Assembly: GCA_963971425.1 (NCBI GenBank)
Contig: OZ020523.1
Coordinates: 12,396,867 to 12,460,866, forward strand
Length of the DNA stretch: 64,000 nt
Direction of reading: 5' to 3'
Source: Bryoerythrophyllum caledonicum
Taxonomy: Eukaryota; Streptophyta; Bryopsida; Pottiales; Pottiaceae
Part shown: in pieces, positions 1-64,000 of the stretch
Position numbering within the stretch: position 1 is the stretch's first letter
How the letters are laid out: each line of letters opens with the position of its first letter
The notes under the pieces: model-generated
Told to the model about the DNA's origin: nothing
Seen by the model: the letters and a program-made list of their open reading frames with translations, nothing else
Databases searched by the model: none
Made by a program: the position numbers and the translations under genes

Positions 1-40
1 GGATCTACTTTGTTGACAACATATGGACGACCTTGCAATC

Positions 41-277
41 AACACCATATTCATTACATTGGGAGATTTCCAGGACTTTGAAAGGTATGAATGGTTTTCC
101 CAATAGAAATTGTTTGTGCACATTCAGCTCGACTCGAGCTTAATATGTACCCATATTGAACATACAGGACAAATTTCATTGTGTAAATTCACTAAACATT
201 TGCATGTTTACGTTGGCTTAAGCTTCATATAATATTTTGGGAGGCTCCCAATCTCCCAATATAATGAATATGGTGTT
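41..277. mobile_element. MITE with ~28 bp terminal inverted repeats, inside the piggyBac gene
   Basis: The ends are inverted copies: AACACCATATTCATTA at 41 and TAATGAATATGGTGTT ending at 277, with the match continuing inward through TTGGGAGATT. The insert separates the 'AAIHWMD' part of the transposase from the 'KVVHMLST' part, which are adjacent in the family. No clear target-site duplication could be read, so the superfamily is open. Confidence 0.7.
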
Positions 278-1021
278 AGTCCATCTAATGAATGGCAGCC
301 ATTTCACGGTCACGGTGTACTAGCGTCCCACGCGGCTTCTTGTTGCCATAATTGAGTGGCGTCGGGAATCCTTTTCTCTTCGCACGCACGGTCCCGATGC
401 AATAGAATCCACGCCTCGACATGTCTTTAAAGAGCATGGAGCTCAAAAAGAAATTGCCCATTGAGATGCAATGCCTCAATATTCCTTCCAACCCCAGCGT
501 CAGCCTTGTTACAACGCCGTATCCACTTCCTGGGTTTGTTGCAGCCACAACTTCACGTGGATTTGAAGCTGGCACCTCTCCATCTTTAGCATGGTTCATC
601 AAAGTGGAATGACTTGATGTGGCTCCAACATATACCTCAAAATTATACATATATTTAGTTTCACTACAACATAGAGCCCATACCTTGATGCCCTATCTAC
701 ATGGTTTCGAGGGTATGTACTATTTGAACTTACAGTACCTACCCGCATGTGCCACCATGCACTCATCCACTGCTAGATACTCATTGGGATGTTGCATGAT
801 TAGGAAATTGGTTTGCATGCGATTGGTTAACCATTGCACCTCGGCAAGCGGGTCAAAAAGAGGCGAATCTTTGTCCATTTTGACTTTGTCTTTATTGCAC
901 ACTTAGATGCACCGCAAGATAGCCAGAAAGCGATCACGCCGCATTGTCCATGAGATCAGTGGACAATGTTGATCGGCACAACCACGTCGCCAGTAGTCAC
1001 GAATGGTTGAAAGTTGCTTTA

Positions 1022-1712
1022 GAGCATCTTCACCCCGCACCACAAACCACCAAACTGGCGGTGCGGGGTGGTTGAATGCCCACACCACATGCCCCAAAAC
1101 GGGGCATCGGTGCGGGACTTTCCCGTTGTAATGAGCCCCCAACGCGGAACTGGGGTTGGGCACCCAACTCCCCGGGGTTTGCAATTCCGGCTCCCCCACT
1201 CCCCGCATGCCACGTGGCATGCGGGGAGTGGAGCGGTCCGAATTTAAAATTTTAAAATTTTAATTTTTGAAATAAAAATTTAATTTTTGAAATAAAAATT
1301 TAATTTTTGAAATAAAAATTTAATTTTTGAAATAAAAATTTAATTTTTGAAATAAAAATTTAATTTTTGAAATAAAAATTTAATTTTTGAAATAAAAATT
1401 TAATTTTTGAAATAAAAATTTAATTTTTGAAATAAAAATTTAATTTTTGAAATAAAAATTTAATTTTTGAAATAAAAATTTAATTTTTGAAATAAAAATT
1501 TATTTTTTTTAATTTATTTTTTTAATTTATTTTTTTAAAATTAATTTTTTATTTTAAAAAATTAATTTTTTTTTTTTTTTTTAAAGCTGCCGGCCAGCTG
1601 CATCTCCACCTCCAGGTGCGGGGAGGGGAGGATAACTCCTCCCCGTCTACCTTGGCCTACACCAAAATCTCCCTCTGGCGTGGGAGTTTACCCGCTAGGG
1701 GTGGAGATGCTC
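1022..1712. mobile_element. PIF/Harbinger-like non-autonomous element, GAGCATCT termini, TTA target duplication
   Basis: The left end GAGCATCTTCACCCC (1022) and right end GGGGTGGAGATGCTC (1712) are inverted repeats. They are flanked by TTA at 1019-1021 and 1713-1715. TWA target duplications are typical of PIF/Harbinger. Removing the element and one TTA rejoins the transposase frame between 'LGILILMGI' and 'QLSTIRDYW', so the insertion is recent relative to the coding sequence. The interior has GC-rich arms and a long AT-rich tandem array. Confidence 0.85.
1255..1503. repeat. Tandem array, 20 bp A/T unit, about 12 copies
   Basis: The unit TAATTTTTGAAATAAAAATT repeats head to tail with almost no variation, then decays into T-rich sequence up to about 1582. 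The near-identity of units inside the Harbinger-like element suggests recent slippage or unequal exchange. Confidence 0.95.
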
Positions 1713-2488
1713 TTATACCCATCAAAATTAAGATACCCAGCCATGTGCGAAGCTCTTGCCCGGTCATTGGCATCCAACTAGGGCCTCCCTTGTTTTGGAT
1801 CTAGTTTTGGAATCCATTGTGCCTGCATATCGATTTGTCTCCAATAAGACCTTTCAAAGAACAGCAACATCCCAAAACTTCAAGAACAAGTCAACTGGTT
1901 TGTACTCCTCGAACCCCATGTGTGTAGTTGGTCCTGGAAGTGATCCTTGAAAGTTGGGGCGATTTGGCTTCAATATACCCGTCAAGAGATTCCAATTATG
2001 ATCACAATACTTTTTAGAAAAGGTTTCACATGGTGGCGGTGATGAATACATCCCCAACTCAGCGGCCGCACTTGAAAGAGGCTCGTCACCATCTTCGCCC
2101 CAATTAGAAAATACGTCCCCCATCACGCCGGAGTCTTCTGGACCTGCCACCTAGTCTTGATCACTTGAATGTGAGGAATCCCCACCGAGCGCTTGGCATG
2201 GACACGCGGTACCTTTCCTACTACGTAATTGCTGAAGAGATCACATGCTGCAAAATTCGCCCACACTATTAACAACGTTCTTATGCATGCTCATGCTTGG
2301 CCCCACGAGTATGGCTTGTAAACCTTGGTCACTGCCCAACAGCGCGGGCTGGAATTGGTCCTCTTAAAACATAGGCGCCAAGCAAAGCCTCGCACTATGA
2401 CGACCCTCACGAGAAGCACAAGCCCGTGTGATAGGAGGAGAGAATTGGGAAGGGTCAAGCACAACGGGCTCCAGAGTGTTGTTGGCAC

Positions 2489-2708
2489 TACACTAAAATT
2501 GAGAATTAGTGTAACCACACTAATTAATTTGTAAATGCTATAAGTTTTTATTTTAGATGAAGGTTTTTACTATGAGCACAACTATTGATACTATTCAACA
2601 AGGGGAATCATTATAAACATCGTTGGTAAAAACATTCATCACAAGTAAAAACTTATTAACATTTTAGATCATTTATTGTGCTTAACACTAATTCTCAATT
2701 TTAGTGTA
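2489..2708. mobile_element. MITE family A (TACACTAAAATTGAG termini), GCAC flanks
   Basis: Inverted ends TACACTAAAATTGAG and CTCAATTTTAGTGTA are flanked by GCAC at 2485-2488 and 2709-2712. The interior is AT-rich and itself partly self-complementary. It sits in the N-terminal part of the piggyBac transposase, between codons reading VQSA and NNTLEP. Similar copies lie at 10511-10736, 21689-21902 and 48947-49170. Confidence 0.85.
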
Positions 2709-3039
2709 GCACTCTGCACAAGACCGCTGATGACTTTAGTGGCCACCTTCTTGCGACACCCTTGCTTAGGGCTGACTGTATTTGCCAACTTATTACCTGC
2801 ACGTCGAGTGTATCGCCGCTTAGGCCGTACTGCAGTAGATGTCTCTCCATTTGCATGCGTCGATTCCTTCTTCTTGTAGTGCCGCTTCAACTTGGGCACA
2901 TCCCCCACATGTGCTTGGTCATCCCTTGTCGGTTGCTCAGCTCGTTGAGACATAGTCAGAGATGCCGACAAGTTGAGACAAAAGCCAAATTTGGCCTCTT
3001 CCTAAAATTTATAAAACAAATGAACAAACAAATGACTTC

Positions 3040-3425
3040 AAATCTTTAGTGGTGTTGTGTGTAAACCTGGCTTGGAAGTCGAGAAAGATAGGCCTTGCAA
3101 GTTATCCACAAGCAAGAACTTTCCTCCCAGCTCGACCACTGGTTCTAAATCCTATTCGTAATGCACATTCACAACGTCACCCTCTGCGAAGAAATCACAA
3201 AACAAGTTGACACATTTGACAGATTCACTGTGACAAAAAAAGAAAACGCTTCTCCTTCCTCAGATGTTCAAACTCCCGTTGAAACAATGTGTCCAAAAGT
3301 CCAGGTCTTAGCAAAGTTGGATGCATCATGTTCGGTCTGTACAATTTCCTGCATGTACATGAACAAGGCATTAGACGAGGCGTTCAGAAATTCACTTATG
3401 ACTTGGAAATGAAATGAGACAATTT
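3040..3425 (-). pseudogene. Unrecognised coding-like fragments
   Basis: Two minus-strand pieces look protein-like. One, at about 3420-3300, reads 'ALFMYMQEIVQTEHDASNF'. The other begins after a splice-acceptor-like CTTCGCAG near 3187 and reads 'DLEPVVELGGKFLLVDNLQG' with one in-frame stop. A ~32 bp stretch here (3205-3236, minus-strand TTTGTCACAGTGAATCTG) recurs at the start of the transporter exon at 4722-4751, so the region is rearranged. I do not recognise the source gene. Confidence 0.35.
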
Positions 3426-3879
3426 ATTGAAAAGCTACCTTACATAGCGACAGAGTGCAAACCAATATGAGAGCTAAATGCGTCTAAACTCAGACATCGT
3501 AATTGTCAGGTGCACATGCAGAGAAATTACCTGATATCCATGTCTATATACATCAGGGAGTTGCTTAGCAGACAATACAACATCAAGCATACCAAAATAA
3601 ACCTCCAATATGCAAAACATGTATTCAGATGATGACGAGGACCAGCAATACAAGATGAGTTAAGATTTACAAAGAAATATAACAAGGACATAAAATTAGA
3701 GGAAAACAAAAAAACGGACACACCAGATGTTCCTTTTCACTTCAAAAGTTGATGAAACAAGCATGACCTCACAAGATCCACAAAAACCATTCAAGAAGGA
3801 AACAATAATCATACAGGATCCACAAGATCCACAAAAATCATACAGGAAGGAAAAAACATGACACTTTTTATGCGGGTTG

Positions 3880-4739
3880 AGTCTCACCTCTAGGCTAGGT
3901 GAGCTGAGAGTCCCGGTAGATGGCCTCCCACTGTGGAAATCCGAGGAAGAGTTGAGAGAGGTGTTGGATGCACGACTGCCGACAAAGGTGCCGATGACTA
4001 TCATGCATCCATCCAGGCACATCTAATTGCTGGACGGGATCCACGGCGCCAAACCCTCCGTTTGGATAAACTCAGCCAGGTTGAAAATTAGCTGGTTTTT
4101 GAACTCGTTGTCGTCATTTACGATGGTATCGTTGTAACCGTACCTGACTACGCATCTACACACACAATCAAAGTGGAGTTAGATCGAGTTAACATTCACT
4201 ACTGATTGACAAAGCATGTTCTCTTGACTTTGGCAGTTTAGGAAGCTGCCCTCTCCAAACAAGGATCTGCACTGTACTTTGATCCTCAAAATCTCAATTT
4301 GGCAAGCATAAAAGTGCCAAAACAATAAATTGATCTCTTAGCTCGTGTCCAACACGCGGAGTTCACAACCATGCAAAAGTTACAGATGTTTTAAGAAATA
4401 CTAATGTGTACATATGGTAATCTTTTGGACCCACTCGACCAACTAGATACCGCTCATTTGGAGGAACAAACGGAACCCGCACCGACTTCGTACACATAAA
4501 CACGAGAATCTGGTTAACCGCGGGCAAGTTGGTGACGAAGTGCGAAAAAATAGCTGGCACGCCCATGACGAGATCCATGTAGATGCGCCCCACGCACGGG
4601 ACGCGCTCGATCTCCAGGCCCGGCCCCAGTGTGACCAGCCACTTCATGGACACCTTGTTTTGCAGATCGAACTTGTACTTCTTTGTGGTGCCGTAGTGCC
4701 ACACATACATGACGAACGCTGGCACATTTGTCAGATTCA
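3880..4739 (-). pseudogene. KUP/HAK/KT potassium transporter, two C-terminal exons (fragment)
   Basis: KUP/HAK/KT proteins are plasma-membrane or tonoplast K+ uptake carriers with a long hydrophobic core and a cytosolic C-terminal tail. The minus-strand exon at about 4739-4405 reads 'FVMYVWHYGTTKKYKF', then 'GVPAIFSHFVTNLPAV', 'ERYLVGRVGPKDYHMY', which match the family's segment after the last membrane helices. A second exon starts near 4155 with 'CVVRYGYNDTIVNDDNEFKN', continues 'NLAEFIQTEG', and after an in-frame TAG (~4025) reads 'LDGCMIVIGT', the counterpart of the family's LDGRMTVIGT tail motif. The N-terminal exons (about 500 residues) and the last exon are not seen. The fragment lies between a piggyBac transposase and a TTAA terminus, so it may be captured sequence rather than a local gene. 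Confidence 0.8.
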
Positions 4740-4800
4740 CTGTGACAAAAATTGCATACAAGACAGAAAGTAGAATTTACGAGCTTAGCATGGATCCTAG

Positions 4801-6150
4801 TCAGTCACGATGTACCTGAGATGAAAATTGTGTGAGAGGAGGACGCAATTGCAAGGTAGTCTGCAGCTCTCGCAAAAACCCATTTAGAAGTCCACTTACC
4901 ACTAGATAATTGGCTCGCCAGAATTGTGCACCTACGAGAATCTGAATCTTTGGCGTCCTAGTCGAATGGTTGTGTACCTCAATATATGGTTCAAGGTCTG
5001 CAAGGAATAAAGTACAAAGGTCAGTTCCACACAAAAAGCTTCCGCAATGACACATACAGAAGTGTTGCATGTACTGAACTACTTGTTCTTGATATTTTGC
5101 ACCCTAAATCTCCAGCAAAGACTTGGTTCATCTCGAGCACCAGCCGATATATGAGGTGACCTTCCTTTGGCCGGCCTCGGATTGTTAGGTAATCGAACAG
5201 GCTTGATAGAATGGACCAAACTCCTTGGTGCAAGTGGAGGTGTTTTTTTTCCTTGTTTGAAAGGGATAGAAGATCCATTGTGCAGCGAGGGAGAAGAGAG
5301 GGAATAGCACCACAACAACACAAAACCCTAAACGATGCTAGTTCACAAAAGAAATCAAACCAATCAGAGATGTGGTAGTGAAGTTGTGCATACCTAGGTT
5401 CCTGATGTTTGCCTTATTCATTGGGATAGACATCGACTCTGATGGTGGCATTGAGTTCTTCAGAGACGCCATATCCCTGACCCTCATGTCGTCGATTAGA
5501 CCACTGCAGCTGGCTTGCGACATGGCGTGTGAAGAGGTAGTGCAACACCTTGGCTTCAGGTTGTGCGGGATCAATGCACATGCCTCGAAGTAGGGGCAAA
5601 TTGAGTAGGTACTCCCAGTTGAGGCAACTGAGAATCCTCCACAATTGAATACCCCGCGCGCCTCATATTTGTATAGCCCATGTTTCCAATATTCTTGCAG
5701 CATCTGAAAAGCGAGTTGGGGGCGATGAAGGCGATGGCCATGAACATGCCCTTGTAGAGCTCGAATTCTGCCGCGCCACATTCTTGCAGCATCTGAAAAG
5801 CGAGTTGGGGGCGATGAAGGCGATGGCCATGAACATGCCCTTGTAGAGCTCGAATTCTGCCGCGCCACAACATGGTGGTTGGAAACACTGTGTCCACCGC
5901 CTTGCATTGCGTTAGCCTTGCAAGGAGAATCACGATGGAGAAGAGAATGCGCACCCACGATCTGGATAGAACAACCACATTTGCTCACGTCCACACTGCT
6001 TCTCTTCCAAGTTATTGGAGCCTCCATCATACGGCGCGGGAAGTGGTTGCCCACGACAGTGAAGAATGCTCTCCAACCTCGTCCTATCATTCCACACTTG
6101 TGCGAGAAACTAAAACCGGTTTGCGCTGCCACTACTAAGATGTACCACAA
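4801..6150 (-). pseudogene. Unrecognised, frame-broken coding-like region
   Basis: Several minus-strand stretches have protein-like composition but change frame. They include 'WVRILFSIVILLARLTQ' (~5960, possibly a signal or membrane segment), 'ELYKGMFMAIAFIAPNSLF' (twice, in an 89 bp duplication), 'NLPLLRGMCIDPAQPEAKVL' (~5600-5540), and a piece after TTCCTTGCAG (~5000) reading 'KIQILVGAQFWRANYLV'. The last resembles the start of the 3.0-3.2 kb fragment (both begin 'DLEP'). A single 270-codon reading frame across 5338-6150 does not follow these stretches. I cannot assign a family. Confidence 0.35.
5692..5869. repeat. 89 bp tandem duplication
   Basis: The block starting TTCTTGCAGCATCTGAAAAG at 5692 is repeated at 5781 with essentially no differences, to about 5869. 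Because 89 is not a multiple of three, the duplication shifts the reading frame of the coding-like minus-strand sequence it sits in. Confidence 0.95.
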
Positions 6151-6394
6151 GGATAATCCTTGTACCCTCCACTCACACCACTACAACCCTCAATGTCCTC
6201 GCAATCATCTCTATCTCTACAATGGAGTGTGGTATATAATTCGCTCTAGAAATCACAAGAAGAATCAGATCACGATTCACGCCCCACATTGCCATATTGG
6301 CTCATTAGATCCCGAATTCAAGGCCCCAACTCTAAACAAAGACACCAAATCCCAACCAAGCTTTGTGTTAAAAGATAATGCCCAAAAGTATGCC

Positions 6395-6434
6395 CAAAAG
6401 CCAATTTTGGGCCTCTCCGGCATTAAAGGGTTAA
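6395..6434. mobile_element. Candidate piggyBac-type terminus (GGG-TTAA)
   Basis: The sequence ends ...CATTAAAGGG followed by TTAA at 6431-6434. Read inward on the minus strand it begins TTAACCCTTTAATGCC, close to the foldback element at 60141 (TTAACCCTTTAAGG). It could be one end of the element carrying the transposase at 1-2971. The other end would lie left of the window. Confidence 0.4.
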
Positions 6435-7026
6435 GTGTTAAGTTCCTTGGATCTCTACACTTCCAACGAATGCAGTGAGGGGTGTGCGCTGAAGTGTGAC
6501 GGACGAATTGTAGTGATGTTTGTAGTGATTAGTCCCAATGAAATGTATCCACTGAGTAAGGTAGAGGCACCCAATGTCGATCACTTAAGCCAATTGGGGA
6601 CTCAAATGACATTGTATGTCAAAAACATTTATGTAGAAAGATGCGGAATTAGGAATGAAACTCAACAAATATTTTTTCAAATTTAATCTCAAAGATTTGA
6701 AATTGATATAGAATTTAGAAGCACAAAAACCTCCGGAGCCCGTAATCAATCTGTAGAGTAGGTGAGATTTGGTGCACTCCTTTGTCCAATGCCAACAAGT
6801 GAGAGTGAGTAAAAAGAGAGAAGACATGCCATGGATAACCAACTCATTGACGATACCCAATGTGGATCGGCCTTGTTCAGCTTTCGTGGCAACCCAACAT
6901 TGCACACTTCATGACCCAATGCCGACAATGATTGGAGTTTTCAAATTTTGAATCACCGGTTTTGGGTCGCTTCATGCACCATTTCATACATTTACCATTT
7001 TCATGCACCATTCCATGCATACTCTA

Positions 7027-7979
7027 TTAACCCCTAAAGGACCAAGTGTCCAAAACGGGCTTTTTGAAAATTCGGTCAGGTTCCTATGCTGTCAATTTCA
7101 AACATTCATCTTTGAAATTCTTATCATAGAAGGGCATTACCAAGACCTTAGTGGGAAAACAATTTTTTCCTAAATTGGACATTTGATGAAAAAGTTATAG
7201 GGTTTTAAATTTCAAATGGGGAGGGCGGGCACCTCGGGCACCTCCAAAAACTTTTGATAGGACACTCTATTGAATGTGAGATTTTCAATACTCGCAAGTA
7301 ATATTATTTCCCTTCATGTTGTCAAAAAAAAATTCTTGTCTTTAGTGGAAAATAGCATACCAACCCAAGTCAAACATTTTCACACATTGTCACTCATTGT
7401 CGGGCAAGGTATCAAAAAAACTTCTTCTTTTCCACATAAAACCTAGAGATCTTCATATTTTTCACTTTTTATTTTTTCCACAACAATATGTAATGTAAAC
7501 CTTCTTATTAACCATTCGGATTATCAATCAAAAACATATTAAGTTCAAAAAAAATTAAAGTGTGAATTAACAAATTTCGAGCCTCCACTCCTTGCACACT
7601 TGTTTTGAATATGCTACACCCGGTCTCTACCTCTAAAAATTGGTGTGTAAAGAGTTAACATCATGCTTAACAAGATGGTAATAGATTTAGACCTTGTGTA
7701 GTGAAATTTTTTGACACCAACTGAAGTCAAAGTCTGCTGATCCACTAAACGCACGGAAGAAAATGAACCATTTGCTTGACTTCAAGCACTATAATCTTTC
7801 AATCCGTGCGGTCAAAGTTTATGAAATTTTGTACATGTATTACTTAATAAGCCTTTAGTGAGATCCTACGGTTAGAACTAAAAATAAAAGTTTTTGTTAC
7901 CTTCTTTATTCATTGCACTAGAATCCATTAATTTTGAAGTGTTTTTGGTGTAAAACTGCCTTGGTACCTTAGGGGTTAA
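7027..7979. mobile_element. TTAA element 1 (piggyBac-like MITE, ~0.95 kb)
   Basis: TTAA at 7027-7030 and 7976-7979 bracket an element starting CCCCTAAAGGACCAAG and ending CTTGGTACCTTAGGGG. The left subterminal part (CGGTCAGGTTCCTATGCTGT) and the right part (GAAGTGTTTTTGGTGTAAAA) recur in the elements at 26944, 57818 and 59085. There is no ORF of note. The TTAA duplication and CCC-type ends are hallmarks of piggyBac transposition. Confidence 0.85.
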
Positions 7980-8792
7980 TCAGAATTGGGTGGCCAATCG
8001 GAATTGGGTACCTCTACCTTAAATGATGTTATGATTAGTTGTGATGAGATGTACCCACTGGTGACGTCTCCCAGGCCTGATCCGAGGTGTCGCCTCAAAT
8101 GGTCAAGAAGCTGAGCTGGATGTATGATGAGTTAATGTTTGATTTTTAAAACTGTTTTATATTTTTCCCCTTTTAAGGCTTGAGCTTCACGTGCCCACTC
8201 TGGAACATGACTCAGACCGAGTCATGAAGAGTCAACTTTAAAGGAAAAACCTCATTATACAAATGATTTCTAGGACTTACGCTAGAAGCATCTGTGTCAG
8301 CCCTTTTTTCGTGTTTGTGGGATAGCTACAGTGGGTACAGAGGCTAGGAAGCTGTGGCACTTCTGGCTCTCTCATGATTCCTGAAACGAAACAAAACCAA
8401 ATTTGCTCCACAAATATCCATTTTGGAGAATTCATCTCCATAAACATAGATTGTACATCCTTATTGGTGATAGGATGGAGTCCTGATTGCTCATTAGTGA
8501 CGATATGGCGATATGGCACTGGCCATCAATGAAGTTTTGGCCATACAGAATCATAATTTCTCCACTTTGGGGAATATTCCTTTTGGGGAAAAATCGCCAT
8601 TATGGCTCCAGATCCGCAAAAGAAATCAAAGGACTGATCTTTTCTATGTACGAAAGTGGCCACGTGAATCCTACTTGCAGTAAAGGCTTCCTTTAAGTGT
8701 GTTAAAAAAAACAAAGTGGGCACGTGAAGCTTCCCAAATTCCAGCAGATTATGTTGGCAGATCTAACTTACCCCAATGTTCGCAGATTATGT

Positions 8793-9360
8793 GGCCAGGG
8801 AGAATTGCGATTTGACAGGACATCCCCACGCTCAGACTTACCAGGTGGGGGACGAGGTGGTGGGGCCAAAACCTGGCCCCTATTTTGTTTTTGGATGGGA
8901 CCCTAAATTTAGCAAGAGGGGGTCTATTTAGACTAAAATGAGCCGTAGGCCCCAATTTTGTTTTAAAAAATCCCAAAAAAGCCTCTGACCCCCCAAAAAT
9001 GGGAGGGCCAAAAAAATGAGCCCATGCAATTGAGACGGGGCCCACCTCGGGTAAGTCCGAGCTTGGGGGATATCCTGTCCACGCCGGAGAATTGACCCCC
9101 TCCCTCGTCCTTACCCGAGGTGGGCCCAGTCTTAATTGCACGGGGTCATTTTTTAGCCCTCTTACTTTGGGGGGTCCAAAGGCTTTGTTTGGATTTTTTT
9201 TGGACAAATTTGGGGCCTACAGCCATTGTTTATCCTAACGGGCCATCTCTTGCTGTAAATAGGGCCCCATCCAAAAAACAAAATGGGGCCAAGTTTGGCC
9301 CCACCACCTCATGGCCCCCATGGGTAAGGACGAGCGAGGGGGTCAATTCTCCTTGGCCAG
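8793..9360. mobile_element. Composite of two ~270 bp GC-rich TIR elements
   Basis: The outer ends GGCCAGGGAGAATTG (8793) and CAATTCTCCTTGGCC (9360) are inverted repeats and are flanked by GATTATGT copies. Inside are two TIR units. One (8815-9080) is bounded by CAGGACATCCCC and GATATCCTGTCC. The other (9085-9360) is bounded by ATTGACCCCCTCCCTCGTCC and its inverted copy. Both share a core of runs such as CCCTATTTTGTTTTTGGATG and AAATTTGGGGCCTAC. The CCAGGG-type ends resemble hAT termini, but the target duplication is not certain because the flank is itself repetitive. Confidence 0.7.
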
Positions 9361-9465
9361 ATTATGTGTCTACCCCAATGTTTGCAGATTATGTGGTGCT
9401 ACCCCAATGTTGGCAAGTTATGTTGGCAGATTATGTTGTGCTACCCCAATTCCGAAGACAATAAA
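9360..9465. repeat. Degenerate tandem repeat around CCCCAATGTTNGCAGATTATGT
   Basis: Units containing GCAGATTATGTGGTGCTACC and CCCCAATGTTGGCA recur at ~35 bp spacing here and at 8750-8795 on the other side of the composite TIR element, so the element landed inside an existing array. Confidence 0.7.
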
Positions 9466-10510
9466 TAAAATAAAATAAAATATATGTGAAAAAATAAAGT
9501 GATCAATAGAGTTATCCGCAAAATACCCCAAATCCTCAGTTTCTTACCTGTAAAATGGAAAAGCCAGGGTCACCAAGTCCACTGGCAAGGTTTTACTGTA
9601 GACCTTGAATAGAACACTAGACATATTAGTTTTTGAGCCCCAGAATTCCCAAACTCTAGTTTGAGCCTGGCTTCTATTGAGCACCGAGTGTTGTCACATG
9701 GTACACACTGTTCAAGTCAGCCATGTCAACGACATTTTGCATTTGTATGCGCCAGACTTGTTCAATCAGCCATGTCAACGTCTTTGCTGAATATGCATAC
9801 CACATTGGTCCTATCAGCCTACACTGTTCAACATTGTTCTTGTTTGTTTTTGGGAGATTTGTGCCATTTGTAGTAACCGACACCTCCATAAATCCCTCAA
9901 ATCCTGAATTTATTTTACAGGATTACTTTGAGGCTACACTCAAATACAGGTTAGAGTTTCATTCCCATGAAAAAAGGAGGACAAAAGACCGGTTCCCTTT
10001 ACAAATAACTCAAGTATAGCAAAAGATTTATGAAAGTGAGCCTGTCGACCTGCATAAACAAAGGAAGCCTTTATTGCAAGAAGGATTCCTTTATTGCAAG
10101 AAGGATTCCTTTATTTGTGTGTTTGCTACAATGAGACTGTTTTTCCTTTATCAGATAGTGCAAGTAACTACGCCACTAGGACCTAAATTGCATATGCTAA
10201 GGCGGCGAACCTTTTCGACTCCACTTGGGGTTGTCATGAGTTGCTGTGTAGCGTTCAAGGCGACCACATTGCCTGGGTCAAAGAGTTTCATGTCTAGTTC
10301 GGGGTCTTGAGTCTTTGGCGTTGCCGGAACTGGCGCGCTTGTCTGTATTGGTGCCTTTTTTGCAATCAAACCTGGTTTGTTTTGTTTCAAAAAAAAATAA
10401 AAAAATAAATTGCATATGCTACCAAAAGCTTGCAATTAATCATTTCCTTAAAGTTTCTCAGCAATTCATCACAACATATGTGGCTATCACTAACATTTGA
10501 AAATCTCAGC
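9466..10510. other. No gene seen; short repeats and a LINE-type tail
   Basis: The stretch holds a 20 bp duplication (CTTTATTGCAAGAAGGATTC, ~10065-10110). It also has a plus-strand tail at about 10290-10410 ending in (A)n with AATAAA-like sequence, like the other LINE 3' tails in the window. ORFs here are short and show no family motif. Confidence 0.5.
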
Positions 10511-10736
10511 ACACTGAATTCGATGTTTAGTAGTGGTACTGTGGTACTTTACAATTTGAAAGCGCTATAATTTTTTACTATTGATGAAGAATTTTACTGA
10601 GCGTACAACTCTCTACACTATTCAAAGAGGGTGATAATTTTCAACATGGGTGGCAAAAATATTCATGGAGAGTAAAAAATTATAGCATTTATAAATCATA
10701 TAGTGTGACTATACTAAACATCAAATTTAGAGTAGT
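10511..10736. mobile_element. MITE family A, diverged copy
   Basis: The inverted ends contain GATGTTTAGTA at the left and TACTAAACATC at the right. The interior matches the family-A consensus (TTTTACT..TGATGAA, AAATATTCAT, AAAAATTATAGCAT). Confidence 0.65.
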
Positions 10737-11382
10737 TTGTCAAGTAAAATATTTTCCAAAGTCCACTAGTGTTTTAAACCTTATTGCAAAAGATACATGC
10801 CATGCCATGTAACGATTAAATTTAGACTCCCACCATTCCAAGTTTCTAGAATCATTGACATGAGACCGGCTAGGGTGGAATGACCCCTTGGAAGGCCCCC
10901 AAGGGAATGGACAAGGAAGGATGGGGTCATCCCCATTCCATTCCCCAAATGACCAAGTTTCAAGGTTCAACGATTTAGGGTTTAGGGGCGAGGGTTGAGG
11001 TTCTAGGGTTTAGGATTTGGAGACTATGATTTATTGGTGATATTTAGGGCTTTGGGTTTGAATGGGACAGGGAAACATGTACACGAAGGGAGTGGTAAAT
11101 CTTACACATCCCAAGTTTTATTTCTTTAAAAATTGATTTACTTTTATAAAAAGTAATAAGATCGAGTTTATACTTAATATTTTTTGTAAAATATTTTTTA
11201 ATTATTTTATGATTTTTAATACAATCCATAATTAACTTTATTATTTCTAAAATTTTAAAACAAATCAAAAAGTGGTCACACGGTCACTAAAAAAACCCCT
11301 GGTTCGCCCATTAAAAAACAAGGAGGTTTGTAAGCTGCCCTTGTCTGTTCTCCGGGTTTGTAAACTGTGCTTGTCTGTACTC

Positions 11383-11514
11383 GTAGGCTTACAAGGGTTC
11401 ACCGTAGGCTACGATGAACCCTTGTAAGCCTACAATGAACCCTTGTAAGCCTACGATGGCTGTTGTAACTTGTTATGGAAGCCTACGATGGCTGTTGTAA
11501 CTTGTTATGGAAGC
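11383..11514. repeat. Palindromic and tandem repeat cluster
   Basis: GTAGGCTTACAAGGGTTCA and its inverted copy TGAACCCTTGTAAGCCTAC form a hairpin (11383-11433). A 22 bp unit ending CTTGTAAGCCTAC then repeats. A 32 bp unit beginning GCCTACGATGGCTGTTGTAA is present twice (about 11450-11514). Confidence 0.85.
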
Positions 11515-11744
11515 CTAGGGTTGTTGTGCTGATGGCTTTTATCTGCTAGTCCAGGGAACAATTGAGAACCTTGGAGAATCATGGGGAAACCTTGAGAACA
11601 CATGGGAACGAAGAAGGAGAGTCATGACTCATGTTGCCTGCCGCCCGTTCGCCTAGGCTAAGGGTCAGGCCTACGAGTTCTCTGTCCGCCACTGGGAACT
11701 CTTAGGGAACCCTTGGGAATTATTGGGGACGAAGGAGGAAAGCC

Positions 11745-12790
11745 ATCGTCGTGGTCGTGGTCGCGCCGTCGTCGTGGTCGATTGCAACCAATATACAGAG
11801 CTCTCTGAGGGCTCAGTGCTTGTTAAACCGGTCTAAGTGCACCGCGGCGTTGCTCCCAACTTCTCGTCCCTCGCCTTCACCTTCCACCGGAGGTTCATGC
11901 TACTTCCACCAGAGATTGACGCTACCAGAAGGTTCGTGTTGCAATTGTGGATTCAATGTGGTTCCCCTGTTTGCTATTCGCTCTTTGTATTTGAAAGGAA
12001 GAACATATCTTGGACATCCGTTTTTGACTTATTGATTTTTTCCTCTTGGACATCGGTGTGTCCGCATCATCTTCCATTCATGTTGTGAGATTGCCAATAT
12101 TTGTTAGACTCGGAGAACATCTTATGTGTTTCGGGTTGCAGCCCAGGGTGTTTAGATGGAGTTTAACAAATAGATGGTAGTGTCAGTAGCGAGGGCTGTC
12201 GTCTCTATTTTTCTTGTGGCTAGAGTTTGGTGCGGATCGTCCAGTGTGGAGCATTTTTTTTTGGAACCATTTCGTTCGGTAAGGTCCATTTTGTTTGGTC
12301 CAGTAGATCGTTTGATGGAGGGTGTTTGTTGGACGTGGGAATGGTAGTCGATTCCATAGGCGAGATGAAGTTTATGGGCGTACTTGTTGGTATTGAGTGC
12401 CCAGCCCTTCAATCAGCCCCGATACTGAATTGAACAAAATGGTGGGAGTGGATGGAGGTGAAATCGGGTTGAAGTTACTAACTACTATACTAAACCTACT
12501 ACTAGCTTTTAACCTCTACAAGTTCTTACCACTTTCATCTATTGGATGTAAATTTGGCTGTAAGAGTATAGGGTGCAAATTTGCATCGACGGCATGGCGG
12601 TAGCCCAAGCACAGTCAATCAAGAATATCCTCGTATTTCAGATGTCATACCTGCAAGGAATCTAGTGACACTTCAATTCATCCTAAACCTCTTTGACTTC
12701 TAGGTTGCCTGTGATATGTTTGGCTCCGTGAATGACAAAAAGAATTCTCTTGCTGGCAGACTCTACTAAGGGTTCTCATCTCACCATCCA
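11745..12790 (+). promoter_or_regulatory. Leader region of small-protein family copy 1
   Basis: Blocks here are conserved in inverted orientation upstream of copy 2 (47432-48310): CCTTCACCTTCCACCGGAGG, GTTCGTGTTGCAATTGTGG, TGTGGTTCCCCTGT, CAGCCCAGGGTGT and GGTCCATTTTGTTTGG. A pyrimidine-rich stretch ending TTCTCTTGCTGGCAG (12745-12759) looks like a 3' splice site just before the start codon and is shared with copy 2. Copies 1 and 2 differ by block gains and losses of about 130-150 bp, which could be introns or deletions. A GTCGTGGTCG repeat (11745-11785) opens the region. Confidence 0.55.
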
Positions 12791-13044
12791 TGGCAACCCA
12801 ATCGAATGGAGGAGGCCCACCCATGGACGGGAACGGATGGAGGAGGCGTCCTCCCATCGCCAACGTGGCAGCTGACGTGGCGGGACCAGTCATCGGCGGC
12901 AGGGTGGTGCAGCCGATCAACAACGCCAATCTACATAATCATTTTGCAAGAGGACCTGTTTTTGACATTGAAGCCGGTCTTCTGGGATCACCGCCTCAGA
13001 AGAGTAACATTGGCCATCACATTCACACCAAGATTCCGCTATGA
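12790..13044 (+). CDS. Small ANVA-repeat protein, copy 1 (84 aa)
   Basis: The ATG lies in CCATGGCAACC context, shared with copy 2. The protein opens MATQSNGGGPPMDGNG, has a short repeat region (PIANVAADVAGPVIGG), and ends FDIEAGLLGSPPQKSNIGHH followed by IHTKIPL. The tail is nearly identical in copy 2 (47117-47431) and copy 3 (59372-59740). There are no membrane segments, signal peptide or Cys pattern. Conservation of the reading frame and tail among three diverged copies argues for real coding. The function is unknown and I do not recognise the family. Alternatively this is the last exon of a longer gene. Confidence 0.65.
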   Translation: MATQSNGGGPPMDGNGWRRRPPIANVAADVAGPVIGGRVVQPINNANLHNHFARGPVFDIEAGLLGSPPQKSNIGHHIHTKIPL

Positions 13045-13400
13045 TAGCCTTTAGGAGCATCTTCATACCATATATGATTTGTATTCTTGGTGTTTGCAGT
13101 CTGTACCTGTTTAGAGAACCGGAAACCTATATTTGTGTATTTAAAAAACAAACAAACAAAATAAAAACGGAAACGTCCTGGGGCAAGAAAGAAAATGCAC
13201 GGTCTACAGATACAGTATATTTCATGTTTGAAATGAAGAGCTGGGTACATACTGTGGTTTCTGGTCCCTGTGTTGGTTACTGATCCTCCACCTCACAGTG
13301 TCTTGTTGGTAATTGAGAGGCATGCTTCATCTTGGCCTACAAGCTGGAGTCTCATAGATTATCTGCTTAGCTTGAGTCTGTTTTTACCCGTAAAGGTCAG
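13045..13400 (+). other. Conserved 3' region of small-protein family copy 1
   Basis: Blocks match, inverted, the flank of copy 2 (46870-47116) and an isolated piece at 61300-61560. The shared blocks include GGGCAAGAAAGA, TGGTTTCTGGTCCCTGTGTT and GGTTACTGATCC. The region probably represents 3' UTR and downstream sequence of the gene. Confidence 0.6.
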
Positions 13401-16300
13401 ATAAGTCACATTTGGTTTGCAACATGATGTGTTCTGTGTATTTGACAAATAAGGTGTAAGAATTGATGTATACAATAGTTACAAAAGTTTGTATTTGTGT
13501 TGAGTCCAATCCCATGACACATGACAATTTTCATTCAGATCATTATTGCATGTACTACATGCTTGAGAAGTTGCAGAATTGTCATGTATTCTACATGTAC
13601 AGTGTCGTATTTGAGCATGATAAGGTCCAGATATTGAAATGACCTCCAAATGAAAGATGTTAGTAGAAGAATCTTCAATCCAAAGGTGTACCGTCAACTT
13701 CCTTTACAACAACCCTGTTAGTTCTGCATGTTGTACACAAAGGATGCTATATTTAACAGTTGTTATAATGGAAAGACTTGCAAACATGGGAACGTTATGA
13801 AAGCGGCCCTAAATATGAAATGGTATACCATGCAGAGTTGTTTTGAATATGCTACACCCCTCCTCTACCTCTAAAAATTGGTGTATCAATTAGATAACTG
13901 TTTAAAGTGAAAGAGGACATGAAAGATAAACCAAGATCAACTTTGCAGTGGAGGTCAAACAATATGGAACCCACTAAGAGCATTATAAACCCATACACTG
14001 AAAATAGGCCCTAAACCTTTTAAGAAAGAGCTAATTAGAGAGCCGATTTAAATCGTTGGCTACTTGAAGGTTGTTGCATCCCAACCCCTAGCCTCTAAAT
14101 TTGCCTCAGCTTCACTTTATGCACCTAATTTGGGTCATGTGGCAACACCTTACCTTTCATGGCACGAAGGTCGCGAAGCATCAAGTATCATTAATGTCAA
14201 AAGTCCCATTAATAATGATTCGGAGGGCTCTTGAAGGGCTATCAAATATTGCCAAATGTAGCATATGGGAGATATATGGTGGGTCCTCAATAATGAAGAC
14301 CTTGTAGGAGCAACTCTACCATGAAGCCAACTCGACCATGGAGGACCGAGGGACATCCGGGGGGAACAAGGCTCGAAGGGTGGCATGGCGGGAAAACCGG
14401 GCAGTGCTACCGGGAGATGCTGGAGCCGACGAAGTGTATGTGACCGCATCATGCCGCTCCGATGGCCGTTGGCCACTACCACGTGGTGGGGTCCCTAAGG
14501 ATAACTTGGGACCGCATGCCCAAAATTTGTGACTTGCAATCACGGGGACGTTTGGTTTGTTATGTCTGTTTCTCAAGATGACACTGTCATTATCCCCGAG
14601 TCATTGCTATATCTTTGATTTGAATATAGGATTGAAACAATTCAAATTGAAGAAGGTTTGTTTGATAGAAATTTCGATCTAGTCTAGTCCATTTACCAAC
14701 TGAAGGACCGTTGTCGTGTAGAGAGGAGTGCGCTTTGAGAATTCAGAGGGAATCTAGCTACGACTAGGAATAGTTTGCTAGGGAGATTTGTCGTCTCTTC
14801 AATTCTTCCGGCCTTCAAAATCTTCAAATCTTCTGATCTTCAAGATTCTAGCTCCTCCCTGTTGACCTATCATGTAATGGCTCTAAACAGGTTTAAGGAT
14901 AAGGGTGGGATAATATGATCTTAAAGGCTTCGGACGTGTAAAATGGAATGGCCAGACCACGAGCTGAAACTGTCCTAAAGATGGCTCCTAAATTTCAAAT
15001 CCACAGTGACTTGCAATCACGCCTCACCAGTGGGAACGACATAATGACCATGTAGGTGATCAACCCCACTTCGCCACAACAATGTTTACGACGTAGACTG
15101 GAAAACAAGTAGCCTCCAGAACCGGCTGGGAATAACAAATAAAGACAACGAGCCTTCAAAGCCGGCTAGGAATAACAAGCCACAAGCCACAACACACGAA
15201 TCTTCATATCTTCCTATTTTCAAGTCTTCATATCTTCCTATTTTCAATTCTTCAAATCTTCAAGTCTTCCAAACATACAAGAAACTCCCAAAAATTTACT
15301 TCAACATTAGCTGAGATCTTCAAACTCACTGCATATATGGCTCAAACCTCCAAATTCTATGAATAATAGCTTTTAGGAAAGCAGATGCAACAAACTAACC
15401 ACCTTCTGAATTTTCAAATCATTCCAAACCTTTTTCCAAATGTAATGGACGTTCAAAGTTCTGAACACCTCTAGATGTTTAGTTCTCCATAATTTCTTCA
15501 AAGCTTCAAATCTCATTTGTAATAACTTTCTACAAAGCTATTATAATGATACAAAAACCCTTTAAAGCTCAAAGCAAGATGAGCGACCCAACAAAAGTTA
15601 TGGCTTGTCAAAACCTCTGCTCTCTCAATGGATGGCCTCGGGTTTTCACAATTTCAAACCTTCACAACTTTTGCAATACAGCTCCAATTCCAACTTGCAA
15701 AAACAATTTGAAAAGCTCTCAACACAAGAAACAATCTCTTAAAGGTTCAATTCCAAAAGACTCTTGCTCAATGAGCTACATCAAATCAAAACTCGGCCTG
15801 AAACCCTCAAAAAAACTTCCACACACACACAAACATCCACTAAGGAAGTTCCATTCTAACTCCTTCTCCTATCGAAAGTGGAAGTGGAACACATCAGTTG
15901 TGGAAGTTTGAGACTCCCACTTGGTTGCCTCTACCAAAAAAATTAGTTAGATTGAGATTTTAAGTTTAGATAATCGGCAAAACAGTTAGTGTTGCATAGA
16001 ATTAGATTGCATAGCAAATAGTGAAAGTAGGAAAATGCTCAACTAGTTAATTAGTGTTATAGTAGTGATAAAACCAGGGTCTTAAACCAACCAATTTTTA
16101 TGCCCGAAAAAATCAAAAGAGAGTGTCCGGGAAAATCCTAAATCACCACTTAGGCCTAAATTAGCTAGTGAAGTTTTCATTAAGTAGATAGACTATTTGT
16201 TAGTCTTTCTTTTTAGCTTAATTGTTTGGATTTCCTTTTTAGATTATTTGTTTGTTGAAAACTTAAATTCTTATTCAAAAAAATAGGAATTTAATTTTAT
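13400..16300. other. No gene recognised; TE fragments and simple repeats
   Basis: A fragment at about 13838-13895 (GTTTTGAATATGCTACACCC) matches the interior of the TTAA elements. Tandem 24 bp units (CTTCATATCTTCCTATTTTCAA) lie at 15205-15260. A GC-richer patch at 14314-14520 has overlapping open frames on both strands but no family motif. Confidence 0.45.
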
Positions 16301-16304
16301 ATGA

Positions 16305-16610
16305 ATGAGAAAGATAAAAAGAGAAAAAGAAAAAGAAAAGAAAAAAAGAAAAAAGAAAAAAACTAGGTTGATAAGTGGGTAGAACCCGGATATCAACCGA
16401 GTATTGAGCTCCCAAGGAGACCAGTAGAGAAGAAGAGGAGACCGCAACTTAAATGAGGGAGGAGAGAGGAGAAGAGAGGAGAGAGAGGCGGGAGACGAGA
16501 GGAGAAGAAAACAAGGGAGAAGAGAGGATAGAGAGGAGGCAGAGAAGAGGAGAGAGGAGGAGGCCGCGAACGAGGAAGAGGAAACCGCAACCGCGTGAAG
16601 GAAGTTTTGA
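16305..16610 (+). repeat. Long purine-rich (A/G) tract
   Basis: The plus strand is almost all A and G, in two blocks: 16305-16362 (GAAAAAG repeats) and ~16425-16580 (GGAGAGAGGAG repeats). Short runs of 20 bp AGGGTTTG-TAGTTGCAAACT follow at 16650-16690. The 128-codon minus-strand frame across it is a composition artefact (Ser/Leu-rich). Confidence 0.85.
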
Positions 16611-17459
16611 AGGAGAGTTGCAGCCACGTTGAAGAAGCCTAGGGTTTGAAGTTGCAAACTAGGGTTTGTAGTTGCAAACTAGGGTTTGTGAAAGATCGTG
16701 GCGGAGGGATTTTAGAGACAACGGAGGTGGCGATTACTAGGCGTGGAAGGGGTGTGAGGAGATTCACAACCACGAGAAGAAGATTCAGAGACTAAACTAC
16801 GATTGCAAGGAGGTTGCAAGTGCAACAAGGAGGTCGCAAAAATTGTGAAAAAGGTGCTTCTTGCCAATTGATGGGTTTCTCTTGTTTGTAGAATATCCTT
16901 GTTTGTGAGTTCTCATCTTTCACTTGTTTCTCTCATTTTCCCTTCCCTGGGATGAATTCCGGTTGTCTCGCTTCCGGTCTAGAGAAAGTCTCCCGGTAGA
17001 CTCTACTTAAACCATGAGCGTCTTAGAGTCTTGAATTCTTGTTACTTGTACGTCTATTCTTTTATTTATTTTCTTCCGTTCTATTGTCCCGGCCTTGTGG
17101 CAAGTAGTCTTTGTGCTCTCCCTATTCTCCCCTTTTCCTAATCTTGCCTAAAATTTCCGTCATTTTTCCGGTCTCTCCGGTCTCTCGGAAAAACCATCTA
17201 CAGTAACTCTTGTTCTCCTAGCATAAGAGTCATCTCTTTCGCTTGAGTGGTCATTTGTTATTTTGTTTCGTCTAGTTGTGTTTCTAGATATGTGAGATGC
17301 CTACATCCACATTAATCCAGAAAAGTGTTCCGGAGAAAAGTACACCGGTTGCCCGATATACTCGTGTGTTTTCCGGGCCAGACCGGAAATTGTGATAAGT
17401 CCAGTAAGGTGATTGGCGAAAGTACAAGCACATCCCGAAGTTAGTCCATTCCGTACGAC

Positions 17460-17907
17460 ATGACTCCACCGGTAACATTGACGCTTTTTAAGATGGATCC
17501 GAACAAGTGGGAGGGGACTGAGAAAAAAAGACAGTTGGAGGAAGACCTCATCCGGATGGACTGCATGGAATTACACGAGAAACCTTGGGTCTTTTAAAAG
17601 GGCTATGCAGCTGCAGAGTTGCTACCTCCTAGTACACCCCGGGGAGCGGCTAAACTTCCGAAATAAACTAGAAAATTATGGGGTAATGTGTATTCTTTTG
17701 CAGAAGAGGAAGGATGAAAGCCCGGGGTCAACCGGGAGTTGCTGGATAAGCACCTGTCAAGCTCCTACAAAGCATCGGAGTGCTACCGTAGTGAAGAGTT
17801 TAGGAATAACCGGTTCAAAAGTGTGGTTGAGCTTTTAAACCCAATCTTCTATCCCAACCTACGTAAGAGAATTGCAGCGTGGCTAGCCACAACAAGTCTC
17901 CGATAGC
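17460..17907 (+). pseudogene. Coding relic of unknown family
   Basis: From the ATG at 17460 the frame reads 'TPPVTLTLFKMDPNKWEGTE', then 'EEDLIRMDCMELHEKPWVF' and a stop. It stays protein-like through further stops and one frame change: 'ELLDKHLSSSYKASECYRSE' and 'FKSVVELLNPIFYPNLRKRI', ending near 17907. The flanks are unusually rich in CCGGT/ACCGG (16970-18920), which sets this block apart from its neighbours. It may be the gag-like or accessory part of a decayed retroelement, but no protease, RT or integrase motif is visible. Confidence 0.4.
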
Positions 17908-17909
17908 TA

Positions 17910-19007
17910 TGCTTGTTGATCCGATGGAGACTTCTAATATATCGGTAAATAACCGGTTTAACCGGTAATGCGCCGGTGACTAGGCAACCCTCAATTCTAG
18001 GATCTAGATGACGTTTCCCACCTTTGGTGAACTTAGTTTTTGGAGGGTAGCTAGTGGCCTTTGTGTACTTAAGGAGCCTTGGGCTCTTGGTTTAAGTACT
18101 CTTCTCTTTGTTCCTTTGCTTGTGTCTTGCCTTCATTGCTTGTGTCTAGAGTTATTGTTGAGTTTGCGTAACTAGAGAGGTTGAGAGTTGAGTCCTCATA
18201 GAAGGTCTTTGCTAGGATGTGCAAGGTTGTGGCTTGTTGAGTGCTATATGGTTGAATGTAAACTAAGGCTTCTGGAGGGAGTAGGATATTTGGGCTAGAT
18301 GGTGGAGTTAGATCCGAGATCTACTTCAAATCCTAAACCGATTGGACCGGGTAGAGTTGCTTACCGGATGGGATCTGGGAAGCCCACTAATATTAATGAT
18401 AGCACCCCTTAAGCGGGAAGTGTTTGAATTGGTGGAGAGGAGGTGTAACATCCCCCCTCTTGGTACACCGGGAGAGATCCGGGCTAAGCCTGAGTCCGGA
18501 GTATTCCGGGGTTTCTACCCTTGCAGTGGGTGAGGTCCCTTGATTGCCGTGGAAAGTTGTCTTGTTTATGTAAATTACTTAGCACTAGATTATTGTGATT
18601 CTTGTATCTTCTTTGTTTGATTCATTGGGTGAGGTTGTAGTTGGAATCCGGCTTTGCGAGACCAGTTTACCGGGATTATTTTTCGGTATATTGTGAAGGC
18701 CGGTAAACTAGCTGAAACCTTTTAACTCTTTCATGGTGTAGAGTTAGATTGTGGAGATTGTGGCCTGTGGACTGTGAGAATGGAGGGCATTGATTTTCCG
18801 GGCACAGTGAAAACTTACTAGAAAACTACTCTGACGTTCAACAGAGTTTAAGTTAAACAATTGTGGTTACTTCTTACTGGGCATTAAGGTAGCGGGGAAG
18901 CCATTCTCCCGGATGTGCTGAGGAATTGAGTATGAATTGTCGTTAGATATAGAAAGTTTAACACACGATAAAAATCCCTGGAAACGATATGGTTAGGTGG
19001 GGTTGCT
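17910..19007. other. CCGG-rich block without recognisable gene
   Basis: ACCGG/CCGGT words keep recurring (TCCGGAGTATTCCGGG, TTTACCGGGATTATTTTTCGG). No ORF longer than ~63 codons and no terminal repeats were found. It is probably the continuation of the unknown element around 17460. Confidence 0.4.
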
Positions 19008-20760
19008 TGAGGTAAATTTTGGTTAACTTTGGAAATTACGAACCACTGGACGATGACACTTATTCATGCATGCTCCAATCTATAGTTTCAACGAAGTCAT
19101 GCGGATTCTAGAGCTTGCGAATATTGCCAAACAAGAGTGAGAAAGACAATGATGTTGTACTTCTTAAAAAGATCTTTGATCTTTGATCTTAGATTGCTCA
19201 GATGTAGAGTTGCACAATCGTAGACGTGGATATGAATTTAGTTCATGTACCTATTGAGTTTGTTATGATTTGTTAATTAGCGTACTTTACATGCACTACT
19301 ATACGCAATGGAGAGTTTTGTTCTAGGTGAATTCAAAGTAGAGACTATCAACCTTTTTCGGAAATCCCTTTGGATTTGATAAGTGATCTCATTTAATGCC
19401 CATGTGAGGACCCTATAATACATGGATGATATCCAAGTAATGCCTAGGTCATACCCATTCTAAACCTAGGCAATGCCCTTTTAATACCTAGGTGATACCT
19501 TGCAGTATACCTTGTGCCCAAATCATTGGATATCTATATCTATAAAAGAATACAGGATGAAGGACGCGTCGAATGGATGAACGCATAGATGAGAAACGCT
19601 TTTGGATGAAAAGCTAAAAGTTAGGGTTTTCGATAGCTATAAAGGAATACAGGACGAAGGACACATCGAATGGATGAACGTGTAGATGAAAAACACATTG
19701 AATGGATGAACGCGTAGATGAAAAACGCTTTCGGATGAAAAGCTAAAAGTTAAGGTTTTGGATTAAATGAAAAGCCAAAAGTTAGAATTTTGGATAAAAT
19801 GAAAAGCTAAAAGTTAGGGTTTTGGATAAAAGGACGGGACGGGGACGGGGATGGGGACGGGGGACAGGGGACGGGGACAAGGGGACAAGGACGGGGGGGA
19901 CGATGGATTGAGGGGGACATTTTTTTGGATACAAAAAAATGTTGAGTCCGGAGGACACGGGTAACACTCTAGTTTATAAATAATAAATTTGGTCGTGCCT
20001 AGACCAAAATATTAAACATGTTGTAGAAGATTTAAATTTGATCATTCTAAATTAAAAAATATTGAACGTACATTATAACCAAAGCAAAGAAATTTCCCAC
20101 AATTTCACACAATTTCACACTTGCTTGAGGTTAATTTCGGTTAACTTTGGGAATTATGAACCACTGGACGACGACACTTATTCATGCATGCTCCAAGCTA
20201 TAGCTTCATCAAAGTCATGCGGATTCTAGAGCTTGTGAATATTGCCAAAGAAGAGTGAGAAAGACAATGATGTTGTACTTCTTAAAAAGATCTTTGATCT
20301 TAGATTGCTCAGATGTAGAGTTGCACAATCGTAGACGTGGATGTGAATTTAGTTCATGTACCTATTGAGTTTGTTATGATATGTTAATTGGCGTACTTCA
20401 CATGCACTACTATACGCAATGGAGAGTTTTGTTCTAGGTGAATTCAAAGTAGAGACTATCAACCTTTTTCGGAAATCCCTTTGGATTTGTGTAAGTGATC
20501 TCATTTAATGCCCATGTGAGGACCCTATAATACATGGATGATATCCAAGTAATGCCTAGGTCATACCCGTTCTAAACCTAGGCAATGCCTTTTTAATACC
20601 TTGCAGTATACCTTGTGCCCAAGTCATTGGATATTTATAAATAATAAATTTGGTCATGCCTAGACCAAAATATTAAACATGTATTAGAAGATTTAAATTT
20701 GATCATTCTAAATTTAAAAATATTGGGTGTACACTATAACCAAAGCAAAGAAAGAGAAGA
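19008..20760. repeat. Direct tandem duplication, ~0.65 kb unit, first copy enlarged by a Helitron
   Basis: The sequence from TTGCTTGAGGT at 19008 is repeated from 20121 with a few per cent differences. The match resumes after the Helitron (19973 onward versus 20634 onward) through TTTGGTCRTGCCTAGACC. Removing 19533-19972 makes the two copies collinear. Confidence 0.9.
19533..19972 (+). mobile_element. Non-autonomous Helitron (440 bp)
   Basis: The insert starts with TC (TCTATATCTATAAAAG) and ends GGGTAACACTCTAG. It sits exactly between A (19532) and T (19973). A small hairpin (GTCC-gga-GGAC) lies about 12 bases before the CTAG end. These are Helitron hallmarks: 5'-TC, CTRR-3', insertion into AT, no target duplication. 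The empty site A|T is preserved in the second duplicate at 20633/20634. The interior has repeated GAATGGATGAACG...AAAAGCTAAAAGTTAGG blocks and a G-rich GGGGACGGGG run (19835-19900). No Rep/helicase is encoded. Confidence 0.88.
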
Positions 20761-20899
20761 AGGCCCAATAGTGACTAGTCCAAAAAATTGTTACAAGTGA
20801 CCACGATTATAGGCTACTTACTTAATTTAGTATTTAAAAAAGAAAAATGCTCAAAATTCAAAGTTCTGCCCAAATTTCCCACAATTTCACATTAAAAAA

Positions 20900-21056
20900 A
20901 ATGTGATATTTTTTCAGTTTTCAAAGTTTTGTACGCTCACCGTACACTGCTCACCGCTCACAAGATAGCATTGTTGGAAATTGACACCATACTACATAGG
21001 AACCTGACCAAACTTTTATAAAGCCCATTTTTGGCACCTGGTCCTTTAGGGTTTAA
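20900..21056 (-). mobile_element. TTAA-element end, inverted fragment
   Basis: Read on the minus strand from 21056, it starts TTAAACCCTAAAGGACCAG and continues with GGTCAGGTTCCTATG, matching the left end of TTAA element 1. The other end is not found nearby. A second loose end (CTTGGTCCTCTCAGGGTCAA) lies at about 21650-21670. Confidence 0.65.
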
Positions 21057-21688
21057 TTGTATATATACCAAAATCCGTGCAATTAAACTTTATGAAATTT
21101 TTTGGATGTTTTCTTGTAGTGATGAGCTTGAAGGTCCTACGGTTAAAAATAATATTAAGCTAATCCAATCGGTCTTTCAACGTCTCATATTAGAATGGCA
21201 ATTTTGAGGTGGTTTTGTGAAACATTGTCCCTGTCCTTTCAGGAATATATATAGACTAAAATAGAGCATATTTGATTTCAAGCTCTTTTCTTTTGTACCT
21301 ACACTCTCTTTCCCTTTTCTTTTCTTCTTTTGGAAGGAATTTTGTGAAAACTCTATTACCATGAAAGAGCTTTAAGCTAGTGGTCTAAAGTGATCTAACC
21401 TATTATCACCAAACTAAGCAATGTGCATATTTGGAACAAATGAAAATGATAGGATTTCTTTCCAATCATAGTACTTAATGTAACACTTTCAACACAAGTG
21501 ATTTGATAATTTTCCAATGAACTGCAAATTAGTTATGCATTTTCAATCAAAATTCACAAAACTTTTTCCACATCACCTCATATAAGAAGATCCTGAGGTT
21601 ACATTCTCAAAAGATTTTAAAGAATGTAGTAGATATTCCTTTGAAATGTCTTGGTCCTCTCAGGGTCAACGAAGCAATCTAAAGACGA

Positions 21689-21902
21689 TACACTAAAATT
21701 GAGAATTAGTATAACCACACTAATTAATTTGTAAATGCTCTAAGTTTTTACTTTAGGTGGAGTTTTTTTACTATGAGCACAACTATTGATACTATTCAAC
21801 GAAGTGAATCACTGTAAACATCCTTGGTAAAAACATTCATCACGAGCTATTAACATTTTAGATCATTTACTGTGCTAAACACTAATTCTCAATTTCAGTG
21901 TA
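21689..21902. mobile_element. MITE family A, second good copy
   Basis: Ends TACACTAAAATTGAG and CTCAATTTCAGTGTA flank an interior about 90% alike to the copy at 2489-2708. Confidence 0.85.
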
Positions 21903-22459
21903 GTCGAGTCTTGTCTCATAGTGCATAGTATGATGACAAAACAAAGACCAAAGTGTGCTGTTTCATAGGATGGGCACACAGACCAGGAAACATTCTTCAA
22001 TGTACATGATGAGTACACTAAAGTTGGACAAGGACAAGAACATCACGTTTCTTTCGACAACGGAAGAGGAATATTTTACGGAATTCGAATACAGTGTATA
22101 ACCTTGAACTTTGAAGGGTAAAACGTCTACACCTCCATCAGACAGTTCAGCTAGTAGAGCTCTTCAAGGAGAAGAAAGCTGCCAGAACACACTACATGTA
22201 TGACACACTTAATCTACTTGCATGACACTTATTCTGACTATGAGAGGCAGAAACTAGAGCACCTTGTTCGCAGAGAATGCATACTCCTGTGTAGATTACC
22301 TTTTAGCCAAGGTCAGCCAGGGAAGGTTGGGATCCATGTTATACTGGATGGAATGTTTGTAGTAGCCAACCTCACGTCTGAAAATTAAACGATCCGGTTG
22401 ATTGTGAGTACAAAATTACGCGCTGATACCTGGCGGTTGAGTTACAAAATCTCTTAACT

Positions 22460-22789
22460 CTAGATCTTGGGAAAAAGGTCCAACTTGGGTGGAGAATCCG
22501 CTAGAAAAGCATCAATAACGTTGACAAGAAGACGCCCTCCATCTCCTCCGGCACCAGCGCCAGCGCCACCTCCAGCACCGACACCTCCGGCACCTCGAGC
22601 ACCTTCACGCAAACCGCGTCCACCTGGAGTGCCTCTGCCTCTCGCACCTCGACCTCCGGCAGCGGCACCTCCAGTGCCTCGGTCGCCATTCCCACTCCCA
22701 CTCCAGGCACCTGGGCAACCTCCGCCCTGACGCAGACGAGGATCATTGTCACAACCGCCGCCGCCAACCTGAGGGTTCAAGTCTGCCAT
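22460..22789 (-). CDS. Gly-rich hypothetical protein (~109 aa)
   Basis: The ATG in CCATGGCAGAC context at 22789 opens MADLNPQVGGGG. A long Gly/Arg/Ala-rich middle follows, then a non-repetitive end 'LLVNVIDAFLADSPPKLDLF' and PKI. The start context and the 'A-x-L-x-x-SPP-K' tail faintly recall the ANVA-repeat family, though the middle differs. Opposite-strand and shifted frames are also open because of the GC-rich repeat (CCTCCAGCACC-like units), so coding is uncertain. The ~1.1 kb upstream (22800-23930) has no obvious gene and may be promoter and leader. Confidence 0.35.
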   Translation of the reverse strand: MADLNPQVGGGGCDNDPRLRQGGGCPGAWSGSGNGDRGTGGAAAGGRGARGRGTPGGRGLREGARGAGGVGAGGGAGAGAGGDGGRLLVNVIDAFLADSPPKLDLFPKI

Positions 22790-23933
22790 GGGCACGATCG
22801 CCACTCACTTGCACTTTTCCTGTCACAACCGAACAGTTTGGCTTGAAACTCATGGCCGCAACAGTGAAAACGCGTGACCTCACCATTGCTGGCCTCCAAC
22901 ACTCTCCATGAGATGCGGACACTCTTATATACTGCAACGGACTCAATATCACTGTCAAGTGATAATGCTCCCAGTTCACCCCACCGCTTCTCTCTCAGCG
23001 TCTCTTTCTAGATGTAAGGTGGTTTCAAGGCTCCACAAATGCTACGTCCTATGATAATTCGGCAGGCGCATCATAGATCACACCTCTTTCGTAGAATCGG
23101 AAAACAAGTTTACAACCAAACTGGAAATCAGAAAATTCGATGGCGAACAGACAATAACAGTTTGGCGTCCGACGCAGGAACGTAACTTTCACGGCATTTC
23201 ACTACTTCGGCGTATGAACAGCGGCAGAAGGCGAACAAAAATGCATAATCTTCGCAAGGACAAGAGAACAAAGATGCAATTACACAGCAGACTACTAAGT
23301 TGGATCAGCAAGCTGGGCAATGCCGATCACTGGATGAAATCACTGGAGAAGCTAAAGAGTAGGAAAGCAACAGCGGAGAAGAATCAACTGCAGCAAACAC
23401 CAGCGACTCAACTTCTCCTTACACCTCACTAACCAACCTTCAAACAGATCAGTACGTGGTGCAGTAGAGGTACCTTGGTCGGCGTCGTGCAGAGAAAAGA
23501 AATGTGCCTGCGCCTTGATGTCGAGGTGGGGAAAGAGACTCACAAAAACTTCCAAGTTTCTGATGCGAAGAGTTTCGATCAAGATTGGAAGCAGAGAAAA
23601 GAGTTCTATCGGAGAATGTTTCTTCTCGGCTTATTGCCAATAGCCCGTGCGTTCTCGGACCTTATCATTTCCCAGCGTCGTGTCACCGCTTTGCTGCTGT
23701 AGGTCCCATGCTTTCCCTTCCACCCTACTTCCAAATCCTACTTTCCAATGGGATTATGAAATTACTCCCATCACCTTTTCATCGGTGGAGCTCTGGAATT
23801 CGTCGACAAGAACGAGTCAACGACGTTCTTTACTGGAAACGGTCCGACAGCTGAAGGGCAAAATTTCCAGTCCACATGGCGCTTTTTATGCTCGAAGGAA
23901 ATGCTCCTCCTTCCATAGATCTGCTTTCAATTA

Positions 23934-24331
23934 AGGTTAGTCGACCTGTAACCACCAACTTAAGCTTGCTGACCTATTTATAGCGTTTGTATACGTGGTA
24001 AGACATTTTTTGGGAATTCAAAATAGGATTTCATGAATATTGCAATTGTCGTGACCATTAATTTCTTCATTTTGAAATTGCTACAAATTTTCAAAGTGGA
24101 TAGTAAGCCATGACCCATTCCTCGACATACAAAACTCTCTATTTCCACACTAAGTTGTACTAATGACCACTTCTGCATTGACTAAAATCCGGCAGCTTTG
24201 AACCAATCATGAACTGACACCCAATCATATCTGACTTCCTAAAATTTCGGAAATGGGGTGGGTCTGTGTGGTTTTGGTCCACTTTAGCTTGTTAGTTCTG
24301 GGGTTCGTGGTGGTTACAGGTCATCCAACCT
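23934..24331 (+). mobile_element. Stowaway-like MITE, copy 1 of an inverted pair
   Basis: Starts AGGTTAGTCGACCTGTAACC after TA and ends GGTTACAGGTCATCCAACCT before TG (a decayed TA). It shares ~90% identity with the inverted copy at 24494-24893 and the copy at 49422-49820. Confidence 0.85.
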
Positions 24332-24493
24332 TGTACATGTGAAAGAACTAGAAGTTGGTTTCATACCCTTTCTATCATGGGCTTGAAAGTGAGGTGAAGT
24401 GCTTGACAAATTGTTTTCCTTGAAAAAAAATTCTACCTGCTTGCTTCGTTGCCAATTTCAGATAAGCATACTTGGCAACATTTCCTATCACTA

Positions 24494-24893
24494 AGGTAGG
24501 ATGACCTATAACCACCACGAACCCCAGAATGGTTAAGGTAAAGTGGACTAAAACCACCACAGATCCACCCCATTTCCGAAATTTTAGAAAGTCACATATG
24601 ATTGGGTGTTAGTTCATGATTGGTTCAAAGCTGCCGGTTTTTAGTCAATGCAGAAGTGGTTATTGGTACAACTTAGTGTGGAAATAGAGAGTTTTGTATG
24701 TCGAGGAATGGGTCACGGCTTACTATCCACTTTGAAAATTTGTAGCAATTTCAATATGAAGAAATAAATGGTCACGACAATTGCAATATTCATGAAATCC
24801 TATTTTGAATTCCCAAAAAATGTCTTACCACGTATACAAACGCTACAAATAGGTCAGCAAGCTTAAGTTGGTGGTTATTAGGTCATCCAACCT
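24494..24893 (-). mobile_element. Stowaway-like MITE, copy 2 of the inverted pair
   Basis: TA|AGGTAGGATGACCTATAACC starts and TCATCCAACCT|TA ends the element, so TA flanks both sides. The interior is the reverse complement of 23934-24331. About 160 bp separate the two, giving a potential 400 bp stem. Confidence 0.88.
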
Positions 24894-26550
24894 TAAGTCC
24901 GCCAGGTTTCAAGGCAATGTCACTCAAACGTTTTCCATGTTATAGAGGTGCACTTACGGGCCTTTATTTTTATTTTTTTTAATTAAATTTTTTTTTGACA
25001 CAAGCAAAGGAAAACTATTCCCATTTTATATGTGTCCAAAAGTATCACTGGATTGTAAGATTCTTGCACAGAATGTCCCTAGTAAACTACAGTACTTGAA
25101 ATGTTTTTTTTGTTTTTTTAAGTCCTGTAGCTGCTGAGCAGATTGTACGCTGGACCAGTAACCTAGTCGCATCATGCAAAGTAATTTCGCTTTGTCCGAT
25201 AGCTGGTTCGGGGTCTGGGTCAATCATCCTAGAAACTTGGAATGTTGGGAGTCTAAATTTAGTTGTTAGTTGATTACATGGCTTGTACTTTTTTCTTTTT
25301 TTTTGACACAAGCAAAACATGGCTCATACTTTTTGCATGAAGCATTACAGGTTCACTGCCACTGCAGTGGACCAGGAGAGAACATTGAGTATATTTGAGG
25401 ACCCGGAGAAAATATTTGAGTTTTCCTGAAAGTCACCAAAATACACTGGTTAGGTACCCCGAATCTTAAGGTCTTATGTTAGTAACCGGGACCACATGGA
25501 CATGGTGTCTTGCCTTGGGAAAGGTTTGGGGGAACTATTGGTCAACCCTGTGAGAACTTACTAGGGTACTGTACTATAGTGGAGCTTTAGCTTGCATGAG
25601 GTAGGGCCCAAGAACATTGATTGCAATGCATTTCATTGGTGCAGAAAAAGGTGATATGAAATTTCCGCATGCTCTCTTTTTTCCGTTTATACATCTCATA
25701 CTCTCTGGCACCATATTCCTCCTGACTTGGGAGGAAAACTCTATTGCTTGCCGATCATCTGAGATTTAAGATACACCCAAAGTATTTCTTTCTGAATGTG
25801 GGCAGATGCTTGGAGGCAAGTTCTAGTTCCACGAGTCATGAGTGCTAGACATCATTTGAATCAATCAGGTTTATCCTTGTACTGTATGTTGACTCATCAA
25901 GACTTGGTCTCACTCGTGTCTGTTGTGGACACATCAAGCTCAATATTAGAGATAAATGTAAACCAAGCAAAAGCGAGCATCCCCATGCCGAATCTCCTCT
26001 AAACCCAGGGTATGTTCCAGGTTTAGCATGCCTTCACTTGTACTAAAAAAAAATTGCAGGGTCAGTTATAAATCTGGAAAGAAATCCAAGGTCTGGAAGT
26101 TACGCCCTGACTTTGATCACAGCCACGTAGAAGAGAGAACTGGCGACTAAGTTTGGTGGGGCGTGGGATGCATGGGGATTTTGTGGGTCCGCCTCCACCA
26201 GACTCTGTGGCAGTCAGGGGGGAACTAGGTTGCGCAATTACAGAAGCGAGATCAACGAGTTTAGGGTTTGGCATGCAGTGGGATCGCAACAATCTCTCCG
26301 TTCGTAGCCATCTTGCAAGATCCAGATTCTCCGCCCTCTCTTTTTTGCGGCACCTTTCCTGGACAAGGGATTGCGGCCATCTAAATTTTCTCAGGGTACA
26401 AGACCAACACAGCATCCTCATGCCCTTTGGTTTACGTTTATCTCTATTGTGCGGGTTAGAAAAAGAGGGGGAAACAAAAAAAATCTTAAAATCAAACATA
26501 AATTCATCATACATCCCATGTAGCTTCTTTACTAGAAAAATTAGAGCCAA
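24894..26550. other. No gene; LINE 3'-tail remnants and repeats
   Basis: T-runs followed by TTTGACACAAGCAAAG at ~24970-25012 and ~25290-25320 are minus-strand LINE tails (compare 30990 and 51700). A block at ~25575-25680 recurs at ~57240-57340 (ACATTGATTGC.AT..CA.TT.CATTGGTG). The two overlapping frames at 26062-26671 lie on opposite strands and show no family signature. Confidence 0.45.
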
Positions 26551-26749
26551 TACACCAAATGCTGAATATAGTGTGGACCAGAGTAGTTCGAGTTTGTACA
26601 CTAATTGGATATTTACATCCAATCGGCGACTAACACACTTGCTTGAAAATGAAGAGCCAATCCAACTTTGACATGCACGTGTTTGATGTCAATTAGTGTG
26701 GGTGATCCACATCAATTATGAATTCACACTATATTCAGTGCTTGGTGTA
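26551..26749. mobile_element. MITE family B (TACACCAAATGCTGAATA termini)
   Basis: Inverted ends TACACCAAATGCTGAATATA and TATATTCAGTGCTTGGTGTA. The interior TACACTAATT..ATATTTACATCCAAT and CACACTTGCTTGAAAA recurs in copies at 46215-46418 and 54798-54994. Confidence 0.85.
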
Positions 26750-26943
26750 GTGAATTGGGCTCATTCTCGGCTCAGTAGGACCTACCACCTTATTGAATTT
26801 CGCACTTGGCTATCCATTTCATAAATAATAAATTCACTCCATTTTCAAAGTCTTGTATAGCTTTTCTAAAAGATTGTAACTAAAGACAACTTGGGTGCAA
26901 TCTGAAACGAGCTTAGACCCTCTCCCAGAGGAACTGGGGGAAC

Positions 26944-27876
26944 TTAACCCCTAAAGGCCCAAGAGTCCCTTCAGGGGACTCTTGAAGGTTTGGGCAGGTT
27001 CCTATGGTGTCAATTTAAAAAATTCCTTTTTGAAATTTCTATTGTAGATTGACATTGCAAAAAGCTTCGTGTGAGTCCAACCTTTTCCTAAATTCGGCAT
27101 TTTATGAAAAATTTATAGGGTTTTGAATTTCAAATGAGAAGATGGAGCACATCAGGCAACTCCAAAAAGTTTTGCTAGGACAATATATTGAATGTGAGAT
27201 TTTCAATACTAGCAAATAATATGATTTCCTTTCATATTGTCAAAAAAATCTCTTTTCTTAAGTGGAAAATAGCATAATAATCTAAGCCAAACATTTTCAC
27301 ACATTATCACATATACCAAAAAAAACTTCTTATTTTCCACATAAAACTTAGAGATCTTCATATTTCTTGCATTTTAGTTTTTCTGCTACAAGATGTGGTG
27401 TAAACCTTCTTATTGACCATTCCAATTATCATCCTAAAACATATTTTGTTCACAAAAAATAAAACGTGAATTGGCAAGTTTTGAACCTCCACTCCTTGCA
27501 TTTGTTTTGAATATGCTACATCCCTTCTCTACCTCTAAAAATTGGTGTACAAGGAAATAATATCATGATCAACATGATGGTAATGTTTTTAGACCTTGTG
27601 TAGTGCAAAATTTGACACCAAGTGTAGTCAAAGTCTGTTGATCCACTCAAAGTAGGAAAGAAAAAGAACGGTTCTCTCTACTTAACACTATAATCTTTCA
27701 ATTTGTGCGGTCAAAGTTTATGAAATGTTGTGAGGACGTTAATGAATAAGTATTAATTTAGATCCTATGGTTAGATGTAGAAATAAAAGGTTTTGATTAC
27801 CTCATTACTCATTGGACTAGAACAAGCAGTTTTGAAGTGTTTTTGGTGTGAAAATGCCTTGGGCCTTAGGGGTTAA
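26944..27876. mobile_element. TTAA element 2 (~0.93 kb)
   Basis: TTAA at 26944-26947 and 27873-27876. Ends CCCCTAAAGGCCCAAG and CTTGGGCCTTAGGGG are exact inverses over the outer bases. The interior aligns with element 1 over most of its length (e.g. GTTTTGAATATGCTACA, GAAGTGTTTTTGGTGTGAAA). Confidence 0.88.
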
Positions 27877-28132
27877 CTTAGGGACATAAGAGCATCTCCA
27901 CTGGGGCACCGGTCCCCGACATATTTGCCCCTTTATTGTTGAGAACCCTCCATGTGTCTGCACTTCATGCGCCATCCTCATTACTCGGGACGCCATTTTG
28001 ACGTATCACATGCCACATCACGGTGAAATAAAAAAAATTTCCATCCCCCTAAAAATCTATCGTGTTTGCTCCGCCACTTCTCCCTCCTACGTGGCAGCAC
28101 GGGAGTGGGTGCGACCTCTCAATCTCATTTCA

Positions 28133-29246
28133 TTAACCCCTAAAAGCCCAAGAATTTTCCCTCATGAAACACTCCAAAACTACCATCATCAACAAGTGGC
28201 AATGAAATCTAACATTAAAGTCTAATTTTAGACTTTAACCATGAAATCTTAAAATAGACATGTATATAAACTTACAATACAAATTTGGTTGCAATCCACT
28301 GCAGGGATGTGAAGATTATAGCGTTTGAAGTGCAAAGAAAAGTATTTTCCCCCCCTTGCCCGGCTAGGTCAGCCTACTTTGACTAGGCATATCTTTTAGT
28401 CTTTACAATGAAATGTGATCAAATCTTTTACCAATATGACTTATATGTTGTTAGCTATTTGTGTGCAAAATTTGAGGTCAATTCGAGGGGTAATAGATGT
28501 AGAAATATATACTTTAGTGAAAGGGGGTACAAAATGATGACAAATTCTACATAAGTGATATGAAATTGTTTGTTTCATACAAGTTGTTGCATTTGAGAAT
28601 CCCAATGGTGGAAACTTTCGATTAATTTTTTCACTAATTTTAGAAAAAGAAACGACTGAAAATAGTTAAATCCAAAATTTTTAGGAATGTATGGAATAAA
28701 TAAAGCATTATGGGAAAGGGCACTGCTTGAAATTCGGTGGCCAATTTGTCCTGCTATTGACAACCCTCGCAGCCCGACTAAAAAACAAAAAGAAAACTTT
28801 TAAAAAGAAGAAAATCTTGGCGAGCTAGCTTCTGGCGCGAGACACTGGCGGGCCGGCTGACGACTGGTTGTTTGCTGTTTTTCAAAAATTATTTTAATGA
28901 CTCTTTTAATAATTTTCAAAGCTTTTTCCACTTGGACTTTGTGCATAGAAGTCTAGACTCCTTTCCTCGCCTTTTCTGTCCCAAAATTCTGCCCCATTTT
29001 TCTCCTCAAATTGCATTGGTTGACATGGCTGCCCCTATTGTCCAGATTCCCCATTTTGACCTTTGAAGGCTAATAACTTTAGAACCAAAAGTCCAAAATC
29101 ATATTTGAAAAATTCTTCATATAGATTTCATCAAGGACAGTGCAGTGCAAAATTCTCATAAGCATTGGAGTGTTTTTTCCACTCAAAGGTACATGCCCAA
29201 AATCCAAAACGTACACGCCAAGTACACTTGGGCTCTTAGGGGGTAA
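28133..29246. mobile_element. TTAA element 3 (~1.1 kb), nested
   Basis: TTAACCCCTAAAAGCCCAAG opens it. CTTGGGCTCTTAGGGGG followed by GTAAG-like sequence closes it, so the right TTAA has one change. The interior contains TTAA-family words (AACTTACAATACAAATTTGG, CATACAAGTTGTTGCATTTG) and no intact gene. Confidence 0.75.
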
Positions 29247-29316
29247 GTGGCATGAATTTTGATCTTTTGTCTTCTTTTCTGTGTTGATTCATGGTATCCA
29301 TAATTTTTTTGGGATA

Positions 29317-29813
29317 AGGTAGTCATGCCCAAAACTGCCAAGTTAAGCAATGTGTAAATATGGAAAGCCCAAACAATATTACATTTATTTTTCAGTAGTA
29401 GCCAATAGACTTACAAACTCAACCCAAGTGATTTTATGTTTTTTTGATTAAATGTGAATTAGTTATGATTTTTCAAAGATCCATGTGAAGAATGTTGGGT
29501 CACAGTCAGTAGGTGGGGGCCATGACCCTCCCACAAATGGCCTAAAACCGCATGCATAACAACTAAAAACCGACAATGAGTCAACCTTAAACTTATTCTA
29601 GAATTATTCCATTTTCTCCACTCTTGCATGTACAATAAGTCTAGAAGATCCCGTTTTCCTAAAACCACCAACTGTGCATCCAATTCATGCCACCCTAGCC
29701 TTTTCTCCGACCATTAAAAATAGAGAGTTGGTTACATGTGCAAATAGTGGCGGTTTTTGGTGGAAAAGTAGCTGGCGGCCATGGGATATTGGCGGTTTTA
29801 GGCATATTTACCT
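29317..29813 (+). mobile_element. Stowaway-like MITE (second subfamily), first of an inverted pair
   Basis: TA|AGGTAGTCATGCCC opens and GGCATATTTACCT|TA closes it. The whole interior is the inverse of 30197-30692 (e.g. GTTGGTTACATGTGCAAATA against ..TGCACAGGTAACCAAC). Confidence 0.8.
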
Positions 29814-29936
29814 TACATGTTTTAGGCATAACTACCTGACATGTAAGGTAAGGGCCGCGGAGATTTTCCCTTGAGAGGTGGAGATGCTCTAATAAAAGGT
29901 GAAGTCCGGTGTGTGATTGTAAATAAAGGTGAAGTC

Positions 29937-30041
29937 TGGCTCTGCGCTGCCGGCCTTGGCGTGCTTCTCTGTTTGCTGGTTTCTTTTTGCAATTCAAACT
30001 TCGTTTTGGTTTTGTGCCAGAAAAAAAAAAAAAAAAGTAAA
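29937..30041 (+). mobile_element. Extremely 5'-truncated LINE/SINE insertion with 18 bp target duplication
   Basis: GTAAATAAAGGTGAAGTC is present at 29919-29936 and again at 30042-30059. Between them are ~105 bp ending in a 16-base A run. The inserted piece (GCTGCCGGCCTTGGCG...TTGTGCCAGAAAA) resembles the tail at 10290-10400 and the 3' ends of the LINE family. Confidence 0.85.
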
Positions 30042-30196
30042 GTAAATAAAGGTGAAGTCGGGTGGTGAAGTTTGTGATCCAGCAGGCTAAAAAAAAGCCC
30101 GGCAGGCTAAAAACAGCCCCGCCCAGGCCTCCCCACGTGCTCGGGGTGCCGTCTGTACAACCGCCATGATACATGCTCTACACCGCAGGTGACCTA

Positions 30197-30692
30197 AGGT
30201 AAGCCACCCTAAAACCGGCAATATCCCATGACCGACAGCTAGTTTTTGACTAGAAACCGTCAATAGTTGCACAGGTAACCAACTCTCTATTTTTAATGGC
30301 GGGAGTAAAGGCAAGGGTGGCATGAATTGGATGCACAGTTGGTGGTTTTAGGGGAATGGGATCTTCTAGACTATTGTACATGCAAGATTGGAGAAAATGG
30401 AATATTTCTAGAATTAGTTTAAGGTTGACTCATTGCCGGTTTTTGGATGTTATGCATGCGGTTTTAGGCCATTTGTGTAAGGGTCATGGCCCCCACCTAC
30501 TGACGCTCACCCAACTTTCTTCACATGTGCCTTTGAAAATTCATAACTAATTCATAACACATCGGAAAAATATGAAATCACTTGGGTTGAAATTGTAATT
30601 CTATTGGCTATCACTGAAAAATAATTTAATTATTATCTAGGTTCTCTGTATATGCAAACTGCTTAACTTGACGGTTATGGGGGGGTTTACCT
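30197..30692 (-). mobile_element. Stowaway-like MITE (second subfamily), inverted partner
   Basis: TA|AGGTAAGCCACCCTAAAACC opens and GGGGTTTACCT|TA closes it. It is the inverse of 29317-29813, with a ~380 bp spacer that holds the Harbinger-like right end and the LINE micro-insertion. Confidence 0.8.
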
Positions 30693-30734
30693 TACTAGAA
30701 TATAATGCTTCTAGTCGCAGGTGAGGCCCGCCAT

Positions 30735-30940
30735 TCTCAACCCACGCAAGCTCACCTTCCACCCCGAGGTACATACCACTCCCACCTCTTCATGTCCGAT
30801 TCAGAGTAGAATGCCTGAAATTCAGTCTCGCTAGCTTCTGTTTTGACTTTCCAGCCTGCTTTCTTCGAGCTGCAAAGGGACTTCGGTTTTTTCATTTCTA
30901 TTTGCTAAAAAACTGTTGCTCCTCTTCTGGGCGATCACAA
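30735..30940 (+). pseudogene. Truncated leader of the small-protein family (copy 4)
   Basis: CACCTTCCACCCCGAGGTAC, CCCACCTCTTCATGTCCGAT and CTTTCCAGCCTGCTTTC match, in the plus direction, the minus-strand leader of copy 2 (48120-48250). The match stops at the poly-A end of the LINE, and no coding part is found beyond the LINE. Confidence 0.7.
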
Positions 30941-31082
30941 TTTTTATTTTTTTTAATTTTTTTTAATTTTTTATCTTTAAAATTTTTTTTGACACAGAAG
31001 AAGAAAACTTCATTGCAGGGAGAAAAGAGAACAAAAGATAACACCCCATGAGGACTGGCGGAGCCGAGCAAGAGCTCCCGGG

Positions 31083-34000
31083 TTAGTGGTCAGTGCTAAT
31101 GTTAGTGTTAGAAGGATTAATGGTACAAGGGGGAAGCAGATGCCAATGTGGTCTTTCATCCACCCAGGACGCCAAGATGTCGTTGCAGCACGAGAAGTCT
31201 TTGAACCGTTTGGTGTGCTTTTCGCACTTCTCCGGCGCGTCGCTGCGTTTGGCCAAGGTCCTGTTCCACGCGGCGCGCCCGTGGTCAATGAGGCTCATCC
31301 AAAGTTTGGTCTGCAGCTTAGGGCGGGACCATCTATTGTCGTTGAAGACCGTATCATTCCGTTCATTCCAGAGACACCAAATGACCAGCCCTCTCATGAT
31401 AAGCCACATGGAGCTGATAGGCTTGAATCTCCTGGGCACCCTATGGGCAGAAATGCCATGCATCCACGTGAGCACATGGCCATCGTGAGCATACCTGCTC
31501 TGCACGTCGTGGTCCTGAGAGTTAGTATCACCACAAAGCTGGACCAGCTACCGTTGGCTATTTTGGACGTCGAGCGTGCTTCTGCCGATTCGCGCGATGG
31601 CCTGGGGAAGCATCTTCTGCATGGTGTCAAGGCTCCATTGCCAAGCGACCTGGGCGGAGGGGCACGCCCAAAACCTGTGGATAATAGACTCTGGCGTAGC
31701 GTCCACGCAAATCGGACACTATTGGTCGACTGTGTTCTGAACCCTTTCTCTCCACATGTTGACAGCGACCGCTTTGTGCCAGACATGCCAAAGGAGACCA
31801 CCTTCTTTCCGTGTTCTGGCACCATCCCAGATGTTGAGCCATCGAAGTTTATAGGATGGAGGAAGAATCCCATTCAATTTACGTTCAACCACGGAAGGCA
31901 GTTTTTGTCTGTCTCTGAGGATGGTTCTCCCCAGTCTTGCCGTGAACTTCATGAAGGGAACCTCTCCAAGCCAAGAGTACCTAACGGGGTCCCACGTAAG
32001 CTGATCACAGCGGCCGTAGAACAAAGAAATAATCGTCCTCTTCGGGCCCCTTTCAATTTGGACGACCCGGACTCTCCTGACAAAGCCAGTGTGGGTGGTA
32101 GCATAGTCATCCCCACTTAAGTTCCATCCTGCGCTAGAGCCGCAATTTTCCCAGTCAATGAGTTGGAGACTCGCAGTGGCTCTGCGTACCGAGAATGTAA
32201 GCGTGCTGGCCGAAATTTCCATGGTCGACCAGCCAAGCTGAGGCCTGCAGTCCTCACCACTTTTAAAGACGAGGTCCGGTGAGGTGTCCACCTCAGACCT
32301 ATAGAGAGCAACCCATTCGCTGTTTGCGATAAGGCTCGACGAGCGTCTCAGCAGGTTTTGTTGCTCGTGCATGAAGTTATGCATGAGACTTTGCCAGGCT
32401 CCTGCTTCCGAGGGTGCAAGATCGAACCGCTGATGTGCCACCTCGAAGGAGATGAAGTTGCCGTTACTCCACGTGTCCCGAAGTTGTCTGAGACCGTTCT
32501 TATGGAGGGCCAGTGCTCTAATACGTGAGAAACCCGGACCAATGCTCCGAATTCCAGGGCAGTTCCAGAAGCTACAATTTAGAAGTTCATCAGTGTTTGA
32601 TGGCTTGATGAACACCAGGGAGGGAAGGAGAAGTTTCCAAGCAGTGGTGGCTCTATTCCAAACACGAGAGCCTTTGTGTGCTTGATGCCGCGGCATGGTG
32701 AAATAATCCAAGCTGCCAGGCCACCTTCCTCCAGAAAAAGGTTGGTATGCGGCAAGTCTGAATCGAAGCATGTAGTGGAGGTTCGAAGAGCCAGGTTCTA
32801 CCGCCTTCAGAATCCATTTCGTCATGAGCGCCGTGGTGGCATCTTCTATGTTGATAAGGTTGATTCCCCCTTTAGCTTTGGTTTGGTAGCATTGTAGCCA
32901 ACTTACTTTAATTCTCGAGCGCTTCATCGTACCTGCCGCAATGTAGTTCATCACTAAACTACGAACTCTTCTCACGCCTTGTTTCGTTCCACCACATAAT
33001 GATAAGTAATAAAGTGGGGCCGAGAGGAGCACGCTGTTTGCGATAATACTCCTTCCAGTGGGGTTGATTTTGGTCGAGCTCCAATACGCTAGTTTCCTGG
33101 AGACTTTGTCGAAAAGGAAGTCGTCGACAGATTTTGACGAGAGGGACATTCCGAAGGGAGATCCTAGGAGTTTACTCACATCTGAGTTGTCGATCCAGTT
33201 GATGTTAAGCTGATTCGTCCATCGCGGTCGACCCAAGCCAGACCAATCTTGCTAGTAACCACTAGATTTATTCCAGTTAATTACTAACCCTGTTGCAAGA
33301 CAAAAGACGTCCAACATATAAACTAGGTTGCGGACAGGTTCTTCTTTTCCAAGGAGGGTGAAAGATGTGCCGTCGGCGTATTGTGCCATGGTCTGTTGTC
33401 TGCTTTCCTCTGGAAGGTGAATGCCCGAGATCTTGTTTGTTCTTTCTCCTTCTTTGACCATCATGTTTAGAGCCTCTGCAACAAGTATGAACAGGCAGGG
33501 CGCCAACGGACATCCCTGTCTCACGCCTCTGTTAATCGGGAACTGGGGGGAGGTGATGCCGTTGATCTTTACAGATGAGGAAGCGTCCTGAAGCAAGATC
33601 CGAATCATGTCGATGAATCCTGGTGGGAACCCTAACGTTGCCAGAATTTTGAGCATGCAGCTCCATTCCACCATGTCATACGCTTTTGTGAAGTCGAGTT
33701 TTAGAAAGAGAAGGGGTTGGTTTGTCTGTTCAGCCCACGCCATGGTCTCATGCGTGAGAAGAAGGTTGTCTAGTATGAAGCGTAGGGGGAGGAAGGCTGA
33801 TTGTTCTGGGCTCACTATCTCCATCAGGATGGGTTGTAGCCTTAGTTGAAAGGTTTTTGCATTAATCTTGTACGCCACGTTCAATAGAGAAATAGGTCTC
33901 CAATTTGTGAGTTCATTGCGTGCTTCGGCTTTGTGGAGAAGCGCGAGTGTCCCATGCGTGAGTCCATTTGGAAGTCTCCCTGTCGCAATGCTGTTGGTTA

Positions 34001-35512
34001 TCATATCTGTATATTTCTGACCCAGCAAGTCCCAAAAAACCTGGAAAAATTCTAATACTACTCCATCCGGGCCTAGTGCTTTTCCTGGTTTCATGTCAAA
34101 TAAGGCTTTCTTTAGTTCTGAGTTCGAGACTGGGACGTTGAGCGAGGCCTTCATTTCGGGAGTGAGTCTGTCTATTAGGAGCTGCAAAACTTGGCGTTCG
34201 GCTCCTAAAGATGCTGGTGAGGGGGGTCGAGCAGTGTACAGCTGCTCATAGAAACGTTTACACGTTCGTTCCAGTCCAGCCTTCGATGTTTGCGCCAGGC
34301 CGTGCTCATCCTTGAGTTCAGTGATTTGAGACGCCGATGAACGTGCCTTATGGGATGCGAAAAATTCTCGCAAGCATTTATCGCCCACCTCATGCCATTT
34401 GATCCTGCTACGGAGGCGCTGCCCTACTGCCTTCTTCTTTTCCAGGCTGTGGAGGTCATCTAGCAATGCCGAAACTTGATCCTATGAACGTTGAAGTAGG
34501 GCTCCACCTGAAGTGTTGTTACTGCTATTTCCAGGTTCCGTCTCAGGTGCGTTTCTGTCGCCCGACCTTCTTGAGCCTTGTTTTTTCCATATTTCTTGAT
34601 GTACTTGACTACCATTCGGAGTTTGCCAACAAAAGTGAGGTGATGATGATCCTGCCAGATCTTCTTCACATGTTCTTGAACTTCTGGCATCTTCAAGTGA
34701 GAGGCGTTCATCACGTATGGAGAGCGTCGTTTTTCCTGTCTCTCCAACCAGATCTCTCTTTTCACTGGGAGGTGGTCGGAGTGAGACGTATTCCCTAGGA
34801 TGCGGTAAGTGAGGTTGGATGCTGTTGGGTTGCTCCCGATGAAGGTGTATATCCTGTCGAGGCGAGCTAGTACCCGATGTCGCCCTAAACGTCGGTTGTC
34901 CCAGGAAAATCGTATTCTGTTGCTAATAGGGAATGGGTCTTCGACTTCAAATAGTGACTTAAGTTCTTCAAACAGATGTTTTTCTTCTTCGGATCTAGCA
35001 GAGTCTCGAAGGTTGGATTTGTCCGTTCCCCTTTCGACGAAATTCCAATCTCCGATGAAAACCCAGCGGCAGTCTCGGGGAAGGGTAGCCATAAGGTCCA
35101 GAGTATGCTTTGTTCGGTTGACGTGTGTGGGCAATACACATTGAGAATAGCTATATCTCCGCCCGGAGTGCCCGTAAGTCTTATCCATTGAGCATTGCCA
35201 CGCGTGGAGTGGCCATGGGAGCCAATAAGATGAGCAAGTTTGGGGGTGATCCACATACCTATCCCTCCGCTCCCTGCTCCCTCCGTCTCTTCATTGTTGT
35301 TGTACGCCGATTCCGCTTCTAGTCCCAGAAATCTTGCACCTGGCCAGAACAAGTCCGCTTAAGCATGGAATTTCCTCCCTCTAATTTTTGTTTCGTGCAC
35401 GCAGAGCACCTCCGTCATACCTAGCAGCCTCCTGAAGTAATTCCGTATTACGTCCATTTTTACAGGGTCATTTAAGCCCTGTACGTTTTGATTGATAATT
35501 GTGACTTTCATA
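31083..35512 (-). pseudogene. LINE ORF2: endonuclease, reverse transcriptase, zf-RVT
   Basis: The ATG at 35512 starts MKVTIINQNVQGLN, typical of the AP-endonuclease N-terminus. HETK, GDWNF (~35060), RLDRIY and SDHLPV follow; these are the catalytic endonuclease motifs, split by a frameshift near 35250-35100 and an in-frame stop near 35356. RT motifs are in 34466-33252: PGKALGPDGV, NWRPISLLN, KLDFTKAYD, GVRQGCPLAP. The active-site box reads YADG instead of YADD. A stop at 33252 is followed in the same frame by the C-terminal region to 31719. Past another stop comes a zf-RVT motif, CPIC...IHRFWACP (~31700), ending at 31083. The frame also changes between the endonuclease and RT (~34460). It cannot encode an active enzyme. 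Confidence 0.9.
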
Positions 35513-35738
35513 ACTGGCTGGGGGGGTTCGGGAGCACCAAGGCTGCGCTAGTGCTTTCGGGATGAGGCGGTTGTCGCATAGTTCTGGGCGCCTTACTTTT
35601 GGACTGGAGATGGACTCCTAGTTCACTGTGTCGATGGTCTAGTTGCCGCTTGCCAAGCTTGCTATGTGCGGGATTCCGTGAGGGGAGTCTAGCTTTAACC
35701 GGAGAGTACGTTAGGGGTATATCGCCGAGTCTCTGCTC

Positions 35739-37856
35739 TCAAAGCCAGTCCCTCAGTGCTGATTCGACGTGGGCAGGTATCTGTCTTTGAGTCTTCCCTG
35801 TGTGTGGTGAAGTTGCATGGCATCTTCCGGATCTATCGTCTTGCTTCAAGTGGGCGTCTATTCCTAGACTGAGTCCATCAGTGTCACAGGTTCTTCCAGT
35901 AAGGCGGGAGTCTCCCCCTGCATTCAAGTCTAGTTGACTATGAGTTTTCCAGGCTGAGTTTGTTGGCCGTGGCTCAGCCTCATTCATCTCCATATCTTCC
36001 ACCTCTATGGTCGTTTCTCGTGCTCCGAACCTTGCAATTGTGTAGGCCGCATCCGTCGTGTTTCCACTATGATGGCTGGGGAGGATCGGAGGTTTCCCAG
36101 AGGAAGCTGAAGAGTTGTTCTCCGTTAATCTCAAGTGGGTGGGTTCCTTCGAACCGCACTCCTCCTCTGTTTCCCTTCGATTCTCGGGGTCGTTGTTGAT
36201 TTCTTTGTTTCTGTCTACTTCTAATGTATCTTGTTCCTGGGCCATACGAACCATTCTCATGTGAATATCCAGGCTTCGTCTGAGTTTGCGGGCCTGTACA
36301 CTGCCTCCGTCCACGGCACTGGAGGCAAGAATAGGTGCTTCCTGTGGAGGCTCGTCCCTTGTTCGCCATTCTTGGCGAGCCGCGTTAAGTTCGTTTACTT
36401 CGGAGAATTCCATCATGTTAGGTGAGGAAGCGTAACCTCTGATCTTTTCTCTCTCTCTCCATTCCTCTACTCTGAGTCCTCGTTGCCAGATTCTGGTGGA
36501 AGGACCTGCTCCCGCTGCGCCATCCATTTTGCGTTGATTTTTCTTTTGTTGGTTCTCTAGGACCTTCTCGTCCTGTCTGATTTCTTTGCCTCTCTGTTGC
36601 AGGGTTGGTCTCAATGGCGGGGTGGACCGTGCGACGCCGACCGTCTTTGCTTTACCTCCCTCCATGCTACCGCGCTCATCCTGGCTCGAGTTTAGGGTGC
36701 TAGAGATAGACGCTGCCCTGGTTGTTGTGTCTGCTTGAAGTTGTGGAGATCACCGGGAGTTCTGAAGGGCCTTGTAGTCCTTAATCAAATGGCAAGTGGC
36801 TAGGCAGAATCGACAGCGGATGGGGAGGTTGTTGTAGTCCACTTCTACTACTGTGACTTCTCTAGATATCGGATTAGTGACATCTATTTTCACTATGAAT
36901 GGCTTCCCAGTCTGTACTACTATGCAAAATTTCTGATCAGAGGCGTAGAGGTTTCCTTTGTGTCGGCCTACCACTCTTCCCAGACATTGAGCGATGTCTT
37001 GTCCGCTACTGCGTAGCTCATCAGGGATTGCTTTCAGTGTAATCCAGACCGGAATTTGTGCTTTGGCTGGCATGCTTGATATGAACCATGCGACCCACGG
37101 CTGCATAATACATGTGTCCCACCTCGAGAGGTGAGGAGTGAGCATTAGTAGTGATTGTGTAGTTGCTTCCTCTTGCGTTGTTACCTGGAAAAATCCGTGC
37201 CGGAGGTCTCTGCCAATTTGGCACTCGCCCTTTGCTTCCTTCAAAACTGTTGTGGTCCATTTCTAGAGTTCTTCCCATCTCGACCTCCCTCCTACAAAGT
37301 ACGCTATCACCACGCTCATCTAGAAGCGCTCCATTTCCTTTTTTACTCGCTCTGCGTCTATGGTGATGGTTGCTGCTTCCTTCCTGACTAAGAAGCCAAC
37401 ACTTGTGCGAAAAAGAGAGGTTGGGAGTTTTTCACCTGGAAGCGCTCTAGTCGGGTTGAACTCCGCATGTTGTCCCAGGTGTGCAGCCGCCGCTATTAGC
37501 TCCGGTTCTATGATTTCCTGTCGCTCAAGGTCTTCCGCTTTCCTCGCATTTTTTGAAGTGGTTGCCAGAATGGGCGCGTGTGCCAATGTCGACGTGAGTA
37601 CTGCGACATAGCTCGCTGTCGTTGTGCTGTGTAGGGGATCTGAAGGGGCATCTCCTGCTGCCTATCCCTGTTCTGATGGCTGGATTGATCTTGATTTAGG
37701 GTTCGGGGAGGTCACGTTCTTGACCATCCGTGCATCCTCAGTCTCTTGTTCTTGTAGTTGAGGCGGACGCTGGTCGCTCTCTCTCCTTGTTCCACCCCTG
37801 ATCGGTGCCCTCATTCTGCCCTCCCGTGCTTGTTTTCCCGTTTGTGTACGTCGCAT
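35739..37856 (-). pseudogene. LINE ORF1: DUF4283-like nucleic-acid-binding protein
   Basis: One minus-strand frame runs from the ATG at 37856 to 35739, broken by stops at 37662, 37320 and 36750. Basic N-terminal sequence is followed by a DUF4283-like domain (WITLKAIPDELRSSGQDIAQ, LGRVVGRHKGN, FIVKIDVTNP) and a zinc knuckle reading CRFCLATCHLIKDY at ~36790. There the final Cys of the CX2CX4HX4C pattern is Tyr. The remaining ~300 codons are hydrophilic, as in plant L1 ORF1 proteins. It lies immediately upstream of ORF2. Confidence 0.8.
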
Positions 37857-38224
37857 CTTCTTGTAGCGATACGCAGGTTTGATCTGAGTTTCCGGCTATG
37901 GCACTACGATCCGCATGCACCGAAACGCGCACGAGGGTCTAGGGCTAGGGTTACAGAGTGGATCTGGTTATCTGTGCACAAACTTACATAAAAGTTCCTA
38001 GACCTAATTCTCCTCCACCTACAGCAAACCGATCTAGATCTAATGGAAACAAAACCGATCGCAAAAACAAGCTATGGATTGAGGAGTTTGTTTTACCAAA
38101 GAGGTGTCGATGTGCTGATGCGCAGTCTCTGCTGGTTAGCTGCAAGAACGCAGCCTTGTGCGAGCTCTCATCGCTCCTCGTGTTCCCATTTTGAAGTCTA
38201 TTTTACAACTTAGAATCAAAAAGC

Positions 38225-38312
38225 TTAAAATCAATTTTCTTCCCCCTTTGTGACAAATGTGATTTTGGAGTATTTTTGGAGAAAATTTGTCTTGGAATTT
38301 TAGGGGTTCAAC
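38225..38312. mobile_element. TTAA-element right-end fragment
   Basis: Ends CTTGGAATTTTAGGGGTTCA, a mutated form of the CTTGGNCCTTTAGGGGTTAA terminus. The left end is lost, possibly removed by the LINE insertion just to its left. Confidence 0.5.
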
Positions 38313-38340
38313 TTGAAACATTCTAGCACAAGAGTGTGCG

Positions 38341-38547
38341 TTAACCCCTTAAGGACCAAGTGTTCCTTTGGGAGATAATTTTTAAATTTGACTACGATTA
38401 TCTTTCAATCTGTAGAGTCAAAATTTTACCACATCATCTCATGTAAGTTTAGAAAACCCTACAATTACATTCTCAAAGTACATCTTGACAACTTTAAATC
38501 AATGGAGTAGAGATTTCTCTGAAATGCCTTGGTCTCTTAGGGATTAA
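38341..38547. mobile_element. TTAA element 4 (207 bp, compact)
   Basis: TTAA at 38341 and 38544. Ends CCCCTTAAGGACCAAG and CTTGGTCTCTTAGGGA. The interior matches the right part of the fragment at 21540-21670 (CACATCATCTCATGTAAG, ATTACATTCTCAAAG). Confidence 0.85.
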
Positions 38548-38629
38548 ACGATTGTTTGGCACCATTATATGATTTTTTTTGGATTCTAGCACACCAAACA
38601 ATGTGTTTGAATGAAGTGTTTGCCGTCTC

Positions 38630-38925
38630 CCTGAGCAAGTGGATCACTTTATTTACCTCAGGTCGAGCATTGCACCAAGCCTTAGCCTTGGGTGGATCCA
38701 TTTTTTGGGCCTTTTCATTCGGGGCTCCTAAGGCTTACTTTGGATTTTTTGCCAAATTTAGGGTTTGCATCCCCAAATTATCCTTGGAGGCCCCCCTTGT
38801 GATAAAATAGGGCCCCCTCCAACATAAAAATAGGGGTCATTTTTGTCCCTATCCTTCCCTACCCTCCCAAGGTTGAGGCTTGGTACAACGCTTGACCAGG
38901 GTCAATAATGTGATCCTTGGCAAGT
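38630..38925. mobile_element. GC-rich TIR element, diverged subfamily
   Basis: Contains the family core (GGATTTTTTGCCAAATTTAG, AAAATAGGGCCCCCTCCAAC) between CAAGCCTTAGCCTTGGGTGG and its inverted counterpart CCTCCCAAGGTTGAGGCTTG. The same subfamily is at 50129-50370. Confidence 0.65.
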
Positions 38926-39275
38926 CCCTTACCTATCACAATGATGATAGGCTAGCTTTTTAATATTTTATGTGACATTGGCCCATTTGCCCTACAAAAC
39001 AAAAAGATATGGACTTACATGAGAACATGCTATTGCCCTATATATTGCATTATCCATGCACAACATTGAAGTTTTCTTGAAAGTATGTATGGAAGAGGAA
39101 AGAGAGGATGGCAGAGGTGCCATGTAGGATGAAATTATTTTATGCAGCGAAATAGATTCTCAAAAATCTCATAGTCCTTTTTTGTTCAGTGTAGCAAATG
39201 TGCTCTTGAATCACGCTGGTATCCATTAAAGCAGCCATATTCTCTATCACTCTGACAGTGTTGGCCAATCAACCA

Positions 39276-40081
39276 TTAACCCCTAAAGGACCAAGACAAT
39301 TTCCCCTCAAAATCACTCCAAAACTGCCATTTTCAGCACATTCAACACAAAATGATACAAAATGTTTTTTCTGAGAACAAGACCATAGGATCATGTACTA
39401 GAGTTGTATGAGAGTGTGTGGTGAAAATTTTGGTAAGTTTGACTGCACGGATTGAAAGATATCGGCCTTTGAAGTGAGACATAATCTCTTTTTGAGGTCA
39501 TACTAAACACCTTCAACAAACTTCGACCACCTTCTATGGCAACTTTTTGCACTACTGACCATGAAATTTTAGGGAAAAAGATCATGTTAGGCACATGTGC
39601 ACTAAATTTTAGAAGTAGAAGAGGTGTAGAAGATGTCCTAAATAATCCTGCAATGCAACTATGTGCTGAGAATCAACAATACACTTTATATTTTGCATAT
39701 ATCATATCCTTCTTAAATTTTTGAAATTCACAAATCCGTATGGTAGATGCAAAGATCTCAATTTTCTTTTCAAGAGGAAATTTTTTCCTTTTAAATGGAC
39801 AGAAACTCAAATTTCTATTGAATTTAGAAGTTATTAAAGTTTAGTGATAGTATTTGTGATATGTCACACTAAACTGCTGCACTATTTGTATATGTAAGTG
39901 AAATAAATTGTAACTTTTGAACCGTAAGTCGGAATTCTACGAAATTTGTGTCTACGCAAAGCTAATCAAAAGTTGTCCATTCATTAAAAAATCTCAGAAA
40001 ATAATGCCTAGAATTGAGAACATGGTACCTTACCCAAACTCAAACTGTCACTCGAGGGGACTCTGGTCCTTTAGGGGTTAA
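39276..40081. mobile_element. TTAA element 5 (806 bp)
   Basis: TTAA at 39276-39279 and 40078-40081. Ends CCCCTAAAGGACCAAG and CTCTGGTCCTTTAGGGG. The left interior (CACTCCAAAACTGCCATTTT) is shared with elements 3, 7 and 8. Confidence 0.88.
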
Positions 40082-40900
40082 GCCGAGGCGCATGGCACAT
40101 GATGAAGGTCATTTGGTACAAGATGGGACAACATAGGACGCCGATTTGGCCATCAAGCACCGAGCGGGTTTCAAGAGGCAACTTGGTTTGGAAGCAGACA
40201 ATTTGGTCCCCAACAATGTTGTTATCAGGCACAAATTTACCAAATCATACTCTTCACGTCCTTGTTTTGCATCTTTGTTAACCTCGCCCGGATCTTTGCT
40301 TACCGTGGCCCTTTGCGACTGTAGCTCTTGGCTCTCGACTTTGTTTTAATTCCTGATGAAGACGGTTGTTTTCATTTCTAATGAGCATGGTTATTTAAGA
40401 CACGCTTATTTCATTAAGACGTTATTGAAAAATACGTATTAAGGAATTGACATCATGACTATTCCTTTATAAAAAATCAAGTGAATCAAATTTATATTTG
40501 AGTTGATTAATTGGTATTTTGGGTGTATACATAATAAATTATTTATTATTTAATCTCTTTCTATCTTTTTGCTAAATAATCTCCAAAAGGGTTAATAGTA
40601 TCATGTGATACCTAGGTAATACCCACAATAGAAAGCATAGACATGTGACATTTACTCTTATCACATTACATGTACTTCCACTTTTACAATTTCAGTTAAC
40701 TTTTATTTTTACAATTGTAAAGTTTTGCGTACATAATGAAGAAAAAGTATTTACTTTATATATGGAGATACGCATCCCATTGTTTACGCTACTCCTCCAA
40801 ATATATATTTCTTTTGTCTCCTCTATCTTATATTTTTGTCCTTGTATATATTTATTCTTTTGCAGATTTTGAGTGATTTTATTTGTGAACTACTATCATC

Positions 40901-41935
40901 ATGGCCGACAGGGAGCCTTTTGGAGTCCTTGATCAAGAAAAGGGGAAGGAAAAAAAAAGTGAGCATGGAGTGGACAGACAATATGATACTTTATCTTTTG
41001 AATATTTATCCTGAATGGTACTTAGAGACTGAGAGGTAGACAACTACAAAGAACCATTGTACAGTATTCACCGATAAGATGAATGTTGCATTTCCCCACG
41101 ATACCCACCGAGATTTCAAGCAGACGGGATGGAAGTTTGGTGAGATGAATAAAAAATACCTTGTAGAGAAGGACAAACAATGACAAAATGGAGCAGCGCC
41201 GTCCATGTGGAAACACTAGAAGCTCTTCAATAATTTGCTTGGCGGCACAACAAAAGCACAAGATACATGGTTTTTCCTATTCTCTTATACTGCAATCTTT
41301 CATATATTGTCGTGTTAGAAGACTTTGACTACATTTGGAGTTCTGATCTTCCTCATATATTGAATAGGTGTTCGACATGGTGTCAATCATGGCACAATCC
41401 TTGGAAGAGAAGACATTACAGAGCTCAACAATGTTAATGAAAACTCCACATGTTCTAAGCCATCCCTAGGAGTTGGGCCATCCACTCCAGCTAGACCATC
41501 CAAAGTTGCTCCACCACCCACAACTGTTGCAGGATCTATACCTAGTTCCTCTAGTGCCCAACTCTCTCCTCGTTCTCGAGTGGCTCAACAACCACATACG
41601 CCGGGACATGTCAATAAAAGCGCCGAGAAGCGGAGGAGAACTGGTTCAGCAAGTGATCAGTTGATTGCGGCCACCATTGGTAAGTTATCTGATGGAATGG
41701 TACAACTTCAACATAAGGCTCTAGAGCATGATGCACGCACGAGAGACCTGAACATACAGCTCCAAAGTGAGTTGCTTTAGAAGCATGTGCGCGTTTTAAG
41801 GACAGTTCAGAGGGAGAACAACACGCACCAATTCTCTCTCTTTAGAATGATTGCTATTGCCGTGCTCGGGAGACTTTCTGCACCACCCAAAAATACTCCA
41901 CCTCCATCTCTACCCTCCAATCCATAGCAATTCTA
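40901..41935 (+). pseudogene. Harbinger-associated Myb/SANT-like protein, degenerate
   Basis: PIF/Harbinger elements carry a second gene encoding a Myb/trihelix-like protein that helps the transposase bind DNA and enter the nucleus. Here the ATG at 40901 opens MADREPFG. After a shift in the poly-A run (~40950) the frame reads 'MEWTDNMILYLLNIYPEWYL', then past a stop 'FKQTGWKFGEMNKKYLVEKD', the tryptophan-spaced domain. After an intron-like gap (~41280-41370) the C-terminal part includes 'HVNKSAEKRRRTGSASDQLI' (a basic stretch) and a charged helix 'MVQLQHKALEHDARTRDL'. Several stops and a frameshift make it inactive. It is convergent with the transposase at 42676. Confidence 0.65.
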
Positions 41936-42675
41936 TGACAACTATTTTTTGTGGTGCTACGCTTTTGTTAAAAAAAATGAACTGGTTTAGATTTTTGTAA
42001 GATTTTTTCCATATATTTTTGCTTGAACACACGTTATCAAAGAAAACTATAGATTGTACCATAGTGAGATTTTTTTGGAAATTTGCATTTTAACTTTTTT
42101 TAAGGAATTTAATATGTTTTAGAATAATAATCAAAATGGTCAATAAGAAGGTTTTCATCACATATTGGTATGAGCTATTTCTATTGCATTTCTATATTTA
42201 TTTATTCTAGCTCCAATCCCCTGCCGTTGTAGATACAATATGCTACAGTAGATAGAGGAGTGTAGCATATTGGAAACAACTATAGAAGGAGTGGAGCTTG
42301 AAGAATTATTAGGACATGTTTTAGTTTACTGTGATCTTTTTATGAATTTGATTTATAATCCAAATGGTCAATGAGCAGGTTTAGATCCATATTATACAAA
42401 CAACCCAGCCTTCGGAATTTGTTGACAAAATGTTAATTTTATCAACCTTCTACCGCCAAATGTAGTATGAGCAAAAGAATATGATCTTTAATATCCAACT
42501 TACATCCATAAAAATTGAAAATAAATAAAAATAAATAGTTTAATTTCCACTAGGAGTTTGGGAGAATCTAAGTTTTAATGAGTAGGATTTTGAAGAACCC
42601 ACTGTATAAATAACTTCTCTATCATAGCTTCGCCTTTTGCTTTTGCTCTCTCTATCTCACGGTAAACTCATAGCC

Positions 42676-43914
42676 TCACATTCCCAAAACCTTGATAACG
42701 ATCTTAATATCATGCGGTAGCACCCCTTGGCTTCGGCAAGTTGCGTTCCTGACAAAATTATATAACCAACAATATGCCACGGTAACCCTTGCCGCTATGT
42801 CAACCCTAAAGTCAAAATTTCGGAGATATTGCCATTTGTTCTTAAGGGATCCAAACGCACTTTCAATAACGATCCTCCCTGAGTTCATAACACTATCAAA
42901 CCTCTTCTTGTCTTCATGTTTTGGTGACTTTCAATTCTTCTGCAAATATGTAGGGATTGGATAAGCTGAATTGTCAATCAAGTAAGGAGTGCAGAGTTTC
43001 CTTCCAACATCTACAACTGGCGTCTGCAGAATGGTCCGGCTCCTCAAAGCTTTGTATGTACTAGACACTTTAAATTGCCTTCCATCATGAACACCACCAA
43101 GTTGACTTGTACACACATTCCATAAAATTTTGTTTGCATCGCAAACAACTTGTAGAACAATAGAGTTGAATTTTTTTCGGTTGTAGAAGTCATTTGGTAC
43201 AATGGTGGCTCTTCTATTTGGTTGAGTTTTAAGAGGAATGTGAATTCCATCAATTGCACCGCAATTCTTAGGTAATCGTGTGATGTCCTAGAAATTGTCT
43301 ATATTGCCTTGCAATCGTTCTCGTGTGGGGATACCTATACACATACCGAACAATTTGTTCTTGTCGTAGAGAATGTTTGAAACTATGTCCATGTACTTGC
43401 AAATGGTGGAACCTCCGACATGGAAGAGATTGGCCATTCGATCTGGTTTGGCAGCATGTGCAAACCTGTAGAGTACCACTACCACAATCTTCCTAATCTT
43501 CAGTTGGGGCCTACCCGAGTTTATGACATTTGACTCCACATTAGGTCTTAAAATTTCAACCAATTGATCAAATGCACTAGGGCTCATTCTCAAGGCGTCG
43601 ATGTACCTCTTATGCTCCATTTCATCACACGCTCTTGAAATCGTAGGTTGAATGTACTTCCAAAATATTTTTTGCCTATGCTCCACCTAGAACATCTATA
43701 GAGGATAAGTCTCCCTGGTAGCTATTGATAACATCAAAGATAGATAAACATAGGAGCAACTCATAGGGTCCAAAGAGGTTGTTGCCCTGGACTTATGAGT
43801 CTTGATGTTAGACAATAGTAATGTAGGATTACCCAATGGCATTGTAGAATTGCCCAATGTTATTAACAAGGACATCCACAAAATGGCATTTGTACTGGAG
43901 AACGCAGGGTCCAT
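42676..43914 (-). pseudogene. PIF/Harbinger DDE transposase with in-frame stops
   Basis: A single frame of 413 codons runs from the ATG at 43914 to the stop at 42676, the usual length for this family. It is interrupted by stops at 43696, 43687, 43288 and 42931 and no frameshift. Motifs in order: 'RMSPSAFDQLVEILRP' and 'LYRFAHA..DRMANLFHVG' (helix-turn-helix-like N-terminal region), GAIDGIHIPL (first Asp, ~43250), GGVHDGRQF (second Asp, ~43085), LIDNSAYPIPTYL, and RIVIESAFGSLKNKWQYL (Glu, ~42860). All three catalytic residues are kept, so inactivation is recent and by point mutation. Terminal inverted repeats of this element were not located. Confidence 0.88.
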
Positions 43915-43999
43915 TGCTGCTTAAAAGTACCTACATTGAAAAATAGAATGAAGAATACTTGATAAATGCACTGAAACACCCTAATACATTATTTACGAT

Positions 44000-45470
44000 A
44001 GATACTAAAAATCAAATTAACACTATTATAAAGACAACATACCTCAGTGCACAATACGGCAATGAGAGGTCGACCTCCACAAACCTCTTCACCGCTTACG
44101 ACTAAAGAGAGTATTAATTCATCCCAAATAACTTCAACTCCACGGGTCTTGACTTTTAAATTTCGTTACAAATCTTGCATTTCGTGAAACATTTGTAAGT
44201 CTCAAGTTTTCTATTCCATCTCAAAATCCGCCCTCTAAATGAAACCTAAATCCTTCGTCTTTCAGAATCCTTAACCCTGTATTCCCATGTCATGTTTCTC
44301 CAAAACCAAGATATGTGCTGATTTCTTTCTTTGAGCTAACTTTGATGGGAAAATAATGCCTAATTTTAGTATCCAACCTTACAAAATTGAACTCATTCCA
44401 TGACCTCAACTTTGGAAAAAATTTGTACAACATCCAACGGTTGATGGAATAGATTATAGTGTTTAAAGCTACCATATATTCGAAATGAAAATTGTGTACT
44501 TTGGAAGTTGTACTACTTAATCCATCAATAAATTCTTGCAAGAATTTTTAAATTTTGAATACAAGAGGTTGACATGTGCACTAAGTTGATGGCTTCACAT
44601 TGACATATCATATGTGAAGAAAACATTTATACATGATTATTGATGATTATTTTACTTTTGTCTTTTATACATGATTGTACACGAAAATGTTCCAAACTTT
44701 TACAAATTGAAACGGAAGTTTTGTATGCAAGGAGAGAGATCAACAATCACAAAACGATGAAGAATCTTTGAAAGACAAATTTCGATGAGAATTGAAGACC
44801 AAAATCATTTTGCATGTGTATGAAATACAACATAGTATGCGGCATTGTATTCACTATATTTTAGGGTTCTTGGTGTATTTTGTGTTGTACTCCTAGCTAT
44901 TCCAGGAGTTCTATGACTAGAAATCATGATATAATTTTTGCAAGGAATTCATGTAATGTGTGCGCAAAACTGAACTTCACATTTTACAACCTAATTCCTC
45001 TTGGATTTCATGCAAAATGAGTTTCAACACCTCTTGAGTTCCATTTTGGGTGTCGTGGGCAATACAAGGTTAATCTCGGTACAAACCATACTTCAAAAAC
45101 TCTTCTTTGCTATAGGATGAAGGCAAGGTAAATAAATTTAGGCATAGTAAACTAGGCGGGGGTAAAGGAGCAGTGGTAAAGCAGCAAGAGACACTCTCCA
45201 CAACCTAATCTGGTTGCATGTGTGTGAGCGGTCCATTTTGAACATGCAGTATAGGCCTTGACCGGCGGGACCCACCACCGACCATTCTGGACCACACGAG
45301 GGTCATTCAATATTATGTGCGCAACCTTATTGAAAGACCATAGACGACACACTATGGTAGCTAGACCAAGTTGGGGGACCTCTTTATTTCATGTAGACAA
45401 ATGTCATGGGAGGGTTGGCTTCTTTTTTTTGGCTTTTATTATTTCGGGGGTCCAGAAGATATAGAAGGAT
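44000..45470. other. No gene; TTAA-element interior fragment
   Basis: About 44640-45060 matches the right half of TTAA element 7 (56570-57010): GACCAAAATCATTTTGCATG, TAGTATG.GGC, TGTGTGCGCAAAA. Remaining sequence is AT-rich with no family motif. 45140-45420 is GC-richer and unassigned. Confidence 0.55.
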
Positions 45471-45473
45471 GGT

Positions 45474-46171
45474 TTAACCTCTAAAGGACCATTTGTACCT
45501 GCGGGGTGCAAATCATTTTTTGGCAGGTTCCAAAAAATCCGTTTCTGAGGTTACCTTCTTGAAATTTTTAGTGAGAATAGAACTATGGGTTATCTTCGTA
45601 GGGATTTTTTTGAGACTAGTAAGGAAAAAGTTATGGTGCTTCAACATGAAAAGCTCGACTCTTTTGAAGGTACTATTAGAGATGATTTGTGCTACTATAG
45701 AGTTGGCAATTGCACTTTTTGAGGTAGATAGTAGTGAAGGTAAATTTTTGGCAACCTTCATTGTTTTCACTTTAAAATGCATAGAAATTAAGGATTTTTC
45801 TTGTTGTAAACACCTCCATTACTTGTGGTTATTGGCGTGTGATGACCTATCAAAAGTTAAAACATAGATTGGTTGAGTATATGCTATGTTTAATGCAAAA
45901 ATAAGCCATTATTTTGAGTCAAAGTACACTAAACTTGTCCGGGTAGAGGAGAAAAAATACAATCTTGCACTCTTCAAATGCTTATATCTTTTAATCCAAA
46001 CGGTCAAATTTTATGAAAATTTTAGAGTGCCTTTTCATAGTATTAAGCTTGAAGATCCAATGGTTGAAAATAGTAAAAAATAATTTGAATAAGTCTAATA
46101 ATACCTCATCTCAAAGTGGCAGTATTGGGGTGCTTTTGGTGAATCACAAGGCCTGGTCCGTTAGGGGTTAA
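45474..46171. mobile_element. TTAA element 6 (698 bp)
   Basis: TTAA at 45474-45477 and 46168-46171. Left end CCTCTAAAGGACCA, right end CCTGGTCCGTTAGGGG. The interior holds TTAA-family words (TTTAATCCAAACGGTCAAAT, GAAGATCCAATGGTTGAAAA). The 124-codon plus-strand frame inside is also present as a minus-strand frame and is not supported as a gene. Confidence 0.82.
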
Positions 46172-46214
46172 AGAGATCCCAAGTCGGGCCTTGGTAGCTG
46201 CCACCTTGTTCAGC

Positions 46215-46418
46215 TACACCGTTCCCTGAATAAAGTGTAGACTAGACTATTTGAAATTTCCTACACTAATTGAAAATTTACATGCAATTGTTGAGTGACA
46301 CACACTTGCTTGAGAACAAATACCCAATCAGAACTTGGCAGGCGCATGCTTTGATGGAAATTAGTGTGGGTGATCTACATCAATAATCCCTCTACACTAA
46401 TATTCAGTGTTTAGTGTA
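46215..46418. mobile_element. MITE family B, copy 2
   Basis: TACACCGTTCCCTGAATAAA and ATATTCAGTGTTTAGTGTA are the inverted ends. The interior CACACACTTGCTTGAGAACA matches the copy at 26551. Confidence 0.8.
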
Positions 46419-46829
46419 GTTCTTCACTGACCGAGCAGGCCACCTAGTACTTTACAAGCTAGGTATGGTCAATCGCTGGGATCCCCATGGTACACTGTTG
46501 ATGATGATGAAAAAAATGATTGCAATAGAAACACAAAGATGTGCAGTGGTATAAAACAAAGGACTAAAGATTTCACATTGGAAATGAATTATTTCCTTAT
46601 TTTTCGTGTTGTTACAATGTCTTGAGAATTTTGTGATGCATATTTGGTGTACACCGTGATGTAATTGTGTTGTATTTTGAATAAGTCCACATCATGATTG
46701 GATGTGAGGTCAAAAGAGAAGTCGGAGATTGGCATTCCACTGTGCGATAATGGACATAGGAAAGCAAAGTCCCTCACAGTGGCCACAAATCACTGATATT
46801 GCACAAGAGCAGGGGTGTCACAGTTGCAC

Positions 46830-47116
46830 TGCACCTTTCCAAACAGAAATACACAGAGGAGAAAATGGGACCAAAATCCAACACGTCTAAAATCCACCAC
46901 TTTTGATGTAGAACTAATGTACTCAACTGAACATGTAGTTAAAACAGATTCAACCTAAACAGATAAACTATGAGACTCCAACTTGTAAACCATTTTTTTA
47001 ATAATTTCATAATTTATTTTAACACAAACATAGGTTTCCGGCTCTCTAAAATGGTATAGACTGCCAACATCAAGAATACAAAATATATGTAAAAATAAGG
47101 ATGCTCCTGTAGGCTG
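46830..47116 (-). other. Conserved 3' region of small-protein family copy 2
   Basis: AAACTATGAGACTCCAACTTG and GGTTTCCGGCTCTCTAAA match, inverted, the region after copy 1 (13080-13400). GACCAAAATCCAACACGTCT matches 61318-61345. Confidence 0.6.
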
Positions 47117-47431
47117 TCACAGCGGAATCTTGGTGTGAATGTGATGGCCAATGTTACTCTTTCGAGGTGGTGATCCCAGAAGACCGGCTTCCAAATCAAA
47201 GGCAAGTCCTCCTGCAAATTGATGATGCTGATTGGCGATGTTGATTGACTGCGCTGGGGCTACTGCCATGCCGCCAATGATTGGGCCCGCCACGGGAGGT
47301 GCCACATCAGCGATGGCTGGTCCCGCCACAACAATTGCCACGTTGGCAATTAGAGGGCCCACCACCAGTGTTGTGGGTCTCAGTCCGTTCCCGTCCACGG
47401 GTGGGCCTTCTCCGTTTGATGGGGTTGCCAT
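47117..47431 (-). CDS. Small ANVA-repeat protein, copy 2 (104 aa)
   Basis: The ATG at 47431 (CCATGGCAACCCC) opens MATPSNGEGPPVDGNG. Three repeat units follow (LIANVAIVVAGP, AIADVAPPVAGP, IIGGMAVAPAQ), then HHQFAGGLAFDLEAGLLGSP and PRKSNIGHHIHTKIPL. The frame is open upstream to 47560, but the ATG fits the shared start context of copies 1 and 3. The tail is identical to copy 1 except Q to R. The number of repeat units differs between copies, as expected of a tandem repeat protein. No known domain is recognised. Confidence 0.65.
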   Translation of the reverse strand: MATPSNGEGPPVDGNGLRPTTLVVGPLIANVAIVVAGPAIADVAPPVAGPIIGGMAVAPAQSINIANQHHQFAGGLAFDLEAGLLGSPPRKSNIGHHIHTKIPL

Positions 47432-48310
47432 GGATGGTAGAATGACTAGGGTCTGCCAGCAAGAGAATTCCTCAGTCACTCGTGGAGCCAAACAAATATC
47501 TCGCAGCCTAGACGTCAGAGAGATGATTAGAAGTGTCACTATACTCCTTGCGACTACCATATCTACAATTCAAGGATTTTGCCTGTGTTGAGAGTTCATC
47601 ACAGGGATATCGAGTGACTTAGCACGGGTATACCCGTGTATTACCCGGGGATCAACGCAGTTTTCAAAAAGCACACCAGTTGCCACCATTTTGTTCCGTT
47701 TCTTACAAGGGCTGATTGAAGGGTGGGGCACTCAATACCGCATACCAGCAAGCAGCACGCCCACAAACTCTATCTCTCCTACACAAGCGACTACCACTTC
47801 TAGGTCCACAAAACACCTCCATCAAACAGTCTACTCCACCAAACGAAATGGTCCTTCAAAAAAAAGGCTCCACACTGAACGATCGGCACCCACAGGAAAA
47901 ATGGAGACGAAAGCCCTCACTCTTGACACTACCACCTATTCTTAAACCCCAACTACACACCCTGGGCTGTCCAAGATACGCTCTTCCTTCCAAATTCGTA
48001 AAGCAATTCGACAGACAGGGGAACCACATTAAATCCACAAATGCAACACGAACGTTCTGGCAGCGTCAACACAGCAGCTTGTTCATGGAAATATGTGAAA
48101 GCAGATTTTCAGCAAATTGCGCAAAAGAAAAACCAGTTGCAGCCTGAGGAAAGCCGGTTGGGAAATCAAAATAGAACCTAGAAAGACTCGATTTCACGCA
48201 TTCTAGACTGTATCGGACATGAAGAGGTGGAAGTGGGATGTACCTCGGGTGGAAGGTGAAGGCGTGGGACGAGAAGAAATGCCGCAGCAGGTTTACGAAA
48301 AACTAAAGCC
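47432..48310 (-). promoter_or_regulatory. Leader region of small-protein family copy 2
   Basis: Inverse of the copy 1 leader over several blocks, including AGGGGAACCACATTAAATCC, AACACGAACGTTCTGGCAGC and CCTCGGGTGGAAGGTGAAGG. The part at 48120-48250 is also present as the truncated copy at 30735-30940. Pyrimidine-rich TTCTCTTGCTGGCAG (minus strand, ~47465-47452) precedes the start codon by about 20 bases. Confidence 0.55.
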
Positions 48311-48379
48311 ATCGAAGTGAGCTTTATACTCTGGTCACAGCCAACAAAGTTGCTTGTTGGCCATGCAGTGTTTGTTTGT

Positions 48380-48520
48380 TTTTTTGTCTTTTTTTTTATA
48401 CAAGCAAAGGGAACCTTTGGCTGCAGAGCCAAAGGTTGCCGTTACTGGGGAGATCGCAAAGGAACCTTTACTCGGCAAAGGGAACCTTTACTGGAGAGAC
48501 CATCCACTGTTTGCAAACAT
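48380..48520 (-). mobile_element. LINE-tail remnant with internal repeat
   Basis: A T run followed by ATACAAGCAAAGGGAACCTT resembles the GACACAAGCAAAG tails at ~25000 and 51700. The AAAGGGAACCTTTACT word then repeats two more times. Confidence 0.55.
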
Positions 48521-48632
48521 GCACATCCACATACAGTATACCCACCTCCATGTGGGACCCCGCCCACCTGAAGTTCACTGAGATTTAGGGAGTCAAATCA
48601 CCGCTGGCTTCAGAAGGTCTAAAACATGGCGG

Positions 48633-48900
48633 GGACAGGACGTCCCCCAAGCTCGGACTTACCCGAGGTGGGCCCCCGTTTAATTACATGGGCTCATTTT
48701 TCTGGCCCTCCCATTTTGGGGGGGTCAAAGGCTTTTTTTGGCTTTTTTTTAATACAAATTTGGCGCCTACGGCCTCAATTTAGTTTGGTGATACCCCTTT
48801 GGTCAAATTTAGGGCCCCATTCAAAAACAAAATAGGGGCCAGGTCTTGGCTCCACCACCTCTTTCCCCACCCGGTAAGTCCGAGCGTGGGGATGTCCTCT
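48633..48900. mobile_element. GC-rich TIR element (ACAGGACGTCCCC ends)
   Basis: ACAGGACGTCCCCCAAGCTC and GAGCGTGGGGATGTCCTCTC are the inverted ends. The core matches the copies at 8815, 49857 and 52490 (CATTTTTCTGGCCCTCCCAT, ACAAAATAGGGGCCAGG). Confidence 0.82.
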
Positions 48901-48946
48901 CAAATCGCTAAAACATGTGCAGCATAAAGTGGACGTCCTTCAGCAT

Positions 48947-49170
48947 CTACACTAATGTTGGTATTTAGTGTTATGCACAGCATATGACTTGAAAATGTTG
49001 TAACTTTTTACTTTAGATGCGGATTTTTATTGAGCATAACTACTTATAGGTACTATTTGAAGAGGAGAATCATTGTAAACATAGTTGATAAAAATACTCA
49101 TCAAGAGTAAAAAGTTATAGCATATGCAAGTCATTTACTGTGCTTAATACTAGATATCAGCTTTAGTGTA
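48947..49170. mobile_element. MITE family A, diverged copy
   Basis: TACACTAATG...TTTAGTGTA ends. The interior AACTTTTTACTTTAGATG and AAAAATACTCATCAAGAGTA follows the family pattern. Confidence 0.7.
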
Positions 49171-49421
49171 GTGACTCTGACAGAATCTTTGGGGATAAAA
49201 TTAGTATGCTTGGAAATATTTGGGGTTGACGGGCTTGCAAAGGAAGGTTGGCACGTCTAGTATCTTATGGAACAACTGACCTAGCTGGTGTCGAGTAAGA
49301 GGGTTTGATTCGCATGTGCGTGACCGAACCCCGTCAAATATGATGGGTAGGGTAAAGCATGGAACCACGCTCTTACCATCGCCAGCTCAACCTTGATGCA
49401 TGCCGCCACGGAGCACATGTA

Positions 49422-49820
49422 AGGTTGGATGACCTATAACCACCAACTTAAGCTTGTTGACCTATTTATAGCGTTTGTATACGTGGTAAGGCATTTTTTG
49501 GGAATTCAAAATAGGATTTCATGAATATTGCAATTGTCGTGACCAGTTATTTCTTCATATTGAAATTGCTACAAATTTTCAAAGTGGATAGTAAGCCGTG
49601 ACCCATTCCTTGACTTACCCAACTCTCTATTTCCACACTAAGTTGTACTAATGACCACTTCTGCATTGACTAAAATCCGGCTCCTTTGAACCAATCATAA
49701 ACTGACACCCAATCATATTTGACTTCCTAAAATTTCGGAAATGGGGTGGGTCTGTGGTGGTTTTAGTCCACTTTACCTTGTCCATTATGGGGTTCGTGGT
49801 GGTTATGGGTCATCCAACCT
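49422..49820 (+). mobile_element. Stowaway-like MITE, single copy
   Basis: TA|AGGTTGGATGACCTATAACC opens and GGTCATCCAACCT|TA closes it, with exact TA on both sides. The interior is close to 23934-24331 and has the best-preserved termini of the three. Confidence 0.9.
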
Positions 49821-49856
49821 TAATCCCAATCGAATAGTTTCATGCTAGTTTACGCC

Positions 49857-50128
49857 CAGGACAAATTGACCCCTTCGTTGGTACTTACCCGAGGGGCCAC
49901 AAGGTGGTGGGGCCAAACCTGGCCCCTACTTTGTTATTGGATGGGGCCCTAATTTTAGCAAGGGAGGGATTCCAACAGTAAACAATAGCCGTGGGCCCCA
50001 AATTTGTCCCAAAAAATCCAAAAAAACCTCTAGACCCCCCAAAATTAGAGGGCTAGAAAAATGACCCCATGCAATTAAGACGGGGCCGACCTCGGGTAAG
50101 TACCATCAAGGGGGTCAATTCGCCCTAG
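49857..50128 (-). mobile_element. GC-rich TIR element (TTGACCCCTTCGTTGG ends)
   Basis: AAATTGACCCCTTCGTTGGT and its inverted partner CATCAAGGGGGTCAATTCG flank the family core in reverse orientation (GGGGCCCTAATTTTAGCAAG). Confidence 0.8.
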
Positions 50129-50370
50129 GCTCAGCCTTGGGTGGTCCATTTTTTTTGGCCTTTAAACTTTCAGGGCTATAGAGGCTTTTTTTGGGAATTT
50201 GTTTGGACAAATTTGGAGCCTACGGTCCCAAATTACCCTTGCAAGCCCCCTTGCTAATCAAATAAGCCCCCCCTCCAACATTAAAATAGGGGCTGGTTTT
50301 GTCCCTACCCTCCTCCGTCCTACCAAGCCTGAGGCTTAGTGCAACACTCGACCGGGGTATTTAGGCAAAT
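50129..50370. mobile_element. GC-rich TIR element, diverged subfamily, adjacent copy
   Basis: Directly abuts the previous element. Ends GGCTCAGCCTTGGGTGG and CAAGCCTGAGGCTTAG. The core matches 38630-38925. Confidence 0.65.
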
Positions 50371-51148
50371 CTCTTGTTACCACTATATGTAATTTTTTGG
50401 TGTGACAAATGTAATGTTAGGCTCCCGGTGACATGATACCGTTAAATCTAGGCTCTCCTACACAAAATTAAGAGGCCTCCAGGCCCTCACTTTTTGTTTA
50501 TTTCTATTTACTAGCTCCTTTACCAAATTTGGGCTTGATGCCATTTTCCAATATTTTTTATTGTTTCTTTCCTCATTGGATGAAAAGCTGACACTAGAAC
50601 AATGTCATTTTAGAAAAAATAGGGAAAAATCAAATCTAGAAAGCCACATGGGCAATAGTGGTGCTATACTCAAACTTGGTATAGCATGGAAACCTTGTTT
50701 TCTAATTTTAGGTAACTTGTGGTCCAAGTTTTAAAATAAAGAAGATTCTATGTTAATTGAATTGGACATCGAAATGCATAGACAATCATAATGATCAACT
50801 TTTGAGTTATTTATTAAACCTTTTTGGTTAGGTACAAGCAAGGTTGCAAGTTTATCGAAAGAAAAAATGGCAGTGGTCCATGCACTTTATGGATGATTAT
50901 TTTCCAACTTCTAGTGAAAAGTATAGGAAAAGGTGAAAGCTCAATATTTAAAAAATGAGAGACAATGAAAATATTGAAAAATAATGATTCTAATGGCATA
51001 TATCTGGAACTCTAGTAATTTTATCTAGGGCAAGACTTAGACCTAGTGCAATAATCATGTGTTAATTCTTGTAAAAACTGTGATAACGGTGAACATCACC
51101 CTAAATTATGGCATCTTACACTTGTTCTAGTTTCAAAATCACAATAAG
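50371..51148. other. AT-rich, nothing recognised
   Basis: No ORF above about 60 codons with family features, no terminal repeats, and no matches to the other repeat families that I could see. Confidence 0.4.
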
Positions 51149-51505
51149 GGGCGTTTCACACTAAGCCCAAGGGCCGAACTCCATTGAAGACCAAACTATG
51201 CCGAGGGGCCGAGTTTTGGAGTTGTAAAAAATTATTAAAATTATTTTAATGAGAAAATGTTCGGCCCCTCGGCAAGAGTTTGGGTTTCTATTCTTGTTGG
51301 ACCCAAACTCTCCTTGAGGGACCGAACTATTGGCGCCAAAATTCTCAAAAAGTGTTGCCATGTAAGCATTTTGGTGCCCTTCGGCCCTTGGCCCTTGGCC
51401 CCTAGTGTGAAGGCCCACGGGCCGATTTTCAACTCTAGGCCAATCAAATTGCTAGATTTGCTCGGCCCCTCGAGCTCGGCCCCTAGTGTGATCCCCCTAA
51501 ATTTG
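51149..51505. mobile_element. TIR element with CACACTAAGCCC-type ends (357 bp)
   Basis: GGGGCGTTTCACACTAAGCC and CGGCCCCTAGTGTGATCCCC are imperfect inverted ends. GGGCCGA/TCGGCCC words recur through the element. One more end-like motif (GGCCCCTAGTGTGAAGGCCC, ~51393) lies inside, which may mark an internal junction. Superfamily not determined. Confidence 0.65.
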
Positions 51506-51689
51506 TGTTATCAGTGCAGCATGCACTAAATAATATAATCCCCAAGTTCCCCCCACATCACTTGAAGAGGTAATCATCTCATGCTTGCTGCGCGGTTAAG
51601 TAGCATGATGGAGCATTCGGTCAAATTTCTGGGGATGGAGGCATAATCTGCACACAAGAAGTGAAATTAGGAACTCAGAGGTTTGTGGT

Positions 51690-51790
51690 TTTTTTTTTTT
51701 TTTTTTGACACAAGCAAAGAGAAACTTTACTGCGAAGAAAAGGGGGAGAACAAACTGAAGGCCAGGCGAATCACGCCAGGACCGGCGAAG
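51690..51790 (-). mobile_element. Truncated LINE 3' end
   Basis: A ~20-base T run followed by GACACAAGCAAAGAGAAACT and GGCGAATCACGCCAGGACCG. On the minus strand this is a LINE 3' UTR and poly-A tail like that of the long LINE at 30990-31060. Confidence 0.8.
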
Positions 51791-52484
51791 AGGTTTGTGG
51801 TTTCACAATATCAATAGGTGAATTCCCTGTATCATTCCACAGCAGGAAAGGAGACAAGAAGGAGCTTCCCCCATAGTGCACCCTCTGAACCCTGACAACT
51901 TTGACTCTTCTCCCAGCTCGTGGCTGACTAAGTTGACCCAGAAGTCTCTGCAGGAGAAAGTATATTAGGGCACCCTTACGGATAATTTTAGCATACCCTT
52001 CCATGACTCTTCATGTTGGTGTGCCAACTGTACTTTATAAACAGGCCATATAATTCTTCATCCAAGTTTGCTGCTTCAATCTTGCTCGAAGTGCAGTTGT
52101 AAGGATGCTCTTATAGTTTTCCCATTGCCGACCACACCTACCTGTACTAGTATGCCACCAATTATATTGTAAGAATGGCCAAGGTCTAGTGTCTTCACAC
52201 TAAAGATCGAGTCCAAAGTCCATAGCCCTCCATTGTGCTTACATTCCAACACTCTGAAAGAATTTTGGTGCCAAAATGATGGCCTCGTGGACAAGACGTG
52301 GGTTGCCATTTTTGGCAGACCCAAACTTCCTTCAAGAGTTACAATAGTCATTTATTTTAATGAATAATCAAACCATATTTTTCAGTTTGCATTTTTTATC
52401 TCTTGCCTTAGTTTGGGCTAAAATTGTGAAGGTCTGCCTCTCAACTTGGCCATAGCATTAATCGGGCCTAAGTAACTGACATGC
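51791..52484. other. No gene recognised
   Basis: Short opposing frames only. The minus-strand frame at 52076-52351 has no family motif. No terminal repeats seen. Confidence 0.35.
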
Positions 52485-53370
52485 ACCCAGACCGGGGCAA
52501 ATTGACCCCCTCGCTTGTCCTTACCCGAGGGGGCCACGAGGTGGTGGGGCCAAACCTGGCCCCTATTTTGTTTTTGGATGGGGCCCTATTTATAGCAAGG
52601 GAGGGTCCCGTGGAGCAAACAATGGCTGTAGGTCCCAAATTTGTCAAAATAAATCCCCAAAAAGTCTTTGGAGCCCCCAAAATAAGAGGGCCAGAAAAAT
52701 GACGCCATGCGACTAAGACAGGGCTCACCTCGGGTAAGGACGAGCGAGAGGGTCAATTTGCCCTGGCCCATGCACCTAAGAGGCCAGGAGAATTGACCCC
52801 CTCGCTCGTCCATACCCAAGGTGGGCCCCCTCTTAATTGCATGGGGTCATTTTTCCGGCCCTCGTATTTTGGGGGGTCCAGAGGCTTTTTTTGGGATTTT
52901 TTTTGACGAATTTGGGGACTACAGCCATTGTTTACCTAGAAGGACCTTCTCTTGCTACAAATAGGGCCCCATCCAAAAACAAAATAGGGGCCATTTTTTG
53001 GCCCCACCACCTCGTGCCCCCTCCGGTAAGGACGAGCGAGGGGGTCAATTCTCCCTGGCCCACCCATGAGTGGAAGAGAAGAGCCCTCACCAAAGCCCAG
53101 GGCGAACTGACCCCTTCGTTGGTACTTACCCGAGGTGGGCCCCGTCTTAATTGCATGGGGTCATTTTTCTGGCCCTCTTATTTTGGGAGGTCCGGAGGCT
53201 TTTTTGGGAATTTTTTTGACAAATTTGGGGCCTACGGGAATTGTTTATCCAACAGATCCTTCACTTGCTATAAATAGGCCCCATCCAAAAACAAAATAGG
53301 GGCCAGTATTGGCCCCACCACCTCGTGGCCATCCTCAGGTACCACCAACGAGGGGTCAGTTTGCCCTGGG
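52485..53370. repeat. Cluster of three GC-rich TIR elements
   Basis: Three elements of ~270 bp follow each other: 52490-52770, 52785-53065 and 53098-53372. Each has inverted ends (GGGCAAATTGACCCCCTCGC, CCAGGAGAATTGACCCCCTC and CCAGGGCGAACTGACCCCTT) and the same core with ACAAAATAGGGGCC and AATTTGGGGCCTACRG. The first is flanked by copies of CATGCACC (near 52480 and 52766). This fits an 8 bp hAT-type duplication if the exact ends are shifted by a few bases. Confidence 0.8.
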
Positions 53371-53561
53371 CGCTAGTTTACCCCTTGTAGACTGTTTTGG
53401 TTACAAACCCCATAAGTTTTCGGGTTATGCACGTTGGGGCTTCTGGGTGCAAAGGAAGGTCCGGGTTAGGTGGGTGGGGGCCTAATAATATCCCCTCGGG
53501 GCTGATGTGCGTCACCCTATTGACGTCGTAGTGCAATGAATTTTTCCTAGGGAACAATCCG

Positions 53562-53620
53562 GCAGCGAGGAGTGGGAAACGCAGCGAGGAGTGGGAAACG
53601 CAGCGAGGAGTGGGAAACGC
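53562..53620. repeat. Tandem repeat, 19 bp unit, three copies
   Basis: AGCGAGGAGTGGGAAACGC repeats exactly three times. Confidence 0.95.
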
Positions 53621-53869
53621 AGCTCAGTGCAGATTGGTAAGCCTGCAGGCAATAGGCATAGGGAAGTGCACATGAGTGCGAATGAATTGATTGAGGCCCA
53701 ACCCACGAGTGTATGGCCCAAGTCTACCCTCTCCAGCCCCGATGTGCTTGCCTCCATGAACTATAGGGTTTCTAAGCAAACCATTTGTCCACCCCCACCA
53801 AATGCACCTTTCCTACCATTTCAGAAACCTAACCAACCATACCTGCACTCACACTGCAATCCCATTGCG

Positions 53870-54055
53870 TTCCTAATGGGTTTCTGATGCGTTCTCAGTG
53901 TGTTCCCAAGACATTCCTTGTTTGTTCTCAGTGTATTCCCAAGATGATCCCAATGAATTCCTAAGAAATTTCCACTATATTTCTAAGACGTTCCCATGCG
54001 TTCCTATCGAATTCCCAATGAGCTCTCACTGCATTCCCAACGCATTCCTACTGGC
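53870..54055. repeat. Degenerate minisatellite of ATTCCCAA-like words
   Basis: Words such as GCGTTCCTA, TGTGTTCCCAAGA, GAATTCCTAAG and GCATTCCCAACG recur every 12-18 bases over about 190 bp. A related inverted pattern (GGGAAC..TTGAGAAC) lies at 11555-11610. Confidence 0.65.
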
Positions 54056-54797
54056 TGCCAATTTTCACTTTTCAGATTACATCCAAATCTATTATTCGTG
54101 TTGTGGGACCCACCAACAGCCGTTTGGGTGCCGATGAAGGCTCATAAGCATGCATGTATGTAGGCTTAGTGATGTCTTAGGGTCTATTCACACCTAGAGG
54201 TACATGGGGTGTTAAGGTGGTGTTAGGAAATTGTGGTTTCGCACCAGAAATGGTGTTAGTTGTAGAACTGACATGGCAAGGATGAAAATATGACCTGGAT
54301 AGTGGAGGTTGAGCAAAGGTAAGGCGGTGGTTTGGATTTAGTGGAGAGGATATGTGTATTTTTAAAATCTTCGTAAAATGAACATTCTGTAGAACAATAT
54401 CTACCAATCATTGCAAGTAGGTGAGAGGTACCAATTTCAGCCTTGAAGGTCACCTTAAGATATTTGCCAACACTGTAGCAACTTAAAGTGTCAAATATAG
54501 GTTCCATTTTTAGTGCATGATGCATGGGTAAACAATTCCCACATTTTTAGATCCATCCCCGAATCTCCTCTTCAATGTGTCAGAAGGAAATAGCTAATGA
54601 CCATGCAAATAATGGTTGGAGTGCAAATGCCTTCATTCCTACCACCCCTCACAGCAATGGATGGAAACTACTCAAACCAATCCTCAATTAACTAGTATGA
54701 ATAGGTCTACAAGTTTCGAGATAAAATGAAAATAGGAACCACCAATGGCAGGTACATACCTCCAGGTGCGAATAGACCCTTAGTCACGTAGTAGAAG

Positions 54798-54994
54798 TAC
54801 ATTGTTCTCTACATGTAGTGTGGGCCAAGGTAGTTTGAGATTCTACACTAATCAGAAATTTACATGCAATTGCCAACTGGCACACACTTGCTTGGAAACA
54901 AATGCTAATCATAACTTAACATGCATGTTCTTTTGTAAATTAGAGTAGGTAGTATACATCAATATTAATCCACATCATATTTTGTGATTGTTGT
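54798..54994. mobile_element. MITE family B, diverged copy
   Basis: The interior (TTCTACACTAATCAGAAATT, CACACACTTGCTTGGAAACA) matches the other two copies. The ends TACATTGTTCT..ATGTAGTGTGG and CATCATATTTTGTGATTGTTGTA are decayed. Confidence 0.7.
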
Positions 54995-55603
54995 ATCTAG
55001 TAATTGTTGCAGGTTTCGTCTAGCTCTAGCAATTCCAAAATCAATTTATGAAAATTAACATACATGATACAACTTATACATTGAAGGAGTTAAATAAGCT
55101 AAAATAAGCACATAATATGTGGAGATGCCTAGACCATACCTCATAGTGTATGTGATATTCCTAGACGAACCCTATAATATCCATGCTATACCTTTGTGAT
55201 ACCCATGGATATCATCTCAGAAGGTAGCTAAGTACTTATGATGCTCGTGAGCATTCTCGCTAAATTTCATTATTTTTCTCAAAATTTCACAGCGTATAAG
55301 TAGCGGCCTGAGTTTTCTTGTAGCTTTTCAACTAATTCTAGCCACTTTAGCAATCGCTGGTGGGCACAAATGGCAGCCCTAGATTTGTTCCGGATAAAAG
55401 AGCCATTGCACAACACTCCTACAAACGTGGAATTTTTAACAGCCATCGTAGCCTTGCGCGGTACTACAGTGGGAGGAGTACAGACAAGGGCAAATTACAG
55501 ACCTCCTTGTCTTTTAGTGACTAAAATAACGGATTTCCTTCAGATGCGACCAATTCTTCGGCCACATCTTGGTCTGTGAATGTGGGAAGCAATAACTTTT
55601 ACT

Positions 55604-57018
55604 TTAACCCGTACAGGACCAAGCCTTGTGCCTCACCAAAACCACCCCAAAACTACCACTTTAACATGAGATATTAATAGACTAATTCAAACCTCCATTT
55701 ACTATTTTAAACCATAGGATCTTCAAGTTAACTATCAAAAGAAGACACCCAAATAATTTTGTAAAAGTTGGTTGTGCGGATTGTAAGATACATGCATCTG
55801 AAGAGTGCAAAATGGTTTTTTTCCATTGTGCCCGGACAGGGCCAGTGTACTTTGGCTCAAGATATTGGCATATTTTTCCACTACACATTGCATAAGCTCA
55901 ATGGATCTATGTTCTACCTTGTGTTAAGTCATTGCACGCCAAAAATCACAAGTGATGGAGGTTTATGATAAAGGAAAAAGTCTTGCAATGACTAAGGGTA
56001 TAAAATGTGGCCATTTCCATAACAAAGCAATTTTATTTTCTATTAAAATAAATATTCTATGGATCTAAAATCCAAACAGTACATGACAGTATCACGCGTT
56101 CTTTTATTAAAGGGGGTTCAGATGAAATTTTGGATTACTATGCATTTTTATATACATTTTTTAAGGGTTTCCTTCAATGTTTCCCGCCTCAAAATATTGT
56201 ACTATCCACCTCTTGTAAGTTCAAAGAAGAAAGATTTTTTTTCCCAAAAAGACAACATGTATTCCTATTCTCAGTAAAAAATTATAGCATTTATCATCTT
56301 TCATCTCCTATCAAGTCTAACAAAAAATTAATATCATAGGAACTTGTTCGAATTCTCAAAAATGCTCATTCATGAAGAATTCAATTTTCCAAATCACAAT
56401 TGTTTAAACACAATGGGTACTATCTAGGTATTACATGGGTACCACCTAGGCATTACATGGGTACCACCTAGGCATTACATGGGTACCACCTAGGCATTAC
56501 ATGGATATCACCTAGACAAATATCTTGAATTTTTCCAAAATTTTTGGACATCCTCCATTGTGAATTAATTATGTATAAAAGTGACAATTGCATAGGGTAC
56601 ATCACTACAAGACCTCAAGGATTCTCTTGGAGCTCTAAGAAACAAAATGGAAGTGTTGTATGCATTGAGAGATATCAACAAGCACAAAAAGGTGAAGAGC
56701 CTCTTAGAGACAAATTTCAATCAAATTTTAAGACCAAAATCATTTTGCATGTATAAAAAAATATAACATAGTATGTGGCAGGCTATTTTGTAAATTTTCA
56801 TTGTATTTCACTGTATTTGATGTATTTTGCAATGTATTCCTAGTTTTCCATGAGCTCCATAACTCCAAATTGTGATATGATTTTTACAAAGTATCCTTGT
56901 AGTGTGTGCGCAAAATTTTCATTGAATTTCACAACTTAATTCCTTATGGATTTTATGCAAATTGAGATTTAACACATTCAAAGACTACATTTGGACCTCT
57001 CAGGAACTAAAGGGTTAA
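55604..57018. mobile_element. TTAA element 7 (~1.4 kb, longest complete one)
   Basis: TTAA at 55604-55607 and 57015-57018. Left end CCCGTACAGGACCAAG. The right end, read inward, is CCCTTTAGTTCCTGAGAGGT. The left interior matches elements 3 and 8 (CAAAACTACCACTTTAACAT, GTGCGGATTGTAAGAT). A 22 bp minisatellite (56414-56512) lies inside. No intact gene. Confidence 0.75.
56414..56512. repeat. Tandem repeat, 22 bp unit, ~4.5 copies
   Basis: GGGTACCACCTAGGCATTACAT repeats with few changes. Similar CCTAGG/ATACC words occur at 19430-19500 and 40595-40630, hinting at a shared ancestral minisatellite. Confidence 0.92.
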
Positions 57019-57817
57019 TAATGGTTGGTTAGCCTTTTGCACTTCATTTTGCCTACTTCTCTTCTTGTACTTTGTTCAATTGGTTGAACATCAACTAGGG
57101 TCTTTGATATTCGAGTACTATTACGCAAATATGGATCATGACTTACTTTTAGTTAAATCACATAAAATGTGAGATAGCCATCTAAATACAATAAATCAAA
57201 TTCTAAATGTTGGCTCTTTGGGAAATCAGATACTATAGAAAAGCTTCAGCTTGCACTAGATAGATTCTCAAAACATTGATTGCTATTGCCACTTATTCAA
57301 TTCATTGGTGGTAAAAATGAAAGCATAATATCTTGTCCTTGATTTCTTTTGCTATATCTCCTAAAAGACAAATGTCCATCAATGGGCTTTTTGAGAACTT
57401 GAAGAACTTCTTGTGGTGTCATTTCAACAATTTTTCTTAAAATTTTTTAAGCAAGAACAATAAGCTTTGTGGGAGTATATAGAATACAAATTCCAACATT
57501 TGATGAAGAGACTATGATACTCAAAGCTAATTTTCTGTGAGGGCAAGGTGTTTAGGCAATTTACTAAGTCACGTAAGAAAATGAGTGAGTTTGAATATAT
57601 GTAACCAACATACCTTCCTTCGAGATTTTACCAAAAGAAGGCTTTCGCCGGTGCAAGAATTTTGCACCAAGAGGAGTGATAGTTTCCAACCACCATGAAA
57701 AAAGGTCTTTCGTTATTTTGCGTTTGTGAACTAGATTAGGAGATTTTGCACTCTTCTTTCTTTCCACTTTAAGAAAACACAACATTATTTATGATGTAGA
57801 AGCAGAAAGGTCATATA

Positions 57818-59090
57818 AACCCTAAAGATCAAAAGTCCCAAGGAGGGCATTTGCGAATCTTGGGAACGTTTCTATGATTGTAATTTTGAAATTTTGTACA
57901 AATATGCAAGAAGATAAGAGCTGTATATTGGGAATATGAGTTATGTTTTTATAGAACCTATGGGAAATAATTGTGCCATCTTAACCCCTAAAGGACCACG
58001 ACCACTTTCGCTCTAAAACCTGTCCAAAACTGCCACTGCCAAAAAGAGACATGAAAATCACATTTTAAAGTGTATTTTGGATTTTCAACCATAAAATCTT
58101 AAAATAGACTTCTACGTAAACATGCCATTAAATTTTGATTGCAATTCACCTCACGGATTGATAGATTTTAGTGTTTAAAGTCAAAACAATGGTTCATTTT
58201 CTTCCCTGCATTGAGTAGATCAGCTGACTTTGACTTCATTTTGTATCAAATTTTTGCAGTGCACAAGGTCTAAATCTTTTACCATTGTCTTAAGCATGAT
58301 GTTATTTCCCAACACACCAATTTTTAGAGGTAAAAAAGGGGTGAAGCATATTCAAAACAAGTGTGCAAGGAGTGGAGATTCAAAAATTGCCATTTCACGT
58401 TTTATTTTTTTGTGAACTACGTATGTAATTGAATGATAATCCAAACGGTCAATAAGAAGGTTTTCACCACATATTGTTATTGAGAAAATAAGAAGTGAAA
58501 AATATGAAGATCTCTAGGTTTTATGTAGAAAAGATGAATTTTTTTTCCCCCATTGCCTGACAATGTGTGAAAATGTTTGACTTGGAATAAAATGCCTTTT
58601 AACACTAAAGACAAGAATTTATTTTGAAACTTTCTAAAGAAGGAAATATTCTTTATATGTGTGAAAAATCTCAATGTCAATAGAAACTTTTGTCAAAGTT
58701 TTTGGAGGTGCCCGGAGTCCCCACTTTTGGCTTTATGTGGTACTAACTTTCAAACCACATATCCAAAAAATAAAATAAAAATATCTCCACAAAACTCTTA
58801 TAAGAGGCAATCTTAAATAAAAATTTCAAAGAAAAAGGATTTTTTTTTTCGAATTTTAGGAACGTGCCCAAAATCAGAAATCCCCCCGAAGGAGATTTGG
58901 TCCTTTAGGGGTTAATTTTTTTTTATTGAGGGTGAGTACATTGGGCAACTTCAAAACATTTTGTTAGGACCCTCTCTTATACATGAGAGTTTTAATAGAA
59001 GTAAGTAATATTTATTTTTCACATTGAAAAAAGTCTTCCTAGGTGTAAAGCTTTGTTTCCAAGATGAGTCAAAGTCTTTTTTACCCCTAA
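57818..59090. mobile_element. TTAA-family element interrupted by another TTAA element
   Basis: The left end is a decayed TTAA-type terminus (ATAAACCCTAAAGATCAAAA). 57830-57980 matches the left part of element 1 (GTTTCTATG.TTG.AATTT), and 58916-59075 matches its next segment (GGGCAACTTCAAAAC, TTAATAGAAGTAAGTAATAT). Element 8 (57981-58915) sits between these two halves. The right side ends at an inverted fragment of the same family (TTACCCCTAAGGTACC, 59083). Confidence 0.75.
57981..58915 (-). mobile_element. TTAA element 8 (935 bp), nested
   Basis: TTAA at 57981-57984 and 58912-58915. Ends CCCCTAAAGGACCACG and ATTTGGTCCTTTAGGGG. The interior is largely the reverse complement of element 1 or 2 (e.g. 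AAAATTGCCATTTCACG, CACACCAATTTTTAGAGGTA). Insertion into a TTAA of an older family member explains the split host. Confidence 0.88.
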
Positions 59091-59371
59091 GGTACCGTGA
59101 CAGTTTTACACCAAAAACACTTCAAACTAGTTTGTTACCTTCTTTATTCGTTGCCACCTACGCGATCTTTACCTTCCTTTTCTCCCTTTCCGTCTCGCTT
59201 TCCAACCTTTTTCCTCCTCCAACTGTTTGATCATAGCTTTGTCTGCTTCCCGATCGCATCATTCGTGTTGCCTGCGTTGTCCATTTTTGCAGAGTGTTTG
59301 GTCTACTCGAAACTTAGCCAAAGCTTTAAAATTCTCTTCTTGACAGACTCGAAAAATAGTTGGATTCCACC
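59091..59371 (+). promoter_or_regulatory. Leader of small-protein family copy 3
   Basis: CTTTCCAACCTTTTTCCTCC and CATCATTCGTGTTGCCTGCG weakly follow the copy 1 and 2 leaders (TTCGTGTTGC). TCTTCTTGACAG (59334-59345) corresponds to the splice-acceptor-like TTCTCTTGCTGGCAG of the other copies. The first bases overlap the inverted TTAA-family fragment. Confidence 0.4.
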
Positions 59372-59740
59372 ATGGCTGCACAAGAGAACGGAGCAGCCCC
59401 ACGCCCAGGGAGGAACAGAGTGGGACCCGCAGGACCGGTGGAAGGTCTAGTCATCGCCAATGTGGCACCTCAAGTGGCGGGCCCTATCAACGTCGCGGCT
59501 CACATCGTGGGCCCTGTCAACGTGAATGTGGCAGCTCACGTGATGGGCCCACTCGTCGCCAACGTTGCATGTGATGTGGTCGGTCCTGTCAACGCCAACG
59601 TGGTGGGTCCCCCAGCACAACCAATCGACATCGCCAATATTGGTGGAGCATCGGGTATTACTTTCGACGTAGAAACGGGTCTTCTTGGTTCTCCACCTCG
59701 GAAGAGTGACATTGCCTTTCACATGCACGCCAGGATTTAG
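59372..59740 (+). CDS. Small ANVA-repeat protein, copy 3 (122 aa, longest)
   Basis: The ATG at 59372 (CCACCATGGCT) gives MAAQENGAAPRPGRNRVGPA. Six or seven degenerate repeats follow (VIANVAPQVAGPI, NVAAHIVGPV, NVNVAAHVMGPL, VANVACDVVGPV, NANVVGPP), then AQPIDIANIGGASGITFDVE and the tail TGLLGSPPRKSDIAFHMHAR-I. The repeat is a ~10-14 residue unit built on [V/I]-x-x-x-[V/M]-x-GP. At DNA level it is a tandem of GTGGGCCCTGTCAACG-like units. The 3' flank is unlike that of copies 1 and 2, so this is an older or separately moved copy. Function unknown. Confidence 0.65.
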   Translation: MAAQENGAAPRPGRNRVGPAGPVEGLVIANVAPQVAGPINVAAHIVGPVNVNVAAHVMGPLVANVACDVVGPVNANVVGPPAQPIDIANIGGASGITFDVETGLLGSPPRKSDIAFHMHARI

Positions 59741-60140
59741 TATTGGAGGCCTACAAGTTAGTCTGATGTATTATTTGTTTCAAGTTAAACCTGTGTGTAC
59801 AGTTAACCTTATCAATTCTACAGTTAAGAGGTGGGCATGTTGGGTTTTACTCTCATTTTCTTCTAGTGTTTGCATTTTTATGCATCCGGGATGCCCCCGT
59901 TCCTGTGCAATATGAGTGATTTGTGGCCAGTCTTTGCTTGTTATGTGTATGGTTGCAAACTGAAAAGATAGTTGAGGTATTATTACATTCAAGAAGACCA
60001 TTAGCTTCCTAGAACCATATTGATTCAGACTCCAACTTCTCACTTGACCTCACATCCATTCAAGATGTCAACTTGTTCCAAATACATCACATTTTACATT
60101 GAATATGTATCATATCCTTCTAACACTTGTTCATATGACA

Positions 60141-60274
60141 TTAACCCTTTAAGGACAATGGTCAAATCTGGTCGCTGCGAGAGTATAGAAGTGTTGTAGA
60201 TTTGGTCAGCATAATCTACAACTCTCGTAGATTCTTGTCGCGACCATATTCGACCATTGTCCTTAAAGGGTTAA
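60141..60274. mobile_element. 134 bp foldback TTAA element
   Basis: TTAA at both ends. The outer bases TTAACCCTTTAAGGACAATG are perfectly inverted at the right end, and the palindrome continues with mismatches to the centre (TTGTAGATT/AATCTACAA). The whole element can form one hairpin. Confidence 0.92.
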
Positions 60275-61260
60275 GGGCCGGTCCATGGCAACCAAGACCA
60301 TGCAAACCTTTACATGCAAGAAAACACAGAATACAATAGTTGGAGGTCAAATTTAAGCACTACAACAGAAGATAATTTCTTGTGATCCCAGCATCTCATG
60401 GCATTGCAAACCAGGTCCAGATCATGGAGGCTGTTTCTCAGCTTACATTTCAACATCAATATCTACCACGTAATAAGCGCATAAAACTTGTTTCTAATAG
60501 TTGGCAGCACTCTTTCATCCACTTTCTGAGTGTGAGGGAGCTCACTTCCTGTAGGAGTTTTCATACAGGACACTACGAAACTGTAATTATGTACACAGCC
60601 CCGACATCGAGGTGGCAGGGTGGTGGACAATTAACAGTTATAGCTCTTGCTAGATTCACAAATACCATAAAACTGGCAACAAATTGGCTATAAAAAGATC
60701 CTCTCCCCTATCAACGACCACTCAAAGGACCAAACATACTATAACCGAGTAACCTTGTTTTAGGATTTGTAGTGGAGCCTTTCTGATGCTCATTCCTCCA
60801 TTTTTTCACTGGCGTGATAGAACTTGAAGAGCTAGCCTTAGCGGAAAAAGTTCGTGATGGGTGTGCGAACAAAACCTAATATTTGTAGGAAATGGTGGAT
60901 TTTGAGAAACTGCAGGTGGGTTTTCCGAAGTTTGGGATTATTATATGTAGATGGATGAAGGTGCTTGTCTAGGAGAGGTTATACTTAGCAGGATATAACT
61001 TATTTGAGGGATGACTATAATTCGCAGTCGATACCTATGGCCCGTCTGTAGGTATGCTTCCTGCTGACTTCCTTAAAAGAAAGCATACTCGTAGGTCCAC
61101 AATAGAATTTCTCCCAAGCTTGAGCAACAATTCATGAAACGTGGATGGATGCCTTTGACATCAACATTTGCATTAAAAGTATCATTCATTTGGCAATTTC
61201 TATCACATTTTATTCCTGTCCTATTTGGCAAACCCTTTCGTATATACTTGCCATATTTTT
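60275..61260. other. No gene recognised
   Basis: Short frames only (up to ~103 codons at 60382-60693, no family motif). No terminal repeats noticed. Confidence 0.35.
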
Positions 61261-61299
61261 CATAGGTGCAGGGGCGCCATGGGTGCACCAACAACGCAA

Positions 61300-61680
61300 A
61301 CAGCAGCTCACATTGGACCAAAACCCAGCAGGTCAAAAATCCACGATTTTGGTGTAGAAGTACTAAACTCAAATGAACATACAGTTAAAAGAAAACACAG
61401 CTATGAGACTCTCTATTACCAACAAGACCTTGAGGTGGTGGATCAGTAACCAACACAGGGACCAGAAACCGCAGAATGCACCGAGTCTCTCCATTCAAGC
61501 ATGAAATGTAGTGTCCGTGAAGATCGTGCATTCTCTTTCTTGCCCGAGGGTTGTTTCCGGAACAAACTGCAAATAATTTGGACCGTAGGCCTTCTAGGAA
61601 AGGACATAATTGCCGTGATGAATGAGGAATGCAAAGATCTTGTCGAAACCAAATGTAGCGGCTCTTTGTTTTAAATGGTT
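61300..61680 (-). pseudogene. Isolated 3' piece of the small-protein family (copy 5)
   Basis: On the minus strand CGGGCAAGAAAGAGAATGCA and GGTTTCTGGTCCCTGTGTTG match the region after copy 1 (13180-13320). Further on, GACTCTCTATTACCAACAAG and CCAAAACCCAGCAGGTC match the flank of copy 2. The coding part is absent. Confidence 0.65.
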
Positions 61681-62265
61681 CCTCCAAGGCATGGGAAGGA
61701 GGAAGGCCATTGCTAAGGCAAGAATGAGGTTTGCCCGACTTTGCTTCCCTACAACCTTCACCGGATTGAGTCCCCAACGTCCCCGCCCTAACATCCCCGC
61801 CCCTAAATGGTAGGGGCGGAGATGTCCCCACCCCTCCCCGCCCAATTTTGGAATCAACAATCTTTGAATGGCCTTATTTCACTCACAAATAGTCCAAAAT
61901 AAGACATATAAGTTTTTTTGGCATCTACGGAAAATGTAGATGTCAAGAAACACCTCAAACGTTTGATTTGGGCTATTTTTGAGTGAGTTATGCCCATCCA
62001 AAAAAAATTGATTCCAAAATTAGACGGGGAAGGGGTGGGGACTTAACCCTTTGAAGGTAGTAGAGGAACAAAGTTGGCCAAACTCCATTCTCGCCTTGAC
62101 AAAGGCCTTCCTCCTTCCCATGCGTTGGAGAAACCATATTTATATTGTAAATCTAGTTTTCCTTCCAACTTCTAGGAAAAGACATGATTGTCGTGATGAA
62201 TGAGGAATGCAAAGATCTTGTCTGAACCAAATATAGCGGCTCTTTGTTTTAAATGATTTCATTGG
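61590..62265. repeat. Direct duplication of a ~95 bp block
   Basis: The block with CGTGATGAATGAGGAATGCA and AGCGGCTCTTTGTTTTAAAT is present at ~61590-61680 and again at ~62165-62262. A MITE (61825-62041) lies between the copies. Confidence 0.85.
61825..62041. mobile_element. GC-ended MITE family C, copy 1
   Basis: TCCCCACCCCTCCCCGCCCA opens and GACGGGGAAGGGGTGGGGA closes it. Next to these, AATTTTGGAATCAA and TTGATTCCAAAATT extend the inverted repeat to ~34 bp, and inner words (TCACTCACAAATAGTCC / GGGCTATTTTTGAGTGAG) also pair, so the element is largely one hairpin. Confidence 0.85.
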
Positions 62266-62757
62266 ACTTGAATTAGAAGAAGAAGAAGAACTACGGTCTT
62301 CCAATGGGACCGGCATGAATGTAGTGTTTGTTCATTCTGTTCACTAAACATATGGCCACGGGACATAGGCTAGTGTACATAGAACTACTTCCCCCTCTCG
62401 AGGGTAAACACTTTTCTACACTAAGTGCTTTCCTACACTAATTGCATTAAAGATAACCGACATGTCATCTCCCACAAGGGCTTTGTGGGTCCCCATACAA
62501 CGAGGCCGTGGGACCTCCCACCATAATTGGGTGGACTATGGTGGTACTTGAATTAGAATGTTATATTACGCTATTAAAAACAAATTATTTTTGACATTTT
62601 CAAAGAAGGTAATATTCTTTGCACAAGTAAAACCTCCTTTGTTATCGACGGACAAATACCATTGAGCAATGTAGTTTTAATGTAAAGACGTGTTTTTAAA
62701 TGACTCATCTTAAGGTCATATTCAAATTTATGAAGCACAATGTTGAATCATCCAATG
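62266..62757. other. No gene recognised
   Basis: AT-rich spacer between two family-C MITEs. No ORF or terminal repeat stands out. Confidence 0.35.
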
Positions 62758-62973
62758 TCCCCGCCCCTTCCCCCCCTAATTTTGAAATCAGAAAACTTTG
62801 GATGGATACAACTCACTCAAAAATAGCCCAAATCAAGCGTTGGATGTACTTTCTGACATCCATATTTTCCGTAGATGCCAAAAACATCTCATGAGCTTAA
62901 TTTGGACTATTTATAAGTGAGATAGGCCATTCAAAGATTGTTGATTTCAAAATTGGGCAGGGAGGGGTGGGGA
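62758..62973. mobile_element. GC-ended MITE family C, copy 2 (opposite orientation)
   Basis: TCCCCGCCCCTTCCCCCCCT and GGGCAGGGAGGGGTGGGGA ends, with the interior in the opposite orientation to copy 1. Confidence 0.85.
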
Positions 62974-63085
62974 CGTCCCCGCCCTGGCTCTTTAGGGCGG
63001 GGGCGTCTCCGCCCGTGCCATTTAGGGGGGGGGACGTCCCGCCCCTGTCGTTTAGAGGCGGAGACATCCCCGCCCTAGTGCCATC
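62970..63085. repeat. GC-rich tandem hairpin units, ~33 bp, four copies
   Basis: GACGTCCCCGCCCTGGCTCT-TTAGGGCGGGGGCGTC-type units follow each other. Each half-unit can pair with its neighbour. A similar shorter cluster lies at 61765-61824, just before the other family-C MITE. Confidence 0.75.
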
Positions 63086-64000
63086 ATGACGTGACATGTC
63101 GGAATGTGACGTGTCCATCATAGTGAAAATTTCTAACCTGCAAAAAATTACAGGGCACATTTCAGGCAATTTGTCCGAAACGACCATCTGTCTGGTCTGG
63201 ACCGCCCGTCCGTTTGTTCAGTCCGACCACCTCAACCCGTCCGTTATGACAACCGTGATATAAACATGTATTAGCACCAACTTTGACGTCACATGTGTTG
63301 ATACAAGTTTGTACTGCTATTTTGCTCATTCAAGTATGTATCTTGTATGCATGTCTCTGATTGAACGTCGTGATTTAACGGGTAGCAATTACTTCATACA
63401 ATGGGCACAAACATGGTTCAGGGGGGTCATCTACTTGTACGGGAATAACAGTGGCTCGAAGCATAGTACATGGGTTCAAACACAACAGTTCATTTAAAGT
63501 AGAATGTGTTAGATGTAGAATGTAGAATACTTGCCATTTCACAACTTCTTCAAAATGTAGGTGTAATTATGATCTAATTTTGAAATGCCATGTGTCATTG
63601 GATCAGGCTCAACACAAATACAAACTTTTGTAACTATCGTATATATCAATTATTACACCTTGTATGACAAATATTGTACATAGAAAACTTCATGTTGCAA
63701 CCCAAATGTGGCACCTCATACCTTTAAAGGTCAATCTAGAAGTTGAAAAGTTGGACTTATCCTCAACTTGTCTGAGTTGTCTCCCTGAATTATACTGTAT
63801 CAATCATTTTAGTTGCTGCAGAAACATCATTGAAAGGGTTTTTGGCTTGAATTATGATAAGTGAGTCTCAATACTGTATTGGGATTATAACTACCGATTG
63901 AAAAAGTTAGTTGAGATGTGATATTAGACTTCATGAGCCTGGGATATATCACTCCCACGTTCTACAAAGAGGATGGTTTCAAAAAGCTGAATTGCTTGAG
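63086..64000. other. No gene recognised at the right edge
   Basis: Short frames (up to 66 codons) and AT-rich sequence, with a GTCCG/CCGTCC-rich stretch at 63185-63245. Nothing assignable. Confidence 0.35.

Follow-up and report, generated by a model that had tools for sequence, protein, structure and literature searches.

The window, i.e., the whole stretch of 64,000 bases analysed here, contains nine complete TTAA-flanked elements of 134–1415 bp, which occupy 7,195 of its bases, as well as isolated element ends and the relics of two kinds of transposase. These features are listed below, with the elements named hereafter by their first base:

7027..7979, + strand: non-autonomous TTAA element of the 953-bp family (end scan, clustering, paralogous empty sites)
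26944..27876, + strand: non-autonomous element of the 953-bp family (79.8% identical to 7027, full length)
28133..29246, + strand: non-autonomous element of a 1.1-kb family, with GTAA as the right tetranucleotide
38341..38547, + strand: MITE of 207 bp, from a family of about 220 bp (end comparison, clustering)
39276..40081, + strand: non-autonomous element of a family of about 820 bp (end comparison, clustering)
45474..46171, + strand: 698-bp element, its right half 77% identical over 363 bp to the left of 55604
55604..57018, + strand: 1415-bp element with a weakly matched right terminus and no full-length relative in the sample
57981..58915, + strand: 935-bp chimera, its body resembling reversed 7027 (78.8% over 591 bp)
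60141..60274, + strand: 134-bp foldback, self-complementary over its full length (81%), with the variant TTAACCCTTTAAGGACAATG at both ends
20972..21056, − strand: orphan element end with 2 mismatches to the 20-mer, resembling the left 78 bp of 7027
21559..21669, + strand: orphan right end with the tetranucleotide TCAA, resembling 38341 (71% over 124 bp)
59080..59126, + strand: orphan element end, resembling the 953-bp family (91% over 47 bp)
38262..38310, + strand: remnant (some 50 bp still recognisable) of the 3' end of a related, older element, with TTCA (end scan)
294..1898 (pieces 294–1025 and 1702–1898), − strand: degenerate piggyBac transposase relic (PF13843; tblastn with the genome's own transposases)
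42931–43287: DDE_Tnp_4 relic

The element ends were located by scanning both strands with TTAACCCCTAAAGGACCAAG, using 20 first-order Markov shuffles of the window as the null. At up to 5 mismatches, 21 sites were found where the shuffle mean is 0.55, and no shuffle contained a match at 3 mismatches or fewer; at 6 mismatches there were 10 sites against 4.3 expected, and at 7 the excess had disappeared (23 against 28.8). The original prediction placed the starts of the eight elements and of the foldback exactly, all being true TTAA ends, and the sizes it reported (134 bp to 1.4 kb) agree with those measured. Its statement that every element closes on the inverse of the same end plus TTAA applies to most right ends, but not to that of 28133, nor to that of 55604, which reads TTAACCCTTTAGTTCCTGAG inward and matches weakly. 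The left ends of 45474 and 55604 are the variants TTAACCTC and TTAACCCG, respectively. The terminal motif of piggyBac elements is 5'-CCC...GGG-3', and this motif was found here, with deviations at the left end of 45474 (CCTC) and at the right end of 38341 (TCCC). No match to Rfam was obtained in the window.

Four ends, at scan positions 21037, 21650, 38291 and 59080, are orphans, and no partner was found for 21037 and 59080, nor was the left end of the older element that finishes at 38310. The DDE_Tnp_4 paralogs also read TTCA at the site of this older element, which might be a non-canonical insertion.

The families were defined in a sample of 264 kb from a single genome (one chromosome plus the window, with the transposase loci read besides), in which the pairing of ends into elements favoured TTAA. 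After 20 partnerless left-type ends and one spurious 38-bp pair had been dropped, and 38341 and 55604 added by hand, 43 complete elements formed eight clusters of at least two members and four singletons, with length mostly conserved within families; ten of the 43 had a tetranucleotide one base off TTAA at one side. The 953-bp family that contains 7027 is an 18-member cluster with a mean identity of 84.2%. For seven of the nine window elements, the sample holds relatives that align over 70% or more of the longer copy, the exceptions in the 264 kb being 60141 and 55604, and the left 255 bp of the chimera 57981 resemble 28133 (71.8%). None of the 43 elements contained homology to piggyBac proteins, as judged with the genome's own proteins at E 1e-3, and the frame at 45478–45867, the sole element frame scanned against Pfam, gave no match.

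Genome-wide, the search for element ends that had been suggested returned 16,087 occurrences of TTAACCCCTAAAGGACCAAG at up to 2 mismatches (7,976 and 8,111 on the two strands), against 3 and 0 for the reversed pattern. The window is rich in such ends, with 12 where about 2.4 are expected from the genome-wide count. These elements have the non-coding interior, the terminal inverted repeats and the many copies of similar length of MITEs, for which a limit of 50–800 bp is given in the available part of a survey (PMC12550479). Given that six of the nine window elements exceed 800 bp (the others having 207, 698 and 134 bp), most are better termed non-autonomous piggyBac elements than MITEs. The piggyBac-driven MITE radiation that was originally proposed for this lineage stands in its link to piggyBac and in its copy number but not in the name for these longer elements, and its basis is one genome.

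TTAA precedes all 31 ends of the 264-kb sample that match the 16-mer within 2 mismatches and were not selected for TTAA, as well as 21 further ends from regions picked by their TTAA; at 3 mismatches, it precedes 10 of 19. Empty sites were sought by aligning the joined flanks of the elements with paralogous sites, leaving out L001–L008 (L024–L030 include seven duplicate places). Sixteen alignments spanned the junction, of which three were excluded, L033:4253 and 57981 for gaps near or at the junction and L042:4952 for its identity of 74.6%, and the 13 clean ones, from six elements, include 7027 against L026, despite a gap of 8 bases located 11 bases beyond the junction. The junction is gapless and has a single tetranucleotide in all 13, as foreseen for piggyBac; this tetranucleotide is the expected TTAA in eight, but an altered form in five (TCAA twice, TTGA twice, GTGA once). 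Two elements of different families, L025:4480 and L035:7958, occupy the same TTAA of one repeat, which is empty in three other copies.

For the insertions 7027, 38341 and L039:4305, TTAA is absent from every paralog, and for L030:8695 it is absent from one of two. The empty sites of 7027 are L032 and L026 (TTGA) and L035 (GTGA), and 38341 is inserted in a 53-nt stretch resembling DDE_Tnp_4 transposase genes, of which seven uninterrupted paralogous copies read TTGA (six) or TGGA (one). These paralogs are read as indicating that TTAA-bearing copies may have been chosen as targets, or that the paralogs may have mutated later.

The genome contains at least 120 matches to PF13843, the piggyBac transposase (best E 6.2e-81; none in 14 controls), and the PF13843 candidates number 305. 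One of these transposases, a PF13843 frame of 474 aa (E 4e-71), lies in a 5.5-kb autonomous element (C2:9959202-9964750) and aligns with the T. ni piggyBac (PDB 6x67) at E 4.6e-26, with the Asp motifs aligned; transposase homology extends over at least two frames of the element. The ends of this element were also found at four other transposase loci, at most 35 bp from the predicted places and 97.7–100% identical over 304–361 bp, which gives an autonomous family of five copies with common boundaries, where nine of ten tetranucleotides are TTAA. In this family, a PF13843 transposase lies inside elements that have these same ends, and the C-rich and G-rich termini which, with TTAA, had been taken as the piggyBac signature are indeed also those of piggyBac-encoding elements.

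The comparison of termini with autonomous elements had a divided outcome, in that the ends match those of the 5.5-kb family, and the first 20 bases of 26944 are identical to those that terminate the autonomous copies L052 and L053, but the 953-bp family has only the terminal 16–20 bases in common with the one autonomous family read over its full length. The subterminal sequence of the 953-bp family was not found in any autonomous copy among the transposase loci read. Beyond the 5.5-kb family, two transposase loci are followed by TTAACCCTTAAAC-type ends (one end read per locus). Of four transposase loci inspected, three have the outer TTAACCC(C/T)TAAA. It is lacking at L045, an 813-aa frame in a partly masked stretch, where no good end was found within 4.9 kb and the best candidate is weak, with 2 mismatches in its first 12 bases. 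The transposase relic announced for the window was recovered as a PF13843 match at 285–692 (E 1.1e-15), with a second piece at 903–1259 below the cut-off (E 0.0048); it contains in-frame stops, and Gly stands in the position of the second catalytic Asp.

Harbinger seemed the likely driver as long as no transposase other than DDE_Tnp_4 had been recognised in the window, and it was dropped given the PF13843 matches, the autonomous piggyBac copies and the window relic. In its favour, an interior block of the 953-bp family is present twice (42074–42393) at a distance of about 540 bp from the DDE_Tnp_4 relic, DDE_Tnp_4 matches number at least 150 across the genome, and a 3-bp TTA/TAA duplication next to a conserved terminal A is formally inseparable from TTAA on the duplicated sequence alone. 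Nonetheless, four bases, rather than three, are fixed at each of the 52 ends sampled that match with no more than 2 mismatches, and such ends are borne by piggyBac loci but were found, at up to 4 mismatches, at none of 15 DDE_Tnp_4 loci out of at least 150 (one has a 5-mismatch match), a weak test, given that about 1.5 kb were read per side and the ends of the piggyBac elements sit 1.5 and 3 kb from the transposase domain. The TIR pairs with 3-bp duplications at these 15 loci were chance-like, and PIF/Harbinger-type elements driven by DDE_Tnp_4 are very improbable here.

Kolobok elements also duplicate TTAA, but their terminal rule, in the available portion of PMC9587614, is the opposite one, 5'-RR...YY-3' against 5'-CC...GG-3' here, and the transposase that shares these ends is piggyBac, which makes a Kolobok origin highly implausible. 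Equally slight is the chance that the copies spread mostly through the segmental duplication of larger repeats, given that, while both flanks are common to at least three pairs of places (L024/L027, L039/L043, L001/L040), no other two distinct places listed match on both flanks, paralogous empty sites exist, and the homology between the autonomous copies is lost at TTAA itself or no more than 10 bp from it.

The elements are, with strong confidence, non-autonomous transposons of the piggyBac superfamily mobilised in trans by piggyBac transposases of the same genome. The short elements have a terminal recognition sequence (TTAA, then usually CCC(C/T)TAA, and some family-specific bases) but no transposase, while the transposases of the longer elements would bind and move each short family, presumably with footprint-free excision; the short families may have arisen through internal deletion plus the exchange of ends and interiors. 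The known piggyBac superfamily (T. ni piggyBac, PDB 6x67; piggyBat, 9c0f) has the same TTAA duplication, CCC...GGG ends and PF13843 domain with aligned Asp, and differs from the present system in the 5.5-kb length, the transposase homology in more than one frame, the apparent land plant host and the recurrent outer motif.

The MITEs of two coral genomes (PMC2872659) are likewise non-coding, TTAA-flanked and tied to piggyBac, and differ in host and from the six of nine elements found here that have 0.8–1.4 kb. These coral MITEs reportedly use piggyBac-type ends. The Tourist/PIF-Harbinger and Stowaway MITEs of plants are similarly short TIR elements of high copy number, but have TAA/TTA and TA duplications (PMC10004981, in part) and other ends and transposases.

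While piggyBac is best known from animals, its occurrence in plants is already on record. In the portions of these sources available, it is listed among seven angiosperm MITE superfamilies (PMC10004981) and among plant DNA transposon superfamilies (PMC10794571), plants are named beside insects and fungi as sources from which it has been isolated (PMC10813416), and 1,230 PiggyBac pieces figure in a fern repeat table (PMC6890710); on the other hand, the available text of the survey of 207 plant genomes assigns MITEs to five superfamilies plus Micron, and the words "piggybac" and "TTAA" were not found in it (PMC12550479). In the literature searched, as far as its accessible text extends, no plant genome was met in which a large cohort of non-autonomous elements is linked with its transposase, its ends and its empty sites. 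Whether this is a native, recently mobile land-plant piggyBac system, with at least two transposase lineages sharing a terminal core and some ten thousand jointly amplified non-autonomous elements, is an evenly balanced question. Should its excision prove as clean as that seen in animals, plants would have a cut-and-paste transposon of their own that leaves no footprint. A native plant piggyBac would make directly testable the statement, in the part available of a review of piggyBac as a tool, that every DNA transposon found in various plants leaves footprints (PMC10905368).

The original prediction held that at least eight elements and a short foldback open with TTAA and a CCCCTAAAGGACCAAG-like sequence and close with its inverse, and these ends proved to be real. 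Nine complete elements could be bounded, named here by their start positions: 7027 (953 bp), 26944 (933 bp), 28133 (1114 bp), 38341 (207 bp), 39276 (806 bp), 45474 (698 bp), 55604 (1415 bp), 57981 (935 bp) and 60141 (134 bp). Together they take up 11.2% of the window (7,195 bp). A scan of both strands found 21 sites with up to five mismatches to TTAACCCCTAAAGGACCAAG, versus 0.55 in Markov shuffles. The right tetranucleotide of element 28133 is GTAA, and the right terminus of element 55604 is weak; a 22-bp tandem repeat of 4.7 copies (56413-56515) lies within the latter (55604-57018). The label of MITEs, also proposed, suits three of the nine elements by size, and does not suit the remaining six.

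The target site was analyzed in 264 kb, made up of the window and twenty 10-kb regions of contig C1, in which TTAA precedes 52 of 52 ends with at most two mismatches to CCCCTAAAGGACCAAG; 21 of these sit in regions picked through a genome-wide listing that included TTAA, which leaves 31 of 31 as the fair count, with a few ends coming from duplicated places. At three mismatches, TTAA stands before 10 of 19 ends. When the flanks of the elements were joined with a single TTAA and aligned to the fetched sequence, the junction was spanned by 16 alignments (nine elements), of which 13 (six elements) were clean, with no bases gained or lost, and the uninterrupted copies read TTAA in eight, TCAA in two, TTGA in two and GTGA in one. 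The same TTAA of one repeat hosts two elements of different families, at L025:4480-5430 and L035:7958-8776 in the fetched loci, and is empty in the window (6558-6748) and in loci L032 and L026, so that the six alignments for these two elements amount to a single site of a single repeat.

Element 38341 sits inside a stretch resembling a DDE_Tnp_4 transposase gene, seven uninterrupted copies of which read TTGA (six) or TGGA (one), and the paralogs of the target of element 7027 read TTGA or GTGA only. The target copies may have mutated to TTAA prior to insertion, or the enzyme may accept TTGA, a strict choice of TTAA being the simpler reading. At 38262-38340, an older element end with TTCA adjoins a DDE_Tnp_4-like stretch, the paralogs of which also have TTCA; this end possibly reflects an insertion at TTCA.

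The families are mostly conserved in length, as seen in the clustering of 43 complete elements from the 264-kb sample.

Clusters of complete elements (members; length; identity)
18 elements; mostly 933-961 bp, one of 1378 bp; mean 84.2%
5 elements; about 820 bp; 80.0%
5 elements; about 220 bp; 71.4%
3 elements; about 1.1 kb; 88.6%
Remaining elements; four pairs and four singletons

Both flanks are alike in L024/L027 and L039/L043, two pairs within the count of 43, and likewise in L001/L040, and these are therefore duplicated segments. Element 57981 joins a 7027-like body, in reverse, to a 28133-like left end, which indicates that ends and bodies have been exchanged.

The piggyBac transposase domain PF13843 has at least 120 matches genome-wide (305 candidates, 116 scored; best E 6.2e-81), often in long open frames, and the profile matched nothing in 14 control genomes. 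An autonomous element of 5,549 bp (C2:9959202-9964750) has the ends TTAACCCCTAAAGGCCCAGG and TTAACCCCTAAAAGCCCAAT, read inward, and its 474-aa frame matches both PF13843 (E 4e-71) and the T. ni piggyBac structure 6x67 (E 4.6e-26). Four further transposase loci with 474-aa frames were read only near the places where this element predicts the ends; eight of eight ends lay within 35 bp of the predicted place, with an identity of 97.7-100% across 304-361 bp and the homology ending at, or at most 10 bp from, TTAA. Of the ten tetranucleotides at the ends of these five copies, nine are TTAA and one is ATAA, and two copies have the same first 20 bases as window element 26944. That the five copies are nearly identical speaks for a recent movement of this family. 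Transposase loci L055 (protein 40% identical to that of C2:9959202) and L056 are followed by TTAACCCTTAAACGCCCAGG and TTAACCCTTAAACGACATTT, respectively, one end being read at each. No good end was found within 4.9 kb at locus L045 (48-49% identical to the C2:9959202 protein).

A transposase relic in the window, also predicted, was borne out by a minus-strand PF13843 match and by similarity to other transposases of this genome, which spans 294-1025 and 1702-1898 and is broken by in-frame stops; the relic has Gly at the second catalytic position.

Transposase relics in the window
285-692, minus strand: relic frame, PF13843 E 1.1e-15
903-1259, minus strand: relic frame, PF13843 E 0.0048, below its cut-off
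42931-43287: second relic, DDE_Tnp_4 E 8.6e-9

A 20-bp minisatellite (1253-1508; 12.8 copies at 99%) lies within the span of the piggyBac relic. The second relic, of a domain that marks PIF/Harbinger, is separated by about 540 bp from a pair of degenerate copies (42074-42393) of an interior block from the 953-bp family, which lack the family's ends. Genes of the PIF/Harbinger type abound in this genome, with at least 150 matches to DDE_Tnp_4 (PF13359; 893 candidates), many in open frames. The four fixed bases at the ends speak against a PIF/Harbinger-type origin of the cohort, as does, more weakly, the absence of these ends, at up to four mismatches, from 15 of 15 DDE_Tnp_4 loci, around which only about 1.5 kb was read per side. 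Duplication, termini and transposase all place the cohort in piggyBac. The terminal rule of Kolobok (PMC9587614) excludes that superfamily.

The window also contains a long minus-strand LINE (31083-37661) with a reverse transcriptase domain, interrupted frames and a DUF4283-like first part (25.6 vs. 27.2 bits, just under the cut-off); a minus-strand frame (4363-4776) matching the K+ transporter C-terminal domain PF22776 (E 2.7e-9), perhaps a pseudogene or the end of a gene; and a 327-bp inverted repeat (23949-24877; 96% complementary, 275-bp spacer), copied at 49436-49822, by its look another mobile element. DUF4283 and NAC are plant families. For the NAC domain PF02365, the assembly gave 31 exon-wise matches, which by our count make up about 18 genes (no match in 14 controls), a number unusually low for seed plants, and the large contigs C1, C2, C4, C7, C8 and C14 carry both NAC matches and piggyBac genes. 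The host would thus be a land plant, probably other than a seed plant.

In the whole assembly (437 Mb, 894 contigs, with the window in contig C11), the 20-mer end, at up to two mismatches, has 7,976 forward and 8,111 reverse hits, against three and none for a control with the pattern reversed, and from these counts we infer elements on the order of ten thousand. The proposal that piggyBac drove this cohort holds for the insertion at TTAA and for the autonomous family with the same ends. The short elements would have been mobilised in trans, by a single piggyBac lineage or by several with the terminal core TTAACCC(C/T)TAAA in common.
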